From Streptomyces mobaraensis NBRC 13819 = DSM 40847 (GTDB lineage: Bacteria > Actinomycetota > Actinomycetes > Streptomycetales > Streptomycetaceae): DNA of 64,000 nt. Shown in pieces: positions 1-64,000 of this stretch. Location of the stretch: assembly GCF_017916255.1 (NCBI RefSeq), contig NZ_CP072827.1, forward strand, positions 4,117,501 to 4,181,500, written 5' to 3'. Under the pieces are notes generated by a model. That model did not search any database. It saw only the letters and a list, made by a program, of their open reading frames with translations, and was not told where the DNA came from. Each line of letters starts with the position of its first letter. Position 1 is the stretch's first letter. The position numbers and the translations under genes were made by a program.

Positions 1-626
1 GGCCGGTCCCGTCCCACCTCCCCGGCCTCCAGGTAGGTGCCCTCGGCGCCGTACGGTGCCAGCAGCGGCGGTACGTCCAGGTGGGAGCCGACGCGGATCA
101 GCGTGGGCGCGTCCTCCTCGCCGGTGTCGGAGAACAGCAGCAGGAGCAGCAGCGCCCGGCCGCGGGACCACACGTTGTACCGGAAGATCTTGTCGTAGTC
201 CGGCGGGATCACGTCGAGCTCGCCGGACCAGTCGCGGTCGGCGTCGGCGCCCTCGGCGAGGAAGCTGGCGTCGATGTGCCAGCCGTAGTCCTCGGTCTCC
301 TCCGGCCGCTTCGTCACGGGGAACCGCACCGGGAACGTGCCGACCTGGGTCAGCGGCTGCCAGCGGCCCTCCCCGGCGAGCTGGTCGTAGGCGGCGTGCA
401 GCAGCGGGGTGTTGGCGGCACGGACGAACACGTCGTCGTCGCGCACCCCGAGCCGGACCACCTCCCGCGTCCAGGTGCCCGGGTCGTCCGGGTCCATGTC
501 CAGCTGCCGCCACAGCAGGGCGCGCGCCTCCTCGGCGAGCTCCCCCGGGAACGCACCCGGCAGGTGGACGAAGCCGTCGGAGACGAAGCCCTCGACCTGC
601 TCCTCGGTCAGTACGCGGGTTCCCAT
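1..626 (-). CDS. Phytanoyl-CoA dioxygenase (PhyH) family protein, partial (3' end beyond window)
   Basis: An open frame runs on the minus strand from ATG at 626 off the left edge, about 208 codons. AAAGGAG lies a few bases upstream of the ATG. The N-terminus (GTRVLTEEQVEGFVSDGF) is typical of PhyH Fe(II)/2-oxoglutarate dioxygenases. A metal-binding H-x-D motif is visible in GWHIDASF, and RVGSHLDVPP follows. The distal His and the Arg that would bind 2-oxoglutarate lie beyond the edge. It is divergent from the halogenase. Its closest look is to a PhyH group found widely in actinobacteria, so it may be only a neighbour of the cluster. A role as a fourth cluster oxygenase cannot be excluded. Confidence 0.75.
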   Translation of the reverse strand, partial: MGTRVLTEEQVEGFVSDGFVHLPGAFPGELAEEARALLWRQLDMDPDDPGTWTREVVRLGVRDDDVFVRAANTPLLHAAYDQLAGEGRWQPLTQVGTFPVRFPVTKRPEETEDYGWHIDASFLAEGADADRDWSGELDVIPPDYDKIFRYNVWSRGRALLLLLLFSDTGEEDAPTLIRVGSHLDVPPLLAPYGAEGTYLEAGEVGRDR

Positions 627-829
627 CACGCTCCTTTACAGGACGGCCGCCGAGCCCGGCACTAATCCCGAAGCGGATGCTACATAGCCGGGCCCGAAGA
701 AGAACTAGAGATTCCACTAGAGCGTGGTCACTACACTCGGAGAAGTATTTCGCAATTGACCGTGCCTGGCGTTGACCACCTTTCCGTAACGCGCCGCCAT
801 GTGAAACCCGAATTGTCAGGGGGAGCTCG
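627..829. promoter_or_regulatory. Divergent promoter region (PhyH gene / halogenase)
   Basis: About 200 bp separates two divergent start codons and is clearly AT-richer than its surroundings. Two TTGACC elements (754-760 and about 773-778) could serve as -35 boxes for the halogenase, but no convincing -10 is seen at standard spacing. CTAGAG occurs twice near 705-722. The promoter assignment is inferred from gene orientation. Confidence 0.4.
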
Positions 830-2287
830 ATGCCCAAAACAGTGCTCGTAATCGGTGGTGGGCCGGCAGGGTCCACTGCGGCCTCCTTGCTCAGCAAGGC
901 CGGAATGTCCGTCAAGCTGCTGGAGCGGGAGACTTTCCCGCGGTACCACATCGGCGAGTCGATCGCCTCTTCCTGCCGCACCATCGTCGATCTCGTCGGC
1001 GCGCTGGACGAGGTCGACTCCCGCGGTTACACGGTCAAGAACGGTGTGCTGCTGCGCTGGGGCAAGGAGGACTGGGCCATCGACTGGCCGAAGATCTTCG
1101 GCCCGGACGTGCGGTCCTGGCAGGTCGACCGCGACGACTTCGACCACGTGCTCCTGAAGAACGCGGTCAAGCAGGGCGCCGACGTCACCGAGGGCGTCAC
1201 GGTCAAGCGCGTGCTGTTCGACGGCGACCGCGCGGTCGGGGCCGAGTGGACGGACCCGGACTCCGGTGAGCTGGTCAGCGAGGAGTTCGACTACGTCATC
1301 GACGCCTCCGGCCGTACGGGCGTCATCTCCCGGCACCTGAAGAACCGCCAGCCGCACGAGATCTTCCGCAACGTCGCGATCTGGGGCTACTGGCAGGGCG
1401 GTTCCCTGCTGCCCACCTCGCCCACCGGCGGCATCAACGTCATCGGCGCCCCCGACGGCTGGTACTGGGTGATCCCGCTGCGCGGCGACCGGTACAGCGT
1501 CGGCTTCGTCTGCCACCAGGACCGCTTCCTGGAGCGCCGCAAGGAGCACGACGACCTGGAGGCGATGCTCGCCTCGCTGGTCCAGGAGAACCCGACCGTC
1601 CGCGACCTCATGGCGGAGGGCGAGTACCAGCCGGGCGTCCGGGTGGAGCAGGACTTCTCCTACGTCGCCGACAGCTTCCACGGCCCCGGCTACTACCTCG
1701 CCGGCGACGCCGCCTGCTTCCTCGACCCGCTGCTGTCCACCGGCGTCCACCTGGCGCTCTACAGCGGCATGCTGGCCGCGACGTCCGTGCTCGCCACGGT
1801 GAACGAGGACGTCACGGAGAAGGAGGCCGGCGCCTTCTACGAGTCGCTCTACCGCAACGCCTACCAGCGGCTGTTCACCCTGGTGTCCGGTGTGTACCAG
1901 CAGCAGGCCGGCAAGGCCGCCTACTTCGGCCTGGCCGACGCGATGGTCCCGGAGCGCGCCACGGAGGAGTACGAGCAGGTGGACGGCGCGGTGGCCTTCG
2001 CCGAGCTGGTCGCGGGGCTCGCCGACATCCACGACGCCGTCACCGGGACGCACGAGGACCACGCCCACCAGGCGCACACTCAGGCCGTCGCCCTGCCGGA
2101 GGACAACTCCGTCCGCCAGCTGCTCGCCGCGGCCGAGAACGCCCGCCTGATGGCGGAGGCCGGCACGCCGAGCGCGCCGGTCAGCGAGGCCCCCGGCAAG
2201 ATGGACGCCCACGACCTCTACGACCCCGCCACGGGCCTGTACCTGCGGACCACCCCGACCCTGGGGATCGGCCGGTCCAGGGCCTGA
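830..2287 (+). CDS. aviH: FAD-dependent halogenase (AviH-like)
   Basis: A 485-aa flavin-dependent halogenase, read as the enzyme that chlorinates the orsellinate-derived aromatic cap, as AviH does in avilamycin. The N-terminal GGGPAGS (residues 9-15) is the FAD-binding fold. WYWVIP (211-216) matches the W-x-W-x-I-P halogenase signature that blocks the monooxygenase reaction. Lys79, in LRWGKE, is placed like the catalytic lysine of phenolic halogenases. GDAACFLDPLLSTG (about 293-306) is the second flavin motif. GGGGGAG precedes the ATG. The roughly 90-residue tail with His-rich HEDHAHQAH is variable in this family. A converging gene lies downstream, separated by two strong hairpins. The substrate is inferred from the nearby orsellinate synthase. 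Confidence 0.9.
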   Translation: MPKTVLVIGGGPAGSTAASLLSKAGMSVKLLERETFPRYHIGESIASSCRTIVDLVGALDEVDSRGYTVKNGVLLRWGKEDWAIDWPKIFGPDVRSWQVDRDDFDHVLLKNAVKQGADVTEGVTVKRVLFDGDRAVGAEWTDPDSGELVSEEFDYVIDASGRTGVISRHLKNRQPHEIFRNVAIWGYWQGGSLLPTSPTGGINVIGAPDGWYWVIPLRGDRYSVGFVCHQDRFLERRKEHDDLEAMLASLVQENPTVRDLMAEGEYQPGVRVEQDFSYVADSFHGPGYYLAGDAACFLDPLLSTGVHLALYSGMLAATSVLATVNEDVTEKEAGAFYESLYRNAYQRLFTLVSGVYQQQAGKAAYFGLADAMVPERATEEYEQVDGAVAFAELVAGLADIHDAVTGTHEDHAHQAHTQAVALPEDNSVRQLLAAAENARLMAEAGTPSAPVSEAPGKMDAHDLYDPATGLYLRTTPTLGIGRSRA

Positions 2288-2300
2288 CCCCGCGACGGCT

Positions 2301-2340
2301 CCGGGCCGCGGGACTCGTGTCGCACGAGCCCGGGGCCCGG
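2301..2340. terminator. GC-rich hairpin after the halogenase gene
   Basis: An imperfect stem pairs 2301-2319 with 2323-2340 around a 3-nt loop, starting 14 bp past the halogenase stop. It has no T tract, as is usual for Streptomyces terminators. It is probably part of a bidirectional terminator block. Confidence 0.65.
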
Positions 2341-2350
2341 CCGCCACACC

Positions 2351-2430
2351 CGTGCGCCCCGGGCCCGGGGCGGAGAACGTGAACGGCCGCGCAGGCCGCC
2401 CGTTTCCCCGCCCCGGGCCCGGGGCGCACG
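2351..2430. terminator. Long inverted repeat between convergent genes
   Basis: A perfect 23-bp inverted repeat (2351-2373 with 2408-2430) flanks a 34-nt centre that can itself form a short GGCC...GGCC stem. Each arm contains the self-palindrome CCCCGGGCCCCGGGG-like core (CCCCGGGCCCGGGG). It lies between the halogenase and a convergent epimerase and most likely ends transcription from both sides. Confidence 0.75.
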
Positions 2431-2463
2431 CGGATCCGCCGCCGGAGCGCCGGAGCGGAACCG

Positions 2464-3408
2464 CTAGAGCGTCGAGACGGACGTCGAGACGGAAGCGGCC
2501 CGGCCGGCGTCGTCGAGCACCCGCTCCCAGCACGCGCGGACGCCCTCGGCCAGCGGGATCGCGGCCCGCCAGCCGAACTCGGCGTCGGCCCGCGCGACGT
2601 CCAGCCAGTTGCCCTGCCGGTCGAAGGAGCGGCCCCGCTCCCAGCGCACCGCGACGGAGCCGCCGGTCACCTCGGACACGATGTCCAGCAGGCCGCTCAG
2701 CGAAGTCGGCACGCCGGAGCCGATGTTGACCACGGAGGGCAGCCGGCCGCCGGCGATCCGGGTGCGCAGCGCGAGCAGGAACCGGGTGACGTCGTCGACG
2801 TGGACGTAGTCCCGGACCACGTGCGGATCGCCGAACACCCGCACGGGCTCGCCCCGGACGGCCGCCCGCAGCCAGTGCGGCAGCACGCCGAACCCGCGGA
2901 CGGGCCGCTGGCCGGGGCCGTAGACGTTACTCAGCCGCGCCACCACGGCGCGGACCGCGTCCCGGCGCCGGAACAGCTCGTGTTCCAGGCGGAGTTTGGC
3001 GTGCCCGTAGGCGGAGTCGGGGCGGGTCGGGGTGGTCTCCCGGTACGGCGGCGCGACCTCGGGCGCGTAGACCGCGCCGCCCGAGCCGGCCAGCACGAAC
3101 ACCGGACGGCGGCCCGCCGCGGCCAGCGCGTCCAACACCTCGATCAGGAGGCGGCGTTCGGCCTCCACCAGGTCGGGCCGCCGTTCGGCCAGGATCGGGC
3201 TCAGCCCGGCGGCCAGGAAGTAGACGATGTCGGCCTCGGCCAGTCCCGGTGCCGCGCGGCCGTCGGCCACCGGCGGGACCGCCCGGTTGAAGGCGGCCGG
3301 GACGCGCGGGTCCCCGGCGGTGAGGGCGGCCGTCAGCCGGGATCCGATGAAGCCGGTCGCGCCGATCACCGCCGTACGGCCGCCGGGCAGCGGGTGTGCC
3401 GTGGTCAC
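2464..3408 (-). CDS. NAD-dependent epimerase/dehydratase (NDP-sugar modifying)
   Basis: A 314-aa extended short-chain dehydrogenase. GATGFIGS near residue 17 is the Rossmann GxxGxxG motif. The catalytic YxxxK is YGHAK, and RDYVHVDDVTRFL and VNIGSG are typical of GalE/RfbB-like sugar-nucleotide enzymes. GTG at 3408 was chosen because it overlaps the TGA of the upstream HAD gene in a GTGA junction, which implies translational coupling. A longer in-frame reading would invade that gene. The substrate is presumably a dTDP-6-deoxyhexose or related NDP-sugar; which epimerisation or reduction it performs cannot be told from the sequence. Confidence 0.82.
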   Translation of the reverse strand: MTTAHPLPGGRTAVIGATGFIGSRLTAALTAGDPRVPAAFNRAVPPVADGRAAPGLAEADIVYFLAAGLSPILAERRPDLVEAERRLLIEVLDALAAAGRRPVFVLAGSGGAVYAPEVAPPYRETTPTRPDSAYGHAKLRLEHELFRRRDAVRAVVARLSNVYGPGQRPVRGFGVLPHWLRAAVRGEPVRVFGDPHVVRDYVHVDDVTRFLLALRTRIAGGRLPSVVNIGSGVPTSLSGLLDIVSEVTGGSVAVRWERGRSFDRQGNWLDVARADAEFGWRAAIPLAEGVRACWERVLDDAGRAASVSTSVSTL

Positions 3409-4130
3409 AGCGCACCGAGGCGCGCCAGGGGCGACGCGGCCAGCTCGGCGAGGGAGGCGACCCGCGGCACGTCGTCGTCCACCGGGGGCGCGGTGCGGAC
3501 CGCGCGCAGGGCGCGGTAGGCCCGGACGATGTCCGGGTGGACGCCCGGCGGGACGCGGTAGCCGTCCTCCGGCAGCACGAACACCGCCGGGCAGCCCAGG
3601 GCGCGGGCCGGCGCCACGTCGTGGTCGGCGCGGTTGCCCACCACGAGCAGGTCGGCGGGCGACAGGCCCAGCCGGTCCAGGGCGATGCCCAGCAGTCGCG
3701 GATCGGGTTTGGCGACGCCTTCGAAGCAGTCGAGGACGACCGTCTCCAGGACGGCGGTCAGCCCCCACGCGGCGAGCACGCCGGCGCACTCGGGCGGCTG
3801 GTTGGCGACCACGGCCGTCGGTATTTCGCGGGCGAGCGCCTTCGTCGCCGCAATGGCGCCGGGAATCTCCTGGGCCAGTTCGCCCCAGGCACGCAGGATC
3901 CGGACCCAGCTCTCGTCGGCGGCCGCCGAACCGAGAATGTCAGGCCGGCCCGCGGGGACTTTCCCGCCCAGATAGAAACGCTCGGTGTCATCGATGAAAT
4001 GTCGGAGGGTGACGCTCGGATCAGCGGTGACCGCGAGGTCGAAGGTCCCCTGAAGCCAAGCCAGTTCGAAAGGCTCGTCGTAGTAGATGACGCCTCCGAC
4101 ATCCAACGCAATCGCACTGTGTCCAGTCAT
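3405..4130 (-). CDS. HAD-superfamily hydrolase
   Basis: A 241-aa haloacid dehalogenase-like protein. Motif I is LDVGGVIY near the N-terminus, motif III is the Lys in GVAKPDP, and motif IV is VGNRADHDVAPA with its acidic residue. Such proteins are usually sugar or small-molecule phosphatases, so removal of phosphate from a sugar precursor is plausible but inferred. ATG 4130 follows GGGAG at usable spacing. A longer start at 4187 is possible but weaker. It is the first gene of a two-gene minus-strand unit with the epimerase and is divergent from the oxygenase at 4329. Confidence 0.8.
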   Translation of the reverse strand: MTGHSAIALDVGGVIYYDEPFELAWLQGTFDLAVTADPSVTLRHFIDDTERFYLGGKVPAGRPDILGSAAADESWVRILRAWGELAQEIPGAIAATKALAREIPTAVVANQPPECAGVLAAWGLTAVLETVVLDCFEGVAKPDPRLLGIALDRLGLSPADLLVVGNRADHDVAPARALGCPAVFVLPEDGYRVPPGVHPDIVRAYRALRAVRTAPPVDDDVPRVASLAELAASPLARLGAL

Positions 4131-4328
4131 AGCAACCCGCTCCCGTATTTCACATACGTCGCGCCGAGAGTATTGCACGCGTTTCACCGGGGTCGTCGTC
4201 CGAAGGCCGGGGAATCGCCTTCGGCGGCCAGAGTCTAGTCAATTCACTATTCTCCGGCTAAAGGCGATGCCCTATTCCGGGAAGGAACGTATCGTACTCG
4301 TCGAATACCTGACGAAAGGAGCCGCCGT
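4131..4328. promoter_or_regulatory. Divergent promoter region (HAD gene / oxygenase)
   Basis: A 198-bp AT-richer gap between divergent genes, with AGTCTAGTCAATTCACTATTC around 4232-4252. It must hold promoters for both directions. No individual -35/-10 pair can be defended. Confidence 0.4.
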
Positions 4329-5081
4329 ATGGGGGCCGTGGAAACCGTGATCGACGAGGAGCTCGTCGCAGCCTTCCGGGACGACGGATTCGCATCGCTG
4401 CCGCGGCTCGTGGACGACGCGGAGCTGGAGTGGCTGCGCGGGGTCTACGACCGTCTGTTCTCCGAGCACGCCGACTTCGCGACGGGCGACTACTTCGACA
4501 TCGCCGCCCGCCAGGATTCCGACGGGCCGGCCCGGCTGCCGCAGATCGTGCGCCCCGAGAAATTCGCGCCCGAACTGGTCGAGAGCGAGCACTTCAAGCG
4601 CTGCCGGGCGATCGCCGCGCGGCTGCTGGACGTTCCCGAGGACGAGCTCGACTTCTACGGGCACGCCATCCTGAAGCCGCCGCACTACGGCGCCGAGACG
4701 CCCTGGCACCAGGACGAGGGCTACATGGACCCGCGCTGGCACCGGCGCGGGCTCAGCGTGTGGACCACGCTGGACGAGGCCACGGTGGAGAGCGGCTGCC
4801 TGCACTACCTGCCCGGCGGCCACCTGGGCCCCGTCCTGCCGCACCGGCACATCGACGACGACGACCGCATCCGCGGGCTGGTGACCGACGCCGTGGACCC
4901 CGCCGCCGGGGTGGCCGTCCCGCTCGCCGCGGGCGAGGCCGTGGTGCACACCCTGCGGGCCCCGCACTACGCGGGCCCCAACGGCACCGGCCAGACCCGC
5001 CGGGCGTACGTGCTCGTCTTCATGGGCCCGGTCGAAGAGGTGGCCGACCCCGAGCCGCGCCCCTGGCTGGACACGCACTGA
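4329..5081 (+). CDS. Fe(II)/2-oxoglutarate oxygenase, orthosomycin type (AviO/EvdO-like)
   Basis: A 250-aa PhyH-superfamily oxygenase. The facial triad is visible as H-x-D in PWHQDEGY and the distal His in VVHTLRAPH. The 2-oxoglutarate-binding Arg is in QTRRAYVLVF. In avilamycin and everninomicin clusters, three enzymes of this size and fold are linked to oxidative cyclisation that makes the two spiro-orthoesters and the methylenedioxy bridge. This one is a candidate for one of those steps. GAAAGGAG precedes the ATG. It stands alone on the plus strand, facing a glycosyltransferase gene across a perfect hairpin. Which bond it closes is unknown. Confidence 0.8.
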   Translation: MGAVETVIDEELVAAFRDDGFASLPRLVDDAELEWLRGVYDRLFSEHADFATGDYFDIAARQDSDGPARLPQIVRPEKFAPELVESEHFKRCRAIAARLLDVPEDELDFYGHAILKPPHYGAETPWHQDEGYMDPRWHRRGLSVWTTLDEATVESGCLHYLPGGHLGPVLPHRHIDDDDRIRGLVTDAVDPAAGVAVPLAAGEAVVHTLRAPHYAGPNGTGQTRRAYVLVFMGPVEEVADPEPRPWLDTH

Positions 5082-5085
5082 CGAC

Positions 5086-5127
5086 GTGCCGGGGTCCGGG
5101 CGGCGCACCCGCTCCGGACCCCGGCAC
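5086..5127. terminator. Bidirectional hairpin terminator
   Basis: A perfect 14-bp inverted repeat, 5086-5099 with 5114-5127, and a 14-nt loop. It fills the 47-bp gap between the convergent oxygenase and glycosyltransferase genes. Confidence 0.8.
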
Positions 5128-5128
5128 C

Positions 5129-6157
5129 TCACTTCCAGGTCACCCCGGAGAGCAGCCTGCGGTACTGCTCCACATACCGTCCGGCGATCTCCACGTGGCC
5201 CCACAGCCGGACCGCCTCGCGCCGGACCTCGTCGGGCGACGGCAGCCCGTCCAGCACCCGGCGGGCCTCCTCGGGCGTGAAGTCCGTCCCGTAGGCCACG
5301 ACCTCGCCGACCGACGGCACGATCTCCGCCAGGCAGCCGTTGCGCGTGCCCACGACGGGGGTGCCGCTCACCGCGGCCTCGGAGACCACCGTGGCGCCCG
5401 GTTCGCACCAGATGCCGCCCCACGGCCCCTCGACCGCCTGGGACATGGCGAGCACCGCGTGCGCGGAGGCGAGCAGGTCGAGCCGCCGTTCGGCGCCCAC
5501 CTCCCCGATCACCTCGACGGTCGAGCCGTACCGGGAGGTGATCTCCGCGAAGTAGTCGGGCTCCCAGGCCGGCCCGGCCAGCACCAGGCGCCGGCCGCTC
5601 GCCGCCGCGAACGCGGCGGCCTCCAGCGCCCCCTTGTGCGGCGAGATCCGGCCCATGAAGAGCAGGAAGTCCTCCTTGGGCACCGCGTCCGCGGCCGACC
5701 GGTAGCGGGCCGGGTCGACGGGGATCGGGATGACGGGCGCGTCGTCGCCGCCCCCGCAGTGCGCGCGCTGCGCCCGGGAACTGTAGGTGCAGCCCGCTGG
5801 GTTGACCGCCCGGGTGGTGAAGTGGTGCGAGCTGATGAACGCGGTGCCGGGACGCAGCCCGGCCGGGCCGATCAGGCCGCCGCTGTGGTCGTGGACCACG
5901 TCGACGTCCGACTCCCGCAGCCACCGCTGGATCTCCTCCGGCTCGCCGACCGGCACGACGGTCAGTCCCGGGGCCCCCGCCGGGCTGCCCGGGGCGCCCA
6001 GCAGGAAGACCTCGTGGCCGAGTTCGAGCAGCCCGTCCATCAGGTTGGCGACGACCCACTGGATCCCGCCGTACCCCTGCGGCGGCACGGTGATCCACTC
6101 GTCGCTCCCCGGGACCCGGAGCGGGATGTTGACCAGCGCGACCTTCAACGGCCTCAT
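5129..6157 (-). CDS. Glycosyltransferase, GT4 family (GT-B fold)
   Basis: A 342-aa GT-B glycosyltransferase, expected to act in the cytoplasm on an NDP-sugar. The N-terminal YGGIQWVVANLMDGL and the HDHSGG acceptor-side motif precede the C-terminal donor domain with LFMGRISPHKG and WCEPGATVVSEAAVSGTPVV, a relative of the GT4 E-x7-E motif. The ATG at 6157 overlaps the TGA of the upstream GT2 gene (ATGA), with AAGGGGG upstream, so the two glycosyltransferases are coupled. It is one of five glycosyltransferases that would build the oligosaccharide. Donor and acceptor cannot be deduced. Confidence 0.85.
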   Translation of the reverse strand: MRPLKVALVNIPLRVPGSDEWITVPPQGYGGIQWVVANLMDGLLELGHEVFLLGAPGSPAGAPGLTVVPVGEPEEIQRWLRESDVDVVHDHSGGLIGPAGLRPGTAFISSHHFTTRAVNPAGCTYSSRAQRAHCGGGDDAPVIPIPVDPARYRSAADAVPKEDFLLFMGRISPHKGALEAAAFAAASGRRLVLAGPAWEPDYFAEITSRYGSTVEVIGEVGAERRLDLLASAHAVLAMSQAVEGPWGGIWCEPGATVVSEAAVSGTPVVGTRNGCLAEIVPSVGEVVAYGTDFTPEEARRVLDGLPSPDEVRREAVRLWGHVEIAGRYVEQYRRLLSGVTWK

Positions 6158-7161
6158 CGGGAAGCCCCCTTCGCGCCCCGGGCCCGCAGCGCGCGGTGGC
6201 TCCGGCGCCGGGACCGCATGGTCGGCACCCGGCCGGCGAGCCAGCGCAGCGCCTCGGCCGTCTCCCGCGCCCCCGTCGCGGCCGGCACGCGGCCGACGAC
6301 GCTGTGGCCCCTGAGGTCCGCCACCAGCCAGCGCCCGGCCAGCCGGGCGGCCTTCGCCGGATGCCAGTCGATGTCCGTCAGGAGGTAGTAGTAGCGGTTG
6401 CGCCGCATGTGGACCCGGCTGTACTCGCTGGGGACGGCGGCGCCTCCGCCGCCCCGGTGCTGGATGCCCAGGTCCAGGTGGAGCGCCACCCGCCAGCCCG
6501 CCCAGCGGGCCCGGCGGCACAGGTCGGTCTCCTCGTAGTAGGTGTGCAGCACCTCGTCGAAGAGCCCGGTCTCGCGGAGCATCGCGGTCCGGGCGAACAG
6601 CGCCGAACCCTGGACGTAGGCGTGCTCCAGCGTGCGCGGGGCCCGGCCCTCGGCGGGGCCGGCGGTGGAGGGGTGGGCGATCCCGTCGCCGGCGAAGGCG
6701 TGCTGCTCGCCCAGCCACAGGACCGTGTGCGTCCAGTCGTTGAACTCGTCGAGCGCCGTGGAGTCGGCGTCGTAGCGGTACTGGAGCGGGCCGAGGATGC
6801 CGTACTCCGGCCACTCCTCGGCCACTTCGGTGAGGCCGCGCACCAGGCCGGGCGGGGTCCAGGTGTCGGGGTTCACGAGGAACACGTAGTCCGCGCCGGA
6901 CTCCAGCGCGCGGCGCATGCCGACGTTGTTCGCCCCGGCGAAGCCCAGGTTGCGGTCGTTGCGGATGACCGTCGCCCGGGGGTACTTCTCCCGCACGTGC
7001 TCGACGCTGCCGTCCGCCGAGTCGTTGTCGACGTAGCAGACCTCCAGGTCGATGCCGGTGGTGTCGCTGTCCAGCAGGGAACCGAGGCACCGGTCCAGCC
7101 AGCGCAGCTCGTTGGTCCCGACGGTGATCGTCACGACCTTCGGCCGGCGCTCGGCGTCCAT
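6154..7161 (-). CDS. Glycosyltransferase, GT2 family (rhamnosyltransferase-like)
   Basis: A 335-aa GT-A glycosyltransferase. ITVGTNELRWLDRCL starts the nucleotide-binding domain, followed by CYVDNDSADGS, NLGFAGANNVG and the metal-binding NPDTWTPPG. HTYYEETDLCRRARWAG is the conserved acceptor-side motif of rhamnosyltransferase-like GT2 enzymes. ATG 7161 has GGGAG only about 3 bases upstream. A GTG at 7182 is an alternative. It overlaps the GT4 gene downstream and follows the E1 beta gene by 38 bp. It probably transfers a 6-deoxy or methylated hexose to the growing chain. Confidence 0.83.
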   Translation of the reverse strand: MDAERRPKVVTITVGTNELRWLDRCLGSLLDSDTTGIDLEVCYVDNDSADGSVEHVREKYPRATVIRNDRNLGFAGANNVGMRRALESGADYVFLVNPDTWTPPGLVRGLTEVAEEWPEYGILGPLQYRYDADSTALDEFNDWTHTVLWLGEQHAFAGDGIAHPSTAGPAEGRAPRTLEHAYVQGSALFARTAMLRETGLFDEVLHTYYEETDLCRRARWAGWRVALHLDLGIQHRGGGGAAVPSEYSRVHMRRNRYYYLLTDIDWHPAKAARLAGRWLVADLRGHSVVGRVPAATGARETAEALRWLAGRVPTMRSRRRSHRALRARGAKGASR

Positions 7162-7199
7162 CTTCTCTCCCGTTCTCGTCACGGCCCGGTCCCGTCCGG

Positions 7200-8162
7200 T
7201 CACTTCAGGACGGCGCGGATCGCGTCGGTCAGCTGGTCCCCGTTGGGCAGCAGCGCCTGGTCGAGCACCAGCGCGTAGGGGATGACCGCGCCGTCCGGCC
7301 GGGTCACCCGGCGGGGCGGGGCCACCAGGTCGAACTGCTCGGCGGCGGTGGCCAGGACCTCGCCGGCGAAGCCGCTCATCCGGTTGGCGTCGTCGATCAC
7401 GACGAGCCGGCCCGTCTTCCCGGCCGACGCCCGGATCGTCTCCCAGTCCACCGGGTAGATGGTGCGCGGGTCCACGACCTCGATCGACGCCTCGCCGGCC
7501 ATCGCCTCCGCGACGGCCAGGGCGGTGTGCACGCACTGGCCGGTGGCGACGACGGTCACGTCCTCGCCCGCGCGGTGGATCCGGGCGGAGCCGAGCGGTA
7601 CCGGGCCGAGCTCGCCGGTCACCTCCTCGACCGTGCCCATCAGCGCGCTCGGCGCGAAGACGGCCACCGGGTCGGGGTCGCGCAGCGCGGAGAGGAGCAG
7701 GCCGTAGGCGTCCGAGGCGGTGGCGGGCAGCACGGTCTTGATGCCGACGTGCGCGAACAGGCTGTAGGGGTGGTCGGAGTGCTGGCCGGCCATGCCGGAG
7801 CGCGAACCGGAGCCCGGCACCAGGTAGGTGACGGGGACCTCCACCTGCCCGCCGGTCATCAGCGAGAACTTGTGCGCCTGGTTGGCGATCTGCTCGAAGA
7901 CCAGGTACAGCAGCGACGGGATCTGGTACTCCACGACCGGGCGCTGCCCCGCCATCGCCGCGCCGGTGGCCAGGCTGGTGAACGCCTGCTCCGACAGCGG
8001 CGTGTCCACGACGCGCCCGTCGCCGAAGCGCTCGTGCAGGCCCTTGGTGGTCTGGGTCAGCCCGATCCGCACGTCTTCGCCGAAGACGCAGACGCGGTCG
8101 TCCCGCGCCATCTCGTCGTGGAGCGCCTGGTTCAGCGCGGTGATGTACGCAAGTGCACCCAT
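7200..8162 (-). CDS. aviB2: Pyruvate dehydrogenase-like E1 component, beta subunit (AviB2-type)
   Basis: A 320-aa transketolase-like beta subunit. The start ALNQALHDEMARDDRVCVFGEDV, DTPLSEQAF and the C-terminal transketolase domain (DPRTIYPVDWETI) are typical of pyruvate/acetoin dehydrogenase E1 beta. With the alpha subunit it should use thiamine diphosphate to decarboxylate pyruvate and transfer a two-carbon acetyl unit. In avilamycin the AviB1/AviB2 pair is proposed to add the acetyl branch of the eurekanate ring. The ATG shares one base with the TGA of the alpha gene (TGATG). No E2 or E3 subunit is nearby, which argues against a metabolic pyruvate dehydrogenase complex. Gene name by homology. 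Confidence 0.85.
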   Translation of the reverse strand: MGALAYITALNQALHDEMARDDRVCVFGEDVRIGLTQTTKGLHERFGDGRVVDTPLSEQAFTSLATGAAMAGQRPVVEYQIPSLLYLVFEQIANQAHKFSLMTGGQVEVPVTYLVPGSGSRSGMAGQHSDHPYSLFAHVGIKTVLPATASDAYGLLLSALRDPDPVAVFAPSALMGTVEEVTGELGPVPLGSARIHRAGEDVTVVATGQCVHTALAVAEAMAGEASIEVVDPRTIYPVDWETIRASAGKTGRLVVIDDANRMSGFAGEVLATAAEQFDLVAPPRRVTRPDGAVIPYALVLDQALLPNGDQLTDAIRAVLK

Positions 8163-9139
8163 CAGATCATCACTCCGGGCCGTGTCGTCGTGCCGTCGGC
8201 ATACAGGTGGTCCAGCGCCTCGTGGGGCTCGGGGGCCCGGCCCGCGCGGGCGAACTCCACGGCCTCGTCGATGAGCGCGGTGATCTCGGCGTCGACCGTG
8301 CGGACGGTCGCGGCGTCCACCCGGGTGCTCTGGGTGCGCAGCGGGTCGCGGGCCCGCCAGTCGCCGACCTCGGCGTCGTCCCGGTAGTTGAGCGCCACCT
8401 GCTCCTCGTAGGAGTGGTGGCCGTGGAACCGGTACGTCCGGCACTCCAGGTAGGCCGGGCCGCCGCCCGCGCGGCAGCGCTCGACGGCCTGGGCGGCCGC
8501 GTCGGCGACGGCCTCGGCGTCCATCCCGTCCACCGCGCGCGCCGCCAGGCCGAACGCGGCCGCCCGCTCCACCGGGTCGCCGGCCAGCGCCCGGCCGACC
8601 GGCAGGCTGGTCGCGTAGCCGTTGTTCTCGCAGACGAACACCACCGGGAGCCGCCACAGGGCCGCGAGGTTGAACGCCTCCAGCACCACGCCCTGGCTGA
8701 GCGCGCCGTCGCCGAAGAAGGCGACCGCCACCCGGTCCTCGCCGCGCTGCTGGAAGGACCAGGCCGCGCCGGCGGCGATGGGCGCACCCGCGCCGACGAT
8801 GCCGTTGGCGCCGTAGACGCCGAGGCCGACGTCGGCGGCGTGCATCGAGCCGCCGCGGCCCCGGTTGAGGCCGTCGGTGGTGCCGAGCAGCTCGGCCAGC
8901 ATCCGCTTGGGGTCGGCCCCCTTGGCGAGGACGTGGCCGTGCCCGCGGTGGGTGCTGGCGACGACGTCGTCCTTGGTGAGCGCCGCGCAGACGCCGGCGG
9001 CCACCGCCTCCTGGCCGATGTAGGGGTGGATGCCGCCGACGATCTCGCCGGTGAGCGACATCGCCAGGCAGCGTTCCTCGAATTCTCTGATCAGGCGCAT
9101 CGTCCGGTAGAGCCGGACGGCACGTGACTCGGCGCCCAT
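8162..9139 (-). CDS. aviB1: Pyruvate dehydrogenase-like E1 component, alpha subunit (AviB1-type)
   Basis: A 325-aa alpha subunit. The thiamine-diphosphate motif runs from GDG (143-145) to NN (172-173), and GGSMH near 97-100 and YRFHGHH are conserved in E1 alpha proteins. ATG 9139 is preferred because GAAGGGGG sits about 8 bases upstream. ATG 9166 lies within a 17-bp tandem duplication and lacks a ribosome binding site. It pairs with the beta subunit directly downstream (TGATG junction). The inferred role is acyl-branch formation on a cluster sugar rather than central metabolism. Confidence 0.85.
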   Translation of the reverse strand: MGAESRAVRLYRTMRLIREFEERCLAMSLTGEIVGGIHPYIGQEAVAAGVCAALTKDDVVASTHRGHGHVLAKGADPKRMLAELLGTTDGLNRGRGGSMHAADVGLGVYGANGIVGAGAPIAAGAAWSFQQRGEDRVAVAFFGDGALSQGVVLEAFNLAALWRLPVVFVCENNGYATSLPVGRALAGDPVERAAAFGLAARAVDGMDAEAVADAAAQAVERCRAGGGPAYLECRTYRFHGHHSYEEQVALNYRDDAEVGDWRARDPLRTQSTRVDAATVRTVDAEITALIDEAVEFARAGRAPEPHEALDHLYADGTTTRPGVMI

Positions 9140-9160
9140 CGCCGGTCCCCCTTCTCTCGT

Positions 9161-9194
9161 GGTCATCGGCTGAGCGTGGTCATCGGCTGAGCGT
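9161..9194. repeat. 17-bp perfect tandem duplication at the permease stop codon
   Basis: The 17-bp unit GGTCATCGGCTGAGCGT occurs at 9161-9177 and again at 9178-9194. The second copy is the last codons and stop of the ABC permease gene. The first copy is the gap to the E1 alpha gene and creates a second, probably false, ATG at 9166. Confidence 0.9.
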
Positions 9195-9977
9195 CCGGTA
9201 GCGGCGCACCGACAGCGGCATGAAGATCACGAGCAGCAGTACGGGCCAGGCGACGGCCAGGGCCACGGCGTGGTCGGTGACCCAGGAGTCGCCTCCGACG
9301 CCCGGGTTGCCGAACAGCTCACGGCAGGCGGACACCGTGGACGACAGCGGGTTCCACTCCGCGATGTGGCCCAGCCAGCCGGGCATCTTCTCGGGCGATA
9401 CGAAGGTGTTCGCCAGCATCGTCAGGGGCAGGAGCGGCACGTACGCCGCGCCCGCGGCGTCCGGGGGCAGCAGCAGGCCCAGGTAGATCCCGACCCAGAT
9501 GAGCGAGTAGCGCCAGAGCAGCAGCAGGCCGAGCGCGGCCAGCGCCTTGCCGGGGCCCTCGTGCCAGCGCCAGCCGACCAGCAGTCCGCAGACGAGGAGG
9601 ATCGTCAGCTCGATCAGCGAGCTGAACATGTCGGCGAAGCTGCGGCCCAGGGCGACGCCCGACTGGGCCATCGGCATCGAGCGGAACCGGTCGGTCACCC
9701 CCCGGGAGACCGCGCTGGTGACGGCCAGCATGCTGGTCACGACGCCGAACATCATCGCCTGCCCGAACAGGCCCGGCATCAGGAAGGCGCGGTAGTCCCC
9801 GCCGCCCTCGACCGACATGGCGCTGCCGAAGACGTAGCCGAAGACCACCGTCATGATCGGGAACATCATGCAGTAGAAGATGAGTCCGGGGTTGCGGCGC
9901 CAGTTGATCATGTTGGCGCGGCCGACCACCCAGCCATCGGTGACGGCCCACCGGGCCCTTCCCAGCGCGGCCATCAT
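9180..9977 (-). CDS. aviABC2: ABC-2 type transporter permease (DrrB/AviABC2-like)
   Basis: A 265-aa membrane protein with about six hydrophobic segments (for example IFYCMMFPIMTVVFGYVFGS and LIELTILLVCGLLVGW) and the ABC-2 signature region around residues 195-225. With the ATPase encoded just upstream it should form a DrrAB-type exporter that pumps the finished antibiotic out and adds to self-resistance. ATG 9977 overlaps the ATPase stop (ATGA). A second ATG follows immediately at 9974. Its last codons are duplicated in the downstream gap. Gene name by homology to the avilamycin exporter. Confidence 0.85.
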   Translation of the reverse strand: MMAALGRARWAVTDGWVVGRANMINWRRNPGLIFYCMMFPIMTVVFGYVFGSAMSVEGGGDYRAFLMPGLFGQAMMFGVVTSMLAVTSAVSRGVTDRFRSMPMAQSGVALGRSFADMFSSLIELTILLVCGLLVGWRWHEGPGKALAALGLLLLWRYSLIWVGIYLGLLLPPDAAGAAYVPLLPLTMLANTFVSPEKMPGWLGHIAEWNPLSSTVSACRELFGNPGVGGDSWVTDHAVALAVAWPVLLLVIFMPLSVRRYRTLSR

Positions 9978-10945
9978 CCGACCGGCTCCTTCCTTCGACC
10001 GGCACGGTTGGTCACGTGCAGGAACACGTCGTCGAGCGTCGGGCGGCGCAGCGACACGTCCGCCACCTCGTGGCCGCGGTCGCGCAGCGTCCCCACGATC
10101 TCCACGAGGTCCCCGACCCGGTCCCGTACCGCCGCGTCGACGCGGCGGGTGTCGGCGTCCACCTCGGGCTCGGTGTCCGTGAGGCGGGCGACCTCGGCCG
10201 CGGCGGCCGCGAGGTCCGCGCCGGGGGCCAGGGTCACCACGATCCGGTCGCCGCCGACGAGGGACTTCAGGGTCTCGGGCGTGCCCTCGACGACCCCGCG
10301 TCCCGAGTCGATGACCGAGATGTGGTCGGCGAGCCGGTCGGCCTCCTCCAGGTACTGCGTGGTGAGGAGCACGGTCGTGCCCTGGTCGACCATCGAACGG
10401 ACCATCTTCCAGACCTCGTTGCGGTTGCGCGGGTCGAGGCCGGTGGTGGGCTCGTCCAGGAAGAGGACCTTGGGGACGGTGAAGAACCCGGCGGCCAGGT
10501 CGAGCCGGCGCCGCATACCGCCCGAGTAGTGCTTGAGCCGCTTGTCGGCGGCGTCCGTCAGGTCGAACTGCTCCAGCAGCTCGTCCGCGCGGCGCCGGGC
10601 CTCCTTGCGGCCCACGTGGTACAGGCGGCCCCACATCTCCAGGTTCTCGCGGCCGGTCAGGATCTCCTCGACCGCCGGGTACTGGCCGGTGACCCCGATG
10701 TTCCGGCGCACCTCGGCGGGCTCGCGGGACACGTCGTGGCCGGCCACCACGGCCCGGCCGCCGTCCGGCTTGAGCAGGGTGCTGAGGATGCGCACCGCGG
10801 TCGTCTTGCCCGCGCCGTTGGGGCCGAGCAGGGCGCAGACGGTGCCCTCGGGCACGACGAGGTCGAACCCGTCCAGCGCCGTCCCGGTCGGGTAGGTCTT
10901 GCGCAGGCCCTCGGCGACCAGGGCGGCGTTCGCCGACCCGCTCAT
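9974..10945 (-). CDS. aviABC1: ABC transporter ATP-binding protein (DrrA/AviABC1-like)
   Basis: A 323-aa ATPase. Walker A is GPNGAGKTT, the signature is YSGGMRRRLDLA, and Walker B is VLFLDEPTTGLD. The C-terminal 100 residues carry the RPTLDDVFLHVT motif common in DrrA-type drug-export ATPases. ATG 10945 overlaps the TGA of the radical SAM gene (ATGA) with GGAGGA just upstream. It is co-transcribed with the permease and gives a two-component exporter. A longer frame upstream is only a shadow of the radical SAM gene. Confidence 0.88.
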   Translation of the reverse strand: MSGSANAALVAEGLRKTYPTGTALDGFDLVVPEGTVCALLGPNGAGKTTAVRILSTLLKPDGGRAVVAGHDVSREPAEVRRNIGVTGQYPAVEEILTGRENLEMWGRLYHVGRKEARRRADELLEQFDLTDAADKRLKHYSGGMRRRLDLAAGFFTVPKVLFLDEPTTGLDPRNRNEVWKMVRSMVDQGTTVLLTTQYLEEADRLADHISVIDSGRGVVEGTPETLKSLVGGDRIVVTLAPGADLAAAAAEVARLTDTEPEVDADTRRVDAAVRDRVGDLVEIVGTLRDRGHEVADVSLRRPTLDDVFLHVTNRAGRRKEPVG

Positions 10946-12132
10946 GCTCCTCCTTCGGAGATCAGTTGGGACGGGTCGGCGGCGTTCATGAACGCGCTCA
11001 GCGCCCGCAGGTGCTTGGCGGGCTTGGCCCAGTCCAGGCTGTCGCACCACTCGGCCAGGTCGGCCAGCTCGACGGTCGCCCGCCGCTTCTCCTCGTCCGG
11101 GAGGTTGGCGACGGAGTAGTCGTCGGGCCACTGCACGACGTTGGCGAGGTCCGCGTCGAGGCCCTCCTCGCGGGCGAAGTGCAGCAGGTCCCGCAGCCCC
11201 CACAGGTTGAGCCGCTGGGGCGCGACCTGGAGCCAGAGGTTCACCTCGGTCTTGGCCCGGCGGACGTTGGCGACGAACACGTCCCATTTCGCGGGCTGCC
11301 GGATGCGCTCGAAGACCTCGCCGACGCCGTCGCAGGAGGCGCCGATCCCGACGCTCTTGAAGTGCGGGAAGCGGTCGAAGACCTTCTCCGGGAGCACCGT
11401 GAGGTTGGAGTTGTAGACGATGTCGACGTTGCCCGCGTTGCCGGTCTCGATCAGCAGGTCGAGCATCGCGAAGTGGCCCGGCTGCATGAACGGTTCACCG
11501 CCGGCGAAGTACAGCCGGCGGATGAGGTGGGCGTTCTCGCGGAGCGTCGCCCACAGCTCCTCGTCCTCGCGGTACGGGTCGATCACCGCGGACGACCACG
11601 ACGGCCGCTTCTTGGCGCCCCAGCCGGAGCTGACCGGGTAGGCGCACATCACGCACCGCAGGTTGCAGGTGTTGCCGAACCGGATGTCCAGGAAGAACGG
11701 GAACTCGTCGAACGAGCCGTCGGGGGCGGTCCGTTCGGCCAGGTCGGCGAAGTCCACCGTGTCGGCGAACCGCTCGTTGATGCTCTGCCGGTACGAGGTC
11801 GCGCCCCGGTCCTCGCGGTGGTAGCAGTAGTCGCACGCGGACACCCGCTCGCCGGCCAGCATCTTCAGCCGGGTGCGCCGCATGTTGGGGCTGTTGAACG
11901 CCTCCGTCAGCCCGCGTACCTCGTCCGGGTTGTCCTTGGCGTAGCGGGAGTTGGGCGCGCAGCCGACGGCGTCGGCGTTGAGCTTGAAGACCGGCTCGTC
12001 CACGGACTCGTACAGCTCGTTGTGGTACATGGAGTCGTCCACGCAGCACCGGCCGTAGACGCCGTCGATGGAGGCGCACATGTGGATCCACGGCAGCACG
12101 CACATGGTGGGGCTGGGCGGGGGCTGGGTCAT
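10942..12132 (-). CDS. Radical SAM protein with SPASM/twitch-like Cys-rich regions (AviX12-like)
   Basis: A 396-aa radical S-adenosylmethionine enzyme. CNLRCVMC (Cys156, 160, 163) is the CxxxCxxC site for the 4Fe-4S cluster, and FAGGEP near 212 helps bind SAM. The N-terminal CVLPWIHMCASIDGVYGRCC and the CDYCYHRED segment (about 100-107) are extra cysteine regions of the twitch-type group. In avilamycin, AviX12 is a radical SAM enzyme that epimerises a sugar (glucose to mannose configuration) in the assembled chain. This gene is the natural counterpart. ATG 12132 overlaps the preceding methyltransferase stop (ATGA). The AviX12 assignment is by family and context. Confidence 0.78.
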   Translation of the reverse strand: MTQPPPSPTMCVLPWIHMCASIDGVYGRCCVDDSMYHNELYESVDEPVFKLNADAVGCAPNSRYAKDNPDEVRGLTEAFNSPNMRRTRLKMLAGERVSACDYCYHREDRGATSYRQSINERFADTVDFADLAERTAPDGSFDEFPFFLDIRFGNTCNLRCVMCAYPVSSGWGAKKRPSWSSAVIDPYREDEELWATLRENAHLIRRLYFAGGEPFMQPGHFAMLDLLIETGNAGNVDIVYNSNLTVLPEKVFDRFPHFKSVGIGASCDGVGEVFERIRQPAKWDVFVANVRRAKTEVNLWLQVAPQRLNLWGLRDLLHFAREEGLDADLANVVQWPDDYSVANLPDEEKRRATVELADLAEWCDSLDWAKPAKHLRALSAFMNAADPSQLISEGGA

Positions 12133-12962
12133 TTCGCGTCCCTCTCCGGCGTCTCCGGTGCGCTCGGCTTGGTGGCGGTCAGCAGGATGTCCAGGTAGAA
12201 GGGCTCGGCCGGGCCCTCGACGCGTCCCAGACCGCCGAAGACGCGGTCCAGGTAGTCGTCGACGAGGCGCGGGCGCAGCCGGTCGGCCAGCGTCAGGGTG
12301 CGCAGCAGCAGTCCCACCGGCCCGCCGGCCGGCCAGCCGTGCTGCCGGCCGTGGTAGCGCAGCAGGAGCAGCAGGCCGCGGGGGCCGCAGGTGAGCTTGA
12401 CCGCGCGGTCCACCGTGAACCCGGACCGCTCGGCCTGGGCCGCGAGCCCGTCGGCCGTCCAGCGCCACAGGTCCTGGCCGCCGTGCTCCTCCCACACCCC
12501 GTGCGTGGACAGCACCAGCTTGCCGCCGGGCCGCAGCAGCCGGAGGGCCTCCCGCAGGTGGGTGTCCGGGTCCGTCACGTGCTCCAGGACCTGGGTGGAG
12601 AGGATCCCGTCGAACGAGCCGTCCGGCAGGGCGCTCAGGCCGTCCGCGTCCAGCTCGTGGTCGGCGGTCAGGTCCTCGCCGCCGCGCATCTCGGCGGTCT
12701 CCAGCTCGGCGCCCGGGAGCAGGCCGCGGTAGGGCGACGTGCCGGCGCCGAAGTCGAGCCAGCGGCCGGACGCCCCGCGGAGCTCCTCGGCCAGCGCGTC
12801 GCGGAGGTCGAGCAGGTGGGCGTAGGCCCAGTCGCCGGGGCGCGGGTCGGTCCGCTCGCGGTAGCGCTCGGCGACGATCTCGTCGTGGGTGGGTTCGCGG
12901 CGCGGGCGGGCCGGGGCTCCGGTGAGGGCCCCCACCAGCGGCAGCCGGTTCAGCAGGCTCAC
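12129..12962 (-). CDS. Class I SAM-dependent methyltransferase
   Basis: A 277-aa methyltransferase. The SAM-binding motif WLDFGAGTSPYRGLL and the post-I region with DGSFDGILSTQVLEHV are clear, followed by LLRPGGKLVLSTHG. GTG 12962 overlaps the TGA of the upstream oxygenase (GTGA). The neighbouring GTG at 12965 is equally readable. It lies between an oxygenase and the radical SAM gene in a fully overlapping stretch, so these are made together. It probably O-methylates a sugar. The position methylated is unknown. Confidence 0.8.
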   Translation of the reverse strand: MSLLNRLPLVGALTGAPARPRREPTHDEIVAERYRERTDPRPGDWAYAHLLDLRDALAEELRGASGRWLDFGAGTSPYRGLLPGAELETAEMRGGEDLTADHELDADGLSALPDGSFDGILSTQVLEHVTDPDTHLREALRLLRPGGKLVLSTHGVWEEHGGQDLWRWTADGLAAQAERSGFTVDRAVKLTCGPRGLLLLLRYHGRQHGWPAGGPVGLLLRTLTLADRLRPRLVDDYLDRVFGGLGRVEGPAEPFYLDILLTATKPSAPETPERDAK

Positions 12963-13903
12963 CACCGCCAGTACTCCTCGTGCGGGAACCGCAGGCCGGA
13001 GATGGCGGGGGACTCGTCCCACAGCCGGTACTGCTCCGCCGGGCGGTACGCGAAGGGCTCCTCGCCCCGGTGCTCCTCGGCCGCGGCCCGCTGCTCCAGG
13101 CAGGAGCGCAGCACCTGCTGCTTGAGCCCCACGTACTCGGGGGTGTGCGGGCCGAGTTGGCGCTCCACCTCGCCGGGCCGGTACTCGTAGTAGACGACCC
13201 GGCGCTGCTTGCCGACCACCGCGGGGGCGCCGTGCAGGGTGAGGATGTTGTGGAACAGGGCGTCGCCCGGCTCCATCACGGCGGGGACTGCCCCGGTCGT
13301 GTCCCACTCGGTGGCGTTCATCCGGTCGGCGGTCTCGGTGATCCGCTCGTCGTCCCAGTAGTTGGACTGCGGGATGGCCCAGACGCAGTTGTCCTCGGGC
13401 GCCGGGTCCAGGTAGACGCCCACGTCGATGACCCGGCCGCCGCCGGTGACGGCGACGGCGTCGCGGTACATCTGGCCGTCGCGGTGCCAGGCCAGCCGGG
13501 GCGCGCCCGCCGGGGTCTTGAACACCATGCTGTCCCAGGTCGGGATGAAGTTGGGGCCGACCAGCGACTCCATGGCGCCCAGCAGCAGCGGGTGGCCGGC
13601 GAGCCGGGCCAGTACCGGGGACTTGTCCATGACGTACTCGATGCGGACCGGGGCAGCGTCGGGGTCGTCGGGCTCCAGCGTCCAGATGGTGTCGTGCGGG
13701 GACCGGGTGCGCCAGGCGTCGTCGATCAGGCCGGCCGCCGCCTCCTGCGCCGCCTCCAGTTCGGCGGGGGTCAGCAGGCCGCGCACGGCCAGCACGCCCT
13801 CGCGCCGGAAGGCGGTGATGTGCTCGGGGAGCAGGCCGGTCTTCCGGATGTGGCATTCGGGGACCGCGGGGGAGGGGCGGGAGGGGGCGGGTGTGTCGGT
13901 CAC
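12959..13903 (-). CDS. Fe(II)/2-oxoglutarate oxygenase, orthosomycin type
   Basis: A 314-aa PhyH-superfamily oxygenase, the longest of the three inside the cluster. H-x-D is in LAWHRDGQMY, the distal His in ILTLHGAP, and the 2-oxoglutarate Arg in GKQRRVVYYEYR. It starts with GTG at 13903, with GAGGAG about 13 bases upstream. Directly upstream is an FkbM methyltransferase. Everninomicin clusters encode a methyltransferase-oxygenase fusion (EvdMO1), so this adjacent pair may be its unfused form. A role in orthoester or methylenedioxy formation is inferred. Confidence 0.8.
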   Translation of the reverse strand: MTDTPAPSRPSPAVPECHIRKTGLLPEHITAFRREGVLAVRGLLTPAELEAAQEAAAGLIDDAWRTRSPHDTIWTLEPDDPDAAPVRIEYVMDKSPVLARLAGHPLLLGAMESLVGPNFIPTWDSMVFKTPAGAPRLAWHRDGQMYRDAVAVTGGGRVIDVGVYLDPAPEDNCVWAIPQSNYWDDERITETADRMNATEWDTTGAVPAVMEPGDALFHNILTLHGAPAVVGKQRRVVYYEYRPGEVERQLGPHTPEYVGLKQQVLRSCLEQRAAAEEHRGEEPFAYRPAEQYRLWDESPAISGLRFPHEEYWRW

Positions 13904-13913
13904 GACGGATGCA

Positions 13914-14630
13914 CTACTCCTCGTGGGAACGGGTGGGCAGGGGCCCGCGGGCGGCGACGAAGTACCACTGGGTGCGCAGCTCGGCGGCGAAGGCGGCCCG
14001 GTCGAGGCCCGGCTCCGCGGCCAGCCAGCCCGCGAGGGTGTGGATCGTGTAGCCGAGGTCGTCGACCAGCAGGGCCCACAGGTCGTCGCTGGTGGTGCCG
14101 TAGTCGCGCATCGCGTGGTCGCCGCCGTGCTCGAAGACCACGACGGGGGACTGCCGGCGCAGCAGCTCGGCCGCCCCGCGCAGGGCGCCCACCTCGCCGC
14201 CCTCCACGTCCACCTTCACCAGGTCGACGCGGGCGTCGGCCGGGACGACGTCGTCGAGGCGGACGGTGTCCACCGCGATCTCCACGAGCGTCTCGTCGGC
14301 GCGGTCGTACGGCCGGCGGCGCAGGCCGCTGTAGCCGGGATTGGAGACGACGTGGACGAAGCTGTCCCGGCCCTGGGCGTCGGCCGCGGCGGCCTGCCAC
14401 ACCGTGACCTCGGGGAAGTCCCGGCGCAGCCCCTCCGCGTAGTGCGGCAGCGGCTCGACCGCGAAGTGCCGGCCCTCGGGGGCGGCCCGGCGCATGTGCG
14501 CGAGGATCTCGCCGCCTCCGGCGCCGATGTCCAGGCAGCCGGAGTCGGGGGCGCAGACCCGCTCGATGATCTCGACGGTGAGCTCGTCGTACCACTCGTT
14601 GAGCCGGTCGACGGGTATCGGCTCAGCCAC
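13914..14630 (-). CDS. FkbM-family SAM-dependent methyltransferase
   Basis: A 238-aa protein. CLDIGAGGGEIL is the SAM-binding motif, and DLVKVDVEGGEVGAL is the diagnostic FkbM segment. FkbM enzymes are O-methyltransferases that act on sugars and polyketides. It starts at GTG 14630 with GAGAGG upstream, 42 bp after the previous methyltransferase, and ends 10 bp before the oxygenase start. The acidic C-terminus (SHEE) overlaps the oxygenase ribosome binding site. Likely a sugar O-methyltransferase of the oligosaccharide. Confidence 0.82.
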   Translation of the reverse strand: MAEPIPVDRLNEWYDELTVEIIERVCAPDSGCLDIGAGGGEILAHMRRAAPEGRHFAVEPLPHYAEGLRRDFPEVTVWQAAAADAQGRDSFVHVVSNPGYSGLRRRPYDRADETLVEIAVDTVRLDDVVPADARVDLVKVDVEGGEVGALRGAAELLRRQSPVVVFEHGGDHAMRDYGTTSDDLWALLVDDLGYTIHTLAGWLAAEPGLDRAAFAAELRTQWYFVAARGPLPTRSHEE

Positions 14631-14672
14631 CGCGGACCGTCCTCTCCGAGCGCGCGAGCGGGGTAAGGGACT

Positions 14673-15397
14673 TCACGCGGTCGCCCCTTCGTCGTCCCTG
14701 CGCAGGGTGAGGAAGCAGACGCCGCCCTGGTCCACCAGCGACCCGGGGACGGGCGTCAGCCCGGCCTCCGCCGCGAGCTTGCCGACCACGTCGCTGCCGA
14801 GCCAGGACATGAAGCCCTTCACGGCCACCGGGTGGGCGCCCGGGTAGCTCGCCACGTACTCGTGGAACTGCGGCCTGGTGACGTCGCCGAAGTCCAGGTA
14901 GTTGAAGAGGAACCGGCCGCCGGGGCGCAGCACCCGGCGGATCTCGCGCAGGTAGAGGTAGACCTCGAAGGCGTTCAGGTGGATGAACACGTTCAGCGCG
15001 AACCCGGCGTCGAACGAGGCGTCCGGCAGCCCGGCCAGGTAGTCGTTCCGAATGTGGTGGTACTCGACGTTCGGGACGCCCGCGCAGGTGGCGCGGGTCT
15101 TGTCCAGGAACGACTGGCTGACGTCCGCGCAGAGCAGGCTGTTGACCCGGGGCGCCAGCTCGCGGGCCATGACGCCCTCGCCACTGCCGATCTCGAACAG
15201 GTCGACGCCCTGGTGCAGGGACAGCGCCTCCGTCAACTGGCCGATCCGCTCGGCGCGGTCGCGCAGGTACTCGTCGCGCGGCTGGTAGCCGGCGAGCCGC
15301 ACCTGCATCCCCTCGGCGTCGTCCCACTCCCAGACGACGTTGAGGTCCTCGACGCTCCGCGGCATGCGCACGCCCTTGCCGGCCGGTGTCTCGCTGG

Positions 15398-15401
<4 letters not shown>
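14673..15401 (-). CDS. Class I SAM-dependent methyltransferase
   Basis: A 242-aa methyltransferase with LFEIGSGEGVMARELA (motif I), DASFDAGFALNVFIH and RRVLRPGGRFLFNYLDFG. ATG 15401 overlaps the TGA of the sugar dehydrogenase/decarboxylase upstream (ATGA). It may methylate a pentose or hexose unit, or the orsellinate hydroxyl. The sequence does not decide between these. Confidence 0.8.
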
Positions 15402-16407
<1,006 letters not shown>

Positions 16408-16411
<4 letters not shown>

Positions 16412-17700
16412 GCGACCCTCCGAACCTCGTTGGCGTTCCTGACGGTCTCGGCGACGTCCTCCGCCGTCAGCCCGCCGTCCGCCACCAGGCGCTCCAGCAG
16501 CCCGGCGACCGCGGCGGGCGAGGGCGCCCGCTCGACGCCGTCCCGGAGCTTCTCCGCCGCAAGGCGGTAGCGGTGGTCGAACAGCGCGCCGCGCAGCGCC
16601 TCGTCGATCTTCTCGGCGGTGGCCTCGAGGCCGGAGAGGGTCACCGTGGCGCCGGTGGGGTCGACGCGGCGGCCGCAGACCAGCGTGTCGTAGTTGAGGG
16701 CGAGGGAGAGCTGGGGGATCCCCGCCACGATGCCGTTCATGTAGCAGTTGGCGCTGCCGTGGTGGATGAGCAGGTCGCAGTAGGGGAGGATCAGCTCCAG
16801 CGGGCAGTTGCGCAGCAGCCGGACGCCGTCGGGCAGCGAGCCCAGCCGCTCCACCTGCTCCGGCGGCGCCGTGAGCACCACCTCGGCGCCCTGCGCCACC
16901 GCCGCGTCGATGGCGTGCCGCAGCGCGGGGACGTCGGAGCCGAAGATGCCCGACGCCGAGTTGCCCCAGACGACGCAGACGCGCTTGCCGCGGATCGGGC
17001 CCAGCTGCCAGGGGTCGGCCGACTGCGCGCCGTTGTACGGCACGTAGCGCATGGGCAGCCGCAGCGCGTCGCCGAGCGGCGGGATCGCCGAGTCCGGCGA
17101 GGGGTCCACCGCGTACCGGATCCGGTCGCGGCCCCAGTCGACCCCGTACTTCTCGAAGCACGACAGCGGGTCCGCCGAGACCAGGTCGAGGCCCGGCTCG
17201 GTCTCCACGGTCCCGATGAACCCGGGGGAGACGTAGACGCTGGGCACACCCCGGAGGGCGGCGACCAGGGCGCCCTCGACGGCCATGATGTCGTGCACCA
17301 CGAGGTCGGGCTTCCAGTGGTCGCCGAAGCTCACCGCGTTGTCGTAGCTGCGCTGCACCGCGTCGATCGACTTCTGCCAGAAGTCCCGCAGGTCGGAGGC
17401 GTCGAAGTCGTTGAGCGACTCCATCGGCTCCCCGGTGAACGGGTGCAGCGGCAGCGGCCGCGGGCCGGACTGCGGCGGCGTGTACATGGCCTGCACGTAG
17501 AACGCCAGCCGCGCGCTCTCCATCATGTCCGGCGCGTCCAGCACCGGGACCGGCATCAGGCCGGCCGCGGCGACCCCGCGCACCTGCGACGGCGGGCACG
17601 CCACGCGGATCTCGTGCCCCGCGCCGCGCAGCGCCCAGGCCAGGGGCACCATGCACATGTAATGTCCCGCCCAGTTCGAGGCGGTGAACATAATCCTCAT
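16408..17700 (-). CDS. Glycosyltransferase, GT1 family (antibiotic-type, DesVII/EryCIII-like)
   Basis: A 430-aa GT-B glycosyltransferase of the actinobacterial antibiotic group. It has an N-terminal MFTASNWAGHYMCMVPLAWALRGAGHE-type start, the central VCVVWGNSASG, and a C-terminal LIHHGSANCYMNGIVAGIPQ that replaces the usual HHGG-x-GT donor-binding motif. It presumably adds a deoxysugar, perhaps the first sugar next to the aromatic ester. It ends in a GTGA overlap with the UXS-like gene. It is the longest of the five glycosyltransferases. Confidence 0.85.
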
Positions 17701-17747
17701 CCGAAAGACTCCCTGACCTGCCGTTCGATGTCTGCCTGGCCTGCGGC

Positions 17748-18419
17748 TCAGGGCGCCGGCGGTGCGGCCGGGTCGGCGTACTCGATGACGATGGTCCGCC
17801 GCCAGCGGCCGCCGGCGTTCGGGCCGGAACCGTGGACGAGCCGGACGTCGTGCACCACCACGTCGCCCTGGCTCACCGGGACCTGGACGACGGGCCCGGC
17901 GGCGCGGACCTCCGCCACCACGGCGTCGTCGGGGAGCAGGTGCGACCCCGGGACCGCCGTCAGGCAGCCGTTCTCCGGGCTCGCGTCGTCCAGGCAGATG
18001 CTCAGGTTGCAGACCGTGCGCGGGCCGACGTTGACGCGGTCGCGGTGCCAGGGCACCTCGGCGGCCCGGTACGGCTCCTTGAGGACGAGCGCGTAGGCGG
18101 TGGGGACGACCGGACCGTCCACGAACGCGGACGCCAGCGCGGCCAGCTCCTCGCGGTGCAGCAGGTCCCGCTCCGGCGCCCAGTCCTGCTTCTCCAGGTT
18201 GTGCACGCGGTAGAGGACGGGGCGCTCGTCACCCTCGACGGGGAAGTTCCAGTAGTCGTCGGAACGCAGGCCCTCGTCGGTGAAGCGGGCGATGAGCCGC
18301 TCGGCTCCCGCCTTGAGGCGCCCGATCGCGTCCGGGTCGAGGACCGGGCCCGCGTTCGCGAAGCCGTCCCGCCGGAACCGCTCGATCGCCTCGGCGCGGT
18401 CGTGTGTCGCCGTGGTCAT
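17748..18419 (-). CDS. Fe(II)/2-oxoglutarate oxygenase, orthosomycin type
   Basis: A 223-aa PhyH-superfamily oxygenase. H-x-D is in VPWHRDRVN, the distal His in VVHDVRLVHGSGPN, and the 2-oxoglutarate Arg in RWRRTIVIEY. ATG 18419 is chosen because AAAGGGAG lies at a workable distance. GTG 18431 would sit directly on that ribosome binding site. It is the third oxygenase inside the cluster, matching the three (AviO1-3, or EvdO1, EvdO2 and EvdMO1) of known orthosomycin pathways. Confidence 0.78.
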   Translation of the reverse strand: MTTATHDRAEAIERFRRDGFANAGPVLDPDAIGRLKAGAERLIARFTDEGLRSDDYWNFPVEGDERPVLYRVHNLEKQDWAPERDLLHREELAALASAFVDGPVVPTAYALVLKEPYRAAEVPWHRDRVNVGPRTVCNLSICLDDASPENGCLTAVPGSHLLPDDAVVAEVRAAGPVVQVPVSQGDVVVHDVRLVHGSGPNAGGRWRRTIVIEYADPAAPPAP

Positions 18420-18465
18420 GGGGTCATCCACTCCCTTTCGGTCCCTTCGCCTCGTCCTCGTCGTG

Positions 18466-19182
18466 TCACGGGCGGGGCACGCCGGGCTTGCGGGCGGCCG
18501 TGACGATGTTGCAGACCTCGGGGGTGACCCGCTCCTGGAGGACCTCGACGTCGGTGAAGCCCGCCCGCTCCAGGGCGCGCATCAGGGACGGCCGGTCCAG
18601 CCAGCGCACGTCGACGCTGAGGCCGCGGGCCTGCGGCTCGGGGTGGTCCTCGCGGACCGGGTGGAACGCGTAGCCGTCGACGACGTCCAGGCCCTCCGAG
18701 CTGCCCCAGTAGTGGGTGGAGAGGTAGAGGCAGTCGGAGACGGAGCCGATGTCCGCGAGCAGCTCCCAGGGACGCTGCACGTGGTAGAGGAGGCCCGCGC
18801 ACAGCGTGGCGTCGAAGTGGCCGAGGGCGGCGAAGTCCATCGACTCCACGTCGGCGAGGCGCAGTTCGACGTTGGAGACGCCGTGCAGCTCCATGACGAA
18901 CTCGGCGCGGCGCAGGTTCTCCTCGCGGCCCTCCAGGGCGAGGATCTCGACGCCCGGCTGCCCGGCCATCGCCAGGGTGTCCGCGCCCTCCAGCGCGCCC
19001 AGCTCCAGGACCCGCTTGGCCTGCGGGAACGCGCCGAAGAAGGCGTCGGCCCGGTCCTGCGGGGGCTGGCTCAGCAGGTAGTCGCGGGTGGACGCGGTGG
19101 CGTACCGGACCCCGTTGTAGACGAAGTCGTTCACCCACGGCTCGAGCTCGCGTACCCGACGCTGGATTTCAAGATCGTTCAC
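18466..19182 (-). CDS. Class I SAM-dependent methyltransferase
   Basis: A 238-aa methyltransferase. VLELGALEGADTLAMA is the SAM-binding loop and ALEGREENLRRAEF follows. HFDATLCAGLLYHVQRPWELL resembles methyltransferases that act on sugars or aromatic hydroxyls. It lies just upstream of the third oxygenase (46-bp gap). It could be the orsellinate O-methyltransferase or a sugar O-methyltransferase. Confidence 0.78.
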   Translation of the reverse strand: MNDLEIQRRVRELEPWVNDFVYNGVRYATASTRDYLLSQPPQDRADAFFGAFPQAKRVLELGALEGADTLAMAGQPGVEILALEGREENLRRAEFVMELHGVSNVELRLADVESMDFAALGHFDATLCAGLLYHVQRPWELLADIGSVSDCLYLSTHYWGSSEGLDVVDGYAFHPVREDHPEPQARGLSVDVRWLDRPSLMRALERAGFTDVEVLQERVTPEVCNIVTAARKPGVPRP

Positions 19183-19271
19183 TGCGGTGTTCCTCCACTA
19201 TCAGGTGCGTTGCGGCGCGGGACGGGCTGGGGGCGGCCGGAAAAGGGGGGAAGGGGGAAGGAGGGGCGGGC

Positions 19272-20300
19272 TCAGCGGCCGGCGGCGCTGAGCCGGTCGG
19301 CCACGCACTGCGCCCACTCCGGGACGTGCTCCCCGCCGATCTCGATGTCGAACGAGGGGCTCAGCTCGGCGGGGCCGACGGAGGCGGCCCAGGCGGCGGT
19401 GCGGGCCAGGCCGTCCGCCAGCGGGGTGTCCGCCCAGTCGCCGAAGACCTCGCGGGCCTCCTCGGTGGCGGTGTAGGCGACCATCACCTCGTCGCGGGCC
19501 GGCAGGTGGGCGATGGGGTGGTCGGGGGCGCCGGCCGCCCGGCGCACGGCCTGGGCGAGCTCCAGCACGGTGTTGGTGCGGGACGAGCCGACGTTGAAGG
19601 CCCGGCCCCAGGCGGCCTCGGTCTCGGGGGCGCGGACGATGACGTCCACGATGTCCTTCACGTAGCTGAACGCCCGGACCTGGCCGCCGTCGCCGTACAC
19701 GGAGATCGGCTCGCCGCGCAGGATCTGGTTGAAGAAGATGGCGACCGCGTTGCGGTACGGGTCGCGCATGTTCTGCCATTCGCCGTACACGTTGTGCATG
19801 CGGAAGGCCGTGAAGGGCAGGCCCTGGGTGCGCATGGTCGTTTCCAGCTCGCGCTCGACCGTGAGCTTGGCGTTGCCGTAGCTGTCGGCCGGGACCGGGA
19901 TCGACGACTCCCGCATCGGGGTCTCGCCGTGGCCGTACACCGCGACCGAGGAGGCGAAGCAGAAGAAGGAGACCCCGTGGTGCAGGGCGGCGTTGATGAG
20001 GTTCACGCTGCCCATGACGTTGGTGCCGTAGTTGAGGCTCTTGACCGAGTGGCTGATGGCCTCGGCGGCGAACGCCGCGAAGTGGAAGACGCGGTCGAAC
20101 CGCTGCTCGGCGAAGAGCTTGTCGACCAGCTCCGCGTCGGTCACCGAGCCGACGAACAGCTCCGCACCGTCGGGTACGCGCTCGGCGCTGCCGCCGCTGA
20201 GGTCGTCGAGGACCGACACCCGGTGCCCGAGGCCGAGCAGGGCCTCCGCCACGTGCGAGCCGATGAAGCCGGCTCCGCCGGTCACCAGACAGTGCGCCAT
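19272..20300 (-). CDS. NAD-dependent NDP-sugar epimerase/dehydratase (GalE-like)
   Basis: A 342-aa extended SDR with VTGGAGFIGSHVAEALL, DDLSGGSAERVP, SSVAVYG, the YGNAK active-site pair and HNVYGEWQNMRDPYRN. The pattern is that of UDP-glucose 4-epimerase relatives. ATG 20300 has AGGAG six bases upstream. It is preceded by 78 bp after the dTDP-glucose dehydratase gene and belongs to the same minus-strand run. It probably makes the galacto/fuco-configured sugar or another C4 epimer. Confidence 0.8.
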   Translation of the reverse strand: MAHCLVTGGAGFIGSHVAEALLGLGHRVSVLDDLSGGSAERVPDGAELFVGSVTDAELVDKLFAEQRFDRVFHFAAFAAEAISHSVKSLNYGTNVMGSVNLINAALHHGVSFFCFASSVAVYGHGETPMRESSIPVPADSYGNAKLTVERELETTMRTQGLPFTAFRMHNVYGEWQNMRDPYRNAVAIFFNQILRGEPISVYGDGGQVRAFSYVKDIVDVIVRAPETEAAWGRAFNVGSSRTNTVLELAQAVRRAAGAPDHPIAHLPARDEVMVAYTATEEAREVFGDWADTPLADGLARTAAWAASVGPAELSPSFDIEIGGEHVPEWAQCVADRLSAAGR

Positions 20301-20378
20301 CAAAAACTCCTGGATGTCACGCGAAATGGGGATTACGTCAGGGAAGGGGGACGCCGTGAGCGGCGCCCGGTGCGGCGG

Positions 20379-21419
20379 CTAGCCGACGACGGCCGGTGCC
20401 GCGGCCCCGGAACGGGCGCGCTCGTTGAGCGGCTCCCACCAGTCCCGGTTCTCGGCGTACCAGCGCACGGTGTCGGCCAGGCCCTGCTCGAAGGGCACCT
20501 GGGGCGTGTAGCCGAGTGCGCGGAGCCGGGCGTCGGAGAGCGAGTAGCGCCGGTCGTGGCCCTTGCGGTCGGCCACCCGCTCGACCCGGTCCCAGTCGGC
20601 GCCCAGCGCGTCCAGCAGGTGCCGGGTGAGCTCCAGGTTGGTCAACTCGGCGGTGCCCGCGATGTGGTAGACCTGCCCCGGCAGGCCGCGCTCGGCGACC
20701 AGCCGGATGCCGCGGACGTGGTCGGAGACGTGCACCCAGTCGCGGACGTTGCCGCCGTCGCCGTACAGCGGGATGCCGTGCCCGTCCAGCAGCCGGGTGG
20801 TGAACAGCGGGACGACCTTCTCCGGGAACTGGTAGGGCCCGTAGTTGTTGCCGCACCGCGTCACGCTCACCGGCAGCCCGTGGGTCCGGGCGTAGGCCAG
20901 GGCGACCATGTCGCCGCCCGCCTTGGAGGCCGCGTAGGGCGAGTTGGGCGCGATCAGCGCGTCCTCGTCCCAGGAGCCGGTCTCGATGCTGCCGTACACC
21001 TCGTCGGTGGAGACCTGCACGATCTTGCGCGTGCCGGCCTCCATGCACACCTGCATCAGGGCCTGGACGCCCAGCACGTTGGTGCGGATGAAGGGGGCCG
21101 CGTCGGCGATCGACCGGTCGACGTGCGACTCCGCCGCGAAGTTGACCACCAGGTCGTGGCCGGGGACGACGTCGGCGAGCAGCCCGGTGTCGCAGATGTC
21201 GCCGTGGACGAAGGTGTACCGGCCGGCGACCGGGTCCAGGTTGGCCGGGTTGCCGGCGTAGGTCAGCTTGTCCAGCACGGTCACCCGCGCCGGGCCGCCG
21301 TCCCGGATCAGTTCGCGCACGTAGTGGGAGCCGATGAAGCCCGCCCCGCCGATGACGAGGACGCTCCTGCCCCGCTCCGCGCCCGTGCCGCCGTCCCGCT
21401 CGTCCTCGCTGCCCGCCAT
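20379..21419 (-). CDS. aviE1: dTDP-glucose 4,6-dehydratase (RfbB/AviE1-like)
   Basis: A 346-aa enzyme of the RmlB family. IGGAGFIGSHYVREL is the NAD-binding motif, STDEVYGSIE holds the catalytic Thr-Asp-Glu, and YAASKAGGDM holds YxxxK. RCGNNYGPYQFPEK and RDWVHVSDH are diagnostic. It converts dTDP-glucose to dTDP-4-keto-6-deoxyglucose, the branch point for all 6-deoxysugars of the cluster. ATG 21419 directly follows an in-frame GTG, 32 bp after the dTDP-glucose synthase stop. The N-terminal 15 residues (Asp/Glu/Arg-rich) extend beyond the usual start. Confidence 0.92.
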   Translation of the reverse strand: MAGSEDERDGGTGAERGRSVLVIGGAGFIGSHYVRELIRDGGPARVTVLDKLTYAGNPANLDPVAGRYTFVHGDICDTGLLADVVPGHDLVVNFAAESHVDRSIADAAPFIRTNVLGVQALMQVCMEAGTRKIVQVSTDEVYGSIETGSWDEDALIAPNSPYAASKAGGDMVALAYARTHGLPVSVTRCGNNYGPYQFPEKVVPLFTTRLLDGHGIPLYGDGGNVRDWVHVSDHVRGIRLVAERGLPGQVYHIAGTAELTNLELTRHLLDALGADWDRVERVADRKGHDRRYSLSDARLRALGYTPQVPFEQGLADTVRWYAENRDWWEPLNERARSGAAAPAVVG

Positions 21420-21451
21420 CACCGTCGCGTCCCCCGTTTCCGCAATCCCGC

Positions 21452-22519
21452 TCAACAGCCGACCCGGACCCGGCTGTGGTCTCCCAGCACCAGGCGGTGC
21501 GCGGTCGACGTCCGGGGGGCGGCGTTCACCTCGGTCTCGCGGCCGATCACCGAGTCCTCGACCCGGGCGACGCCCTCGATCGAGGCGCCGCGCAGGACGA
21601 TGGAGTACTGGATCTCGCTGTGCGTGATCCGGCAGTTCCCGTCGATGGAGGTGAAGGGGCCGACGTAGGAGTCCTGCACCACGGTGTCCGGGCCGATGAC
21701 GGCGGGACCGACGATGCGGGATCCGGTGACCTTCGCCCCGGCCTCCACCACGACGCGGCCCACGAGCTCGCTGGCCTCGTCCACCTCGCCGTCGACGCGT
21801 CCCTCGACGGTCTCCAGCACGTGGCGGTTCATCTCCAGGACGTCGTCGACGCCGGCGATGTCCTTCCAGTAGCGGTCGATGACCGTGGAGCCGACCCGGT
21901 GCCCCTGGTCCACCAGCCACTGCACCGCGTCGGTGATCTCCAGCTCGTCGCGCCAGGAGGGCTTGATGCCGGCCACGGCCTCGTGCACCAGCGGGCTGAA
22001 GGCGTACACGCCGACGATCGCCAGGTCGCTCCGCGGGTCCTGGGGCTTCTCGACGACGGCGGTCACCCGGCCGTCGACGTCCAGTTCGGCCACGCCGAAC
22101 CGGCGCGGGTCGTCGACGCGGGCGAGCATGACCTGCGCCGCGGCCTTGTCGCGGCGGAAGTCCTCGACGAAGTCGACGATGCCGTCCACGACGTAGTTGT
22201 CGCCCAGGTACATGACGAAGTCGTCGTCGCCCAGGAAGTCACGGGAGATGAGCACGGCGTCGGCCAGCCCGCGCGGGGCGTCCTGCTGGAGGTAGGTGAC
22301 GTTCAGCCCGAACTGCGCGCCGTCCCCCACGGCGGCCCGGATCTCCGTGGCGGTGGCCCCGACGACCATTCCGACCTCGGATATCCCGGCCTCCTTGATG
22401 GAATTCAGCACATAGGAGAGAACGGGGATATTGGCCACCGGAATCAGCTGTTTGGCCGAGGTGTGCGTGATCGGGCGCAATCTCGAACCGACCCCGCCCA
22501 CCAATATGAGCGCCTTCAT
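21452..22519 (-). CDS. aviD: Glucose-1-phosphate thymidylyltransferase, long form (RfbA/AviD-like)
   Basis: A 355-aa enzyme, the exact length class of actinobacterial antibiotic-pathway dTDP-glucose synthases (StrD type). GGVGSRLRPITHTSAKQLIP is the nucleotidyltransferase signature. VEKPQDPRSDLA and the C-terminal left-handed beta-helix (about 250-345: VVEAGAKVTGSRIVGPAVIG) are present. It makes dTDP-glucose from glucose 1-phosphate and dTTP. ATG 22519 is used because AAGG lies 8 bases upstream and it gives the standard MKALIL start. GTG 22528 is the alternative. Confidence 0.92.
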   Translation of the reverse strand: MKALILVGGVGSRLRPITHTSAKQLIPVANIPVLSYVLNSIKEAGISEVGMVVGATATEIRAAVGDGAQFGLNVTYLQQDAPRGLADAVLISRDFLGDDDFVMYLGDNYVVDGIVDFVEDFRRDKAAAQVMLARVDDPRRFGVAELDVDGRVTAVVEKPQDPRSDLAIVGVYAFSPLVHEAVAGIKPSWRDELEITDAVQWLVDQGHRVGSTVIDRYWKDIAGVDDVLEMNRHVLETVEGRVDGEVDEASELVGRVVVEAGAKVTGSRIVGPAVIGPDTVVQDSYVGPFTSIDGNCRITHSEIQYSIVLRGASIEGVARVEDSVIGRETEVNAAPRTSTAHRLVLGDHSRVRVGC

Positions 22520-22710
22520 ATCCCGCACCTTACGATCAGCGTCGTTGGCTCGACTCGTTTCAAGGGAACTCCAGGTGGCATTGGCTTTCTCCGCTCAAGA
22601 ACGATCGTAGTGGCGCGTCCTTCGGGTTTTCCCTAGGTTTCGGGGCCGATGGCGGCGGGGTATTCACCCCCGCCTCCATACCCCTTGGAGCACGTCGCAC
22701 CGTTCGTGAA
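22520..22710. promoter_or_regulatory. Upstream region of the dTDP-sugar operon
   Basis: 191 bp between the end of the PKS gene and the start of the dTDP-glucose synthase, both on the minus strand. It is AT-richer around 22540-22640 and should carry the promoter for the 22519-to-5129 run. TTTTCCCTAG (22627-22636) occurs again at 37239-37248, upstream of a glycosyltransferase gene. No clear -35/-10 pair is assigned. Confidence 0.35.
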
Positions 22711-25700
22711 TCAGGACGCCGGGACGTCCTCGGCCGGGACCTCGGCGAGCCGCTCGGTCAGGTGGTCGGCGATGTCGCGGATGGTGGGCAGCTTCCAGAA
22801 GACGTTGGCGGGCACGTCCCGGCCGACGCGCTTCTCCAGCCGGCGGCGGACGACCACCGTCATCACCGAGTCCAGCCCCTGCTCCACCAGCGGGCGGCGG
22901 ACGTGCAGGTCCGCAGGGGCCAGCCGCATCTCCTGCGCGATCTGCGCGCGCACCTCGTCGAGCACCCGCTGCCGCAGCTCGTCCGGCGCCAGGCCCGCGA
23001 ACGACACCGCGTCCGCGTCCGCCTCCCGGCCCGGCTCGTCGGCGGCCGGCGCGGCCGGCTGCTCGACCACCGGGTAGCGCAGGCCGCGCAGGCTCGCCAC
23101 CGGGCGGCCGTCCCCGTCGGTGACCAGGGCGTGCACGGTGTCGGTGACGCCGGGATCGAGCACGACCTCGACCGTCGCCGCGTCCGGGGGCGTGCCGTGG
23201 ACGGTGATCTCGTCCACCTGGACGACCATGCGGAGTTGGGGGAGGCCCATGAAGGCGGCGGGCGCGATGGACATCACGGCGTCCAGCAGCGGGGCCCAGG
23301 AACCGGTCTCCGGCGAGGCGACGCGGGCGTGCAGCACGCCGAAGCCGGCGGACAGGCTCTCCACGGTCCAGTCGAAACCGGTCGAGGGCACGCCCACCTC
23401 GGCCAGCCGCCGCGCGACCAGGCCGGGATCGGCGGGTTCGAGCCGGTGCTCGGCCGGGTCCAGCAGCGTGCGCGACGCCAGGGCGGCGAGATCCGGCGCG
23501 GCGGTGCCGGACGCGCAGTGGACGAGCCAGGCGGGGTTCGGCTCGGACGCGTCCGCGACCGTACGGGAGGCCAGCCGGACCACGTCGCCCTCGTGGACGA
23601 CCTGGATCTGCCGCTGACCGGCCGTGAGCACCGGGTGGGTCATCGTCATGTCCCGCAGGGCGCGGGGTTCGCCGTCCTCGGCCGCCGCGGTCAGGAACGT
23701 GACCGCCAGCACGGCGGCCGGGACGATCTCCACGCCATTGAGGGCGTGGCTGCCCGGGTACGGGCGGCTGTCGTCGTCCAGCGTGCTGTGCCACAGCCTC
23801 AGTTCGCTGCCGGCCACGGCCGCGGGGGTGCCCAGCAGGGTGTGGGACGCGACGTCGTGGCCGCGTCCTGCCGTCCGCGACCCGGCGATGGAGCGCCAGA
23901 GCGAGCGGTGCTGCCAGGGGTACGGCGGCAGGGTCGCCAGGTCCCCGTTCGGCTGGAGCGCCGGCCAGTCCACGGTCACGCCGTGGCAGTGGGCCGCGCC
24001 CACGGCCGCGTCGAAGGTCCGCGCCTCGGGCTTGTCGCGCCGCAGCGTCGTGCCGACGAACACGTCCTCCACGCCGCGCTCGGCCAGCGTCTCGTGGACC
24101 GAGTGCGCGACCACGGGGTGCGGGGCCAGCTCGACGAACGCCCGGTGGCCGTCCTCGGCCGCCGCGGTGACCGCCGCGGCGAGCCGCACCGGGTTGCGCA
24201 GGTTGGCCGCCCAGTACGCGCCGTCGGCGGCCATCGCGGCCCGCGGGTCCGCGAGCGCCGTCGTGTAGAGGGGGGTGTGCGGGGTGCCCGGCCGCAGCTC
24301 GGCGCAGGCCGCGCGGAGCCGGTCGAGCAGCGGGTCCATGTGCGGGCTGTGGAAGGCCACGTCGGAGGCGACCCGCCGGACGACCAGCCCCTCGTCGGTC
24401 CAGCGGCCGACGACCTCGTCGACCGCCTCCGGGTCGCCCGAGACGACGGTGGACGACGTCGAGGACGCGATGGCGGCGACGACCGCGCCGTTCCCCGCGA
24501 GCCGCTCGGCGACCTCGTCGAAGGGCAGGTTCACCATGGCCATCGCCCCGCGCCCGGCGGCCTCGCGCAGCAGCAGCGACCGGCGGCAGATCAGCCGGGC
24601 CCCGTCGGCCGTGGTCAGTACGCCGGCGGTGACGGCGGCGGCGATCTCGCCGACCGAGTGGCCGATGACGGCGGCGGGCTCGACGCCCCGGGACCGCCAC
24701 AGCGCGGCGAGTCCGAGCTGCATCGCGAAGATCATGGTCTGGGCGCGGTGGACCTCGGTGTGGTCGCCCTCCAGCAGCGTCTGCCGGGGCGAGAACCCGA
24801 TCTCCTCCTTGAACACCGGCTCCAGCTCGTCGATCGCCGCGGCGAACACCGGCTCGGACTCCAGCAGTTCCCGGCCCATCCCGGCCCACTGGGAGCCGTG
24901 GCCCGAGAACACCCAGACGGGACGGGCGGTGTCCGGCAGCGCCGCCCCGGTGACGACGCCGGGCGCCGGCTCCCCGGCGGCCAGCGCGCGCAGCCCGGCG
25001 GCCAGTTCGCCGCGGTCGGCCGCCACGACGGCCGCCCGGTGGGCGAGCGGGGAACGCCGGTGGGCCAGGGTGTGCCCGAGCGCGGCGGGGTCCAGGCCCG
25101 CCTCGACCCGCTCGGCGAGCGCGCCGGCGCCCGCGCGGAGCGCCTCGGGGGAGGCGGCGGAGAGCGGGAACACGGTCCCGGCCGGCTCCGGCGCGGGACG
25201 GGCGGGCGTGGGGGGCGCCTGCTCCAGGACGACGTGGGCCACGGTGCCGCCGTAGCCGAAGCCGGAGACGGCGGCGCGGCGGGGGTGCGGGCGCTCGGGC
25301 CAGGGCACGGCCCCGGTGGCCAGCCGGATGGCGTGGCCGTCCCAGTCGATCTCGGGGTTGGGGTCGCCGTCCAGCAGGGTGGCCGGGATGTGGTCACGCC
25401 CCAGGGCGAGGACGGCCTTGATGACCCCGGCGACGCCCGCGGCGCCTTCCAGGTGGCCGATGTTGGACTTCACCGACCCGACCACGCACGGCTCGCCGCC
25501 GGCGCGGTCCGCTCCGTAGACGGCGCCGATCGCGCCGATCTCCATGGGGTCGCCGAGGCGGGTGCCGGTGCCGTGGGCCTCCACGAAGTCGACGGTGCCG
25601 GCGTCGACGCCCGCGGCCGCCAGGGCACGCCGCATGACGTGCTCCTGGGCCTGACCGCAGGGGGCCATGATGCCGTTGGTGCGCCCGTCCTGGTTGACCG

Positions 25701-26565
25701 CGCTGCCGCGCAGCACCGCCAGCACCCGGTCGCCGTCGCGTTCGGCGTCCGCCAGCAGCTTGAGGACCAGCACGCCGCAGCCCTCGCCCCGGCCGTAGCC
25801 GTCGGCGGACGCGGAGAACGGCTTGCTGCGGCCGTCGGGCGCCAGTGCGCCGGCCGTGCCCAGGGCGATCGTCTGGCCGGGCGACACCAGCAGGTTGACG
25901 CCGCCGGCCAGCGCCACGGAGCACTCGCCGAGCCGCAGGCTCTGCGCGGCGGTGTGCAGCGCCACCAGGGAGGCGGAGCAGGCGGTGTCGATGGAGAGGC
26001 TGGGTCCGCGCAGGTCGAGCGCGTGCGAGACGCGGTTCGACACGGCGCACACCGCCGCGCCGATCCCCGTCCAGGCGTCGATGCCCGGCAGGTCCTCCAG
26101 CCGGCCGGCGCCGTAGTCGTAGGTGCAGACGCCGGCGAACACACCGGTGTCGGTCCCCGCCAGGGTGTGCGGCGCGATGCCCGCGTGCTCCAGCGCCTGC
26201 CAGGACACCTCCAGCATGAGGCGCTGCTGCGGGTCCATCAGCTCGGCCTCGCGCGGGGAGATACCGAAGAACTCGGCGTCGAAGCCCGCGATGTCGCCGT
26301 CCAGGTAGCTGCCGGCGCGGATGGCCTTCCGCAGCGCCGCGTCGAAGCGCGGGCCGAAGTCCCGGTACTCCTCCCAGCGGTCGGTGGGCATGTCGCCGAC
26401 GGTGTTGCGGCCGGCCGCCAGCAGGTCCCAGAACCCGTCGGGGGATTCGACGCCGCCGGGGAACCGGCAGCCGATCCCGACCACGGCCACCGGGGGAAGG
26501 GAGTCTGCCGGGTGTGCGAGGGGTGTCACGGGCGTGTTCCGTTCGTCGTTGCCGGTATTCGTCAT
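22711..26565 (-). CDS. aviM: Iterative type I polyketide synthase, orsellinic acid synthase (AviM/CalO5-like)
   Basis: A 1284-aa single-module iterative PKS. KS is about residues 24-450 with Cys196 (DTACSAS), His331 (EAHGTGT) and His371. AT is about 548-860 with Ser637 (GHSVGE) and a malonyl-type AFHS motif near 738. The DH/thioester-hydrolase-like domain is about 900-1170, with HxxxGxxxxP (His940 to Pro949) and an Asp near 1095. ACP is about 1195-1275 with Ser1233 (GLDSV). No ketoreductase is present, so a fully ketonic tetraketide aromatised to orsellinic acid is expected, as with AviM. A 6-MSA synthase would need a KR and be longer. The ATG overlaps the stop of the KAS III-like gene (ATGA), which tightly couples synthesis of acyl group and transferase. 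Confidence 0.93.
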
Positions 26566-27596
26566 GCGTCCCAGTCCGGCGATTCGAGAACCTGAAGGAC
26601 GGCGCTGGACACCACGAGGCCGGGAGCGGTGGCGAGTTGCAGGACGTGGTCGCCGGGGGCGAGCTCACCGGTCCGTACGAGGTGTTCCATGGAGAGCAGG
26701 TGGTCGCTGGCCCCGCAGTGGCCGATGCCGCGGCCGAACTCCCAGGTCGAACGGGACAGCGGCAGCCCCCAGGCCGCCATGCAGCGCTGTTCGACCACTT
26801 CCCGGGAGTAGTTCATGAAGGAGACGCGGGCGACGTCCGCCATGCCGATGCCGGCCCCCGCCAGGGCGCGCTCGGCGATCTCGGTCATGTGGTCCTGGAT
26901 GTCGGCCATCGCGAGGGAGGCGGGGCTCCGGGTGGCGAACTGCTGGCCGATGCGGGCGCTGAAGTCGGTCGGACGGCCCCGGGTGATGCTCGGCGGGAAC
27001 AGCGGCTCGTCGCCCCGGTGCAGCGACTCGATCTCCGGCAGGCCCTTGGACGCCAGCGAGCACAGCCGGGCGAAGCCGGGCCGCTTGGTCAGCACCAGGG
27101 CCGACGCGGCGTCGCCGCCGATGAAGCCGGGACCCATCCGCCACCGGTCGACCAGCGGCGTGCCGTAGTTGTCGGCGGCGACGATCAGCGCGCTCGTGCG
27201 GTCCGGATCGGCCCGCAGGTAGGCGGCGGCGAGTTCCAGCGCGCTGAAGACGCCGTTGCAGCCCTGCCGGATCTCCAGGGCGAGCATGTCCCCGCCCACC
27301 AGGTGCCGCTGCAGGTACGCCTGCGGCGGCCAGCCGTCGGGGCCCTGGTGCCAGGTGCTCGCGTACAGCAGCAGATCGAATTCCTTCGGCGATCCGCCCC
27401 ACCGTTTCACCGCCTGCTGCGCCGCCCGCAAGGCCATTTCCGGAGGGGGGATGTCGCCGGCGACGGCGACCCCGCCGAGTTCGTGCGCCTCGGCTTCCTC
27501 GGCCGGATAGAGGCCGCGTTCCACGGCCCATTCGACGCTCACCACGGGCGGTACGAATACGCCGAGAGCACCGATGTACAGGTCGGCTATCTGCAC
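26562..27596 (-). CDS. aviN: KAS III-like acyltransferase (AviN/CalO4-like)
   Basis: A 344-aa thiolase-fold protein related to FabH. The nucleophile is Cys113 in RQGCNG. The FabH HQAN motif is replaced by FMNYSR (about 260-265) and the GNTS motif by GHCGASD (His293), so the triad is rearranged, as expected for acyl-transferring KAS III relatives rather than chain-initiating ones. In avilamycin-type clusters such a protein accompanies the orsellinate synthase and is thought to hand the aromatic acyl group on. GTG 27596 follows GGGAGGTG. TTG 27599 is less likely. The gene overlaps the PKS start by 4 bp. Confidence 0.85.
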   Translation of the reverse strand: MQIADLYIGALGVFVPPVVSVEWAVERGLYPAEEAEAHELGGVAVAGDIPPPEMALRAAQQAVKRWGGSPKEFDLLLYASTWHQGPDGWPPQAYLQRHLVGGDMLALEIRQGCNGVFSALELAAAYLRADPDRTSALIVAADNYGTPLVDRWRMGPGFIGGDAASALVLTKRPGFARLCSLASKGLPEIESLHRGDEPLFPPSITRGRPTDFSARIGQQFATRSPASLAMADIQDHMTEIAERALAGAGIGMADVARVSFMNYSREVVEQRCMAAWGLPLSRSTWEFGRGIGHCGASDHLLSMEHLVRTGELAPGDHVLQLATAPGLVVSSAVLQVLESPDWDA

Positions 27597-27751
27597 CAAC
27601 CCACCTCCCTGTTTTCAGGTTTACTGGACCGGCGCGCACAGCAGGTCATTCCGTGCCGATCATAGTCAGCGACCCGTCGGCATTTTTGAAGGAATCACCT
27701 AGACCTCGCCCGGCAATTCGTGTTCTGAATTCGTTTTCCGCCGGGTCCCGT

Positions 27752-29176
27752 TCAGCGGGCCACGGCCGCCGCCTTCGCGGGAGCGGGCGCGGCGCGGCGC
27801 GCCTCCGCGCGGTCCAGCAGGTCGAGCAGCGGAGCGGTCATGACGGTGGCGCACAGGGTGACCACGACCAGCATGGTGAACAGCGCCGGCGACAGGACGC
27901 CGAGGTCGAGTCCGATGGTGAGGATCACCAGCTCGGTCAGCCCGCGGCAGTTCATGAGCACGCCGATGCGCAGGGCGTCGACGCGTTCCACCGACATCAG
28001 CGCCGCCGCGGCCGCGCTGCCCGTCAACTTCCCCGCGACGGCGACGAGGAGGGCGACACCGGCCCACACCCACAGGGCCCCGCCGCCGTCACCGAGCCGC
28101 AGCAGGTCGGTCTTCACCCCGACCGAGGCGAAGAACGGGGGCAGCAGCACGGCCGTGACGAGTTCCTGCAGTTTGCCGCGGGCGTTCTCCAGGACCGGCG
28201 TCGACTTCGGGCAGACGGCACCGAAGAGGAAGGCGCCGAAGATGAGGTGGATGCCGATCAGCTCGGTGGCGACCGCCGACAGCAGGACGCCCGGGATGAT
28301 CAGGGTGAGTACACCGCCGTCGGCGAGCCGGCGCTCGGGCCGTTCCAGGAGGCGGCGCAGGGCGGGGCGGACGACCACCACCATGACGCCGAAGAAGGCC
28401 GCGGTCAGCGCGAGGGTGCGCAGCACGCCCAGCGGCGAACCGCCGCGCAGCAGCGCGACGACGCCCGCGAGCAGCAGCCAGCAGGCGAGGTCGGCGGTGG
28501 CCGCCCCCACGATGGCGTACGCGCCCGCCCGGGACTGCAGCATGCCGCGTTCCATCAGCAGCCGGGCCAGTACGGGGAAGGCGGTCACGCTCATGGCCAG
28601 GCCCAGGAACAGGGTGAACGGCAGGAAGCCGACGCCCTCCGGGGCGTAGCCGGTGTACAGCGCGTACCCCAGGCCGCAGCCGAGCCCGAACGACAGGCAG
28701 ACGCCGACGAGTCCCACGGCGACGCCGGTGCGGCCCGTGTCCTCGTGCCGGGTCTCGCCGAACTCCATGCCGATCAGGAACATGAACAGCGCCAGCCCGA
28801 TCTGGGCGACGAGGTTGAGGTACGCGTGGAGGGCGGCGGGGAAGAGGGCGTCGTAGGCGCGGGGGGCGACGAGGCCGAGCACCGAGGGGCCCAGGACGAT
28901 CCCGGAGACCATCTCGCCCACCACGCGCGGCTGCCCCAGGTACCGGCTCGCCAGCGTCCCGAGGCCCCGCGCGACGGCCACCACCACGGCGAGGGCGAGC
29001 AGCAACCGCCACGCCTCGACGGGGGGTCCGCCCCGCGCGGCGCCCCCGGACCCGGAGTGCCCGCCGCCCTTGCCCGCGGCGCCGTGCCACAGCAGCAGGC
29101 CCGCGGCCAGCAGCGGCAGCACCGACAGCAGGCAGATGGCGAGCGGGCGGGCGCCGCGCGTTCTCATCCCCGGCAC
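27752..29176 (-). CDS. Cation:proton antiporter, CPA2 family
   Basis: A 474-aa polytopic membrane protein with about 12-13 hydrophobic helices. QPRVVGEMVSGIVLGPSVLG is the conserved motif of KefB/NapA-type CPA2 antiporters, and SVTAFPVLARLL and LMNCRGLTELVIL are the ion-binding helices. GTG 29176 begins 4 bp after the C-methyltransferase stop. ATG 29167 is possible, and neither has a strong ribosome binding site. It is co-transcribed with sugar genes, so it may take part in export or ion homeostasis during production. The last 20 residues are Ala/Arg-rich. Confidence 0.85.
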   Translation of the reverse strand: MPGMRTRGARPLAICLLSVLPLLAAGLLLWHGAAGKGGGHSGSGGAARGGPPVEAWRLLLALAVVVAVARGLGTLASRYLGQPRVVGEMVSGIVLGPSVLGLVAPRAYDALFPAALHAYLNLVAQIGLALFMFLIGMEFGETRHEDTGRTGVAVGLVGVCLSFGLGCGLGYALYTGYAPEGVGFLPFTLFLGLAMSVTAFPVLARLLMERGMLQSRAGAYAIVGAATADLACWLLLAGVVALLRGGSPLGVLRTLALTAAFFGVMVVVVRPALRRLLERPERRLADGGVLTLIIPGVLLSAVATELIGIHLIFGAFLFGAVCPKSTPVLENARGKLQELVTAVLLPPFFASVGVKTDLLRLGDGGGALWVWAGVALLVAVAGKLTGSAAAAALMSVERVDALRIGVLMNCRGLTELVILTIGLDLGVLSPALFTMLVVVTLCATVMTAPLLDLLDRAEARRAAPAPAKAAAVAR

Positions 29177-29180
29177 CGCG

Positions 29181-30404
29181 TCACACCACTTCCAGGGCGG
29201 GCAGCGGGAAGACCAGGTTGCCGCCGGCCGCCAGGAAGTCGCGTTCCCGGGCGACCATCGCGTCCCGGTAGATCCACGGGAGGACCAGGAACCGGTCCGG
29301 CTCCAGCGCCCGGGCCTCCTTCTCGGAGACGATCGGGATGTCCGTGCCGGGCGTGAAGCAGCCGAACTTGTCCTCGTTCACCTCGGCGATGCACGGCAGG
29401 AGCGTCTCGTCCAGGCCGCAGTACTGGAGGATGACGTTGCCCTTGGTGGAGGCGCCGTACCCGAGGGTGCGCAGCCCCTTGTCCCGCGAGGTGGTGAGGA
29501 AGTCCACGAGCCGGTCGCGGGATTCCTCGGTCCGCCGGGCGAACTCGGCGTAGGGCAGGTCCGTCTCGCCGGCGCGGATCCGGGCCAGGGCCGGCTCGTT
29601 GACCTCGCGCGGGGAGTCGCGCCGGGCCAGGACGAGCGAGAGGCTGCCGCCGTAGACGGGGGTCAGCTCGGCGTCCACGACCTTCAGGCCGGTGCGTTCG
29701 GCCATCCACTCGATCTGGCGGAGCCCGTAGTAGTCCAGGTGCTCGTGGCAGACGACGTCGTAGGCGGCGGCGTGCAGCATCGACGGCAGGTAGCTCTGCT
29801 CGGTCACCCAGATCCCGTCGTCCGTCAGGACGCGGCGGATCTCGCGCATGAAGTCCATGGGACGGGGCAGGTCGTAGAACATCGCGATCGAGGTGACGAC
29901 CTTGGCGCGGCGCTCGCCGAGCAGTTCGGCGGCGAAGAAGTCGGGGATCAGCTCGGCGCCCGGCGGGTAGGTCTCGGCGAAGACGGAGGCGGCGGGGTCC
30001 ACGCCGACCAGGGCGGGGCCGCCCGCGGGGTAGGCCGACAGCAGGGTGCCGTCGTTGCTGCCGATGTCCAGGACCAGGTCGCCGGGGCCGAGGTCGACCA
30101 GCCGGGTGATGGCGGCGACCTTGCCGCGCAGGTGGTCCGCCATGGAGCGGTTGAGGCTGGACCGGTAGCCGTAGCCCTCGCCGTACATGAGGTCGAAGTC
30201 GGCGGTGTGCCGGAGCTGCACCAGCTCGCAGCCGGCGGGCGAGCAGCGCACCAGCTCCAGCGGGACGTACGGGACGTCCTCGCCGCGGGTCCGCGGGAAC
30301 ACCCCGGTGAGTGCCTGCGGACCGAGGTCGAGCACGGGCAGCAACTCGGTGTTGTCGCAGATCCGGCAACGGTCGATCACCGTCGAGTGACCGGTCGTGG
30401 TCAT
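29181..30404 (-). CDS. aviG1: NDP-sugar C-methyltransferase (TylC3/EvaC family, AviG1-like)
   Basis: A 407-aa three-domain protein. The N-terminal zinc site has Cys13, 16, 54 and 59 (CRIC and CSPAGC). The SAM fold follows with VLDIGSNDGTLL (111-122), the catalytic region HEHLDYYGL (220-228) comes next, and a C-terminal domain has LGYGASTKGNV. This architecture is specific to C-3 methyltransferases of dTDP-4-keto sugars. In avilamycin, AviG1 makes the C-methyl branch of the evalose unit. ATG 30404 overlaps the upstream reductase stop (ATGA). The presence of this gene predicts a branched 3-C-methyl sugar in the product. Confidence 0.9.
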   Translation of the reverse strand: MTTTGHSTVIDRCRICDNTELLPVLDLGPQALTGVFPRTRGEDVPYVPLELVRCSPAGCELVQLRHTADFDLMYGEGYGYRSSLNRSMADHLRGKVAAITRLVDLGPGDLVLDIGSNDGTLLSAYPAGGPALVGVDPAASVFAETYPPGAELIPDFFAAELLGERRAKVVTSIAMFYDLPRPMDFMREIRRVLTDDGIWVTEQSYLPSMLHAAAYDVVCHEHLDYYGLRQIEWMAERTGLKVVDAELTPVYGGSLSLVLARRDSPREVNEPALARIRAGETDLPYAEFARRTEESRDRLVDFLTTSRDKGLRTLGYGASTKGNVILQYCGLDETLLPCIAEVNEDKFGCFTPGTDIPIVSEKEARALEPDRFLVLPWIYRDAMVARERDFLAAGGNLVFPLPALEVV

Positions 30405-31096
30405 GATTCTCCAGTCAGTGCTCTGCTACGGGCCCCGAGCCAGCCGATGACATCCGCGGCGTCCGGCCAGTCGGGCCGGCTGACCAGGGGGAACTGGTCG
30501 TCCTTCCGTGTGCCGGCGAAGACCGAGCGCGAGCCGACCGCGTCCCTGATCTCCCGCAGGCTGACCGTCGTCCGCGCGCCCACTTCCCACAGGCCCTCGG
30601 CGTCGAGGTGGGACGCGATCCAGCGGCCGCACCAGTCGACCGGCGCGAAGCTCTGCCGCGAATCGCCGTGCGCGTAGACCGGCTGGTCCCCGAGGAAGTC
30701 CATGAGGACGCCCTTGGTGTTGGCGTCGCCGTACATCGGACCCAGGCGGACGATCAGGTGGTCCGCGCAGAGTTCCTCGGCCTCGGCCCGGTTCCTGCCG
30801 TAGGGGGTGTCCGGTTGGGTGCGCGCGGAGATGGTGCTGATCTGCACGAAGCGGCCCCACTCCCAGTCGCGGAGGAGCGCCCGGGTCTTGTCGACGGTCT
30901 CGCGGCGGTCCTCGTCGGGGTGCTGCCGGGCCCAGTAGCGCCGGGACGGGCAGGCCGTGTTGACGAGGACGTCGAAGGGGCCGCTGCGGCGGGCCTCCTC
31001 GTAGGTCGCACGGGTCACGGGGACCGCCGCGGATCCCAGCGCCCGGGTGATGGCGGTGCCGACGAAGCCGCCGGCGCCGACCACCGCGACCCTCAC
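30401..31096 (-). CDS. NAD-dependent epimerase/reductase (NDP-4-keto sugar reductase-like)
   Basis: A 231-aa short SDR. VVGAGGFVGTAI is the Rossmann motif. TISARTQPDTPYGRNRAEAE has a Y-x3-R in place of the classical YxxxK. VRLGPMYGD and FAPVDWCGRWI resemble small NDP-sugar 4-ketoreductases. GTG 31096 overlaps the cupin stop (GTGA). With the cupin and the C-methyltransferase it forms a compact set for a branched 6-deoxysugar. It is shorter than the other epimerases and lacks a C-terminal substrate domain of normal size. Confidence 0.72.
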   Translation of the reverse strand: MRVAVVGAGGFVGTAITRALGSAAVPVTRATYEEARRSGPFDVLVNTACPSRRYWARQHPDEDRRETVDKTRALLRDWEWGRFVQISTISARTQPDTPYGRNRAEAEELCADHLIVRLGPMYGDANTKGVLMDFLGDQPVYAHGDSRQSFAPVDWCGRWIASHLDAEGLWEVGARTTVSLREIRDAVGSRSVFAGTRKDDQFPLVSRPDWPDAADVIGWLGARSRALTGES

Positions 31097-31503
31097 CTGC
31101 GCTCCAGGGTGTGCGGCAGCGGCTCGACCTGGACCAGCGGCGGGTCGCACTCGTCCCAGGGCTTGGTGAGCATGGCGATGAACGTCAGCGGCGTGATGGC
31201 GTGGACGGCGTGCATGATCCCCGCGGGCGTCCTGGTGCAGATGCCGCGCGAGACGTGGATGAACTCTTCCTCGCAGTTCGGGTCGTCGGCGTCGTCCTTG
31301 GTGACCAGCACGCCCGAGCCCTCGACGAAGAGCAGGTATTCGACGAAGTGCGGGTGGTAGTGCAGACCGCGCACCTTTCCCGGGTACAGGTGCAGCATAT
31401 TGAATTCCAGGATGGGCTCCGGGGGAACCCAGGTGAAAATTCCGCCGCGACCGTCCCGCACCGTGTCCAGGTTGCAGGTCGGTTGGAGCACCTCGATTTT
31501 CAT
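31093..31503 (-). CDS. Cupin-fold protein, WxcM/FdtA or RmlC-like
   Basis: A 136-aa single-domain cupin. YPGKVRGLHYHPHFVEYLLFVEGSG carries the His pairs of cupin motif 1, and SRGICTRTPAGIMHAVHAI is motif 2. Sugar-nucleotide isomerases and epimerases of the FdtA and RmlC groups are built this way. It is the first gene of the 31503-to-27752 unit (cupin, reductase, C-methyltransferase, antiporter) and divergent from the LuxR gene. A 3- or 3,5-epimerase or 3,4-ketoisomerase role is plausible. The exact reaction is not determined. Confidence 0.7.
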   Translation of the reverse strand: MKIEVLQPTCNLDTVRDGRGGIFTWVPPEPILEFNMLHLYPGKVRGLHYHPHFVEYLLFVEGSGVLVTKDDADDPNCEEEFIHVSRGICTRTPAGIMHAVHAITPLTFIAMLTKPWDECDPPLVQVEPLPHTLERR

Positions 31504-31954
31504 GCCGTCTCCCCTCGTTCCGCCACAGATTCGCAGGCGTTGAGGATAAGGCGTACATGTATGAGGAATTTGCTAGTCCTGCGGGCCGGCGGCCCCGGGT
31601 CCGGCCGTCGGCCCGCTGCGGGCGCCGCGTGCACCCGGATGCCCTACCGCCCCGTTACCTGGGGTTATGCGGCCAGAACGGACATGTGGCGGTGTGGGTC
31701 GCGGGCGGTGCGCCCCGTCGGTCGTATGAGTGTGGGATGCCGGAATACATCCCATTTGCTCGAACAATCCAATATCGGAGAACGGCGGCTTCCACTTGTA
31801 CAAAAGTCCACTACTCGCCGTGTTGAACTTGTGGGTAGAAATGGACCCGCCGCCGGCCCCGGGGTCCGCCGGGCGCTCTTCCCTCTCAGCGCTTGCCCGG
31901 GTCCGTCTTCGGCACTCCACCCTTCTCGGCACTCTTCCCCTCAGGGAGTACCAG
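31504..31954. promoter_or_regulatory. Divergent regulatory region with inverted repeat (cupin operon / LuxR gene)
   Basis: A 451-bp gap without a supported gene. It contains the palindrome TACATGTA (31554-31561) just upstream of the cupin gene. A 7-bp inverted repeat TGGGATG/CATCCCA sits at 31733-31739 and 31748-31754, and the stretch about 31740-31830 is AT-rich. The inverted repeat is a candidate operator for a cluster regulator. Small open frames here overlap the regulator start and show no coding bias. Confidence 0.4.
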
Positions 31955-32206
31955 GTGACCACTGCACCCATGACGTTATCCACGCTGGACGCCAAGATCA
32001 TGGAGCGCATCGCCGCAGGTGAGCGCACCACGTGCATCGCAAACAAGCTCTACCTCAGCCGGCAGGGTGTCGAGTATCACGTCAGTAAGATGATGGACCG
32101 CTTCCGGGTGCCCAACCGCACCGCGCTCGTCGCCAAGGCGTACGCGCTGGGAATCCTGGGATCGGAGGCGTGGCCCCCCAGGGTTCTGCAGGATCGCATC
32201 AATTGA
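31955..32206 (+). CDS. Small LuxR-type HTH regulator with a TTA codon
   Basis: An 83-aa protein that is almost only a LuxR-type helix-turn-helix (GERTTCIANKLYLSRQGVEYHVSKMMDRF), with no receiver or sensor domain. GTG 31955 follows GGGAG with 6-nt spacing. ATG 31970 is possible. Codon 8 is TTA (31976-31978), the rare leucine codon that in Streptomyces needs the bldA tRNA, so translation is probably tied to development. Its place at the divergent control region suggests a pathway-specific activator. A 7-bp hairpin follows the stop. Confidence 0.75.
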   Translation: MTTAPMTLSTLDAKIMERIAAGERTTCIANKLYLSRQGVEYHVSKMMDRFRVPNRTALVAKAYALGILGSEAWPPRVLQDRIN

Positions 32207-32235
32207 GCCGCCGCCGCGGGCGATAGCGGGCGGCT
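32206..32235 (+). terminator. Hairpin after the small LuxR gene
   Basis: AGCCGCC (32206-32212) pairs with GGCGGCT (32229-32235), immediately at the stop codon. The remaining gap to 32500 holds no recognisable gene. Confidence 0.45.
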
Positions 32236-32500
32236 TCGTAGCCGAGGTGGACAAAACGCGCATACGGCCGATGTGAGTTTGTCGAAACCGGCTTTGATGC
32301 CGCCCGCTGCCGCAGTGGCGCAGGACGGGCGTGAAGTCCCCTTCCTGGCAACGGAATTGTCGCCGACCCACAGGGTGCAAGCCGCCTTGTCCGACGCGCC
32401 GGCCCACCCCGCGCATATCGGTTGGCAACACCAAGGAACCTGGCCGTGGATGCGATAAGATGATCCGAGTGGGTTATGTCCAGGGTCATTCGTCGCTTAG

Positions 32501-33031
32501 GTGGTAGTGCGGCGCGACTTCATTGTGCGGCGGTGGCCTTTCGGTGCCGCGGTACGTGATGCGTCGGATGCTCTCAGGGGATGCAAGGACCACAGGCTCA
32601 TACGGGGGGCCACTTTGCTGTATTCCGAATGCGACACGGGTCATTCCGTCGGCGATGTCGGGGACGCCGGCGATGCCGACGACCGAGTCCTCGACGAGGA
32701 GCGGTTTCCCTGGCTGGAAGGGCTGGGCCAGGTGCATCTGCTCTCCGAGCGCGAGCTCCAGGTCTTCTCCCTGCTGAGCCATGGCTACTCCAACCGCGAG
32801 ATCGCGGCGTTCCTCGGGGTCACCGAGCGCACCGTCAAGGCGCATATGGCGCAGATCCTCGCGAAACTCAGGGTCGAGTCCCGCCTGCAGGCCGGACTGG
32901 TCGCCTTCGCCCACGGGCTCACGGGCTCGCCGACGCCTCCGCCGCCCCACCGTGGCGCTGTCTCCGGCGGTGCCGTCTCCGGTGTCCTGCCGGGGTCAAC
33001 CTCCCTGCACGGTAAGGGAGTCGGCCGCTAG
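32501..33031 (+). CDS. LuxR-family transcriptional regulator
   Basis: A 176-aa frame with a canonical C-terminal-type LuxR HTH (LSERELQVFSLLSHGYSNREIAAFLGVTERTVKAHM, about 79-114). The N-terminal 75 residues match nothing known to me and may not all be translated. GTG 32501 has a poor ribosome binding site, and a start near 32617 is possible. The C-terminus is Pro/Gly/Ser-rich. Its TAG shares the palindrome CTAG with the stop of the convergent SGNH gene. It is the second LuxR-type regulator of the cluster. Confidence 0.7.
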   Translation: MVVRRDFIVRRWPFGAAVRDASDALRGCKDHRLIRGATLLYSECDTGHSVGDVGDAGDADDRVLDEERFPWLEGLGQVHLLSERELQVFSLLSHGYSNREIAAFLGVTERTVKAHMAQILAKLRVESRLQAGLVAFAHGLTGSPTPPPPHRGAVSGGAVSGVLPGSTSLHGKGVGR

Positions 33032-34098
33032 ACCCGCGCCAGCCCGGGCACCAGCTCCTCGACCTTGCGCCGGAAGGCGGCCGCGAGCAGATCGTGCCCC
33101 TCCTGGTTGAAGTGCAGCGGGTCGAGGTGCCTCGGCTCCACGTACAGGTGGGCGGTCTCGGGGCCGGCGAGGCTCGGACCGTGGACGTAGTGGAGGTTCT
33201 CGTCGCCGTCCGCGCGCAGCAGCTCGACCACCTCGCGGGTCTGCTCCCGGACCTCCACCAGCGACAGGTACCCGTCCCCCTTCAGCGGGTCGTGCCACGG
33301 GGAGTGGTGGTGCGACGCGATGAGCAGGGGCGTCGAGGGGTGCCGCTCCCGGATGATCCGGATCATGCCGATCAGGTTGGGCCGGTAGGTGAACTGGTTG
33401 AGGGCCCGGGTCCCGTAGATGTTGATGCCGACCATGCACGTGATCAGATCGGCGGGCAGATCACGGAGCAGTGTCGCGAAGAGCGGCTGGAGGTAGCAGC
33501 CCGCCCCGATCGCCAGTGACGTGAGATCCAGGCCGAGTTCCGTGGCGACGGTCGCGGTCCAGTTCCGGCTGGGCGACAGGGCCCCCCGGCCCTGGGACTC
33601 GGAGGAGCCGTAGTGGACCCAGCGGGGCGCGCTGGTGGTGTCCGCGCTCACCTCGGCGTCCGCCGGCACCTCCACCCCGTGCAGGGTGAACTGGTTCAGA
33701 CAGGGCAGCCACAGCTCCACGAGACGGCCGGCGCCGGCGCCCGGCAGGGATCCGACGTGGCAGGTGTGGATCCCCTGGTCGGTCACCAGCGGGAGACTGG
33801 CGACCGGCTTGCCGTCCACGCGCACGTCCACCTGCGGGTTCTCGGGCGGACCCGGCATCTCGTGGGCGGGCCGGGCGGCGTACCGGAAGGCGAACCCCGC
33901 CGCGTCCGTGCGGAAAGTGATCCGTACCCCCGACGGCATCGCGGCGCGCCCCACGCTGCCCTCGGGAAAGAACAGATGCCGTTCCTGAAAAGGTATTCGC
34001 CAGGGCAGTATTCCGCCGTCGACCTCCTGGAGGGAGACCGCACCGCGATAGGTCAGTACCGGGTCGTCCGCCCGAATGAGGCGCCCCGCTTCCAACAT
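33028..34098 (-). CDS. SGNH/GDSL-type hydrolase with N-terminal beta domain
   Basis: A 356-aa protein. An N-terminal region of about 160 residues looks like a beta-sandwich, followed by an SGNH domain. The nucleophile block is VHYGSSESQG, block III is GINIYGT and the catalytic block is LDPLHFN (DxxH). No signal peptide is seen. ATG 34098 follows AGGTGACGG. A similar two-domain protein lies at 46055-47215. Inside an orthosomycin cluster it could remove or exchange an acyl group on a sugar (avilamycins carry short acyl esters). This is inference. Confidence 0.75.
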   Translation of the reverse strand: MLEAGRLIRADDPVLTYRGAVSLQEVDGGILPWRIPFQERHLFFPEGSVGRAAMPSGVRITFRTDAAGFAFRYAARPAHEMPGPPENPQVDVRVDGKPVASLPLVTDQGIHTCHVGSLPGAGAGRLVELWLPCLNQFTLHGVEVPADAEVSADTTSAPRWVHYGSSESQGRGALSPSRNWTATVATELGLDLTSLAIGAGCYLQPLFATLLRDLPADLITCMVGINIYGTRALNQFTYRPNLIGMIRIIRERHPSTPLLIASHHHSPWHDPLKGDGYLSLVEVREQTREVVELLRADGDENLHYVHGPSLAGPETAHLYVEPRHLDPLHFNQEGHDLLAAAFRRKVEELVPGLARV

Positions 34099-34271
34099 CC
34101 GTCACCTGTCCAGTCGTTCCGTGGCCGACGCACCGAACACTAACAGCAGCCAATGCAGTCAGGGCCGTTGATTCTCTAGTGCATTTCTTAGAAAGCGGTT
34201 CCTACAATGAATCCCGATACCGGCACTCCCCAGTGCCCCTCCAACGGAACGCAGCCATACCTGGAGTGACT

Positions 34272-35156
34272 GTGGACAAGAAAGAGACCGCGGACCGGGG
34301 CACTCCCGGGCAGCGTCCCATGGTGGTGGCGGTCTGTGCCTTCCGTCTGGAGAACGTGCGCCGGCATCTGCGGCACAACCTCGACCAGTTGAACGGCGAC
34401 GAATACCTGGTCCTGCTGGACCGGCCGGTCACCCCGGAGGCCGAGAAGGTCGCCGCCCAGGTGAACGAGGGCGGCGGGACGATGCGCGTCCTCGGCGCCA
34501 CGAACGGGCTGTCGGCGTCCCGCAACACGGTGCTGCGCGAGTACGCCGGGCGGCACATCCTGTTCGTCGACGACGACGTGCGCCTCGACGCCTCCGCCGT
34601 GGACGCCGTCCGCGCCGCGTTCCGCGCCGGGGCGCACGTGGTCGGGGCCCGGCTGCGACCGCCGCACGACATCGGCCGGCTGCCCTGGTTCCTGTCCTCC
34701 GGCCAGTACCACCTCGTCGGCTGGCACCGAGCCCGCGGTCCCGTCAAGATCTGGGGCGCCTGCATGGGCGTCGACGCCGACTTCGCCCACCGCCGGGGCC
34801 TCACCTTCGACCTGGGCCTCAGCCGCACGGGCGGCAACCTGCAGTCCGGCGAGGACACCACCTTCATCGCGCTGATGAAGGAGGCGGGCGCCGTGGAGCG
34901 CCTGCTGCCCGAGCACGCGGTCGTCCACGACATCGACCCCGGCCGGCTGACCCTCCGCTACCTCCTGCGCAGGGCCTACTGGCAGGGGCACTCGGAGGCG
35001 CGGCGCCACCAGTCCGTCGCGGGTCTCCGCAAGGAGCTGGACCGGCACCGCACCGCCCCCGAGTCCCGCTGCACCCCCCTGCTGTTCTGCCTGTACGGCG
35101 CCGCCACCGCGATCGGTGTCGGCCACGGCCTCCTGCTGCGCCTGCGCGGCAAGTGA
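34272..35156 (+). CDS. Glycosyltransferase, GT2 family
   Basis: A 294-aa GT-A fold transferase. VVAVCAFRLENVRRHLRHNL starts the domain, and NGLSASRNTVLREYAGRHILFVDDDVRLD contains the DxD-type metal site. CMGVDADFAHRRG and SGEDTTFIALMKEAG are acceptor-side features. The last 20 residues are hydrophobic (CLYGAATAIGVGHGLLL), which suggests membrane association. GTG 34272 with TGGAG six bases upstream is preferred over the long open frame from 34179. It is divergent from the SGNH gene. Confidence 0.78.
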   Translation: MDKKETADRGTPGQRPMVVAVCAFRLENVRRHLRHNLDQLNGDEYLVLLDRPVTPEAEKVAAQVNEGGGTMRVLGATNGLSASRNTVLREYAGRHILFVDDDVRLDASAVDAVRAAFRAGAHVVGARLRPPHDIGRLPWFLSSGQYHLVGWHRARGPVKIWGACMGVDADFAHRRGLTFDLGLSRTGGNLQSGEDTTFIALMKEAGAVERLLPEHAVVHDIDPGRLTLRYLLRRAYWQGHSEARRHQSVAGLRKELDRHRTAPESRCTPLLFCLYGAATAIGVGHGLLLRLRGK

Positions 35157-35159
35157 CGC

Positions 35160-35207
35160 CCCGGCGGGCGGCGGACCGGGGGCCCTGACGACCCCCGGCC
35201 CGCCGGG
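35160..35207. terminator. Bidirectional hairpin terminator
   Basis: CCCGGCGGGC (35160-35169) pairs with GCCCGCCGGG (35198-35207), with an inner CCGGGGG/CCCCCGG stem. It fills the gap between a convergent glycosyltransferase and an epimerase. Confidence 0.8.
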
Positions 35208-36176
35208 TCAGGCCCGCTGCCGGACGGGCGAGCCGGAGCGGACCCAGTCGTAGGTGGCGGCGATGCCCTTCTCCAGCGGGACGGACGCGGTCCAGCCCAG
35301 GTCGGCGGCGGCGCGGGAGACGTCCAGCGTGCTGTGCTGGATCTCGCCCGGCCGGCGGGGCGCGAAGCGGGGACGCAGCTCGCGGCCCGAGGCGGCGGCG
35401 ATGTGGTCGAGGACCTCCAGCACCGTGCTCCCCTTGCCCGTGCCGATGTTCCAGACGCCGGGCGCGGGATGCCGGAGGGCGGCGAGGAACGCCTCGGCGA
35501 CGTCGCCGACGTACACGTAGTCGCGGGTCTGCGTACCGTCGCCGAACACGGTGGGCACCTCGCCGTCGCGGGCCAGCCCGCAGTGGATGGCGATGACGCC
35601 CGCCTCTCCGCCCGGGCTCTGCCGGGGCCCGTACACATTGCCGAGCCGCAGCACGCTGTGCCGCGTTCCGTGCAGCCGGTTGAAGAGGCCGACGTACTGC
35701 TCCGCGCAGTACTTGGCGGTGCCGTAGGGGGCGCCCGGACCGGGCAGCGTGTCCTCGCCGGTCGGGACCGGGACGCCCTCCCCGTAGAGGGCCCCGCCGG
35801 TGGAGGCGAACACCACCCGCGCCCCGACGGCCCGGGCCGCCTCCAGCACGTTGATCGTCCCCTCCACGTTGACCCGCGCGTCGGCGGCCGGGTCGGCCAC
35901 CGAGACCCGGACGTCGATCTGCGCCGCGAGGTGGCAGACGGCGTCGGGGCGTACGGACCGCACCGCCTCGCCGAGGGCGGCGGCGTCGGCCACGTCGACG
36001 CGGCGCAGCTCCGCCCGCGGGTCCAGCCGCTCCGGATCGCCGGTGGTCAGGTCGTCCAGGACGGTGACCTCGGCCCCGGCCTCCAGAAGGGCGTCGACGA
36101 GGTGCGAGCCGATGAAGCCCGCCCCTCCGGTCACCAGCAGACGCGTTCCGTCCGGGAACCCCGGGAACATGGACAT
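35208..36176 (-). CDS. NAD-dependent NDP-sugar epimerase (GalE-like)
   Basis: A 322-aa extended SDR. VTGGAGFIGSHLVDALL, HLAAQIDVRVSVADP, ASTGGALYG, the YGTAK pair and RDYVYVGDVAEAFL are typical of UDP-glucose/dTDP-sugar 4-epimerases. ATG 36176 follows AGGAAGG. An in-frame ATG at 36170 is the alternative. It is the fifth epimerase/dehydratase-type gene in the cluster besides RfbB. It starts divergently from the AviRa resistance gene, with a 244-bp AT-richer gap between. Confidence 0.8.
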   Translation of the reverse strand: MSMFPGFPDGTRLLVTGGAGFIGSHLVDALLEAGAEVTVLDDLTTGDPERLDPRAELRRVDVADAAALGEAVRSVRPDAVCHLAAQIDVRVSVADPAADARVNVEGTINVLEAARAVGARVVFASTGGALYGEGVPVPTGEDTLPGPGAPYGTAKYCAEQYVGLFNRLHGTRHSVLRLGNVYGPRQSPGGEAGVIAIHCGLARDGEVPTVFGDGTQTRDYVYVGDVAEAFLAALRHPAPGVWNIGTGKGSTVLEVLDHIAAASGRELRPRFAPRRPGEIQHSTLDVSRAAADLGWTASVPLEKGIAATYDWVRSGSPVRQRA

Positions 36177-36420
36177 GGCCGCCCTTCCTCGCAACTACAG
36201 CATCGGAGAGCGCCGATCCTAAGGCGGGACGCGTTCGGGAAAACCTCAGAGATTCCGCCCGGACACCGACCCGGCAACCCCGTTTCACCTGGGACGATGG
36301 ACATCCCGGACGCGCCGGTGCCGTGCGGGCGCCGGTGGCGGCGGCGGGCTTCGCCGGGCGCGGCATATGATCGCAGAAGGGCCGCGACGGAGGCGGTTCC
36401 GAGTTGCTGGGAGTGGACAG

Positions 36421-37173
36421 GTGAGTTCGTACCGCCACGCCGTCGAGCGGAGCGACAGCTCCGATCTCGCCTGCGGCGTCGTGCTCCACTCCGCGCCGGG
36501 CTACCCCGCCTTCCCCGTCCGCCTGGCGACCGAGATCTTCCTGCGGGCGCAGGCCAGGCTCCCCGACGACGGCCCGGTGACGCTGTGGGACCCGTGCTGC
36601 GGCAGCGGCTACCTCCTGACGGTGCTGGGGCTGCTGCACCGCCGCGCGCTGCGGCGGGTGATCGCCTCCGACGTGGACCCCGCCCCGCTGGAACTCGCGG
36701 CCAAGAACCTCGCCCTGCTCTCCCCCGGGGGACTGGCCGCGCGCGAGGCCGAGCGGCGTGAGCAGAGCGAGCGCTTCGCCAAGCCCGCGTACCAGGAGTC
36801 CGCGGATGCCGCCCGCAGGCTGCGGGACCGCCTGGAGGCGGACGGCGGCGCGCTGCCGTACGCCGTCGGCGCCGCGGACGTCTTCGATCCGCGTTCGCTG
36901 TCCGCCGTCGTGGCCGGGGCCGCGCCCGACGTCGTCCTGACCGACCTGCCGTACGGCGAGCGGACGCACTGGGACGGCGCGGTGCCCGGGCAGCCGGTGA
37001 CCGGCATGCTGCGCTCGCTCGCGTCGGTGCTCCCCGCGCACGCGGTGATCGCCGTCACCGACCGCAGCCGGAAGATCCCGGTGGCTCCGGTGCCCGCTCT
37101 GGAGCGGCTGAAGATCGGGACGCGGTCGGCCGTGCTGGTCCGGGCGGCCGACGTGCTGGACGCCTGCCCCTGA
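36421..37173 (+). CDS. aviRa: 23S rRNA (guanine) methyltransferase, avilamycin resistance AviRa
   Basis: A 250-aa Rossmann-fold methyltransferase whose length and sequence match AviRa as I know it (SSYRHAVER start, DLACGVVLHSAPGYPAFP, LWDPCCGSGYLLT at 55-67). TDLPYGER (174-181) is the catalytic [DN]-L/P-P-Y motif of base N-methyltransferases. AviRa methylates a guanine in the avilamycin-binding region of 23S rRNA and protects the producer. GTG 36421 follows GGGAG. With AviRb at 38284 it marks the pathway as orthosomycin-type. Confidence 0.93.
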   Translation: MSSYRHAVERSDSSDLACGVVLHSAPGYPAFPVRLATEIFLRAQARLPDDGPVTLWDPCCGSGYLLTVLGLLHRRALRRVIASDVDPAPLELAAKNLALLSPGGLAAREAERREQSERFAKPAYQESADAARRLRDRLEADGGALPYAVGAADVFDPRSLSAVVAGAAPDVVLTDLPYGERTHWDGAVPGQPVTGMLRSLASVLPAHAVIAVTDRSRKIPVAPVPALERLKIGTRSAVLVRAADVLDACP

Positions 37174-37294
37174 GCGCCGGGCGGGAACGGCGTGCCGGGT
37201 CCCGAACGGTCTGAGGCGCTGGGATTTTCCCCAGTTCCTTTTCCCTAGACTCACCACGCCAGGATGGCTTCACGTGTGTTCTTGGGAGGGCGGA

Positions 37295-38326
37295 ATGGCG
37301 GGAGCCCGGGTGCTCATAGCCGGGAATTTCCATTGGCAGGCGGGGTTCAGCCAGACCGTCGCCGCCTATGTGGAAGCGGCGGGTGAGGCGGGCTGCGAGG
37401 TCCGGGTCAGCGGTCCCCTTTCGCGAATGGACGAGCAGATCCCGCGACACCTGCCGGTGGAGCCGGACGTGCGGTGGGGAACGCACCTGGTGTTCATGTT
37501 CGAGGCCCGGCAATACCTCTCCGACGAGCAGATCGAACTCGCCGGCTCCATTCCCCGCCACCGGCGCCTGATCATCGATTTCGACGGCCACTGGGGCGGT
37601 GTCGCCACCGCCGGCGACAGTTCCGTCGGCACCCACCCGGTCGAGCAGTGGCAGCGGCTCTACTCCACGCTCGGCGATCTCGTCCTCCAGCCCAAGGCGG
37701 GCCCCCTGCCGGACGGGGCGGAGTTCTTCCCGTGTTTCGGAATGCCCCGCCTGGTACGGCACCCCCTGGAACTCGGCCGCGAGCGGGACTGCGACCTCCA
37801 GTACATCGGCAGCAACTGGGGGCGGTGGGAGCCGTTCCTCGAGGTCGTGGAGGCCGCCCGGCGGGCCCGGCTGCGGCGGATCCGGGTCTGCGGACGGTGG
37901 TGGGACGGGGAGACCTGCCCCGGGTTCGAGGACATCACCTCCGCCGAGCCGGAACGGCTGGCCGGCGTCGACGTCCGGCCGCCGGTGCCGTTCGGGCACG
38001 TCGTCACGGAGATGGGCCGGTCGGTGATCACGCCGGTGCTGGTCAGCCCGCTCGTCGCCGACACCGGGCTGCTCACGGCCCGGGCCTTCGAGACCCTCGC
38101 GTCCGGCTCGCTGCCGGTGCTGCCGGCCGCGGCGGAATTCATGTCCTTCCTGTACGGCGGGGGAGCCGAACCCCTGATGCTGGGCCCGGACCCCGCCGCG
38201 ACGCTGGGCCGGCTGGCGGGCGAGTTCGAGCGGCACGCGGAACTCGTGGGACGGATCCAGGAGCAGGCGCGCGCCCGCTACAACTACCCTCGGCTGCTGG
38301 GGGAGTTGCTGGCCTTCTTCCGCTGA
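37295..38326 (+). CDS. Glycosyltransferase, GT-B (CgeB-like)
   Basis: A 343-aa protein. AGNFHWQAGFSQTVAAYVEAAGEAGCEV opens the N-terminal domain. DLQYIGSNWGRWEPFLEVVEAARRA and TGLLTARAFETLASGSLPVLP in the C-terminal half match CgeB/spore-protein-like glycosyltransferases. ATG 37295 has GGGAGGG upstream. It lies between the two rRNA methyltransferase genes, and its 3' end overlaps aviRb tail to tail by 43 bp. Probably the fifth sugar transferase of the pathway. Donor unknown. Confidence 0.75.
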   Translation: MAGARVLIAGNFHWQAGFSQTVAAYVEAAGEAGCEVRVSGPLSRMDEQIPRHLPVEPDVRWGTHLVFMFEARQYLSDEQIELAGSIPRHRRLIIDFDGHWGGVATAGDSSVGTHPVEQWQRLYSTLGDLVLQPKAGPLPDGAEFFPCFGMPRLVRHPLELGRERDCDLQYIGSNWGRWEPFLEVVEAARRARLRRIRVCGRWWDGETCPGFEDITSAEPERLAGVDVRPPVPFGHVVTEMGRSVITPVLVSPLVADTGLLTARAFETLASGSLPVLPAAAEFMSFLYGGGAEPLMLGPDPAATLGRLAGEFERHAELVGRIQEQARARYNYPRLLGELLAFFR

Positions 38327-39141
38327 CCGATCCGCTGCCGGACGGTCTCGTAGAGGACCGCGGTCGCGGCGTTCGCGGCGTTCAGCGAGCTCGCGGAGCC
38401 GGTCATCGGGATGCTGACCGTGTGGTCGCACAGCCCGCGCCAGGTGTTGCTGAGCCCGGCCGTCTCGTTGCCGACCAGCAGCAGGGTCGGCTGGGTGAAG
38501 TCGAAGTCGAAGACGTCGCACTCGCCGTCCTCGTCCGTGCCGACCAGCACGATCGGCGTCCCGCCGGCCCGGCGGGCCTCCACCCACTCCATCACCTCGG
38601 CCGGCGACGGCACCCGGACGGCGGGCAGGGAGAACAGCGAGCCGGTGCTCGACCGGACCGACTTGGGGTCGTAGACGTCGGCGGCGTGCCCGGCCACGAT
38701 CAGGCCGTGGGCGCCCAGGGCGTCGGCCGAGCGGATGATGCTGCCGATGTTCCCCGGGCTGGTCGGCCGGTCGAAGAGCACGCCCAGGAAGTCCTCCCGG
38801 ACCGGGATCCGGCCCAGGTCGTCGGCGGGCATCTCCACGACGGCGATGACCTCGGGCGGGGCCTCGCTCTTCTCGCCCAGCTCCATCATCAGGTCCGAGG
38901 CCATCGCGACCTGCTCGGTCCGCACCGTGCGGAGGAGTTCCTTCGCCCACTTCGAGAGCTGCCGCTGCCCGTCGAAGAGGAGCGTGTGCACGGGCCAGCC
39001 CTGCTCCACCGCGAGCGAGATCGGGCGGACGCCCGTCACCAGGAACTCACCGGCACGCGTCCGCTTGTTGCGGTTGCCGAGCAGCGCCTGCCACTGCTGG
39101 AAGCGAGCGTTGCGTGAGGTGATCCGCCGAGCCGCCGGCAT
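38284..39141 (-). CDS. aviRb: 23S rRNA 2'-O-ribose methyltransferase, avilamycin resistance AviRb (SpoU family)
   Basis: A 285-aa SpoU-type methyltransferase. SpoU motif 1 is NIGSIIRSADALG (131-143), motif 2 is VGNETAGLSNTW (223-234) and motif 3 is IPMTGSASSLNAANAA (245-260). The N-terminal SRNARFQQWQALLGNRNKR region is the RNA-binding part. AviRb 2'-O-methylates a 23S rRNA uridine near the avilamycin site. ATG 39141 follows GGGAG; GTG 39147 is an alternative. It is convergent with and overlaps the CgeB-like glycosyltransferase. It is the last cluster gene before the tRNA. Confidence 0.92.
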   Translation of the reverse strand: MPAARRITSRNARFQQWQALLGNRNKRTRAGEFLVTGVRPISLAVEQGWPVHTLLFDGQRQLSKWAKELLRTVRTEQVAMASDLMMELGEKSEAPPEVIAVVEMPADDLGRIPVREDFLGVLFDRPTSPGNIGSIIRSADALGAHGLIVAGHAADVYDPKSVRSSTGSLFSLPAVRVPSPAEVMEWVEARRAGGTPIVLVGTDEDGECDVFDFDFTQPTLLLVGNETAGLSNTWRGLCDHTVSIPMTGSASSLNAANAATAVLYETVRQRIGQRKKASNSPSSRG

Positions 39142-39235
39142 CCGCACTCCCTGTGATCTTGCCGTTTTCGCGCGAGCTTATAGCCCGGCCGCCCACCGGC
39201 CGAGCCCGGCCCACGCCGCGCCGGGCGCTACAGAA

Positions 39236-39266
39236 AATCCCAGGCCAGAGACTCTGGCCTGGGATT
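39236..39266 (-). terminator. Intrinsic terminator of the tRNA-Thr gene
   Basis: A perfect 15-bp stem, 39236-39250 with 39252-39266, followed on the minus strand by TTTTC. It is just downstream of the tRNA 3' end. Confidence 0.85.
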
Positions 39267-39269
39267 CTT

Positions 39270-39346
39270 TGGAGCCGCCTGCGGGATTTGAACCCGCGAC
39301 CTACGCATTACGAGTGCGTTGCTCTGGCCAACTGAGCTAAGGCGGC
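39270..39346 (-). tRNA. tRNA-Thr (anticodon CGT)
   Basis: A 77-nt cloverleaf including an encoded CCA. The acceptor stem is GCCGCC(T)/(A)GGCGGC, the D arm contains AGCTCAGTTGG and the T arm contains GGTTCAAATCC. The anticodon loop CTCGTAA lies on an ACGCA/TGCGT stem, so it reads ACG codons. It marks the right boundary of the antibiotic cluster. No copy of its 3' end is seen elsewhere in the window. Confidence 0.95.
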
Positions 39347-39481
39347 AAGCTGCCGGGCCGAAGACTGGCATCAGCAGCGGAACTCAGTCTACACAGGTCC
39401 GGAGGGTGCTCCGTACCAGGTGGTCCTATGGGCCGATGAGCGGGCCGGGGCGGGCCGGTCGCGGGGCGGGGGCGGACGGGG

Positions 39482-41104
39482 TCAGGAGCAGCGGAGGCCG
39501 GAGCGTGGGGCGGTGCCGTTGAGGAGGTACGAGTTGATCGCGGAGTCCACGCAGGCGCTGCCGCGGGTGTACGCGGTGTGGCCGTCGCCCTCGTAGGTGA
39601 GGAGGCGGCCGGAGGAGAGCTGGGAGGCGAGGGAGCGGGCCCAGGGGTAGGGGGTCGCGGGGTCGCGGGTGGTGCCGACGACGAGGATGGGGGCGGCGCC
39701 GCGGGCCGTGATGCGGTGCGGGTGGCCGGTGGGGTGCGTGGGCCAGTAGGCGCAGCTCAGGGAGGCCCAGGCGAGGGCTTCGCCGAGCACCGGGGAGGCT
39801 TTGCGGAACGCCGGGAGGGCGTGGCGGACGTCGTCCGGGCCGTGGAAGGCGGACGGCGCGTCCAGGCAGTTCACGGCGGCGTTGGCGGCCATGAGGTTGG
39901 AGTACGAGCCGTTCGCGTTCCGCTCGTAGTAGGCGTCGGAGAGGGCGAGGAGCACGGAGCCGTCGCCGGCGGCGGCCAGGGCCAGGGCCTTGCGGAGGAC
40001 GGGCCAGCCGGCCTCGTCGTACATGGCCGCGATCACCCCCGTCGTCGCCAGCCCCTCGGTCAGCCGGCGGGACTGGCCGGTGGGGAGCGGACGGGCGTCG
40101 ACCCGCTCCAGGAACGACCGCAGGCGGTTCCCGGCGTCCGTCGGCCCGGAGGTGCCCAGCGGGCAGTCCGCGTGCCGCGCGCAGTCGCGGGCGAAGGCGG
40201 TGAACGCGGTCTGGAAGCCGGCCGTCTGCTCGCGGTTGACGCGCTCCGCGTCGAGCGACGGGTCCAGCGCGCCGTCCAGTACCAGCCGGCCGACGCGGGA
40301 GGGGAAGAGCTCCGCGTAGGTGGCGCCGAGGAAGGTGCCGTACGAGGCGCCGACGTAGTGCAGCCTGTCGTCGCCGAGCAGGGCCCGCAGGACGTCCATG
40401 TCCCGGGCCGCCTCGACGGTGGAGACGTGCCGCAGCATCCTGCCGGAGCGGGAGGCGCAGCCGTTGGCGAACTTCTTCAGGTTGGCCACGAAACGGCGGG
40501 TCTCCGTGGCGTTCCTGGGGGTGGGGTCGGACTGGGCGTAGGCGTCCATCTCGCCGTCCGACAGACAGGTGACGGGGGCGCTGCGGCCCACTCCGCGCGG
40601 GTCCACGGCGACGAGGTCGTAGCGGGCGCGGACGGACGACGGGTACTTGGCGGCGGCGTGCCCTTGGAGGTAGCCGATCGCGGACCCGCCCGGCCCGCCT
40701 GGGTTGACCAGCAGCGATCCCAGGCGTTTGCCGGGCCCGGCGGCCTTTTTGCGGGAGACGGCGAGGGTGATGTCCCCGCCGCGGGGGAGGTGGTAGTCCA
40801 GCGGGACCTTCATGCCCGCGCACTCGAACGCGGCGCTCTTCCCGCCGCCGCAGGAGCGCCAGCGGAGCTTCTGGGCGTAGTACGGGCGCAGGGGGTCCGC
40901 GAGGGCGGCGAGGTCGGTGTCGGCGGTGGCGGGTGCGGCCTCGGTGGCCCCGATGGCGGCTGCCGGGGCGGACGCGCCCGGTTCGTCGCGGTCTCTCGGC
41001 GCGGCGGCGGCCGGGCCGGGCCCGCCGGCGGCCAGTGCGGAGAGCAGGAGGGCCGCGGTGGCGGCCAGGGTGCCGGAGGTACGGAGCATGCGGCTGGTGT
41101 CCAT
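39482..41104 (-). CDS. Secreted tripeptidyl aminopeptidase (S33 alpha/beta hydrolase)
   Basis: A 540-aa exported peptidase of the Streptomyces Tap/SlpD group. The signal peptide has a basic start, a hydrophobic core (TLAATAALLLSALAAG) and an AAAAP cleavage region near residue 35. The nucleophile elbow is GASYGT. LLVNPGGPGGSA forms the oxyanion side, VDPRGVGRSAPV follows, and the C-terminal lid ends with GDGHTAYTRGSACVD, which carries the catalytic His. ATG 41104 follows AGAGGGAC. Such enzymes clip tripeptides from extracellular proteins. It is unrelated to the antibiotic cluster. Confidence 0.88.
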   Translation of the reverse strand: MDTSRMLRTSGTLAATAALLLSALAAGGPGPAAAAPRDRDEPGASAPAAAIGATEAAPATADTDLAALADPLRPYYAQKLRWRSCGGGKSAAFECAGMKVPLDYHLPRGGDITLAVSRKKAAGPGKRLGSLLVNPGGPGGSAIGYLQGHAAAKYPSSVRARYDLVAVDPRGVGRSAPVTCLSDGEMDAYAQSDPTPRNATETRRFVANLKKFANGCASRSGRMLRHVSTVEAARDMDVLRALLGDDRLHYVGASYGTFLGATYAELFPSRVGRLVLDGALDPSLDAERVNREQTAGFQTAFTAFARDCARHADCPLGTSGPTDAGNRLRSFLERVDARPLPTGQSRRLTEGLATTGVIAAMYDEAGWPVLRKALALAAAGDGSVLLALSDAYYERNANGSYSNLMAANAAVNCLDAPSAFHGPDDVRHALPAFRKASPVLGEALAWASLSCAYWPTHPTGHPHRITARGAAPILVVGTTRDPATPYPWARSLASQLSSGRLLTYEGDGHTAYTRGSACVDSAINSYLLNGTAPRSGLRCS

Positions 41105-41827
41105 CGGCAGGTCCCTCTGTGTGGCAGACAGGTGGGCGTGCGGCGTACGGCGTGCGGCGACCACCGGGGATGCGGTGGTTCTGGCCGCTTACAGGCGGAT
41201 TCGCGTGGTTGCGCGAGCCGTACCGGGCCGGGCACGGGTGTACGGAGCGTATCCGGACGCATACCGGAAAGGGGTCGTATGAACGGTCAGGTCGGCTCGT
41301 ACGAGTGAGGATTCACTCGGGTTGTGGTGCCCGCGGGCCTCCTGTGCTGGGCCGGTCGGCGGGGGCGGGCGGAGGAGGGGTGCCGATTTCGCGAACCTCT
41401 TGACTCCGGGCGTATAGGGAGCAAACTGGTCATACACCAGCCAACGGTGAGAGCCGCACCGTCGATGGAGACGTCCATCGGCCCGAGTGACCCCCATCTC
41501 GTCGACTGGCCAGGCCCCCGGGAGGGTTCCTGCCGGGATCGGTGCAGCGGGCGACGGCCCGGGTACGCGGTCCGGCGTGGAGCACCGGGGGCTGTCGTCT
41601 GCCCCGGGGCAAGGGGAATCTTTTCTTCCGTCGGAGAGGCTGTCCACCCGCCCTCTCGGCACTCTCAAGTGGCCTCCGCTTACCGTTCGTTGGCGGCGTG
41701 CGCGGGCAGGGTGCCGCCCCCCGTCGGAGCCCTGGCCGCGGCTCCGCATAATGGCGCGGTCGGTGACAGCGGGACCCGGACGGCACCTTGCCGCCGGGCG
41801 GGGCGCCGACGCGATATCGGGGGGAAC
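41105..41827. other. Intergenic region without a recognised gene
   Basis: A 723-bp gap between a minus-strand peptidase and a plus-strand ABC transporter, so it holds both promoters. Open frames on both strands have no recognisable domains and start without convincing ribosome binding sites. CTTGACTCC near 41400 could be a -35 element, but no matching -10 is evident. Confidence 0.4.
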
Positions 41828-42700
41828 ATGTCACGCGATCACGTCATCGCGCCGCACCGCCATGCCGCCGGACCGGAGGGCGGGTACGGCGTGCCCGGTC
41901 CCGAGGGCCGCCTCACCGCGGCCATCGCGCTGGAAGGCGTCGGCAAGTCCTACAACACCACCGGCGCCTCACCCGCCGTCCGCGCCCTCGACGACGTCTC
42001 CGTGACGTTCGGGCGGGCCACGTTCACCGCCGTCATGGGCCCGTCCGGTTCCGGCAAGAGCACGCTGCTTCAGTGCGCCGCCGGATTGGACCGGCCGGAC
42101 GCCGGCCGGGTCCGGGTGGACGGCACCGAGCTGGGGCCGCTCTCCGAAAAGGAGCTGACAGAGTTCCGGCGCGAACGGATCGGTTTCGTCTTCCAGGCGT
42201 TCAACCTCCTCGGCTCCCTCACCGCCGCCCAGAACGTCGGCCTCCCGCTCCGGCTCGCCGGCCGCCGCCCCGACCGGCGGGCGGTGCGCGAGGCCCTGGC
42301 ACAGGTCGGGCTGGCGGGGCGGGAGGAGCACCTGCCCTCCCAGATGTCGGGCGGACAGCAGCAGCGCGTCGCCATCGCCCGCGCCCTGATCGCCAAGCCG
42401 CAGGTCGTGTTCGCGGACGAGCCCACGGGCGCCCTCGACAGCGGCAGCGGCCGGACCGTCCTCGAACAGCTCCGCACCCTCGTCGACGTCCAGGGCCGTA
42501 CGGTCGTCATGGTGACCCACGACCCGGGGGCCGCCTCCTGGGCGGACCGGGTCCTCTTCCTCGCCGACGGGCGCATCCGCGACGAACTCCACGGCGCCGG
42601 CGCGCAGCGGATCGCGGAACGCATGGCCGCTCTCGAACCGGCGCGCGCCCACGGCACGCCCGAGCGGCCCGCCGCCGACGGCACGGGGAGCCCCCGTTGA
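41828..42700 (+). CDS. ABC transporter ATP-binding protein (MacB/LolD type)
   Basis: A 290-aa ATPase with Walker A GPSGSGKST, Q-loop FQAFNLLGSLTAAQNV, signature MSGGQQQRVAIARAL and Walker B VVFADEPTGALD. GALD is typical of the MacB/LolD class. ATG 41828 follows GGGGGGA. About 40 extra residues precede the nucleotide-binding domain. The TGA overlaps the TTG start of the permease. The pair would export or mobilise a substrate at the membrane, possibly a peptide or drug. Confidence 0.88.
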   Translation: MSRDHVIAPHRHAAGPEGGYGVPGPEGRLTAAIALEGVGKSYNTTGASPAVRALDDVSVTFGRATFTAVMGPSGSGKSTLLQCAAGLDRPDAGRVRVDGTELGPLSEKELTEFRRERIGFVFQAFNLLGSLTAAQNVGLPLRLAGRRPDRRAVREALAQVGLAGREEHLPSQMSGGQQQRVAIARALIAKPQVVFADEPTGALDSGSGRTVLEQLRTLVDVQGRTVVMVTHDPGAASWADRVLFLADGRIRDELHGAGAQRIAERMAALEPARAHGTPERPAADGTGSPR

Positions 42701-44865
42701 GCGGCGGCAACGGCTTCCGCCGTACGGACGCGCCCCACGACACGGCCGGTGCGCCGCGCGGGCTGCCCTTCGCCCTGCTGCTGCCCGTCGCCGCCGCCTC
42801 GCTGCGCAAGCGGTGGACCGCCTTCGCCGGCTCGTTCGCCGCGCTCGCCCTCGGCGTCGCCCTGATCGGCGCCACCGGCCTGCTCACCGAGGCCGCCGCG
42901 GACATCGAGAGCCCCGACCCGGCCGCCCCTTCGCTGAAGAAGCTGCTCACCTTCACGGCGGGCGTCTCCGGCTTCGTCTCGGTCTTCGTCGTCGCCTCCA
43001 CGTTCGCGTTCGCGGTGGCCGCCCGCCGTCGCGAGACCGCTCTGCTGCGGGCCGTCGGGGCCACGCCCCGGCAGGTCGGCGGGCTGGTGCTGGGCGAGGC
43101 GCTGCTGGTCGCGCTGGTGGCGTCCGGCTGCGGCGCCCTGCTGGCGCCGGTCCTCGCACCGCTCCTCGCCGACTGGCTCGTCCGGCGCGGCGTCGCCCCC
43201 GGCGGCTTCTCCGCGCCCACGACGCCCGGACCCCTGCTGACCGCGGTGGCCGTCGAGGTCGTCGTCGCCCTGCTGGGCGCCTGGGCCGCGGCCCGGCGCG
43301 CGGGGCGCGTGCGCCCCACCGAGGCGCTCGGCCAGGCGGCCGTGGACCGGGGGCGCACGACCGTCGGCCGGATGCTGTGGGCCGTCCTCGCCCTCGCGGT
43401 CGCGGTCACCGTCCCGCTGCTGCTGGCCGCGATGCCCGAACCGCTGCGCCGCGACCCCCAGTTGCGCGATCCGCGCAACCTTCCCGACTGGGCCCTGGTC
43501 TGCGACCTGCTGGCCATCACCACGGTGGCCCTGCTGGCCCCGCTGCTGGTCCCGCCGCTCGTGCGGCTCCTCACCCTGCCGGTGCGGCTGTCCGCCGGCG
43601 CGGTCGGCCTGCTCGCGCGGCAGAACGCGCTCACGGCCGTCCGCCGGACCGTCTCCACGGCCACGCCCGTCTTCCTCGTCGTCGCCCTCGCCGGCAGCGT
43701 CGTGGGCTCCACCGCCGCGTTCGCCGAGGCGCGCGACGAGCAGACGCGGGCGGCGCTGCGGGCCGAGTACGTCCTGGAGGCGGACGGGCCGAACGGCATC
43801 CCGCCCGAGTTCCCCGTCCCGGCGACCGAGGACGACCGCGACGAGGACGCGGACGCGACCGGAGGGGTCGCGGGGAAGGGCGGGAGCGGCCGGGCGGACG
43901 GCGGCCGGCTGGGCGCGTTCGGCCGGATGGGCGGCCACGACCGGATGGGCCTGTACGTCAGCGCCGTGGCCGACACCCCGCTGACCGGGCTCGACGGGGG
44001 TACCGGGGACGCGGCGGCGGGCGCGGCGGTCACCACCGCCACGGTGGTCGACGGCGACATCACCCGGGCCTGGGAGCTGCCGGCCGAGGCCGGCTCGCTC
44101 GCCGACCTCAGGGGGCCCGGGACGGTCGCGGTCTCCGCCGGGCTCGCCAAGAGCCGGCACTGGCGGCTCGGCGACCGCCTGACCGCCGGTCTCGCCGACG
44201 GCACGAAGGCCACCCTGCGGGTGGTCGCCGTCGTCCGTACGCCGCTGAGCCTGTCCGAAGTCCTCGTCCCCTACGCGGCGGTGGCGGACCACGACCGGTC
44301 CCTGCGTGCCAATACGGCCTACGTGGCCACCGATGCGCGGGCGTCCGTCTCGTTCGCCTTCGAGGCGGGCTCCGGCGGGAAAGGCGCCGGTGGTGTGCGG
44401 GTGACGCCCGCCGAGGAGTGGACGGGCGGCAACGACAGCCCGCAGAACCGCTACTTGTGGATCGCCCTGGCCGCCATCCTCGGGCCGGCCGTGCTCTATG
44501 CCCTCATCGCCGTCGTCAACACGATGGTCATGTCCACCGCCGACCGCCTCCGCGACTTCGCGACCCTGCGGCTCACCGGCGGCAGCGACCGCCAGGTCCT
44601 CGGGATGGTGGCCGGGGAAGCGGTCCTCACGACGGCGACGGCGGCGGCTCTCGGGCTGCTGGTCACGCTGGTCACCCAGGCGACGACGGCGTGGCTCTAC
44701 AACCGGTGGATCGACGGCGCGGCCGTCCCCGCCCTCCGCCTCCCCTGGACGGTGACCTGCGCCGCCGCCGGTACGTGCCTCGCCCTCGCCCTGCTGGCCT
44801 CGCTCGTCCCGGCCCGGCTCGCCCTGCGCGGGCGGGCGTTGGACGCGGCCGGCGGGCGGGAGTGA
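42697..44865 (+). CDS. FtsX-like ABC transporter permease
   Basis: A 722-aa membrane protein with two FtsX-type domains. The N-terminal block has helices around 35-60, 95-120 and 135-165 plus the RRRETALLRAVGATPRQV signature. A further set of helices lies mid-protein, and the C-terminal block has TADRLRDFATLRLTGGSDRQVL before the last three helices. A Gly/Asp-rich linker (about 375-425) sits in the extracytoplasmic region. TTG 42697 is chosen because it overlaps the ATPase stop (TTGA) and follows GGGGAG at 5 nt. No ATG is near. Confidence 0.85.
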   Translation: MSGGNGFRRTDAPHDTAGAPRGLPFALLLPVAAASLRKRWTAFAGSFAALALGVALIGATGLLTEAAADIESPDPAAPSLKKLLTFTAGVSGFVSVFVVASTFAFAVAARRRETALLRAVGATPRQVGGLVLGEALLVALVASGCGALLAPVLAPLLADWLVRRGVAPGGFSAPTTPGPLLTAVAVEVVVALLGAWAAARRAGRVRPTEALGQAAVDRGRTTVGRMLWAVLALAVAVTVPLLLAAMPEPLRRDPQLRDPRNLPDWALVCDLLAITTVALLAPLLVPPLVRLLTLPVRLSAGAVGLLARQNALTAVRRTVSTATPVFLVVALAGSVVGSTAAFAEARDEQTRAALRAEYVLEADGPNGIPPEFPVPATEDDRDEDADATGGVAGKGGSGRADGGRLGAFGRMGGHDRMGLYVSAVADTPLTGLDGGTGDAAAGAAVTTATVVDGDITRAWELPAEAGSLADLRGPGTVAVSAGLAKSRHWRLGDRLTAGLADGTKATLRVVAVVRTPLSLSEVLVPYAAVADHDRSLRANTAYVATDARASVSFAFEAGSGGKGAGGVRVTPAEEWTGGNDSPQNRYLWIALAAILGPAVLYALIAVVNTMVMSTADRLRDFATLRLTGGSDRQVLGMVAGEAVLTTATAAALGLLVTLVTQATTAWLYNRWIDGAAVPALRLPWTVTCAAAGTCLALALLASLVPARLALRGRALDAAGGRE

Positions 44866-45075
44866 CGCCTCCGGGATGATGCCGGTACCGCACTCGAAAC
44901 CGCACGTCGGGAGGAAATGGCCGCAGGTGTCCCCGGGCGTGGCCGTGGGCCATGGGGCGGATGGGGGCGCGGGGACCGGCGCACCGGCGCACGGTCGGAA
45001 TGCCGGCCACCGGCCCCGGGCAGACCGGCGGGACGGCGCCCGAAAGCTCCGGCAGCGCCGCGAGAGGAGCTCACC

Positions 45076-45330
45076 ATGCAGCGCGTCCCCCACGTCCTCC
45101 GTGCCCTCGGCGGCCCGCGCGGCATCCGCGTCCGCCGTGTGCTGACGACGGCCGCCGCCACCGCTCTGCTCGGCCTGAGCGGCGTCGCCCTCGCGGCTCC
45201 GGCCCAGGCCGAGGCCGACGTGCACCTCTTGGGCGGTGTCGCCGACGCGGTCATGAACGGAACCCTCACCGCGCAGGTGCTGCGGACCGACGTCCTGCAT
45301 GTGATCAACCCGTTGCAGGGCATCATCTGA
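45076..45330 (+). CDS. Small secreted protein, unknown function
   Basis: An 84-aa protein with a clear signal peptide: a basic N-terminus (RVRRVL), hydrophobic TTAAATALLGLSGVALA, and cleavage expected at APAQAEA. The mature part is only about 40 residues (DVHLLGGVADAVMNGTL...). GAGAGGAG precedes ATG 45076. I do not recognise the family. It lies between the ABC permease and another secreted protein. Confidence 0.65.
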   Translation: MQRVPHVLRALGGPRGIRVRRVLTTAAATALLGLSGVALAAPAQAEADVHLLGGVADAVMNGTLTAQVLRTDVLHVINPLQGII

Positions 45331-45451
45331 TGCGGCCGGGCCGGCCGGCGACGCCGGCCGGATTCCCCTCCCTCCCGTTGCCGGGCGCTCCCTCCTTCGC
45401 GATGATCACGTTTCGCAGCGATTCGATCACGCAGAGGACTGGAGATCGGAC

Positions 45452-45970
45452 ATGGCATTCCGCATCGCGCTCCGCACCGCCGCCCCCGCCCTGGCGGCCG
45501 TCGCGCTGAGCCTCGCCGTCGCCCAGGGCGCCCCGGCGTCCGCGACGGAGCACGGGGCCATACCGGCGCCCACGGCCCCGAGCGCGGCCCCCGCGCACCC
45601 GTCGGCGAGGCAGACCGCTCCGGCCGACGACAACCCGTTCCGCGCCATGGAGTTGGACGGCCTGAAGGCGGAGTTCCGCTTCATGTGCCCGGCCGGGCGC
45701 TGTGTGGGCTACTGGTCGCTCGCCCTCACCGAGGACCGGCTCAAGCGGCACTACCAGGGCGGGGAGTTCTTCGCCTACGCGCCCGCGAAGGGCGAGTTCG
45801 GCTTCTTCCTCGACACCGACGTCGCCTACCGCACGGTCAAGGACCCGCGGCGGGTCCGGCTGGTCGACAGCGACTTCACCCGCCGGAACCCGCGCGTCGA
45901 GATCCGCTACGGCGACCCGGACCGGCCCCGCGCGGCGGAGGTCGTCGCCACGGCCACGACGTGGATGTGA
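45452..45970 (+). CDS. Secreted protein, unknown function
   Basis: A 172-aa protein with a signal peptide (LAAVALSLAVAQGAPASA) and a Pro/Ala-rich linker to about residue 60. A mature domain follows with two cysteines (FMCPAGRCVG) that could form a disulfide. It ends with VVATATTWM. The family is not recognised. Its ATG 45452 follows GGAGATCGGAC. Codon bias is normal for the genome. Confidence 0.7.
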   Translation: MAFRIALRTAAPALAAVALSLAVAQGAPASATEHGAIPAPTAPSAAPAHPSARQTAPADDNPFRAMELDGLKAEFRFMCPAGRCVGYWSLALTEDRLKRHYQGGEFFAYAPAKGEFGFFLDTDVAYRTVKDPRRVRLVDSDFTRRNPRVEIRYGDPDRPRAAEVVATATTWM

Positions 45971-46036
45971 CGCGACCGCGAACCACCGGGACGGGCCCCG
46001 CCCCGCGACCGCGAACCACCGGGTGAGAGCCCGCCC
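45971..46036. repeat. Two tandem 33-bp repeat units
   Basis: Unit 45971-46003 is repeated at 46004-46036. The first 20 bases (CGCGACCGCGAACCACCGGG) are identical and the second halves differ in a few positions. It lies between the convergent ends of a secreted-protein gene and an SGNH gene. Confidence 0.85.
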
Positions 46037-46054
46037 CGCGCCCCAGACCCGCCC

Positions 46055-47215
46055 TTACCCCTCCCGGGCGGCGAACGCGCCGCCGGCGCCGAAGACCCGC
46101 TCGGCGAAGCGCTCGCCGATGCGGCGGTGCCCGGCGTCGTCCGGGTGGATACCGTCCGGCAGCGGCACCTCGGCGAAGTCGGCCTCGCCGTAGAGCGCGA
46201 GGCCGTCCAGGTAGTGCAGGTGCGGATCCTCGGCCGCCCGCTGCGCGGCGATACGGGCGAGCTCCTCCCGGATGACGGTCAGCGTCAGCCGGGTGGGGTC
46301 GGACGGGTCGCCGAGGGCCCGGAAGGTCATCCGGTTCCCCTCGAACTCGGGCATGAGCGGCCCGGGGGTGTGCTCCTGGACCGGGCAGAGGATCGGGGAC
46401 ACCAGCAGCAACGGCACATCCGGGTGCCCGTCGCGGATGGTGTCGAGGAAGCCGTGGACGGCCGGGGCGAAGGCGCGCAGCCGCATCAGGTCGGTGTTGG
46501 CCACATTGATCCCGATCTTGACGCTGATCAGGTCCGCGGGCACGTCCCGCATCGTGCGCGCCATGAACGGGTCGAGCAGGGCGTTGCCGCCCAGCCCGAG
46601 GTTGACCAGCTCCACCCCGCCCCGGGCCGCGGCCAGCGCCGGCCAGGTCGCGGTCGGTTCCGTGGCGGCGGAGCCGTGGCTGACGGAACTGCCGTGGTGC
46701 AGCCACACCCTGCGGCCCCGGTCGGGAACGGGCTCCACCGGCGCGTCCGTGCGGAGGGCGACGAGTTCCGTCGTCTCGTCGTGCGGCAGCCAGATCTCGA
46801 CGTCCTTCGGCTCCCCCGGCAGCCCGTCGAACCGGAGGGTGTCGGACGGGCCGGGGGTGACGGTGGCGGGCCCGGACATCATGTCGACCGTCCGCACGTC
46901 GCCGCCTTCCGCGCTCGCCCGCCCGGCCGGACGGCCGTCGACGAGCAGGACGTACGTCCCGGAGGGGCGCGGCGGCAGCCCCGGGTACACGGTCTTCGTG
47001 GGCAGCACGTCCAGTTCGACGGCGGTGGCGGCGGTCCGGAAGGCCAGCCGGACGCCGGAGGGCTGGGACTCCATCGTCAACAGGCGGTCGTCCGGGAACC
47101 GCTGCCGGACTCCGGCCGGCAACCGGTGCGGCAGCAGCCCGCGTTCGGTGCGTTCCAGCTCCAGGGCACCGCGCAGGATGCGGGCGTCGATCGGGGTGGT
47201 GATCCAGTCGGTCAC
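46055..47215 (-). CDS. SGNH/GDSL-type hydrolase with N-terminal beta domain
   Basis: A 386-aa protein with the same layout as the cluster protein at 33028-34098: a beta-rich N-terminal half and an SGNH domain with VWLHHGSSVSHG, GLGGNALLDPF, GINVANT and the catalytic DGIHPD (DxxH). No signal peptide is seen. GTG 47215 is chosen because AGGAG lies 7 bases upstream. GTG 47230 has none. Esterase or acyl-hydrolase activity is likely. Substrate unknown. Confidence 0.78.
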   Translation of the reverse strand: MTDWITTPIDARILRGALELERTERGLLPHRLPAGVRQRFPDDRLLTMESQPSGVRLAFRTAATAVELDVLPTKTVYPGLPPRPSGTYVLLVDGRPAGRASAEGGDVRTVDMMSGPATVTPGPSDTLRFDGLPGEPKDVEIWLPHDETTELVALRTDAPVEPVPDRGRRVWLHHGSSVSHGSAATEPTATWPALAAARGGVELVNLGLGGNALLDPFMARTMRDVPADLISVKIGINVANTDLMRLRAFAPAVHGFLDTIRDGHPDVPLLLVSPILCPVQEHTPGPLMPEFEGNRMTFRALGDPSDPTRLTLTVIREELARIAAQRAAEDPHLHYLDGLALYGEADFAEVPLPDGIHPDDAGHRRIGERFAERVFGAGGAFAAREG

Positions 47216-47327
47216 TTCAAATCTCCTCACGGGGCGTCACTGCGCGGGGCCGCCTTCCTGAAAGGGGCGTGCGGCCGGCCCGCCCCTCCGCCCGCCCTCC
47301 GGTCGCGGAGAGTAGGACGTCATCACC

Positions 47328-48041
47328 CTAAGCGGCCCCACTGACATCGCCCGGCCGCCCGGCCGCCGCGCGCTGCGCGGCCTTGATCCGCGGCTCCGCC
47401 CAGTCCAGCCAGCCCAGGTACCACTCGGCGAAGGTGAGGCGGTCGGCCCCGCGCCGCCGCATGCGCACCAGCCCCTCCCCGATCGCGCGCACGTCCTCCC
47501 ACATCAGGCCGCGCTCCTCGCCGGTCACGACGAGCAACGAGTAGTAGCCGCAGCCCTGGTGGCTCACGGTCAGCGAACCCCAGGTCAGCTCGGCGTCGAG
47601 CTCGTCCCACCGCGCGTCCCAGGCGTGCCAGGACCGCCAGAACGTCTCGTCGTCGGCGTACGCCTCCCGCCGCGGCTCGTTCTCCTCGTGCTCGTCGAGC
47701 AGTTCCTGGACCGGCCCGGGCCGGAAGGGCCGGGCCAGGCGGGGCGCCTCGTCCGGCGCCGCGCCCCGCTCACCGGTCAGTTGGGCGCTCAGCGGGAACA
47801 CGCCGTAATCGGGGCCTGCGCCGCTCGCCCCCACCTCCAGGAGGAACGAGCGGTAGTCCGCGGGGAAGGTGACGTTCAGGCGCTCCTCGGCGCGCGCCAG
47901 TTCGGCCTCGGTGAGGGGCGGCGCCAGCTCGAAGCGGTGGCCGCCGTCGAGCCAGACGGCCCCGAAGACCTGGTCCATCACCTCCGGCGTCGACCGGAGG
48001 GCCAGCACCCTCTCCCGTACGCCCGCCCATATGTCCGTCAT
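47328..48041 (-). CDS. SMI1/KNR4 family protein
   Basis: A 237-aa protein of the SMI1/KNR4 fold: LTEAELARAEERLNVTFPADYRSFLLEVGASG is the signature, and HQGCGYYSLLVVTGEERG is the second conserved block. In bacteria such proteins often act as immunity proteins against polymorphic toxins or as cellular adaptors. No toxin gene is adjacent here, so the role is open. ATG 48041 is the first Met in frame that matches the family start. Confidence 0.8.
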   Translation of the reverse strand: MTDIWAGVRERVLALRSTPEVMDQVFGAVWLDGGHRFELAPPLTEAELARAEERLNVTFPADYRSFLLEVGASGAGPDYGVFPLSAQLTGERGAAPDEAPRLARPFRPGPVQELLDEHEENEPRREAYADDETFWRSWHAWDARWDELDAELTWGSLTVSHQGCGYYSLLVVTGEERGLMWEDVRAIGEGLVRMRRRGADRLTFAEWYLGWLDWAEPRIKAAQRAAAGRPGDVSGAA

Positions 48042-48073
48042 GCCGGCCGACGTTACCGGGCCCCGTGCGTCCT

Positions 48074-48907
48074 TCACATCCCGGTTTCGCCGGGTGTGGA
48101 CCCGACGCCTCCCGCGCTCCGCTTCCCGCCCGGGACGGTCCCGGCGTGCTCGGCCAGGAACTCTTCCCAGGTGCGGGTGCCGAACGACGCCCCCTCCAGG
48201 GACAGGTTCTCGGCCGCGCGGTAGGCGCGTCCGACCTTCCCGGGCAGGCGTACCGGCAGCATCGGCCGCCGCTTGCCCCGCGCCCGGAGGTAGCCGCGGG
48301 CGAGTTCGCCCATGCTGTGGACGGCCGGGCCGGCGAGGTCGGGTACCAGTCCGGCGGGCTCGCCGAGGGCCAGTTCCACGAGCCGCGCGGCCACCTCGCG
48401 GGCGTCGACGGGCTGCATCCGGATGCCTCCGGGTACGGGCACCACCGGCATCTTCGTCATCGTGCGCACCGCCTTCAGCACCAGGTCGTGGAACTGCGCC
48501 GCCCGCAGCGTCGTCCACGGCAGGCCCGACTCCGCCACGGCCCGCTCGGCGCCCAGCTTGGACCGGAAGTAGCCCAGTGGGACCCGGTCCGCGCCGATCA
48601 CCGAGATGTACACGAAGTGCCGCACCCCGGCCGCCGCGGCGGCCCGGACGAGGTTGCGGGTCGCGATGTCGTCGCCCTTCGGGCCGCCGGCGAGGTGGAG
48701 GACGGTCTCGACGCCCTCCAGCGCCGCGCCGAGCGCCCGGTCGCCGTCCCGGGCGAGCAGGTCGCAGGCGACGTACTCGACCCCGTCCGCCGACTCGCGG
48801 GCGTGCCTGCTCAGTACGCGCACCTCACGGCCCGCCCGCCGCAGGAGGGGCAGGACGTGGCCGCCCAGCGTGCCCGTGCCGCCGGTGACGAGGATGGGTG
48901 ACGTCAT
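48074..48907 (-). CDS. NAD(P)-binding oxidoreductase (NmrA-like atypical SDR)
   Basis: A 277-aa Rossmann protein. VTGGTGTLGGHVLPLL is the dinucleotide motif, and YISVIGADRVPLGYFRSKLGAE and DAREVAARLVELALG are characteristic of NmrA-like reductases. It is divergent from an ECF41-like sigma factor and carries the ECF41-type promoter upstream. Such oxidoreductases are known regulatory partners of ECF41 sigma factors. The substrate is unknown. Confidence 0.83.
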   Translation of the reverse strand: MTSPILVTGGTGTLGGHVLPLLRRAGREVRVLSRHARESADGVEYVACDLLARDGDRALGAALEGVETVLHLAGGPKGDDIATRNLVRAAAAAGVRHFVYISVIGADRVPLGYFRSKLGAERAVAESGLPWTTLRAAQFHDLVLKAVRTMTKMPVVPVPGGIRMQPVDAREVAARLVELALGEPAGLVPDLAGPAVHSMGELARGYLRARGKRRPMLPVRLPGKVGRAYRAAENLSLEGASFGTRTWEEFLAEHAGTVPGGKRSAGGVGSTPGETGM

Positions 48908-48981
48908 GACTGCTCCACTGTGCTCGGACCCGGAAGCGGAACCCCCGGGCGCGTCCGCCGGTTTCGGTGATCTACTTCTCT

Positions 48982-49008
48982 GACCCGCGGGGGAAAGGGA
49001 ATGTGACA
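48982..49008 (-). promoter_or_regulatory. ECF41-type promoter for the oxidoreductase gene
   Basis: On the minus strand TGTCACA (49002-49008) is followed by exactly 16 nt and then GGTC (48982-48985). The published ECF41 consensus is TGTCACA-n16-CGTC, so only one -10 base differs. It points toward the oxidoreductase start at 48907. Confidence 0.7.
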
Positions 49009-49009
49009 G

Positions 49010-49924
49010 GTGGACGAGAGCGATTTCTCAGCCGTCCGGTTCGAGGAGCACCGGAGCCGGCTGCGCGCGGTGGCGTACCGCGTGCTGGGCTCCGTGAGCG
49101 AGGCCGACGACGCCGTTCAGGAGGCGTGGCTGCGCTTCGACCGGACGGACGTGAGCGAGGTGGAGAACCTCGGCGGATGGCTGACGACCGTCGTCGCGCG
49201 CGTCTGCCTCAACGTCCTGCGCGCCCGCGAACACCGCCGTGAGGACCCGCTCGACGCCGTACCGCACCAGCCCGATCCGCTCATCGGTCGGGAGGACGCG
49301 CCCGACCCCGAGCAGGAGGCGCTGCTGGCCGACTCGGTGGGGCTGGCGATGATGGTGGTGCTGGAGTCGCTGGCGCCGGCGGAACGGCTGGCGTTCGTCC
49401 TGCACGACATGTTCGCCGTGCCCTTCGACGAGATCGCGCCGTTGCTGGAACGTTCCGCCGCGGCGACGCGCCAACTGGCCAGCCGGGCCCGCCGACGCGT
49501 CCGGGGCCAGGCGCCGGCGCCCGACCGGGACCTCGCGCACCAGCGCAAGGCGGTCGACGCGTTCTTCGCCGCGGCACGCGACGGCGACTTCGACGCCCTC
49601 GTCGCCGTCCTCCACCCCGACGTCGTCCTGCGCTCCGACGGCGGCGCCGCCCGGGCCGGCCGGACGACCGTCCTGCACGGCGCCCGCACGGTCGCCTCGC
49701 AGGCGGTCACCTTCTCGAAGCTCTCGCCGTTCGTCCGCCCGGTGCTGGTCAACGGCACCGCCGGTGTCGTGGTCGTCATGAAGGGGCGGCTGCTGTCGGT
49801 CATGGCGTTCACGGTGGTCGACGGGCGGATCGCGGCCGTGGACGTGCTGATGGACCCCGAGCGGCTGGCCGGGCTCGACGTGCCCGAGGTGGGCGACGAG
49901 CGGGGCGCCCCGCCCGTCGGCTAG
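49010..49924 (+). CDS. ECF RNA polymerase sigma factor with SnoaL-like C-terminus (ECF41/SigJ type)
   Basis: A 304-aa sigma factor. Region 2 is about 10-75 (YRVLGSVSEADDAVQEAWLRF) and region 4 is about 110-160. A C-terminal NTF2/SnoaL-like domain (about 175-295) carries FFAAARDGDFDALVAVLHPDVVL. This layout defines ECF41 proteins, in which the extra domain controls activity in place of a separate anti-sigma factor. GTG 49010 is the start. It probably drives the divergent oxidoreductase. Its TAG shares CTAG with the convergent siderophore gene. Confidence 0.88.
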   Translation: MDESDFSAVRFEEHRSRLRAVAYRVLGSVSEADDAVQEAWLRFDRTDVSEVENLGGWLTTVVARVCLNVLRAREHRREDPLDAVPHQPDPLIGREDAPDPEQEALLADSVGLAMMVVLESLAPAERLAFVLHDMFAVPFDEIAPLLERSAAATRQLASRARRRVRGQAPAPDRDLAHQRKAVDAFFAAARDGDFDALVAVLHPDVVLRSDGGAARAGRTTVLHGARTVASQAVTFSKLSPFVRPVLVNGTAGVVVVMKGRLLSVMAFTVVDGRIAAVDVLMDPERLAGLDVPEVGDERGAPPVG

Positions 49925-51453
49925 CCCGCGCTCGACGGATTCGGCAGCTCCGTCCACAGGTCGCCCGGCGCGCCTGTGGACAGCCGCATGGCCGTCAGGG
50001 CCTTCGCCGGGAGGGGGGCCGTCCGGAGGGCGTGGACCTCCGGGCCCGGGGGGAGGTCCCGGGTCGCGGCGTCCAGGAGCGCCGCGAGGGCGGGGGTGTC
50101 ACCGGCCAGGGGGGCCAGGGCGCCGGTGACGAGGCAGCCGACGACCTTGCGGCGGAGGACGGCCGCGTCGTCGGTCAGCAGGCGTCCGGTCAGCGGGGGA
50201 GCCGGGATGCCGTGCCGGGCCAGCCGTGCGGGGCTGATGCGGATGTCGGCCAGGTCGCGGTAGACGAGGCGCAGCGGGCGGTCGTCCCGGTCGAGGACGA
50301 CGAGGAGGTTCTGGCCGTGCGCCTCCAGGGCCACCCCGGTGTCGAGCAGGTCCAGGCAGACGCCGAGCGCCAGGCGGGCGAAGGCGGCGGCCCGCGCCGG
50401 ACGTTCACCGGCCGGCCGGGAAGCCAGCAGCGCCGGCAGGACGGCCACCGGGACGACGCGTTCGCCGGCCGCCGCGTCCCCGTACCCGTACGGCGACTCG
50501 CGCAGCACCGCCGCCAGGTCGGCCGTGCCCGCCCCGGCCGCCGCGAGCGTACGGGCGATGTGCAGCCGGCCGTCCAGCCGGCGGGCGACGCGATCGGTGA
50601 AGTCCGAGGTGGCGAGGGCATGCGTGACGGAGTAGGGCGAGATGTCCCGTACCGCCGAGGTCAGTTGGGTGGTGACCGCCGTCTTGACGTGCACGTCCCC
50701 GCCGATGTCGAGCGTGCGCAGGGACAGCAGGGGGTGTGCCGCCGGGCCCGGACGCGACGGCCGGCCTCCGAGGACGTGCTCGGTCTGCCAGGGATGGGTG
50801 GGTATCAACAGGTCGGTCCCGTCCCGCAGTTCGCTCGGCCAGGCCCCCGTCACCGTCCCGTCCGCCACGGCCGTCAGGCGCAGCTCCACCACCGGCCGGT
50901 GCTCCGGCGCGTACGCCAGCTGTTCGGCGGCGGAGAAGCCGGGGCGCGCGCGGCAGGCCGGGTGGTAGGGGTGGCCGTCCGTCGGCCACTGCTCCCATTC
51001 CCAGGGGGACCGGACGGCGAACGGCGTGCCTCGTCGGTCGCGCGCGGCGCGGGAGAGGGCCAAGGAGGCGGCGCTGTGGTCGAGTTCGGCGGCGAGGCGC
51101 GGCCCGTGCGGCAGGCCGAGTGCCGCCGACACGTCGGCCATGAGCTCCGCCGGGTGGTCGTGGTGGGCTCCGCCCAGCTCCAGCGCGGTGACAGTGGTGG
51201 CGGTCGACCAGGGGTCGGAAGGCGGGCCGTGCAGCCGCCGTCCGTCGGACAGGCGCAGGGTGACGCCGTCGGGGCCGTCCGCGCGGGCCGTGACCCAGGG
51301 CAGGGGCTCGTGGACGAGGCCGCGCCACAGGCGGGTCAGTACGGACGCCCGCGCTCCGGGCAGGAACGCGCCGTACGCGGACGCCAGGTCGGGCGCGGCG
51401 ACGGCGAGTTCACTGGCGAGTAATCGCTCGGCGGAGGTCCGGCACACGCGCAT
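49921..51453 (-). CDS. IucA/IucC-family siderophore synthetase (NIS synthetase)
   Basis: A 510-aa NRPS-independent siderophore synthetase. GHPYHPACRARPGF is the ATP-binding motif of the IucA/IucC domain. LLIPTHPWQ, VKTAVTTQLTSAVRDI and the C-terminal FhuF-like region with EAHGQNLLV are conserved. It condenses a carboxylate such as citrate with an amine or alcohol via an acyl adenylate. ATG 51453 is 42 bp from the divergent second synthetase. Decarboxylase, monooxygenase and uptake genes are not in the window. Confidence 0.88.
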   Translation of the reverse strand: MRVCRTSAERLLASELAVAAPDLASAYGAFLPGARASVLTRLWRGLVHEPLPWVTARADGPDGVTLRLSDGRRLHGPPSDPWSTATTVTALELGGAHHDHPAELMADVSAALGLPHGPRLAAELDHSAASLALSRAARDRRGTPFAVRSPWEWEQWPTDGHPYHPACRARPGFSAAEQLAYAPEHRPVVELRLTAVADGTVTGAWPSELRDGTDLLIPTHPWQTEHVLGGRPSRPGPAAHPLLSLRTLDIGGDVHVKTAVTTQLTSAVRDISPYSVTHALATSDFTDRVARRLDGRLHIARTLAAAGAGTADLAAVLRESPYGYGDAAAGERVVPVAVLPALLASRPAGERPARAAAFARLALGVCLDLLDTGVALEAHGQNLLVVLDRDDRPLRLVYRDLADIRISPARLARHGIPAPPLTGRLLTDDAAVLRRKVVGCLVTGALAPLAGDTPALAALLDAATRDLPPGPEVHALRTAPLPAKALTAMRLSTGAPGDLWTELPNPSSAG

Positions 51454-51495
51454 GTCCTACCGCAGGGGAACACCCTCCACACATACTGATGGCCG

Positions 51496-53358
51496 ATGAA
51501 TGCACTCACCCGGGCCGCTGACGCGCTGGCCGTGACGCCACTGCTCAACTGTCTGCTCAGAGAAGCCGCCGAGCCGGTCGGCCTGCCCGAACCGGCCGGA
51601 ACCGCCGCTTCCCCGGCCGTGCCGCCGGGCGAGGGCACGGACGCGGTGGCCGGGCCGGGCGTGCCGGTGCCCCCGGCCCCCGCCGGTCCCCTGCCTGCCA
51701 CGGTCCCGGCGGCCCACACCACCCGAAGAGCGGCCCTCACGGCACCGGCGCCGCTCGTACCCGCCGCTCTTCCCTTCCTGTCCGCCCCGCACGCCGTGTA
51801 CCGACTCCGCGCCACCGGACGCCTGTTGCGCGTCCGCGCCGGCCACCGTCCGTCCGCGCCCGAGCTGTGGACCGGACGCGGCTGGCGGCTCCTGCCCCAC
51901 GCCGCGCTGGTGTCCCTCGCGGCCCAGGAGATGCGCGCCGCCACCGGTACGCCGAACCGCTCGCTGCCCGCCGAAATGACCGCGAGCAGGGCCGCGGTGG
52001 AGGCGGTCCTGGCCGCCCGGGCGCACGCGGCGCCGCCCGAGGATCCATGGTTGCGGTCCGAGCAAGCGCTCGTCATGGGGCATCCCTTCCATCCGGCGCC
52101 GAAGGCGCGCAGCGGTGGCGGCCCGCCCGCCGCCTGGCTGCGGTACGCGCCGGAGGCGTACGCCCGCTTCCCGCTCGTCCTGCTCGGCGTCCGGGAGGAC
52201 GCGGTCGTGGAGGACGGCGACACCCGTGCGCTGGACGTCCTGGGCGCGGCGCCGCCCGGTTACCGGCTGCTTCCCGCCCACCCCTGGCAGTTCGAACTCG
52301 CCGCCGGACGCCCCGAGATGCGGGCGGCGTTCGCCGACGGGCGGCTGGTCCGCCTCGGCCACACGGTCCGGCAGGGGCGTCCCACGGCCTCGGTGCGCAC
52401 GGTGTACGTGCCGGGGGAGCCCCCGGGCGGGGCCGGGGCGCGGCGCCGGCCGGACGGACACCGCCTCCCGAGCGCCCCGCATCCCGCGCCCGGCCCCCCG
52501 GCGACCGCCGGGGACCTGTTCCTGAAGTTCAGCCTGGACGTCCAGATCACCAACGACGTCCGCCGCATGCGCCGCCACGAGCTCCGCCACGTCCGCCGCA
52601 CCGATCCCCTGGTCACCGCCGCCTTCGCGGCGATGGACGGCCCGGCGGCCTGGCTCAGCGAACGCTGCTACCGCACCGTCGACGGCCTCTTCGAGACCTG
52701 CGCCGTCCTCGTCCGGGACGGGCTCTCCCGGCACCTGCTCCCGGGCACGACCGCCGTCCTGGCCGCGGCGCTCGCCGAGGGCTTCGACGGCAACCCCCTG
52801 GACCGGATCACGGATCCGCTGCCCTGGTGGGCCGCGTACGTGCGGTGCGTGGTGCCGCCCGTGCTGGAGGCGTTCGCGCGGTACGGCGTCGTGGTGGAGT
52901 GCCACCTGCAGAACACGCTGATCGCCGTGGACGCGGCGGGCACCCCCGTGCAGTCGGTCTTCCGGGACGCGGAAGGGGCCAAGGTGCTCACCGAGATGCC
53001 GCGGGCTCCGGCGTGGCGGCGGCTCGCCTACTGCCTGGTCGTGAACAACCTCAGCGATGTGGCGGGTGCGCTCGCCCAGCGGTTCCCGCGCAGCGGCGCG
53101 GAGTTGTGGGCCGTGGCCCGGGAGGAGTTCGAGCGCTGCGACGCCCTGCCGGGCCTTCCCGTCCTCCCCGAACTCGGCGCGCTGCTCGCGTCGCCCACCC
53201 TTCCCGGCAAGGCCAACCTGCTCTCCCGCTGGATCGGCGCGGACGGTACCGACCCCCGCTACCTCCCCGTCCCCAACCCGCTCGTCCCGCACTCGGGTAC
53301 CGCACTGAGTCCGGCGCGCGCCGCCTCGCGCGGCCGTCCGCCGTCGTCCGCTCCCTGA
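51496..53358 (+). CDS. IucA/IucC-family siderophore synthetase (NIS synthetase)
   Basis: A 620-aa synthetase. GHPFHPAPKARSG is the IucA/IucC nucleotide motif, LLPAHPWQ and LKFSLDVQITNDVRRM follow, and VECHLQNTLIAVD is the C-terminal active-site segment. An Ala/Pro-rich stretch (about 30-90) is inserted after the first helix. ATG 51496 has no clear Shine-Dalgarno sequence, and CATACT a few bases upstream may be a -10 for a very short leader. It works with the divergent paralog in making a hydroxamate or carboxylate siderophore. Confidence 0.88.
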   Translation: MNALTRAADALAVTPLLNCLLREAAEPVGLPEPAGTAASPAVPPGEGTDAVAGPGVPVPPAPAGPLPATVPAAHTTRRAALTAPAPLVPAALPFLSAPHAVYRLRATGRLLRVRAGHRPSAPELWTGRGWRLLPHAALVSLAAQEMRAATGTPNRSLPAEMTASRAAVEAVLAARAHAAPPEDPWLRSEQALVMGHPFHPAPKARSGGGPPAAWLRYAPEAYARFPLVLLGVREDAVVEDGDTRALDVLGAAPPGYRLLPAHPWQFELAAGRPEMRAAFADGRLVRLGHTVRQGRPTASVRTVYVPGEPPGGAGARRRPDGHRLPSAPHPAPGPPATAGDLFLKFSLDVQITNDVRRMRRHELRHVRRTDPLVTAAFAAMDGPAAWLSERCYRTVDGLFETCAVLVRDGLSRHLLPGTTAVLAAALAEGFDGNPLDRITDPLPWWAAYVRCVVPPVLEAFARYGVVVECHLQNTLIAVDAAGTPVQSVFRDAEGAKVLTEMPRAPAWRRLAYCLVVNNLSDVAGALAQRFPRSGAELWAVAREEFERCDALPGLPVLPELGALLASPTLPGKANLLSRWIGADGTDPRYLPVPNPLVPHSGTALSPARAASRGRPPSSAP

Positions 53359-53434
53359 CTCCAACCAGGCGTAGGTGCAAGGGATTCGCACCTGATCAGC
53401 GGTGGTACGACGGTGGTGGCTGCGATCGAATCCA

Positions 53435-53460
53435 CGTGCCATGGTGGGCCCCATGGCACG
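53435..53460. promoter_or_regulatory. Palindrome over the CDF start codon
   Basis: CGTGCCATGG (53435-53444) and CCATGGCACG (53451-53460) form a perfect 10-bp inverted repeat whose right arm contains the ATG of the CDF gene. It could be an operator or an mRNA hairpin that hides the start. A shorter AGGTGC/GCACCT repeat lies at 53373-53393. Confidence 0.55.
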
Positions 53461-54544
53461 CTCTCACGCTCACGCGCACGGCCATGACCACCCGCCCCAC
53501 GGCCGTCCGTCGCCCGGCCGAGTCCCGCTCGCCGACCGCGTCCGGCGAGCGCGGCACCGGGCCGCCCACGTCCTCGCCCCCCACCACCACGACGCCGCGG
53601 ACAAGGTCGACCCGGCGATGGAGGCGTCCCGCGAGGGGATGCGCACGCTGTGGTGGTCGCTGGCGGTCCTGGGCGTGACATCGCTGGTCCAGGGGGCGGT
53701 CGCGGCCGTGTCCGGGTCCGTGGCGCTGTTCGGCGACGCGGTCCACAACGGGGCCGACGCGCTGACCGCCGTCCCGCTGGGCATCGCCTTCCTCCTCGGG
53801 CGGCGGGCGGCGAACCGGCGCTACACCTACGGCTACGGCCGTGCCGAGGACCTGGCGGGCGTCGCGATCGTCCTCACCGTCGCCGCGTCGTCGGCGCTCG
53901 CCGCCTACCAGGCGGTCGAACGGCTGCTGAGTCCGCGGCCCCTCGACCATCCGTGGGCCGTGGCGGCGGCGGCCCTGGTGGGGTTCGCCGGCAACGAGGG
54001 CGTGGCCCGGTACCGCGTCCGCACCGGGCGGAGAATCGGTTCGGCGGCCCTGGTCGCCGACGGGCTGCACGCCCGGACCGACGGCTTCACCTCCCTGGCC
54101 GTCCTGTTCGGCGCCGCCGGCACCGCTCTCGGGTGGCCCGCGGCGGACCCGGTGGTCGGGCTGCTGATCACCGTCGCGATCCTCCTCGTCCTGCGGGACG
54201 CGGCCCGCGAGGTGTTCCGGCGGCTGATGGACTCCGTCGACCCGGAGCTGGTGGACGGCGCGACGCGCGCCCTCCGGGCGGTGGAAGGGGTGCGCGAGGT
54301 CGGGCAGGTGCGCATGCGGTGGGTCGGGCACGCCCTGCGCGCCGAGGTGGACATCGTCGTGGACGCCGAGCTGAGCGTGGTGCGGGCCCACGAGCGCGCG
54401 GTCGCGGCCGAGCACGCCCTCCTGCACGCCGTGCCCCGGCTGGTCGCCGCGACCGTGCACATCGACCACACCACCCCCGGCGCCGGGGCGGACGCCGCCG
54501 TCGCCGACCCGCACGCCGCCCTGGCCCACCACCTCACGGCGTAG
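53453..54544 (+). CDS. Cation diffusion facilitator (CDF) metal efflux protein
   Basis: A 363-aa transporter. The His-rich N-terminus (SHAHAHGHDHPPHG) likely binds metal. Helices start near 66, and FGDAVHNGADALT holds the first HxxxD-type metal site with DGLHARTDGFTSL as its partner (second HxxxD). The cytoplasmic C-terminal domain begins near 255 (MDSVDPELVDGATRALRAV). It should export Zn(II) or a similar divalent ion by proton antiport. ATG 53453 is inside a perfect palindrome. Confidence 0.9.
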   Translation: MARSHAHAHGHDHPPHGRPSPGRVPLADRVRRARHRAAHVLAPHHHDAADKVDPAMEASREGMRTLWWSLAVLGVTSLVQGAVAAVSGSVALFGDAVHNGADALTAVPLGIAFLLGRRAANRRYTYGYGRAEDLAGVAIVLTVAASSALAAYQAVERLLSPRPLDHPWAVAAAALVGFAGNEGVARYRVRTGRRIGSAALVADGLHARTDGFTSLAVLFGAAGTALGWPAADPVVGLLITVAILLVLRDAAREVFRRLMDSVDPELVDGATRALRAVEGVREVGQVRMRWVGHALRAEVDIVVDAELSVVRAHERAVAAEHALLHAVPRLVAATVHIDHTTPGAGADAAVADPHAALAHHLTA

Positions 54545-54761
54545 GGCCGCCGGCTCCGGTTCGGTTCCGGACGTGCCACGTGGCCGGGGCGCCCCCGGAG
54601 CGCCATTGGCGCTTGAGGCGCCGGTACGCCTCGGGGTGCCCATGGCGCGCTCGTGGCGCACCTCCGCACAACCCCTCCGGCGGGAGGGGAAGACGTGTGC
54701 GAGGGGAAGGTTCGTCACTAGAGGTTCACGTACCGTAATCGACCGATGATGGAGGACGGCC

Positions 54762-55106
54762 ATGGCCCTGATCCCTGTTCCCGGCTCGAAGCAGAGCCCG
54801 CGGCAAAGCCCGGCGCCAAGCCCGCGCCAGGAGTCGAGCCCGAGCCCGGGGCCGCGTGGCGCCCACCTCAGCGTGGTGGGCCCTCCCGCCGCCCTCGTGC
54901 CCGTGCGGGGCGGCGTCGCGGCCGGGCCCGACCGGGGGCCGTCCCGGGTCCGCCCGGGCCCGGCACGCCGGGCGAGCCCGCCCCCGAGGCCGGGCCCCGG
55001 GCCTCTTCCGTCCCCCGGAATCAGGCGCTCGGGCGCCCGCGTGCGACCGGTGGGGCGCGGTGTGACGATGGTGATCGGGGGTGTGTCCGGAGTGAGTTCA
55101 TGCTGA
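54762..55106 (+). CDS. Possible small Pro/Arg-rich protein
   Basis: A 114-aa frame that starts at an ATG with a good ribosome binding site (GGAGGAC, 6 nt) but encodes low-complexity Pro/Ser/Arg/Gly sequence with no known domain. A competing frame (54746-55132) is equally open because of the extreme GC content. The whole 54545-55128 gap otherwise shows no gene. AT-rich TCACTAGAGGTTCACGTACCGTAATCG around 54715-54740 may be the promoter. Confidence 0.3.
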   Translation: MALIPVPGSKQSPRQSPAPSPRQESSPSPGPRGAHLSVVGPPAALVPVRGGVAAGPDRGPSRVRPGPARRASPPPRPGPGPLPSPGIRRSGARVRPVGRGVTMVIGGVSGVSSC

Positions 55107-55128
55107 GCGGCTGGAAGAGGGTGCTCCC

Positions 55129-55401
55129 ATGACCGGCATGAAGAGCTGGAACGTACAGATCAGCATCAAGGAGAACGCCGAGACGGTGAACGCGGAGGCG
55201 CGGCTGAGCGGAGCCGCCGCCGGCACGATGGTCGGCGAGGGGGTGGCCCGCTGCAACCCCGCCGACGAGAACGTGCCGGAAATCGGTGACGAGCTCGCCG
55301 TGGCCCGCGCCATGTCGTCGCTGTCCCACCAGTTGCTGAACACGGCGGCCACGGACATCGAACGCCACACCCACAAGCCGGTCCGGGGGCTCGGCGTCTG
55401 A
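55129..55401 (+). CDS. DUF1876 domain protein
   Basis: A 90-aa protein made of one DUF1876 domain: MKSWNVQISIKE, AEARL, VGEGVARCNPADENVPEIGDELA and the C-terminal ATDIERHTH. The function of the family is not known. It has a close relative at 55554-55826, so the two form a tandem duplication. GTGCTCCC precedes the ATG, and the ribosome binding site is GAGGGTG about 6-8 nt upstream. Confidence 0.85.
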   Translation: MTGMKSWNVQISIKENAETVNAEARLSGAAAGTMVGEGVARCNPADENVPEIGDELAVARAMSSLSHQLLNTAATDIERHTHKPVRGLGV

Positions 55402-55553
55402 AGGCCGGTGCCGCGAACGGGCGCCGCACCACCGGAGTGCCGCGGATCCCGGCGTGCGGGGGCCACGGCCGCGTGCCAGTCTGACGACTCGGGGCGGGCA
55501 GGGGAGGGACACGGGAGGGGGCACGCAGGAGCAGGCGGCAGAAAGGCCGGCGC

Positions 55554-55826
55554 ATGAGTGGCACCAAGTCCTGGACCGTGAACATCAGCATCAGCGAGCA
55601 CGACCACGTCGTCACCGCCGAGGCCCGCCTCTCCGGCAAGCCCCCGGGCCCGATGGTCGGCGAGGGCACGGCCCGCTGCCATCCCGCGGACGAGAACGTG
55701 CCCGACATCGGCGACGAGCTGGCCGCCTCCCGGGCCCTGCACGTACTGGCGGACCAGCTGCTCGACATCGCCGTCAAGGACATCGAGCGGCACACACACG
55801 AACGCGTACGGGGAATCGAACCCTGA
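55554..55826 (+). CDS. DUF1876 domain protein (paralog)
   Basis: A 90-aa protein, the same length as the gene at 55129 and alignable without gaps: TKSWTVNISISE, AEARLSGKPPGPMVGEGTARCHPADENVPDIGDELA, DIERHTHE. Divergence is spread evenly, which points to an old duplication with both copies kept. AAAGG lies just upstream of the ATG. Confidence 0.85.
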   Translation: MSGTKSWTVNISISEHDHVVTAEARLSGKPPGPMVGEGTARCHPADENVPDIGDELAASRALHVLADQLLDIAVKDIERHTHERVRGIEP

Positions 55827-56088
55827 CCGCTGTTCTCCCGCCGAGGGCGCGCACCGCGCCTCCTTCCGCGCGCCCCCGCCCCACCCCCGCGAGGCTTCGG
55901 CGAGGGGTCACCTACTTGGGTGAACAGCTCTGGTGCGTTCGACAGAGACCTGTTTCATTTACACGGGTAAGTCCACAAATCGAGTGAATCATCCGGGTAT
56001 AGGTGTGGCGTGCTTGCCCCTGCGGAATCGGTCTGTAGATATCGGCGCGCCGCCAAGGCCGTGCCCTTGGGTATGGGGAGTGCTTCGC

Positions 56089-57297
56089 ATGACCACTGAG
56101 GAATCCGAACGGACGTGTCCCTTCCGTCACGATGAAGCGCTGGAACCTGACCCGTTCATGGAGCGGATGCGGACCGAGGCCCCGGTCGCCAAGGTCCGCA
56201 TGCCGTACGGCGAGGGTGAGTGCTGGCTGGTGACGCGGTACGAGGACGTTCGTACGGTCACCCAGGACCGTCGCTTCAGCCGGGCCGCGCTGATCGGGAA
56301 GGACTTTCCGCGCATCACACCGGCGCCGATCGCCCAGTCGGAGGCGATCAACCTGATGGACCCGCCGGCGCTGAGCAGGCTGCGCCGCCTGGTGACCACC
56401 GGGTTCAGCAACAAGCAGGTGGAGGAGCTGCGGCCGAAGACGCAGCAACTCGTCGACAAGCTGCTGGACGCCATGGAGGACGAGGGCTCACCCGCCGACG
56501 TCGCCCACCACCTGGCGGGGAAGCTGCCGCTGATGACCATCTGCGAGCTGCTGGCCGTCCCCATGGAGGACCGGCCGCAGCTGCGCGCCTGGGCCATGGC
56601 CATGATGTCCATGAAGCCCGCGGACAAGGAGGCGGCGGCCGAGGCCAAGGCCGGCCTCCGGCGGTACTTCGCCGGCCTGACGGCCGAGCGGCGCCGCAAC
56701 CCCGGCAGCGACCTGCTGAGTTCGCTGGCCACGGCGCGGGTGGGCGACGAGATGCTGGACGAGAAGGAGCTCGCCGTCATGGGCATGCTCCTGCTGGTCA
56801 CCGGCCACGACACCAGCACCTACGAGATCTGCAACATCATCTACACGCTCCTGACCCACCCGAAGCACCTCGCACAGCTCCGGGAGCGGCCCGAGATCAT
56901 GCCGCGGGCCCTGGAGGAGCTGCTGCGGTACATCCCGTTCCGCCAGGGCGTCGGCATCCCCCGGGTGGCACTGGAGGACGTCACGTTCAACGGCGTGACG
57001 ATCCCGGCCGGGGACGTCGTGCACGTCTCGTACCTGTGCGCCAACCGCGACGAATCGGTCTACGAACGCGCGGACGAGCTGGACTTCGACCGTGAGGACC
57101 CGGTGCCGCACATGACCTTCGGCCACGGCTCCCACCACTGCCTCGGAGCCCACCTGGCCCGGATGGAGCTCCAGATCGCCATCGGCACGCTCATCAACCG
57201 TTTCCCCGAACTGCGCTTGGCCGTACCGGCGGAGGAGGTGCAGTGGAACACCGTGTCGATCTGGCGTTATCCGCTCACCCTGCCGGTCGCCTGGTGA
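56089..57297 (+). CDS. Cytochrome P450, CYP158-like (flaviolin-coupling type)
   Basis: A 402-aa P450. The I-helix is LLLVTGHDTSTYE, the ExxR is in LEELLRY and the heme loop is FGHGSHHCLGAHLARMEL. ATG 56089 has GGGGAG 8 nt upstream. It is followed 11 bp later by rppA. The pair P450-rppA is the arrangement of CYP158A2 and RppA in S. coelicolor, where the P450 couples flaviolin oxidatively into pigment. That role is inferred from length and neighbour. Confidence 0.85.
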   Translation: MTTEESERTCPFRHDEALEPDPFMERMRTEAPVAKVRMPYGEGECWLVTRYEDVRTVTQDRRFSRAALIGKDFPRITPAPIAQSEAINLMDPPALSRLRRLVTTGFSNKQVEELRPKTQQLVDKLLDAMEDEGSPADVAHHLAGKLPLMTICELLAVPMEDRPQLRAWAMAMMSMKPADKEAAAEAKAGLRRYFAGLTAERRRNPGSDLLSSLATARVGDEMLDEKELAVMGMLLLVTGHDTSTYEICNIIYTLLTHPKHLAQLRERPEIMPRALEELLRYIPFRQGVGIPRVALEDVTFNGVTIPAGDVVHVSYLCANRDESVYERADELDFDREDPVPHMTFGHGSHHCLGAHLARMELQIAIGTLINRFPELRLAVPAEEVQWNTVSIWRYPLTLPVAW

Positions 57298-57308
57298 GGA
57301 GGCCGACC

Positions 57309-58427
57309 ATGGCGACTCTGTGCAGACCGGCCATCGCCGTCCCCGAGCACATCATCACCAGGGAAGAGACCCTGGAACTGGCGCGCACCCTGCACGCGGA
57401 CCACCCGCAGCTGGAGCTGGCGCTGCGGCTCATCGGCAACACCGGGGTCCAGACCCGGCACCTGGTGCAGCCGATCGAGGCCACCCTCAAGCATCCGGGC
57501 TTCACCGCCCGGAACAACCTCTACGAGGCGGAGGCCAAGGCGCGGGTGCCCGATGTGGTGAACCGGGCGCTGGAGCACGCGGAACTGACCGTCCGGGACA
57601 TCGACATGATCGTGTACGTGTCCTGTACGGGCTTCATGATGCCCTCGATGACCGCGTGGCTCATCAACACCATGGGTTTCAGGAGCGAGACCCGCCAACT
57701 GCCCATCGCCCAGCTCGGATGCGCGGCGGGAGGGGCGGCGGTCAACCGCGCCCATGACTTCTGCAGCGCCTACCCCGGGTCCAATGTGCTCATCGTGGCG
57801 TGTGAGTTCTGCTCCCTGCTCTACCAGCCCACCGACCTCGGAGTCGGCAACCTGCTCTCCAACGGCCTGTTCGGCGACGCCATCGCCTCCGCCGTGGTCC
57901 GCGGGGACGGCGGTACGGGAGTGAAGCTCGAGCGCAACGGTTCGCACTTGGTGCCGGACACCGAGGAGTGGATCTCCTACGGGGTGAAGGACACCGGGTT
58001 CCACTTCATCCTGGACAAACGGGTGCCGGGCACGATGGCCATGCTGGCCCCGGCGATGCGGGAGATGGCCGAACCGTACGAGTGGGACGTCTCCGAGCTG
58101 GACTTCTACATCGTGCACGCGGGCGGTCCCCGCATCCTCGACGACCTCGGCAAGTACCTGCGGCTGGAGCAGTCGATGTTCCGCTACAGCCGGCAGACGC
58201 TGGTCGAGCGGGGAAACATCGCCAGCGCGGTCGTCTTCGACGCGCTGGAACGGCTGTTCCAGGACGGCGGCGCCGAGCACGCGGCGCGCGGTGTGATCGC
58301 CGGCTTCGGGCCGGGCATCACCGCCGAGATCGCCCTGGGCACCTGGTCGGGCGCGGTCACCGGCAACGGCCACCGCGCCCGCAAGACGTCCGCCGACCGG
58401 AACTCTTCCGTGACACTGCCGGCCTGA
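57309..58427 (+). CDS. rppA: Type III polyketide synthase, 1,3,6,8-tetrahydroxynaphthalene synthase (RppA)
   Basis: A 372-aa chalcone-synthase-like enzyme, the standard RppA length. Catalytic Cys138 (LGCAAGG), His270 (FYIVHAGGP) and Asn303 (ERGNIASA) are all in place, and Cys106 (VSCTGF), typical of RppA, is present. It condenses five malonyl-CoA into tetrahydroxynaphthalene, which oxidises to flaviolin and feeds pigment formation. ATG 57309 follows GAGGAGG. It is co-transcribed with the upstream P450. Confidence 0.93.
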   Translation: MATLCRPAIAVPEHIITREETLELARTLHADHPQLELALRLIGNTGVQTRHLVQPIEATLKHPGFTARNNLYEAEAKARVPDVVNRALEHAELTVRDIDMIVYVSCTGFMMPSMTAWLINTMGFRSETRQLPIAQLGCAAGGAAVNRAHDFCSAYPGSNVLIVACEFCSLLYQPTDLGVGNLLSNGLFGDAIASAVVRGDGGTGVKLERNGSHLVPDTEEWISYGVKDTGFHFILDKRVPGTMAMLAPAMREMAEPYEWDVSELDFYIVHAGGPRILDDLGKYLRLEQSMFRYSRQTLVERGNIASAVVFDALERLFQDGGAEHAARGVIAGFGPGITAEIALGTWSGAVTGNGHRARKTSADRNSSVTLPA

Positions 58428-58491
58428 GCGGACGCGGGAGCGCGGGTCACCTTCCCTCTCGGTGCCCCGCGCTCCTCGCTGTGCCGACGGC

Positions 58492-58947
58492 TCAGAGGTC
58501 GAACTCGGAGGGCGCGATGCCCACGGCGAAGCACGCCTCGCGCACGACGGCCTGCTCCTCCTTGTCGAAGTCGCCGTCCGCGCCGCCGATGACGATGCCG
58601 ATCTGGATGACGGCACGCGCCTCGGTGGGCTTCTTCTGGACCTTGCCGATGGTCTGGAGCAGGCTCACCTTGCCGAAGTCGAAGTCGGCGGCCAGCTTCT
58701 GGCAGTAGTCCGTGAACTTCGCGTGCAGGTCGTCCGCGGGGAAGTTCTGCAGCACCTCGTTGGTGGCGATCAGCGAGGCGACGCGCTGCCGCTCCGAGGC
58801 GTCCACCGAACCGTCGGCCGCCGCCACCAGCGCGCACATCGCCATGCTCGCGTCGCGGAACGCACCGCTCTTGAGGTCGTTCTTCTTCGCGACCAGCTGG
58901 CCCTGCATCGTCGTGGCCGATTCCTTGAGCCGGTCCCAGAGCGCCAT
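58492..58947 (-). CDS. TerB-family tellurite resistance protein
   Basis: A 151-aa helical protein. ALWDRLKESATTMQ opens the chain. Two acidic repeats, AAADGSVDASER and GGADGDFDKEEQ, are the metal-binding motifs of the TerB fold. TerB proteins belong to tellurium/stress-associated systems at the membrane. No other ter gene is nearby. It faces rppA tail to tail. Confidence 0.85.
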   Translation of the reverse strand: MALWDRLKESATTMQGQLVAKKNDLKSGAFRDASMAMCALVAAADGSVDASERQRVASLIATNEVLQNFPADDLHAKFTDYCQKLAADFDFGKVSLLQTIGKVQKKPTEARAVIQIGIVIGGADGDFDKEEQAVVREACFAVGIAPSEFDL

Positions 58948-59103
58948 GTGCGTTTCTCTCCTTGTGAAAACGGGGGTAGCACTGGCAGAACTGACCGGAA
59001 GGCAGAGAAGTTCCCCCCGGGACGACGCGTCCCCGCCGTGGCGCCCTCGGCGCCCTCGGCGCCCTCGACGGGCCCCGTCACCCCTTGCGCGGACCGCCGG
59101 CCG

Positions 59104-60138
59104 TCACCCCGCCGCCAGCGGATCCAGCACCATCGGCTTGACCTTCCCCTCCATCATCGCCCCCAGCCCCAGCACCGAGCAGTGGTCCGGGTTGGCCGCG
59201 ATGTGCACGGTCATGCCCGTCGCGTCCTCGATCATCGTGTCGAGCCCCGGCATCAGCGCGCTGCCGCCGGCCAGCATCACCCCGCGCGTCCCCAGGTCCG
59301 CGACCAGGTCCGGTGGGCAGTCCCGCAGGACGCGCCCTATGGCGTCCAGCACGACGGTGAGCGGTGTGCGCACCGCCTCGCGCACATGCGCCGTGCTCAC
59401 CAGGACGGTACGGGACAGACCCGTCGCCACGTCCCGGCCGCGGACCTCCGTCTCGGTGCCGCCGCCCAGCCGGTCCGCGCGGAGCGCCATGTGCAGGGGG
59501 TACAGGCCCTGGGTCGGCAGCATCAACTGGTGCTCGCCGCGCAGGTGCTGGACGATCGCGTAGTCGATGGCGTCCCCGCCGACCTGCACCTTCTCGGCCG
59601 CCACGATGGAGCCGAGGGAGAGCACGGCCACCTGGGTCGAGGCCGCGCCGCAGACGATGATCATCGTGGCCTCGGGCAGCTCGACCGGCAGTCCGCAGCC
59701 GACGGCCGCCGCGACCAGCGTGTCCACCAGCTCGACCCGGCGGGCCCCGAGGCCGGTCAGCGTCTCGATGGCCGCGCGCTGCGCGATCGGCTCGGCGTCG
59801 TGCGGCAGGCAGACCGCGGCCCGCAGCAGCGGCCTGCGCCGCCAGGCGCGCCGGAGCTTGTCGCTGATCAGGTGGCGCAGCATGCGCTGGGCCATGTCGA
59901 TGTCCACGACCGTGCCGCCGGAGACCGGGCGGACGACGCGGATGTGGGCCGGCGTCCGCCCGGCCATGCCCTCGGCGAGGGCCCCGACGGCGATGAGCGA
60001 GCCCGTCCTGGTGTTGACCGCGGCGATGCTCGGCTCGTCGACGATCAGGCCGGTGTCGCGGGCGTAGACGCGCGTGCGGGACGCGCCGAGGTCGACGGCG
60101 ATGGTGCAGCGGCTCAGCTGGGCGAGGCTGAGGGTCAT
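59104..60138 (-). CDS. MreB/Mbl-like actin homolog
   Basis: A 344-aa protein of the MreB family. VDLGASRTRVYARD is phosphate-1, the segment around MIIVCGAASTQVAVLSLG is phosphate-2, and GVMLAGGSALMPGLD is the adenosine loop. It is divergent from canonical MreB and close to the extra Mbl-type paralogs of Streptomyces, which help spore wall integrity. ATG 60138 follows an in-frame GTG 60141; GGGGAG lies upstream. No mreC/mreD genes are next to it. Confidence 0.82.
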   Translation of the reverse strand: MTLSLAQLSRCTIAVDLGASRTRVYARDTGLIVDEPSIAAVNTRTGSLIAVGALAEGMAGRTPAHIRVVRPVSGGTVVDIDMAQRMLRHLISDKLRRAWRRRPLLRAAVCLPHDAEPIAQRAAIETLTGLGARRVELVDTLVAAAVGCGLPVELPEATMIIVCGAASTQVAVLSLGSIVAAEKVQVGGDAIDYAIVQHLRGEHQLMLPTQGLYPLHMALRADRLGGGTETEVRGRDVATGLSRTVLVSTAHVREAVRTPLTVVLDAIGRVLRDCPPDLVADLGTRGVMLAGGSALMPGLDTMIEDATGMTVHIAANPDHCSVLGLGAMMEGKVKPMVLDPLAAG

Positions 60139-60276
60139 CACGGGCTCATCTCCCCGGCGGCGGTGCGGTGGCGCGGGACCGCCGAACGGCGGCCCTCACG
60201 GCCCATCGTGCGGTGTGGCACGGCGCGTCGCCCGCCGGAGTGCGCCACTCGGAGGAGCGGCCCCGCCGCGGGCGGG

Positions 60277-60334
60277 CGCACCGGGGCACACGGAGGTGAA
60301 CACCCCCGTCGCCCACCTCCGCGGCCCCGGTGCG
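60277..60334. repeat. Two-step stem-loop in the mreB-like / UBP gene gap
   Basis: An 11-bp stem (60277-60287 with 60324-60334) and an inner 8-bp stem (60291-60298 with 60314-60321) with a 15-nt loop lie in the 329-bp gap between divergent genes. The rest of the gap shows no gene. It could lie in the 5' leader of either transcript. Confidence 0.6.
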
Positions 60335-60467
60335 AAGAAGTCTGCCAGGGGGGTCTGACAACGCGTCCGACCTGCGGTTCCAGTAGGGCAGGGCGGTTTC
60401 GGGCCGGATCGTGGCCGAGGCGCCGTTCCGGCGCGCGCCCGGCCCCCGTCCGTCCTACGCTCGGAGC

Positions 60468-60812
60468 ATGAGCGCGTCGAAGAAGGAACCGGGGGGTCCG
60501 ACGGCGTGGCAGGTCGCCGCCGACGTCGAGGGCCGCCCCGCGGACCGCACCTGCGGCCACCTGGCGCAGATCCGCCCGGTGACCCCCAACACCCCGGAAG
60601 GCTGCGAGGAGTGCCTGCGCATCGGGAGTACCTGGGTGCACCTGCGCGAGTGCCTCGTCTGCGGGCACGTGGGCTGCTGCGACAGCTCGCCGCACCGGCA
60701 CGCGAGCGCGCACGCGCACGGCACGCCCGGTCACGACCTCGCGCGCTCCATCGAGCCGGGTGAGGACTGGGCCTGGTGCTACGCGGACGAGCTGCTGCTC
60801 CTCCCGTCGTAG
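60468..60812 (+). CDS. UBP-type zinc finger protein
   Basis: A 114-aa protein with a zinc finger related to that of ubiquitin-specific proteases: TCGHL, EGCEECLRIG, CLVCGHVGCCDSSPHRHASAHAHGTPGHDL. Cys and His are spaced as in bacterial stand-alone ZnF-UBP proteins, whose function is not settled. ATG 60468 has GGAG only one base away. TACGCT at 60456-60461 would be a -10 for a leaderless transcript. Confidence 0.83.
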   Translation: MSASKKEPGGPTAWQVAADVEGRPADRTCGHLAQIRPVTPNTPEGCEECLRIGSTWVHLRECLVCGHVGCCDSSPHRHASAHAHGTPGHDLARSIEPGEDWAWCYADELLLLPS

Positions 60813-60909
60813 CTGACGGCTTTGTAGAGGGCGCGTCGGCACAGGCAGCGAACGACGGCCAGGTCGCGGAGTACGGACCGTCCTCGGGGCCCCCGCACCT
60901 CATCGTTAA

Positions 60910-60924
60910 TGAAAACCATTTCCA
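60910..60924 (-). promoter_or_regulatory. Candidate Zur-like box
   Basis: On the minus strand the 15-mer TGGAAATGGTTTTCA differs at two positions from the Streptomyces Zur consensus TGAAAATGATTTTCA. It is an isolated AT-rich patch between a zinc finger gene and an imine-reductase-like gene (61067). A 46-codon minus-strand frame (60779-60919) begins within it but is not supported by homology. Confidence 0.4.
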
Positions 60925-61066
60925 CATGCTACCCCTGGCCATGCCCGTCCCGGATGGGTGCGTACCGGACAAATGGCCGAGAGGTGCCATTGTGGGCGGA
61001 ACGCTCCGTCTTCGACAATCGGTACGCGGCGGACGCTCGGGCGGGTCCGCCGGGGACGGGGGCGGC

Positions 61067-61951
61067 ATGGACACCGAGGTGAGCGTCATCGGCCTGGGGG
61101 CCCTGGGGTCCGCACTGGCCGGCGCGTTCCTGGCGGCGGGTCACTCGACGGCGGTCTGGAACCGGACGCGTGCCAAGGCGCTGCCGCTCGTCGCGCGGGG
61201 CGCGGTGGAGGCCGCGTCGCCCGAAGCGGCCGTCGGCGCCGGGCCGCTGGTCGTCGTCTGCCTGCCCACGTACGACGTCGTGCGTGAGGTGCTGTCGCCG
61301 TGTGCCGCCGGGCTCGTGGGCCGGACGCTGGTCAACCTCACCTCCGGCTCGCCGGCGCACGCGCGCGACGCCGCCGGCCGGGCGCGCGAGCTGGGCGTCC
61401 GCTACCTCGACGGCGCCGCCCTGGCCGCGCCGTCCTGGGTGGGCCGGCCGGACTCCCTCCAGCTCTACGGCGGGCCGCGCCCGGTCTTCGAGGCGCACCG
61501 CGGCGTGCTGGCCGCCCTCGGCGACCCGGTGTACCTGGGCGACGACCCGGCCCTGCCCGCCGTCCACGACATCGCGCTGCTCGGCCTGCTGTGGTCCGCG
61601 CTCACCGGCTGGCTGCACGGCGTGGCGCTCACGGGCGCGGACGGGCCGGGCGGCGGGGTGTCCGCGACGGCCTACACGGCGGTCGTCGGCCGCTGGATGC
61701 CGACCGTCGGCCGGCTGATGGGCGAGTACGCCCGGCAGGTCGACGCGGGCGCCTACCCGGCCGGGGGGTTCCCGCTGGACCAGCACCTGATGCTGATGGG
61801 GCTGCTGGAGCACGCCGGGGAGCTGCGAGGGGTGGAATCCGGTCTTCCGCAGGCGTTCCTCGGGCTGGCCGGGCGCGCGGTGGAGGACGGGCACGGCGCC
61901 GACGGATACGCCCGCCTCATCGAGTACGTCCGGGGGCGCGCCGGCCGTTGA
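61067..61951 (+). CDS. NAD(P)-dependent oxidoreductase, imine-reductase/3-hydroxyisobutyrate dehydrogenase-like
   Basis: A 294-aa two-domain dehydrogenase. VIGLGALGSALAGAFLAAGHSTAVWNRT is the NADP-binding start with the Asn-Arg-Thr pattern of imine reductases, VVVCLPTYD follows, and YLDGAALAAPSWVG is the substrate segment. An all-helical C-terminal domain is present. Length fits the imine reductase family (about 290-300 aa). ATG 61067 is chosen at the family start. It reduces a C=N or C=O substrate with NADPH. The physiological substrate is unknown. Confidence 0.8.
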   Translation: MDTEVSVIGLGALGSALAGAFLAAGHSTAVWNRTRAKALPLVARGAVEAASPEAAVGAGPLVVVCLPTYDVVREVLSPCAAGLVGRTLVNLTSGSPAHARDAAGRARELGVRYLDGAALAAPSWVGRPDSLQLYGGPRPVFEAHRGVLAALGDPVYLGDDPALPAVHDIALLGLLWSALTGWLHGVALTGADGPGGGVSATAYTAVVGRWMPTVGRLMGEYARQVDAGAYPAGGFPLDQHLMLMGLLEHAGELRGVESGLPQAFLGLAGRAVEDGHGADGYARLIEYVRGRAGR

Positions 61952-62430
61952 CGGCCGCGGGTCGCCCTGACCCCCGTCGGCGCGTACGGGTGTCGGCCCG
62001 GGCACCCTTCCGGTCCACGAGCCCGGCTCCTCCCGAACCCCCCTTCCGGAAAAGGCCGTTCCGTACCCCTCGAATACGGCCGGGAAGAGGACGGAACGTG
62101 GTCGCGATACGGAAGTGACGCGCGGCGACGCGAAAGGGGCGGGCCGGAGGGGGAGGCGCCGGAAAGGGCCGGCCGCCGGATGAATCACGCGCCGCGGCGT
62201 TCCGCGCGCTATCCGGAGGATTTGCGTCAATGACCGCCGCGACAGCGGCAATTGTCCCGGGCAAGCGGAAATGGGCAGCGGAAATCGGCCTCGCGACGTA
62301 GTGGTGGCGCCACCCTCAGTGCACGTGCATCTGCTCGTGCCGGGGAATGTGAACCGCGGCTATGATCCGAAGAAGTTGCCATCCCCGTAAACGAATGGGG
62401 ATGCCCCCTGCGGCGATCCGGGAGACTCCA
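61952..62430. other. Intergenic region without a recognised gene
   Basis: 479 bp upstream of the DUF397 gene. No open frame with credible features is present. It contains the palindrome TGCACGTGCA (62320-62329), related to boxes near 63201-63271, and an AT-richer stretch near 62380 that may be the promoter. Confidence 0.45.
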
Positions 62431-62670
62431 GTGCCACACGTCTACAACGGCATGGTTGCATCGGGCATCGATGGAGTCGTCTGGCGGAAGAGCCGGCACT
62501 CCAACTCACAGGGCTCCTGTGTGGAGTTCGCGAAGTTGCCGGGTGGCGGGGTTGCCGTTCGCAACTCCCGCCACCCGGATGGCCCCGCTCTCATCTACAC
62601 CCCCGCGGAGATCGAGGCCATGCTGTTGGGCGTCAAGGACGGTGAATTCGACTACCTGGTGGGCGAGTGA
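62431..62670 (+). CDS. DUF397 domain protein
   Basis: A 79-aa protein with the DUF397 pattern: VWRKSRHSNSQGSCVEFAKLPGGGVAVRNSRHPDGPALIYTPAEIEAML in short conserved blocks. In Streptomyces these small proteins pair with XRE regulators of the WhiJ type. The XRE gene is at 63492, and an RsbW-like ATPase lies between. GTG 62431 follows GGGAG. Confidence 0.88.
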   Translation: MPHVYNGMVASGIDGVVWRKSRHSNSQGSCVEFAKLPGGGVAVRNSRHPDGPALIYTPAEIEAMLLGVKDGEFDYLVGE

Positions 62671-62683
62671 CCGCGGAATGCGG

Positions 62684-63172
62684 TTATTCGCGCGGCAGCC
62701 GGAACAGCGCCCAGACGACCTTGCCGTGCAGTGCGCCCGCCAGGGGGTGCCAGCCCCAGGCGTCGCTGAACGAATCCACCAGCAGCAGTCCGCGCCCGTG
62801 CTCGTCGCCGGGGGCCGCTTCCCCCGCGAGCGGCCCCTCCTCGCTCGGATCGCGTACCGCGCATACCAGCCGCGTCGTCCACCGCATCAGGTGCAGGCGT
62901 ACGGGGGGCTCATACCCCCCGTCGACGTGGGCGGTCGGTGTGGCGTAGCGCAGGGAATTGGTCACCAGTTCGGAGACCACCAGCGCCACGTTGTCGAAGA
63001 TGTGCTGGACCCCCCACTGCGACAGGGTGATTCCGGTGAACCGCCGCGCCGTACGGACGGCTTCGAAGCGTGGCGGCAGGGCGCAGGAGGCGGAGTTCGA
63101 CACCGCGGATGAGTCGAACCGGGGCAGCCCCCGCCAGACGGGGGAGAGCACAGTCGATCCTTCGGTACCCAT
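62684..63172 (-). CDS. ATP-binding protein, RsbW-like anti-sigma kinase fold (HATPase)
   Basis: A 162-aa GHKL-fold protein. The N box is VALVVSELVTNSLRYA and the G boxes are AVRDPSEEGP and DEHGRGLLLVDSFSDAWGW. Such short HATPase proteins are common in Streptomyces next to XRE and DUF397 genes and resemble anti-sigma kinases. ATG 63172 follows AGGAG at 8 nt. It is convergent with the DUF397 gene. Confidence 0.85.
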   Translation of the reverse strand: MGTEGSTVLSPVWRGLPRFDSSAVSNSASCALPPRFEAVRTARRFTGITLSQWGVQHIFDNVALVVSELVTNSLRYATPTAHVDGGYEPPVRLHLMRWTTRLVCAVRDPSEEGPLAGEAAPGDEHGRGLLLVDSFSDAWGWHPLAGALHGKVVWALFRLPRE

Positions 63173-63200
63173 CCGAGGCACTCCTGCAATCGTGGACGTG

Positions 63201-63271
63201 ACGTGCACGTGTGCGGGCTCCATCGTTTCCGATGCGCAGGGCGGATGCAAGGGCAGATGCACGTGCACGTG
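63201..63271. promoter_or_regulatory. Repeated TGCACGTG boxes in the divergent promoter region
   Basis: The palindrome ACGTGCACGT occurs at 63201-63210 and 63261-63270, exactly 60 bp apart. TGCACGTG is found at 63204, 63258 and 63264 in the 319-bp gap between the ATPase and the XRE gene. A related palindrome lies at 62320 before the DUF397 gene. Likely operators of the XRE regulator. No coding frame is supported in this gap. Confidence 0.5.
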
Positions 63272-63491
63272 GGGGATTTGGGGGCGCACAAGGGGATTGG
63301 GGGGCAATTATTCCTACGCCCCTCGCCGTAGCGTGTCCGTCGTTGGCCGGTATCCGTAACCGGATGTGCACACAACGATGCCCAGGGGTGGCAGACTTCG
63401 GCGCCGAGGGGGGAGCGGGGGTCACCCTCGGAAGGGTGAGCGGCACGGCGGACAGGCAGTCCGGACCAGACCGGAAGGAAGGGTCGACGAG

Positions 63492-64000
63492 ATGACCACG
63501 AGCGAGTCGAGCGGTTCCGTGGTGCGCCGCATACTCCTCGGCTCCCAGCTGAGGAAGTTGCGCGAGTCCCGGGGGATCACCCGCGAGGCGGCCGGGTACT
63601 CGATCCGCGCGTCCGAGTCGAAGATCAGCCGCATGGAACTGGGCCGGGTGAGCTTCAAGACGCGGGACGTGGAGGACCTCCTCACCCTCTACGGCATCCA
63701 CCGGGAGACCGAGCGCGAGGCGCTGCTCGGCCTGGCCAGGGAGGCCAACGTCGCCGGCTGGTGGCACAGCTACGGCGATGTACTGCCCAGCTGGTTCCAG
63801 ACCTACGTCGGCCTGGAGGGCGCCGCCTCGCACATCGGGATCTACGAGGTGCAGTTCGTCCACGGCCTGCTCCAGACCGAGGGCTACGCGCACGCCGTCG
63901 TCGTCCGGGGCCAGCCCACGGCCGACCCGGCCGAGGTCGAGCGCCGGGTGTCGCTGCGCATGGAGCGGCAGAAGCTGCTGTTCTCCGAGCGGGCGCCGCA
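63492..64000 (+). CDS. XRE-family regulator with DUF5753 (WhiJ-like), partial
   Basis: The first 169 codons of a gene that runs off the right edge. The HTH is at about 18-60 (LGSQLRKLRESRGITREAAGYSIRASESKISRMELG). GWWHSYGDVLPSWFQTYVGLEGAA begins the DUF5753 domain, and HGLLQTEGYAHAVV follows. ATG 63492 has AAGGAAGG upstream. Together with the DUF397 and ATPase genes it forms the classical Streptomyces abaA/whiJ-like set. Confidence 0.88.
   Translation, partial: MTTSESSGSVVRRILLGSQLRKLRESRGITREAAGYSIRASESKISRMELGRVSFKTRDVEDLLTLYGIHRETEREALLGLAREANVAGWWHSYGDVLPSWFQTYVGLEGAASHIGIYEVQFVHGLLQTEGYAHAVVVRGQPTADPAEVERRVSLRMERQKLLFSERAP

Follow-up and report, generated by a model that had tools for sequence, protein, structure and literature searches.

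A probable avilamycin/curamycin-type orthosomycin biosynthesis and self-resistance cluster in a Streptomyces chromosome

A block of about 45 kb in a single-contig, 7.57 Mb Streptomyces chromosome is very probably (probability about 0.93), judging from its genes, a complete orthosomycin cluster of the avilamycin/curamycin type, covering both biosynthesis and self-resistance. It runs from about −5.9 to 39.1 kb in coordinates of the window (the whole 64,000-nucleotide stretch analyzed), and comprises 40 called genes and two small LuxR-type ORFs (Table 1). Pathways of this kind are rare yet already known, and the block adds another member; among 392 congeneric genomes sampled, three, counting the one that holds the window, encode an EvdO1-like protein (E ≤ 1e-100). 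Avilamycin-like sugar-chain antibiotics block bacterial ribosomes, and PMC8234114 describes the ribosomal binding site of orthosomycins as distinct from those of other antibacterials in clinical use.

Gene content and placement

The initial annotation had proposed an orthosomycin cluster, a reading supported by the genes present, by their order, and by their sequence identity to orthosomycin enzymes of solved structure. Five block proteins match orthosomycin-type proteins of solved structure in sequence searches. The predicted orsellinate synthase proved to be an iterative PKS with KS, AT, PKS_DH_N, and ACP matches; profile searches likewise recovered the KAS III-like protein, FAD-dependent halogenase, C-methyltransferase, radical SAM enzyme, and E1 alpha/beta pair that had been named, and the expected dTDP-sugar genes are present. 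Two earlier claims require amendment. The three PhyH-type oxygenases originally listed are there, but the total is four, another lying across the window edge; and the left border cannot be at position 830, because genes W23–W28 also belong to the cluster and carry it beyond the window edge, to about −5913.

The gene set for dichloroisoeverninic acid is complete (iterative PKS, KAS III-like protein, halogenase, and O-methyltransferase), and the halogenase translation contains a W.W.IP motif, in keeping with this assignment. Both AviRa and AviRb rRNA methyltransferase genes were found through Pfam and solved-structure matches, AviRa being identical to 1o9g at 216 of 250 residues. Table 2 of PMC8234114 agrees with the gene inventory of the block, down to the number of methyltransferases (six) and the presence of a radical SAM enzyme of the AviX12 type; the avi list published there has four glycosyltransferase-like proteins and three PhyH proteins, versus five and four, respectively, in the block.

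The block sits between holB and a tRNA-Thr gene. In 10 of 11 comparable congeners, only a 68–340 bp gap separates holB from the gene beyond, and insertion of the block between holB and this neighbor is supported by synteny. Integration by a tRNA-borne element, suggested by the tRNA-Thr gene adjoining AviRb, was considered and rejected: between −8000..−3000 and 38000..40000, no exact direct repeat of at least 12 bases overlaps the tRNA (the longest, of 13 bases, lies outside it), and no integrase occurs among the 40 called genes of the block.

Table 1. Features of the block within the window, with the evidence for each assignment
Feature	Position	Strand	Evidence
PhyH-type Fe(II)/2-oxoglutarate oxygenase W28 (window part)	1..626 (whole gene −225 to 626)	-	Pfam PhyH 24.4 bits, cut-off 22
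FAD-dependent halogenase, AviH-like	830..2287	+	Pfam Trp_halogenase 110 bits
SDR-type sugar enzyme	2464..3396	-	Pfam Epimerase
HAD-type hydrolase	3405..4187	-	Pfam Hydrolase
PhyH oxygenase, EvdO2-like	4329..5081	+	4xab EvdO2 377.9 bits
Glycosyltransferase, GT4-like	5129..6157	-	Pfam Glycos_transf_1, Glyco_transf_4
Glycosyltransferase, GT2-like	6154..7161	-	Pfam Glycos_transf_2
E1 beta-like subunit (AviB1/B2-type two-carbon transfer)	7200..8162	-	Pfam Transket_pyr, Transketolase_C
E1 alpha-like subunit (AviB1/B2-type)	8162..9139	-	Pfam E1_dh 239 bits
ABC-2 transporter permease	9180..9977	-	Pfam ABC2_membrane
ABC transporter ATPase, DrrA-like	9974..10945	-	Pfam ABC_tran, DrrA1-3_C
Radical SAM enzyme, AviX12-like	10942..12132	-	Pfam Radical_SAM; CxxxCxxC in translation
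Methyltransferase	12129..12965	-	Pfam Methyltransf_23
PhyH oxygenase, EvdO1-like	12959..13903	-	4xbz EvdO1 518.6 bits
FkbM-type methyltransferase	13914..14630	-	Pfam Methyltransf_21
Junction (aldo-keto reductase gene of S. curacoi missing)	14631..14672	.	Comparison with S. curacoi
Methyltransferase	14673..15401	-	Pfam Methyltransf_11
SDR sugar enzyme	15398..16411	-	Pfam Epimerase; sub-threshold NCBIfam match to UDP-xylose synthase/ArnA models
Glycosyltransferase, EryCIII-like	16408..17700	-	Pfam EryCIII-like_C/N
PhyH oxygenase, AviO1-like	17748..18419	-	4xaa 463.9 bits; 207/223 residues identical
Methyltransferase paired with AviO1-like oxygenase	18466..19182	-	Pfam Methyltransf_31
SDR-type sugar epimerase/reductase	19272..20300	-	Pfam Epimerase
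dTDP-glucose 4,6-dehydratase, AviE1-like	20379..21419	-	NCBIfam TIGR01181 396.7 bits, cut-off 365.1
Glucose-1-phosphate thymidylyltransferase-like, AviD-like	21452..22519	-	Pfam NTP_transferase
Iterative type I PKS, orsellinate synthase AviM-like	22711..26565	-	Pfam KS, AT, PKS_DH_N, PP-binding
KAS III-like protein, AviN-like	26562..27599	-	Pfam ACP_syn_III
Sodium/hydrogen exchanger-type membrane protein	27752..29167	-	Pfam Na_H_Exchanger
Sugar C-methyltransferase, AviG1-like	29181..30404	-	Pfam Methyltransf_13/14
Putative SDR fragment-like sugar enzyme	30401..31084	-	No Pfam match
Cupin protein	31093..31503	-	Pfam Cupin_1
Small LuxR-type regulator ORF, candidate AviC1/C2	31967..32206	+	Pfam GerE 42.6 bits
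LuxR-type regulator ORF, candidate AviC1/C2	32501..33031 (open frame; true start uncertain)	+	Pfam GerE 62.2 bits
SsfX3-like GDSL acyltransferase	33028..34098	-	3skv SsfX3 296.5 bits
Glycosyltransferase, GT2-like	34272..35156	+	Pfam Glycos_transf_2
SDR-type sugar epimerase	35208..36176	-	Pfam Epimerase
AviRa, 23S rRNA methyltransferase (self-resistance)	36421..37173	+	Pfam AviRa 246.5 bits; 1o9g 463.5 bits
Putative fifth glycosyltransferase	37295..38326	+	Pfam Glyco_trans_1_2 below cut-off; in 8/8 clusters
AviRb-like SpoU methylase, 23S rRNA ribose methyltransferase (self-resistance)	38284..39141	-	1x7o 554.4 bits
tRNA-Thr (CGT) at block border	39270..39346	-	ARAGORN

Related clusters and assignment to a subgroup

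A scan of named genomes returned 64 loci, of which the seven with 71–88% identity were used; the other 57 (36–47%, and one split match) were left aside. The cluster of S. curacoi DSM 40107 (NZ_KQ947988.1) served as a proxy for the Tu57 avilamycin cluster (S. viridochromogenes); its homologs are identical to 4xaa (AviO1) at 222 of 223 residues and to 1o9g at 244 of 250. All 40 called genes of the block have reciprocal best matches both in S. curacoi, where order and strands are alike and identity is 85–96%, and in Streptomyces sp. MAG Bin2.31 (JABFVM010000208.1), where all are again collinear (82–97%). Because every gene is collinear with S. curacoi on the matching strand, chance is not a serious rival. 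The genes flanking the S. curacoi cluster, within the slice compared, differ from those flanking the block. Over 13 core proteins, identity is 89.9% to S. curacoi and 89.4% to the MAG, versus 66–69% to five other clusters, and the three Streptomyces clusters form one fully supported branch.

Individual components vary in their distribution. The AviX12-like enzyme occurs in 8/8 clusters (71–96% identity), the AviN-like protein in 7/8 (74–96%), and halogenase orthologs in 7/8, the exception being Dactylosporangium roseum; the SDR fragment-like protein has orthologs in S. curacoi, the MAG, and Spongiactinospora. E1 alpha was found in seven of eight genomes searched. The AviB1/AviB2-type pair is not diagnostic of subgroup, because four clusters outside the avilamycin subgroup carry it as well. 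The initial annotation held that the gene combination is known only from avilamycin/everninomicin pathways; of the eight clusters compared, that of D. roseum, though orthosomycin-like, has sugar and resistance genes but no orsellinate or halogenase genes, and it contains aromatic-lyase, KS, and ACP genes.

An everninomicin-type cluster, with a nitrosugar as its A ring, would share the core genes at 66–69% identity and was therefore weighed as an alternative, but is highly improbable here. The nitrosugar module, present in four everninomicin-like clusters among those compared, comprises EVN_61-67 (an EryCIII-like glycosyltransferase, acyl-CoA-dehydrogenase-like oxidase, DegT aminotransferase, C-methyltransferase, 3,5-epimerase, SDR, and methyltransferase), and none of these seven genes has a reciprocal match in the block. 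The nitrosugar oxidase has 70–81% matches in the three module-bearing clusters besides the one that supplied the query; in this host its relative is only 38% identical and lies far off, at 7546749. The everninomicin reading is refuted at this locus unless that distant homolog feeds the pathway. The everninomicin-type cluster of Micromonospora sp. ATCC 39149, for its part, matches 35 of the 40 genes by BLASTP (core 68.9% identical) but is rearranged in gene order and carries the nitrosugar module; in its genome, E1 alpha was not found at E ≤ 1e-60, nor was AviRb matched over its full length. Given the absence of the nitrosugar module and the collinearity with S. curacoi, the block was assigned to the avilamycin subgroup. 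It is also very unlikely that this avilamycin-type cluster is silent or degenerate, no longer yielding a finished orthosomycin. The aldo-keto reductase gene of S. curacoi is indeed missing, which could be read as decay; however, its ortholog was likewise not found in Spongiactinospora, M. rubida, or D. roseum, all 40 genes are full-length relative to their orthologs by BLASTP coverage, with the high identity to S. curacoi given above, and both LuxR-type ORFs are open.

The 1992 polyketide cluster of S. curacoi is said to be of the spore-pigment type. For that reason, the 'curamycin' clusters reported in genome paper PMC9149447, which cites that cluster (Bergh and Uhlen 1992), were rejected as an orthosomycin report and are not counted here.

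Proposed pathway, fourth oxygenase, and product

By analogy with known enzymes, the AviM-like PKS would form orsellinate, which the AviN-like protein would pass on and which the O-methyltransferase and halogenase would convert to a dichloroisoeverninic-type ester. Sugars would be supplied by dTDP-, GDP-, and UDP-sugar enzymes, including the SDR enzyme at 15398..16411, a candidate AviE2-like UDP-glucuronate decarboxylase; the E1 pair would give the terminal eurekanate its two-carbon branch, the radical SAM enzyme may epimerize one sugar, and the glycosyltransferases would build the oligosaccharide chain. The AviO1-, EvdO1-, and EvdO2-like oxygenases are predicted to form both orthoesters as well as the methylenedioxy bridge, the ABC pair to export the compound, and AviRa and AviRb to methylate the producer's own 23S rRNA. 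The two LuxR-type ORFs are candidates for the positive regulators AviC1 and AviC2. A product of the avilamycin subgroup would be a chlorinated heptasaccharide. SsfX3 itself is presumably an acyl-transferring enzyme, and its homolog in the block, covered over its full length by the SsfX3_N and GDSL folds, is a candidate for the avilamycin-specific sugar ester; it would most likely add the short acyl group typical of avilamycins. The gene is intact in three of eight clusters, namely the three from Streptomyces.

The AviO1, EvdO1, and EvdO2 groups are each represented among the PhyH oxygenases of the block, and HxD...H is found in all four proteins. The fourth, W28, is conserved in 8/8 clusters compared, each retaining H117/D119/H229, and persists even where other parts of the pathway are absent, as in D. 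roseum (no orsellinate genes) and Micromonospora ATCC 39149 (no E1 pair). The literature consulted names three oxidative bridges only. The AlphaFold model of W28 (pLDDT 91) matches HygX, GriE, and SnoK in Foldseek. HygX belongs to the hygromycin B pathway, and, as PMC8234114 states, orthoesters are common to the hygromycin B class and the orthosomycins; hygromycin B, however, is an aminocyclitol antibiotic, and Pfam matched none of the 40 genes to a cyclitol-forming family.

The aldo-keto reductase gene of S. curacoi lies between the genes matching 13914–14630 and 14673–15401, and MAG Bin2.31 retains a 65-residue remnant of it. Since the block lacks this gene, its product may differ from avilamycin A itself. 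We tentatively suggest, as a possibility that is somewhat doubtful in its combined form, that the strain makes an avilamycin congener unlike avilamycin A and that the fourth oxygenase oxidizes a sugar core shared across the class. If so, loss of the reductase would mean either that at least one sugar differs or that another enzyme performs the reduction. The comparison exposes two gaps, an unassigned oxygenase kept in all eight clusters and a candidate acyltransferase confined in intact form to the three Streptomyces clusters; and with a third, distinct avilamycin-type cluster, the core genes of the pathway become separable from the variable ones.

Gene content and borders of the cluster

The genome is a single contig of 7,574,085 bases, in which the window occupies positions 4117501–4181500; genes were called by codon usage, with approximate start positions, and numbered W20–W66. 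Profile scans of the orthosomycin block (W23–W62) recovered every gene type named in the initial annotation. Five proteins, three oxygenases and two rRNA methyltransferases, gave high-scoring matches to solved structures (see table). We take 4xaa to be AviO1, 1o9g to be AviRa and 1x7o to be AviRb. The AviRa identity of the window's gene is backed by its Pfam family, and that of 4xaa by PMC8234114, which counts AviO1 among the solved oxygenases.

Borders of 830 and 39141 had been proposed. The right one, at an AviRb-like gene, stands; the left one does not, since six further block genes lie outside or across the window edge. Profile scans assign these to an SDR, a Gfo/Idh-type oxidoreductase, an NDP-hexose 2,3-dehydratase, a GDP-mannose 4,6-dehydratase-like protein, an O-methyltransferase and a PhyH protein, and S. 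curacoi orthologs exist for all six. The three PhyH oxygenases of the earlier reading are thus present but undercounted, the protein at the left edge (W28) being a fourth. Beyond the block lies, on the left, W22, a DNA polymerase III delta'-type gene (holB), with topoisomerase I two genes further out; on the right, tRNA-Thr comes next after the AviRb-like gene, and then W63, a TAP-like hydrolase.

The biosynthetic route would follow the published avilamycin scheme, on which it is modelled (PMC8234114). The inventory in that source is matched by the E1 pair, AviX12-like and AviM/N/H-like proteins, an ABC pair and both resistance genes, and agrees in its six methyltransferases (here W27, W40, W42, W43, W47 and W54). 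However, it counts four glycosyltransferases and three PhyH proteins, whereas we find five glycosyltransferase-like proteins—W33, W34, W45, W58 and W61, the last by a sub-threshold profile match only—and four PhyH proteins.

Features and their coordinates (window positions unless a genome or locus is named; negative positions lie left of the window)
Feature	Position	Match or content	Bits
W28	-225 to 626	fourth PhyH oxygenase	
EvdO2-like oxygenase	4329-5081	EvdO2, 4xab	377.9
EvdO1-like oxygenase	12959-13903	EvdO1, 4xbz	518.6
AviO1-like oxygenase	17748-18419	4xaa, PDB title 'Putative oxygenase'	463.9
W57	33028-34098	SsfX3, 3skv, residues 4-347; SsfX3_N domain	296.5
AviRa-like gene	36421-37173	1o9g, PDB title 'rRNA methyltransferase'	463.5
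AviRb-like gene	38284-39141	1x7o, PDB title 'rRNA methyltransferase'	554.4
Second GDSL protein, outside cluster	46055-47215	weak SsfX3_N match	
Siderophore synthetase genes	49921-53358	two, divergent, IucA/IucC-type	
tRNA-His (ARAGORN)	50000-50092, opposite strand	inside first IucA/IucC-type gene; may be a false call	
Cytochrome P450 and type III polyketide synthase	56158-58427	adjacent genes	
Module oxidase relative	G000:C1:7546749-7547945 (window's genome)	38% identity	
G012 gap	G012:C1:3366437-3387797	holB to TAP-like gene	
Spongiactinospora W57 remnant	L097/L098, concatenated 58243-58773	three pieces, two frames, 52-58% identity	
Dactylosporangium roseum orthosomycin-like cluster	G006:C1 about 5744458-5791994 (L103:13818-20000, L104:1-2412, L105:6732-8445)		

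Relationship to known clusters and genomic placement

Scanning the named genomes with an alignment of 15 EvdO1-like proteins (out of 160 found) recovered EvdO1 relatives at 64 loci, seven of them with 71–88% identity; AviRa is encoded in all eight genomes when the window's is added to these seven. For comparison, 70–120 kb was fetched around the EvdO1-like locus of each of these genomes. Each of the 40 called genes has a reciprocal best match in both S. curacoi and MAG Bin2.31, and order and strands agree throughout. Across 13 concatenated core proteins, identity is 89.9% to S. curacoi and 89.4% to the MAG, and 66.0–68.9% to Micromonospora ATCC 39149, Spongiactinospora, M. rubida, D. roseum and Catenuloplanes; FastTree places the window as sister to S. 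curacoi plus the MAG (support 0.998 for the pair, 1.000 for the trio). S. curacoi AviO1 is identical to 4xaa at 222 of 223 residues (window, 207) and its AviRa to 1o9g at 244 of 250 (window, 216), and the S. curacoi cluster therefore serves well as a proxy for that of Tu57, the avilamycin strain. Avilamycin-type clusters are already known; judged by its protein sequences, the one described here is distinct, with core proteins about 10% different. Paper searches returned no report recognizable as this strain, which is weak evidence.

The whole genome of Micromonospora ATCC 39149 gave no full-length AviRb match—the best hits, both distant from the cluster, were a relative at 33% and a stop-containing stretch of 91 residues at 54%—and no E1 alpha at E ≤ 1e-60.

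In the window's genome, holB and W63 are 45,943 bases apart. The placement sample comprised 20 relatives, 12 congeneric and 8 from other genera; homologs of both genes occur at E ≤ 1e-80 in 11 of the 12 congeners, and in 10 of those 11 the gap is 68–340 bases. Given this conserved tight spacing, the block looks inserted at a conserved junction. The twelfth congener, G008 (79% complete), gave no holB match. Gaps computed in three of the eight other-genera relatives were 182, 297 and 1,044 bases. The gap of 21,361 bases in the congener G012 is possibly another island at the same junction. Cluster flanks in S. curacoi and the MAG are unlike the window's and alike each other; both have on one side a protein with the same start, which we take to be a YchF-type GTPase.

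Assignment to the avilamycin subgroup

The nitrosugar-type module of Micromonospora ATCC 39149 (EVN_61–67) encodes an EryCIII-like glycosyltransferase, an acyl-CoA-dehydrogenase-like oxidase (presumably a nitrososynthase), a DegT-type aminotransferase, a C-methyltransferase, a 3,5-epimerase, an SDR and a methyltransferase, a content that fits the everninomicin nitrosugar. Six of the seven genes are matched reciprocally in Spongiactinospora, M. rubida and Catenuloplanes, the 3,5-epimerase in Spongiactinospora only; the window, S. curacoi, the MAG and D. roseum show no such match to any of the seven. Whole-genome searches with the oxidase found 70–81% matches in the three other module-bearing genomes, and S. 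curacoi, the MAG and D. roseum gave no hit at E ≤ 1e-20. The relative in the window's genome, near the chromosome end and 3.4 Mb from the cluster, could either belong to a different sugar-nitro pathway or simply be related to ordinary acyl-CoA dehydrogenases. The nitrosugar distinguishes everninomicins from avilamycins (PMC8234114); with the module absent, the window's cluster therefore falls in the avilamycin subgroup.

Between its W42 and W43 orthologs, S. curacoi carries an aldo/keto reductase family gene (Pfam, 243 bits), with relatives at 59–66% at the Catenuloplanes and ATCC 39149 loci. In the window, only 42 bases separate these two methyltransferase genes, and the closest reductase relative in the whole genome shows 35–38% identity; the MAG retains a remnant matching residues 3–67 of 330 at 69%. 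The reductase has therefore been lost, or is in the process of being lost, in the avilamycin subgroup. Matches in the fetched DNA of Spongiactinospora, M. rubida and D. roseum reach at most 33%.

The lyxose of avilamycin A bears a short acyl ester that everninomicins are not known to carry. Because of this ester, and because SsfX3 is an acyltransferase, W57 is a somewhat favored candidate for the acyl ester step of avilamycins. S. curacoi and the MAG have full-length orthologs of W57 (87% and 85% identity); no homolog reached E ≤ 1e-15 in the genomes of Micromonospora ATCC 39149, M. rubida and D. roseum. Catenuloplanes and Spongiactinospora have relatives at 34–35% elsewhere in the genome, and the nitrosugar-type cluster of the latter contains a broken W57 remnant. 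Homologs at 58–83%, on contigs whose lengths are identical to those of contigs bearing EvdO1-like proteins, and so apparently the same ones, occur in Streptomyces sp. NPDC091272, Streptosporangium and Kitasatospora sp. NPDC048239.

The D. roseum cluster and the fourth oxygenase

The D. roseum cluster contains AviO1/EvdO1/EvdO2-like and fourth oxygenases, an AviX12-like protein and sugar genes as well as AviRa and AviRb. Missing from the 120 kb fetched are orthologs of the nitrosugar genes and of the genes for the orsellinate PKS, KAS III-like protein, halogenase and O-methyltransferase. Its AviRb–AviO1 interval holds two ketosynthase-type proteins and an ACP, together with a methyltransferase, an aromatic amino acid lyase and an AMP-binding ligase; further on come a ketoreductase-type SDR and a KAS III-like protein. 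An AviN relative at 49% lies outside the cluster. Such a gene set might make an orthosomycin whose polyketide acyl group derives from a cinnamoyl unit.

W28 has orthologs in all eight clusters (68–94% identity to the window's), each keeping H117, D119 and H229; among 32 homologs, neither histidine varies, and conservation of D119 is 90% or more. A tree of 36 proteins puts the eight cluster members within a 19-member branch (support 100/100), apart from 17 more general homologs. A confident model (pLDDT 91, pTM 0.90) predicts an Fe(II)/2-oxoglutarate oxygenase fold, and a Foldseek search with it placed GriE and HygX at the top, at a TM of about 0.5 and with many such enzymes tied. Because W28 is retained both in D. 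roseum, without those aglycone genes in the 120 kb fetched, and in ATCC 39149, whose genome gave no E1 alpha at E ≤ 1e-60, it probably acts on the sugar core that the clusters share, and not on the aglycone or the two-carbon branch.
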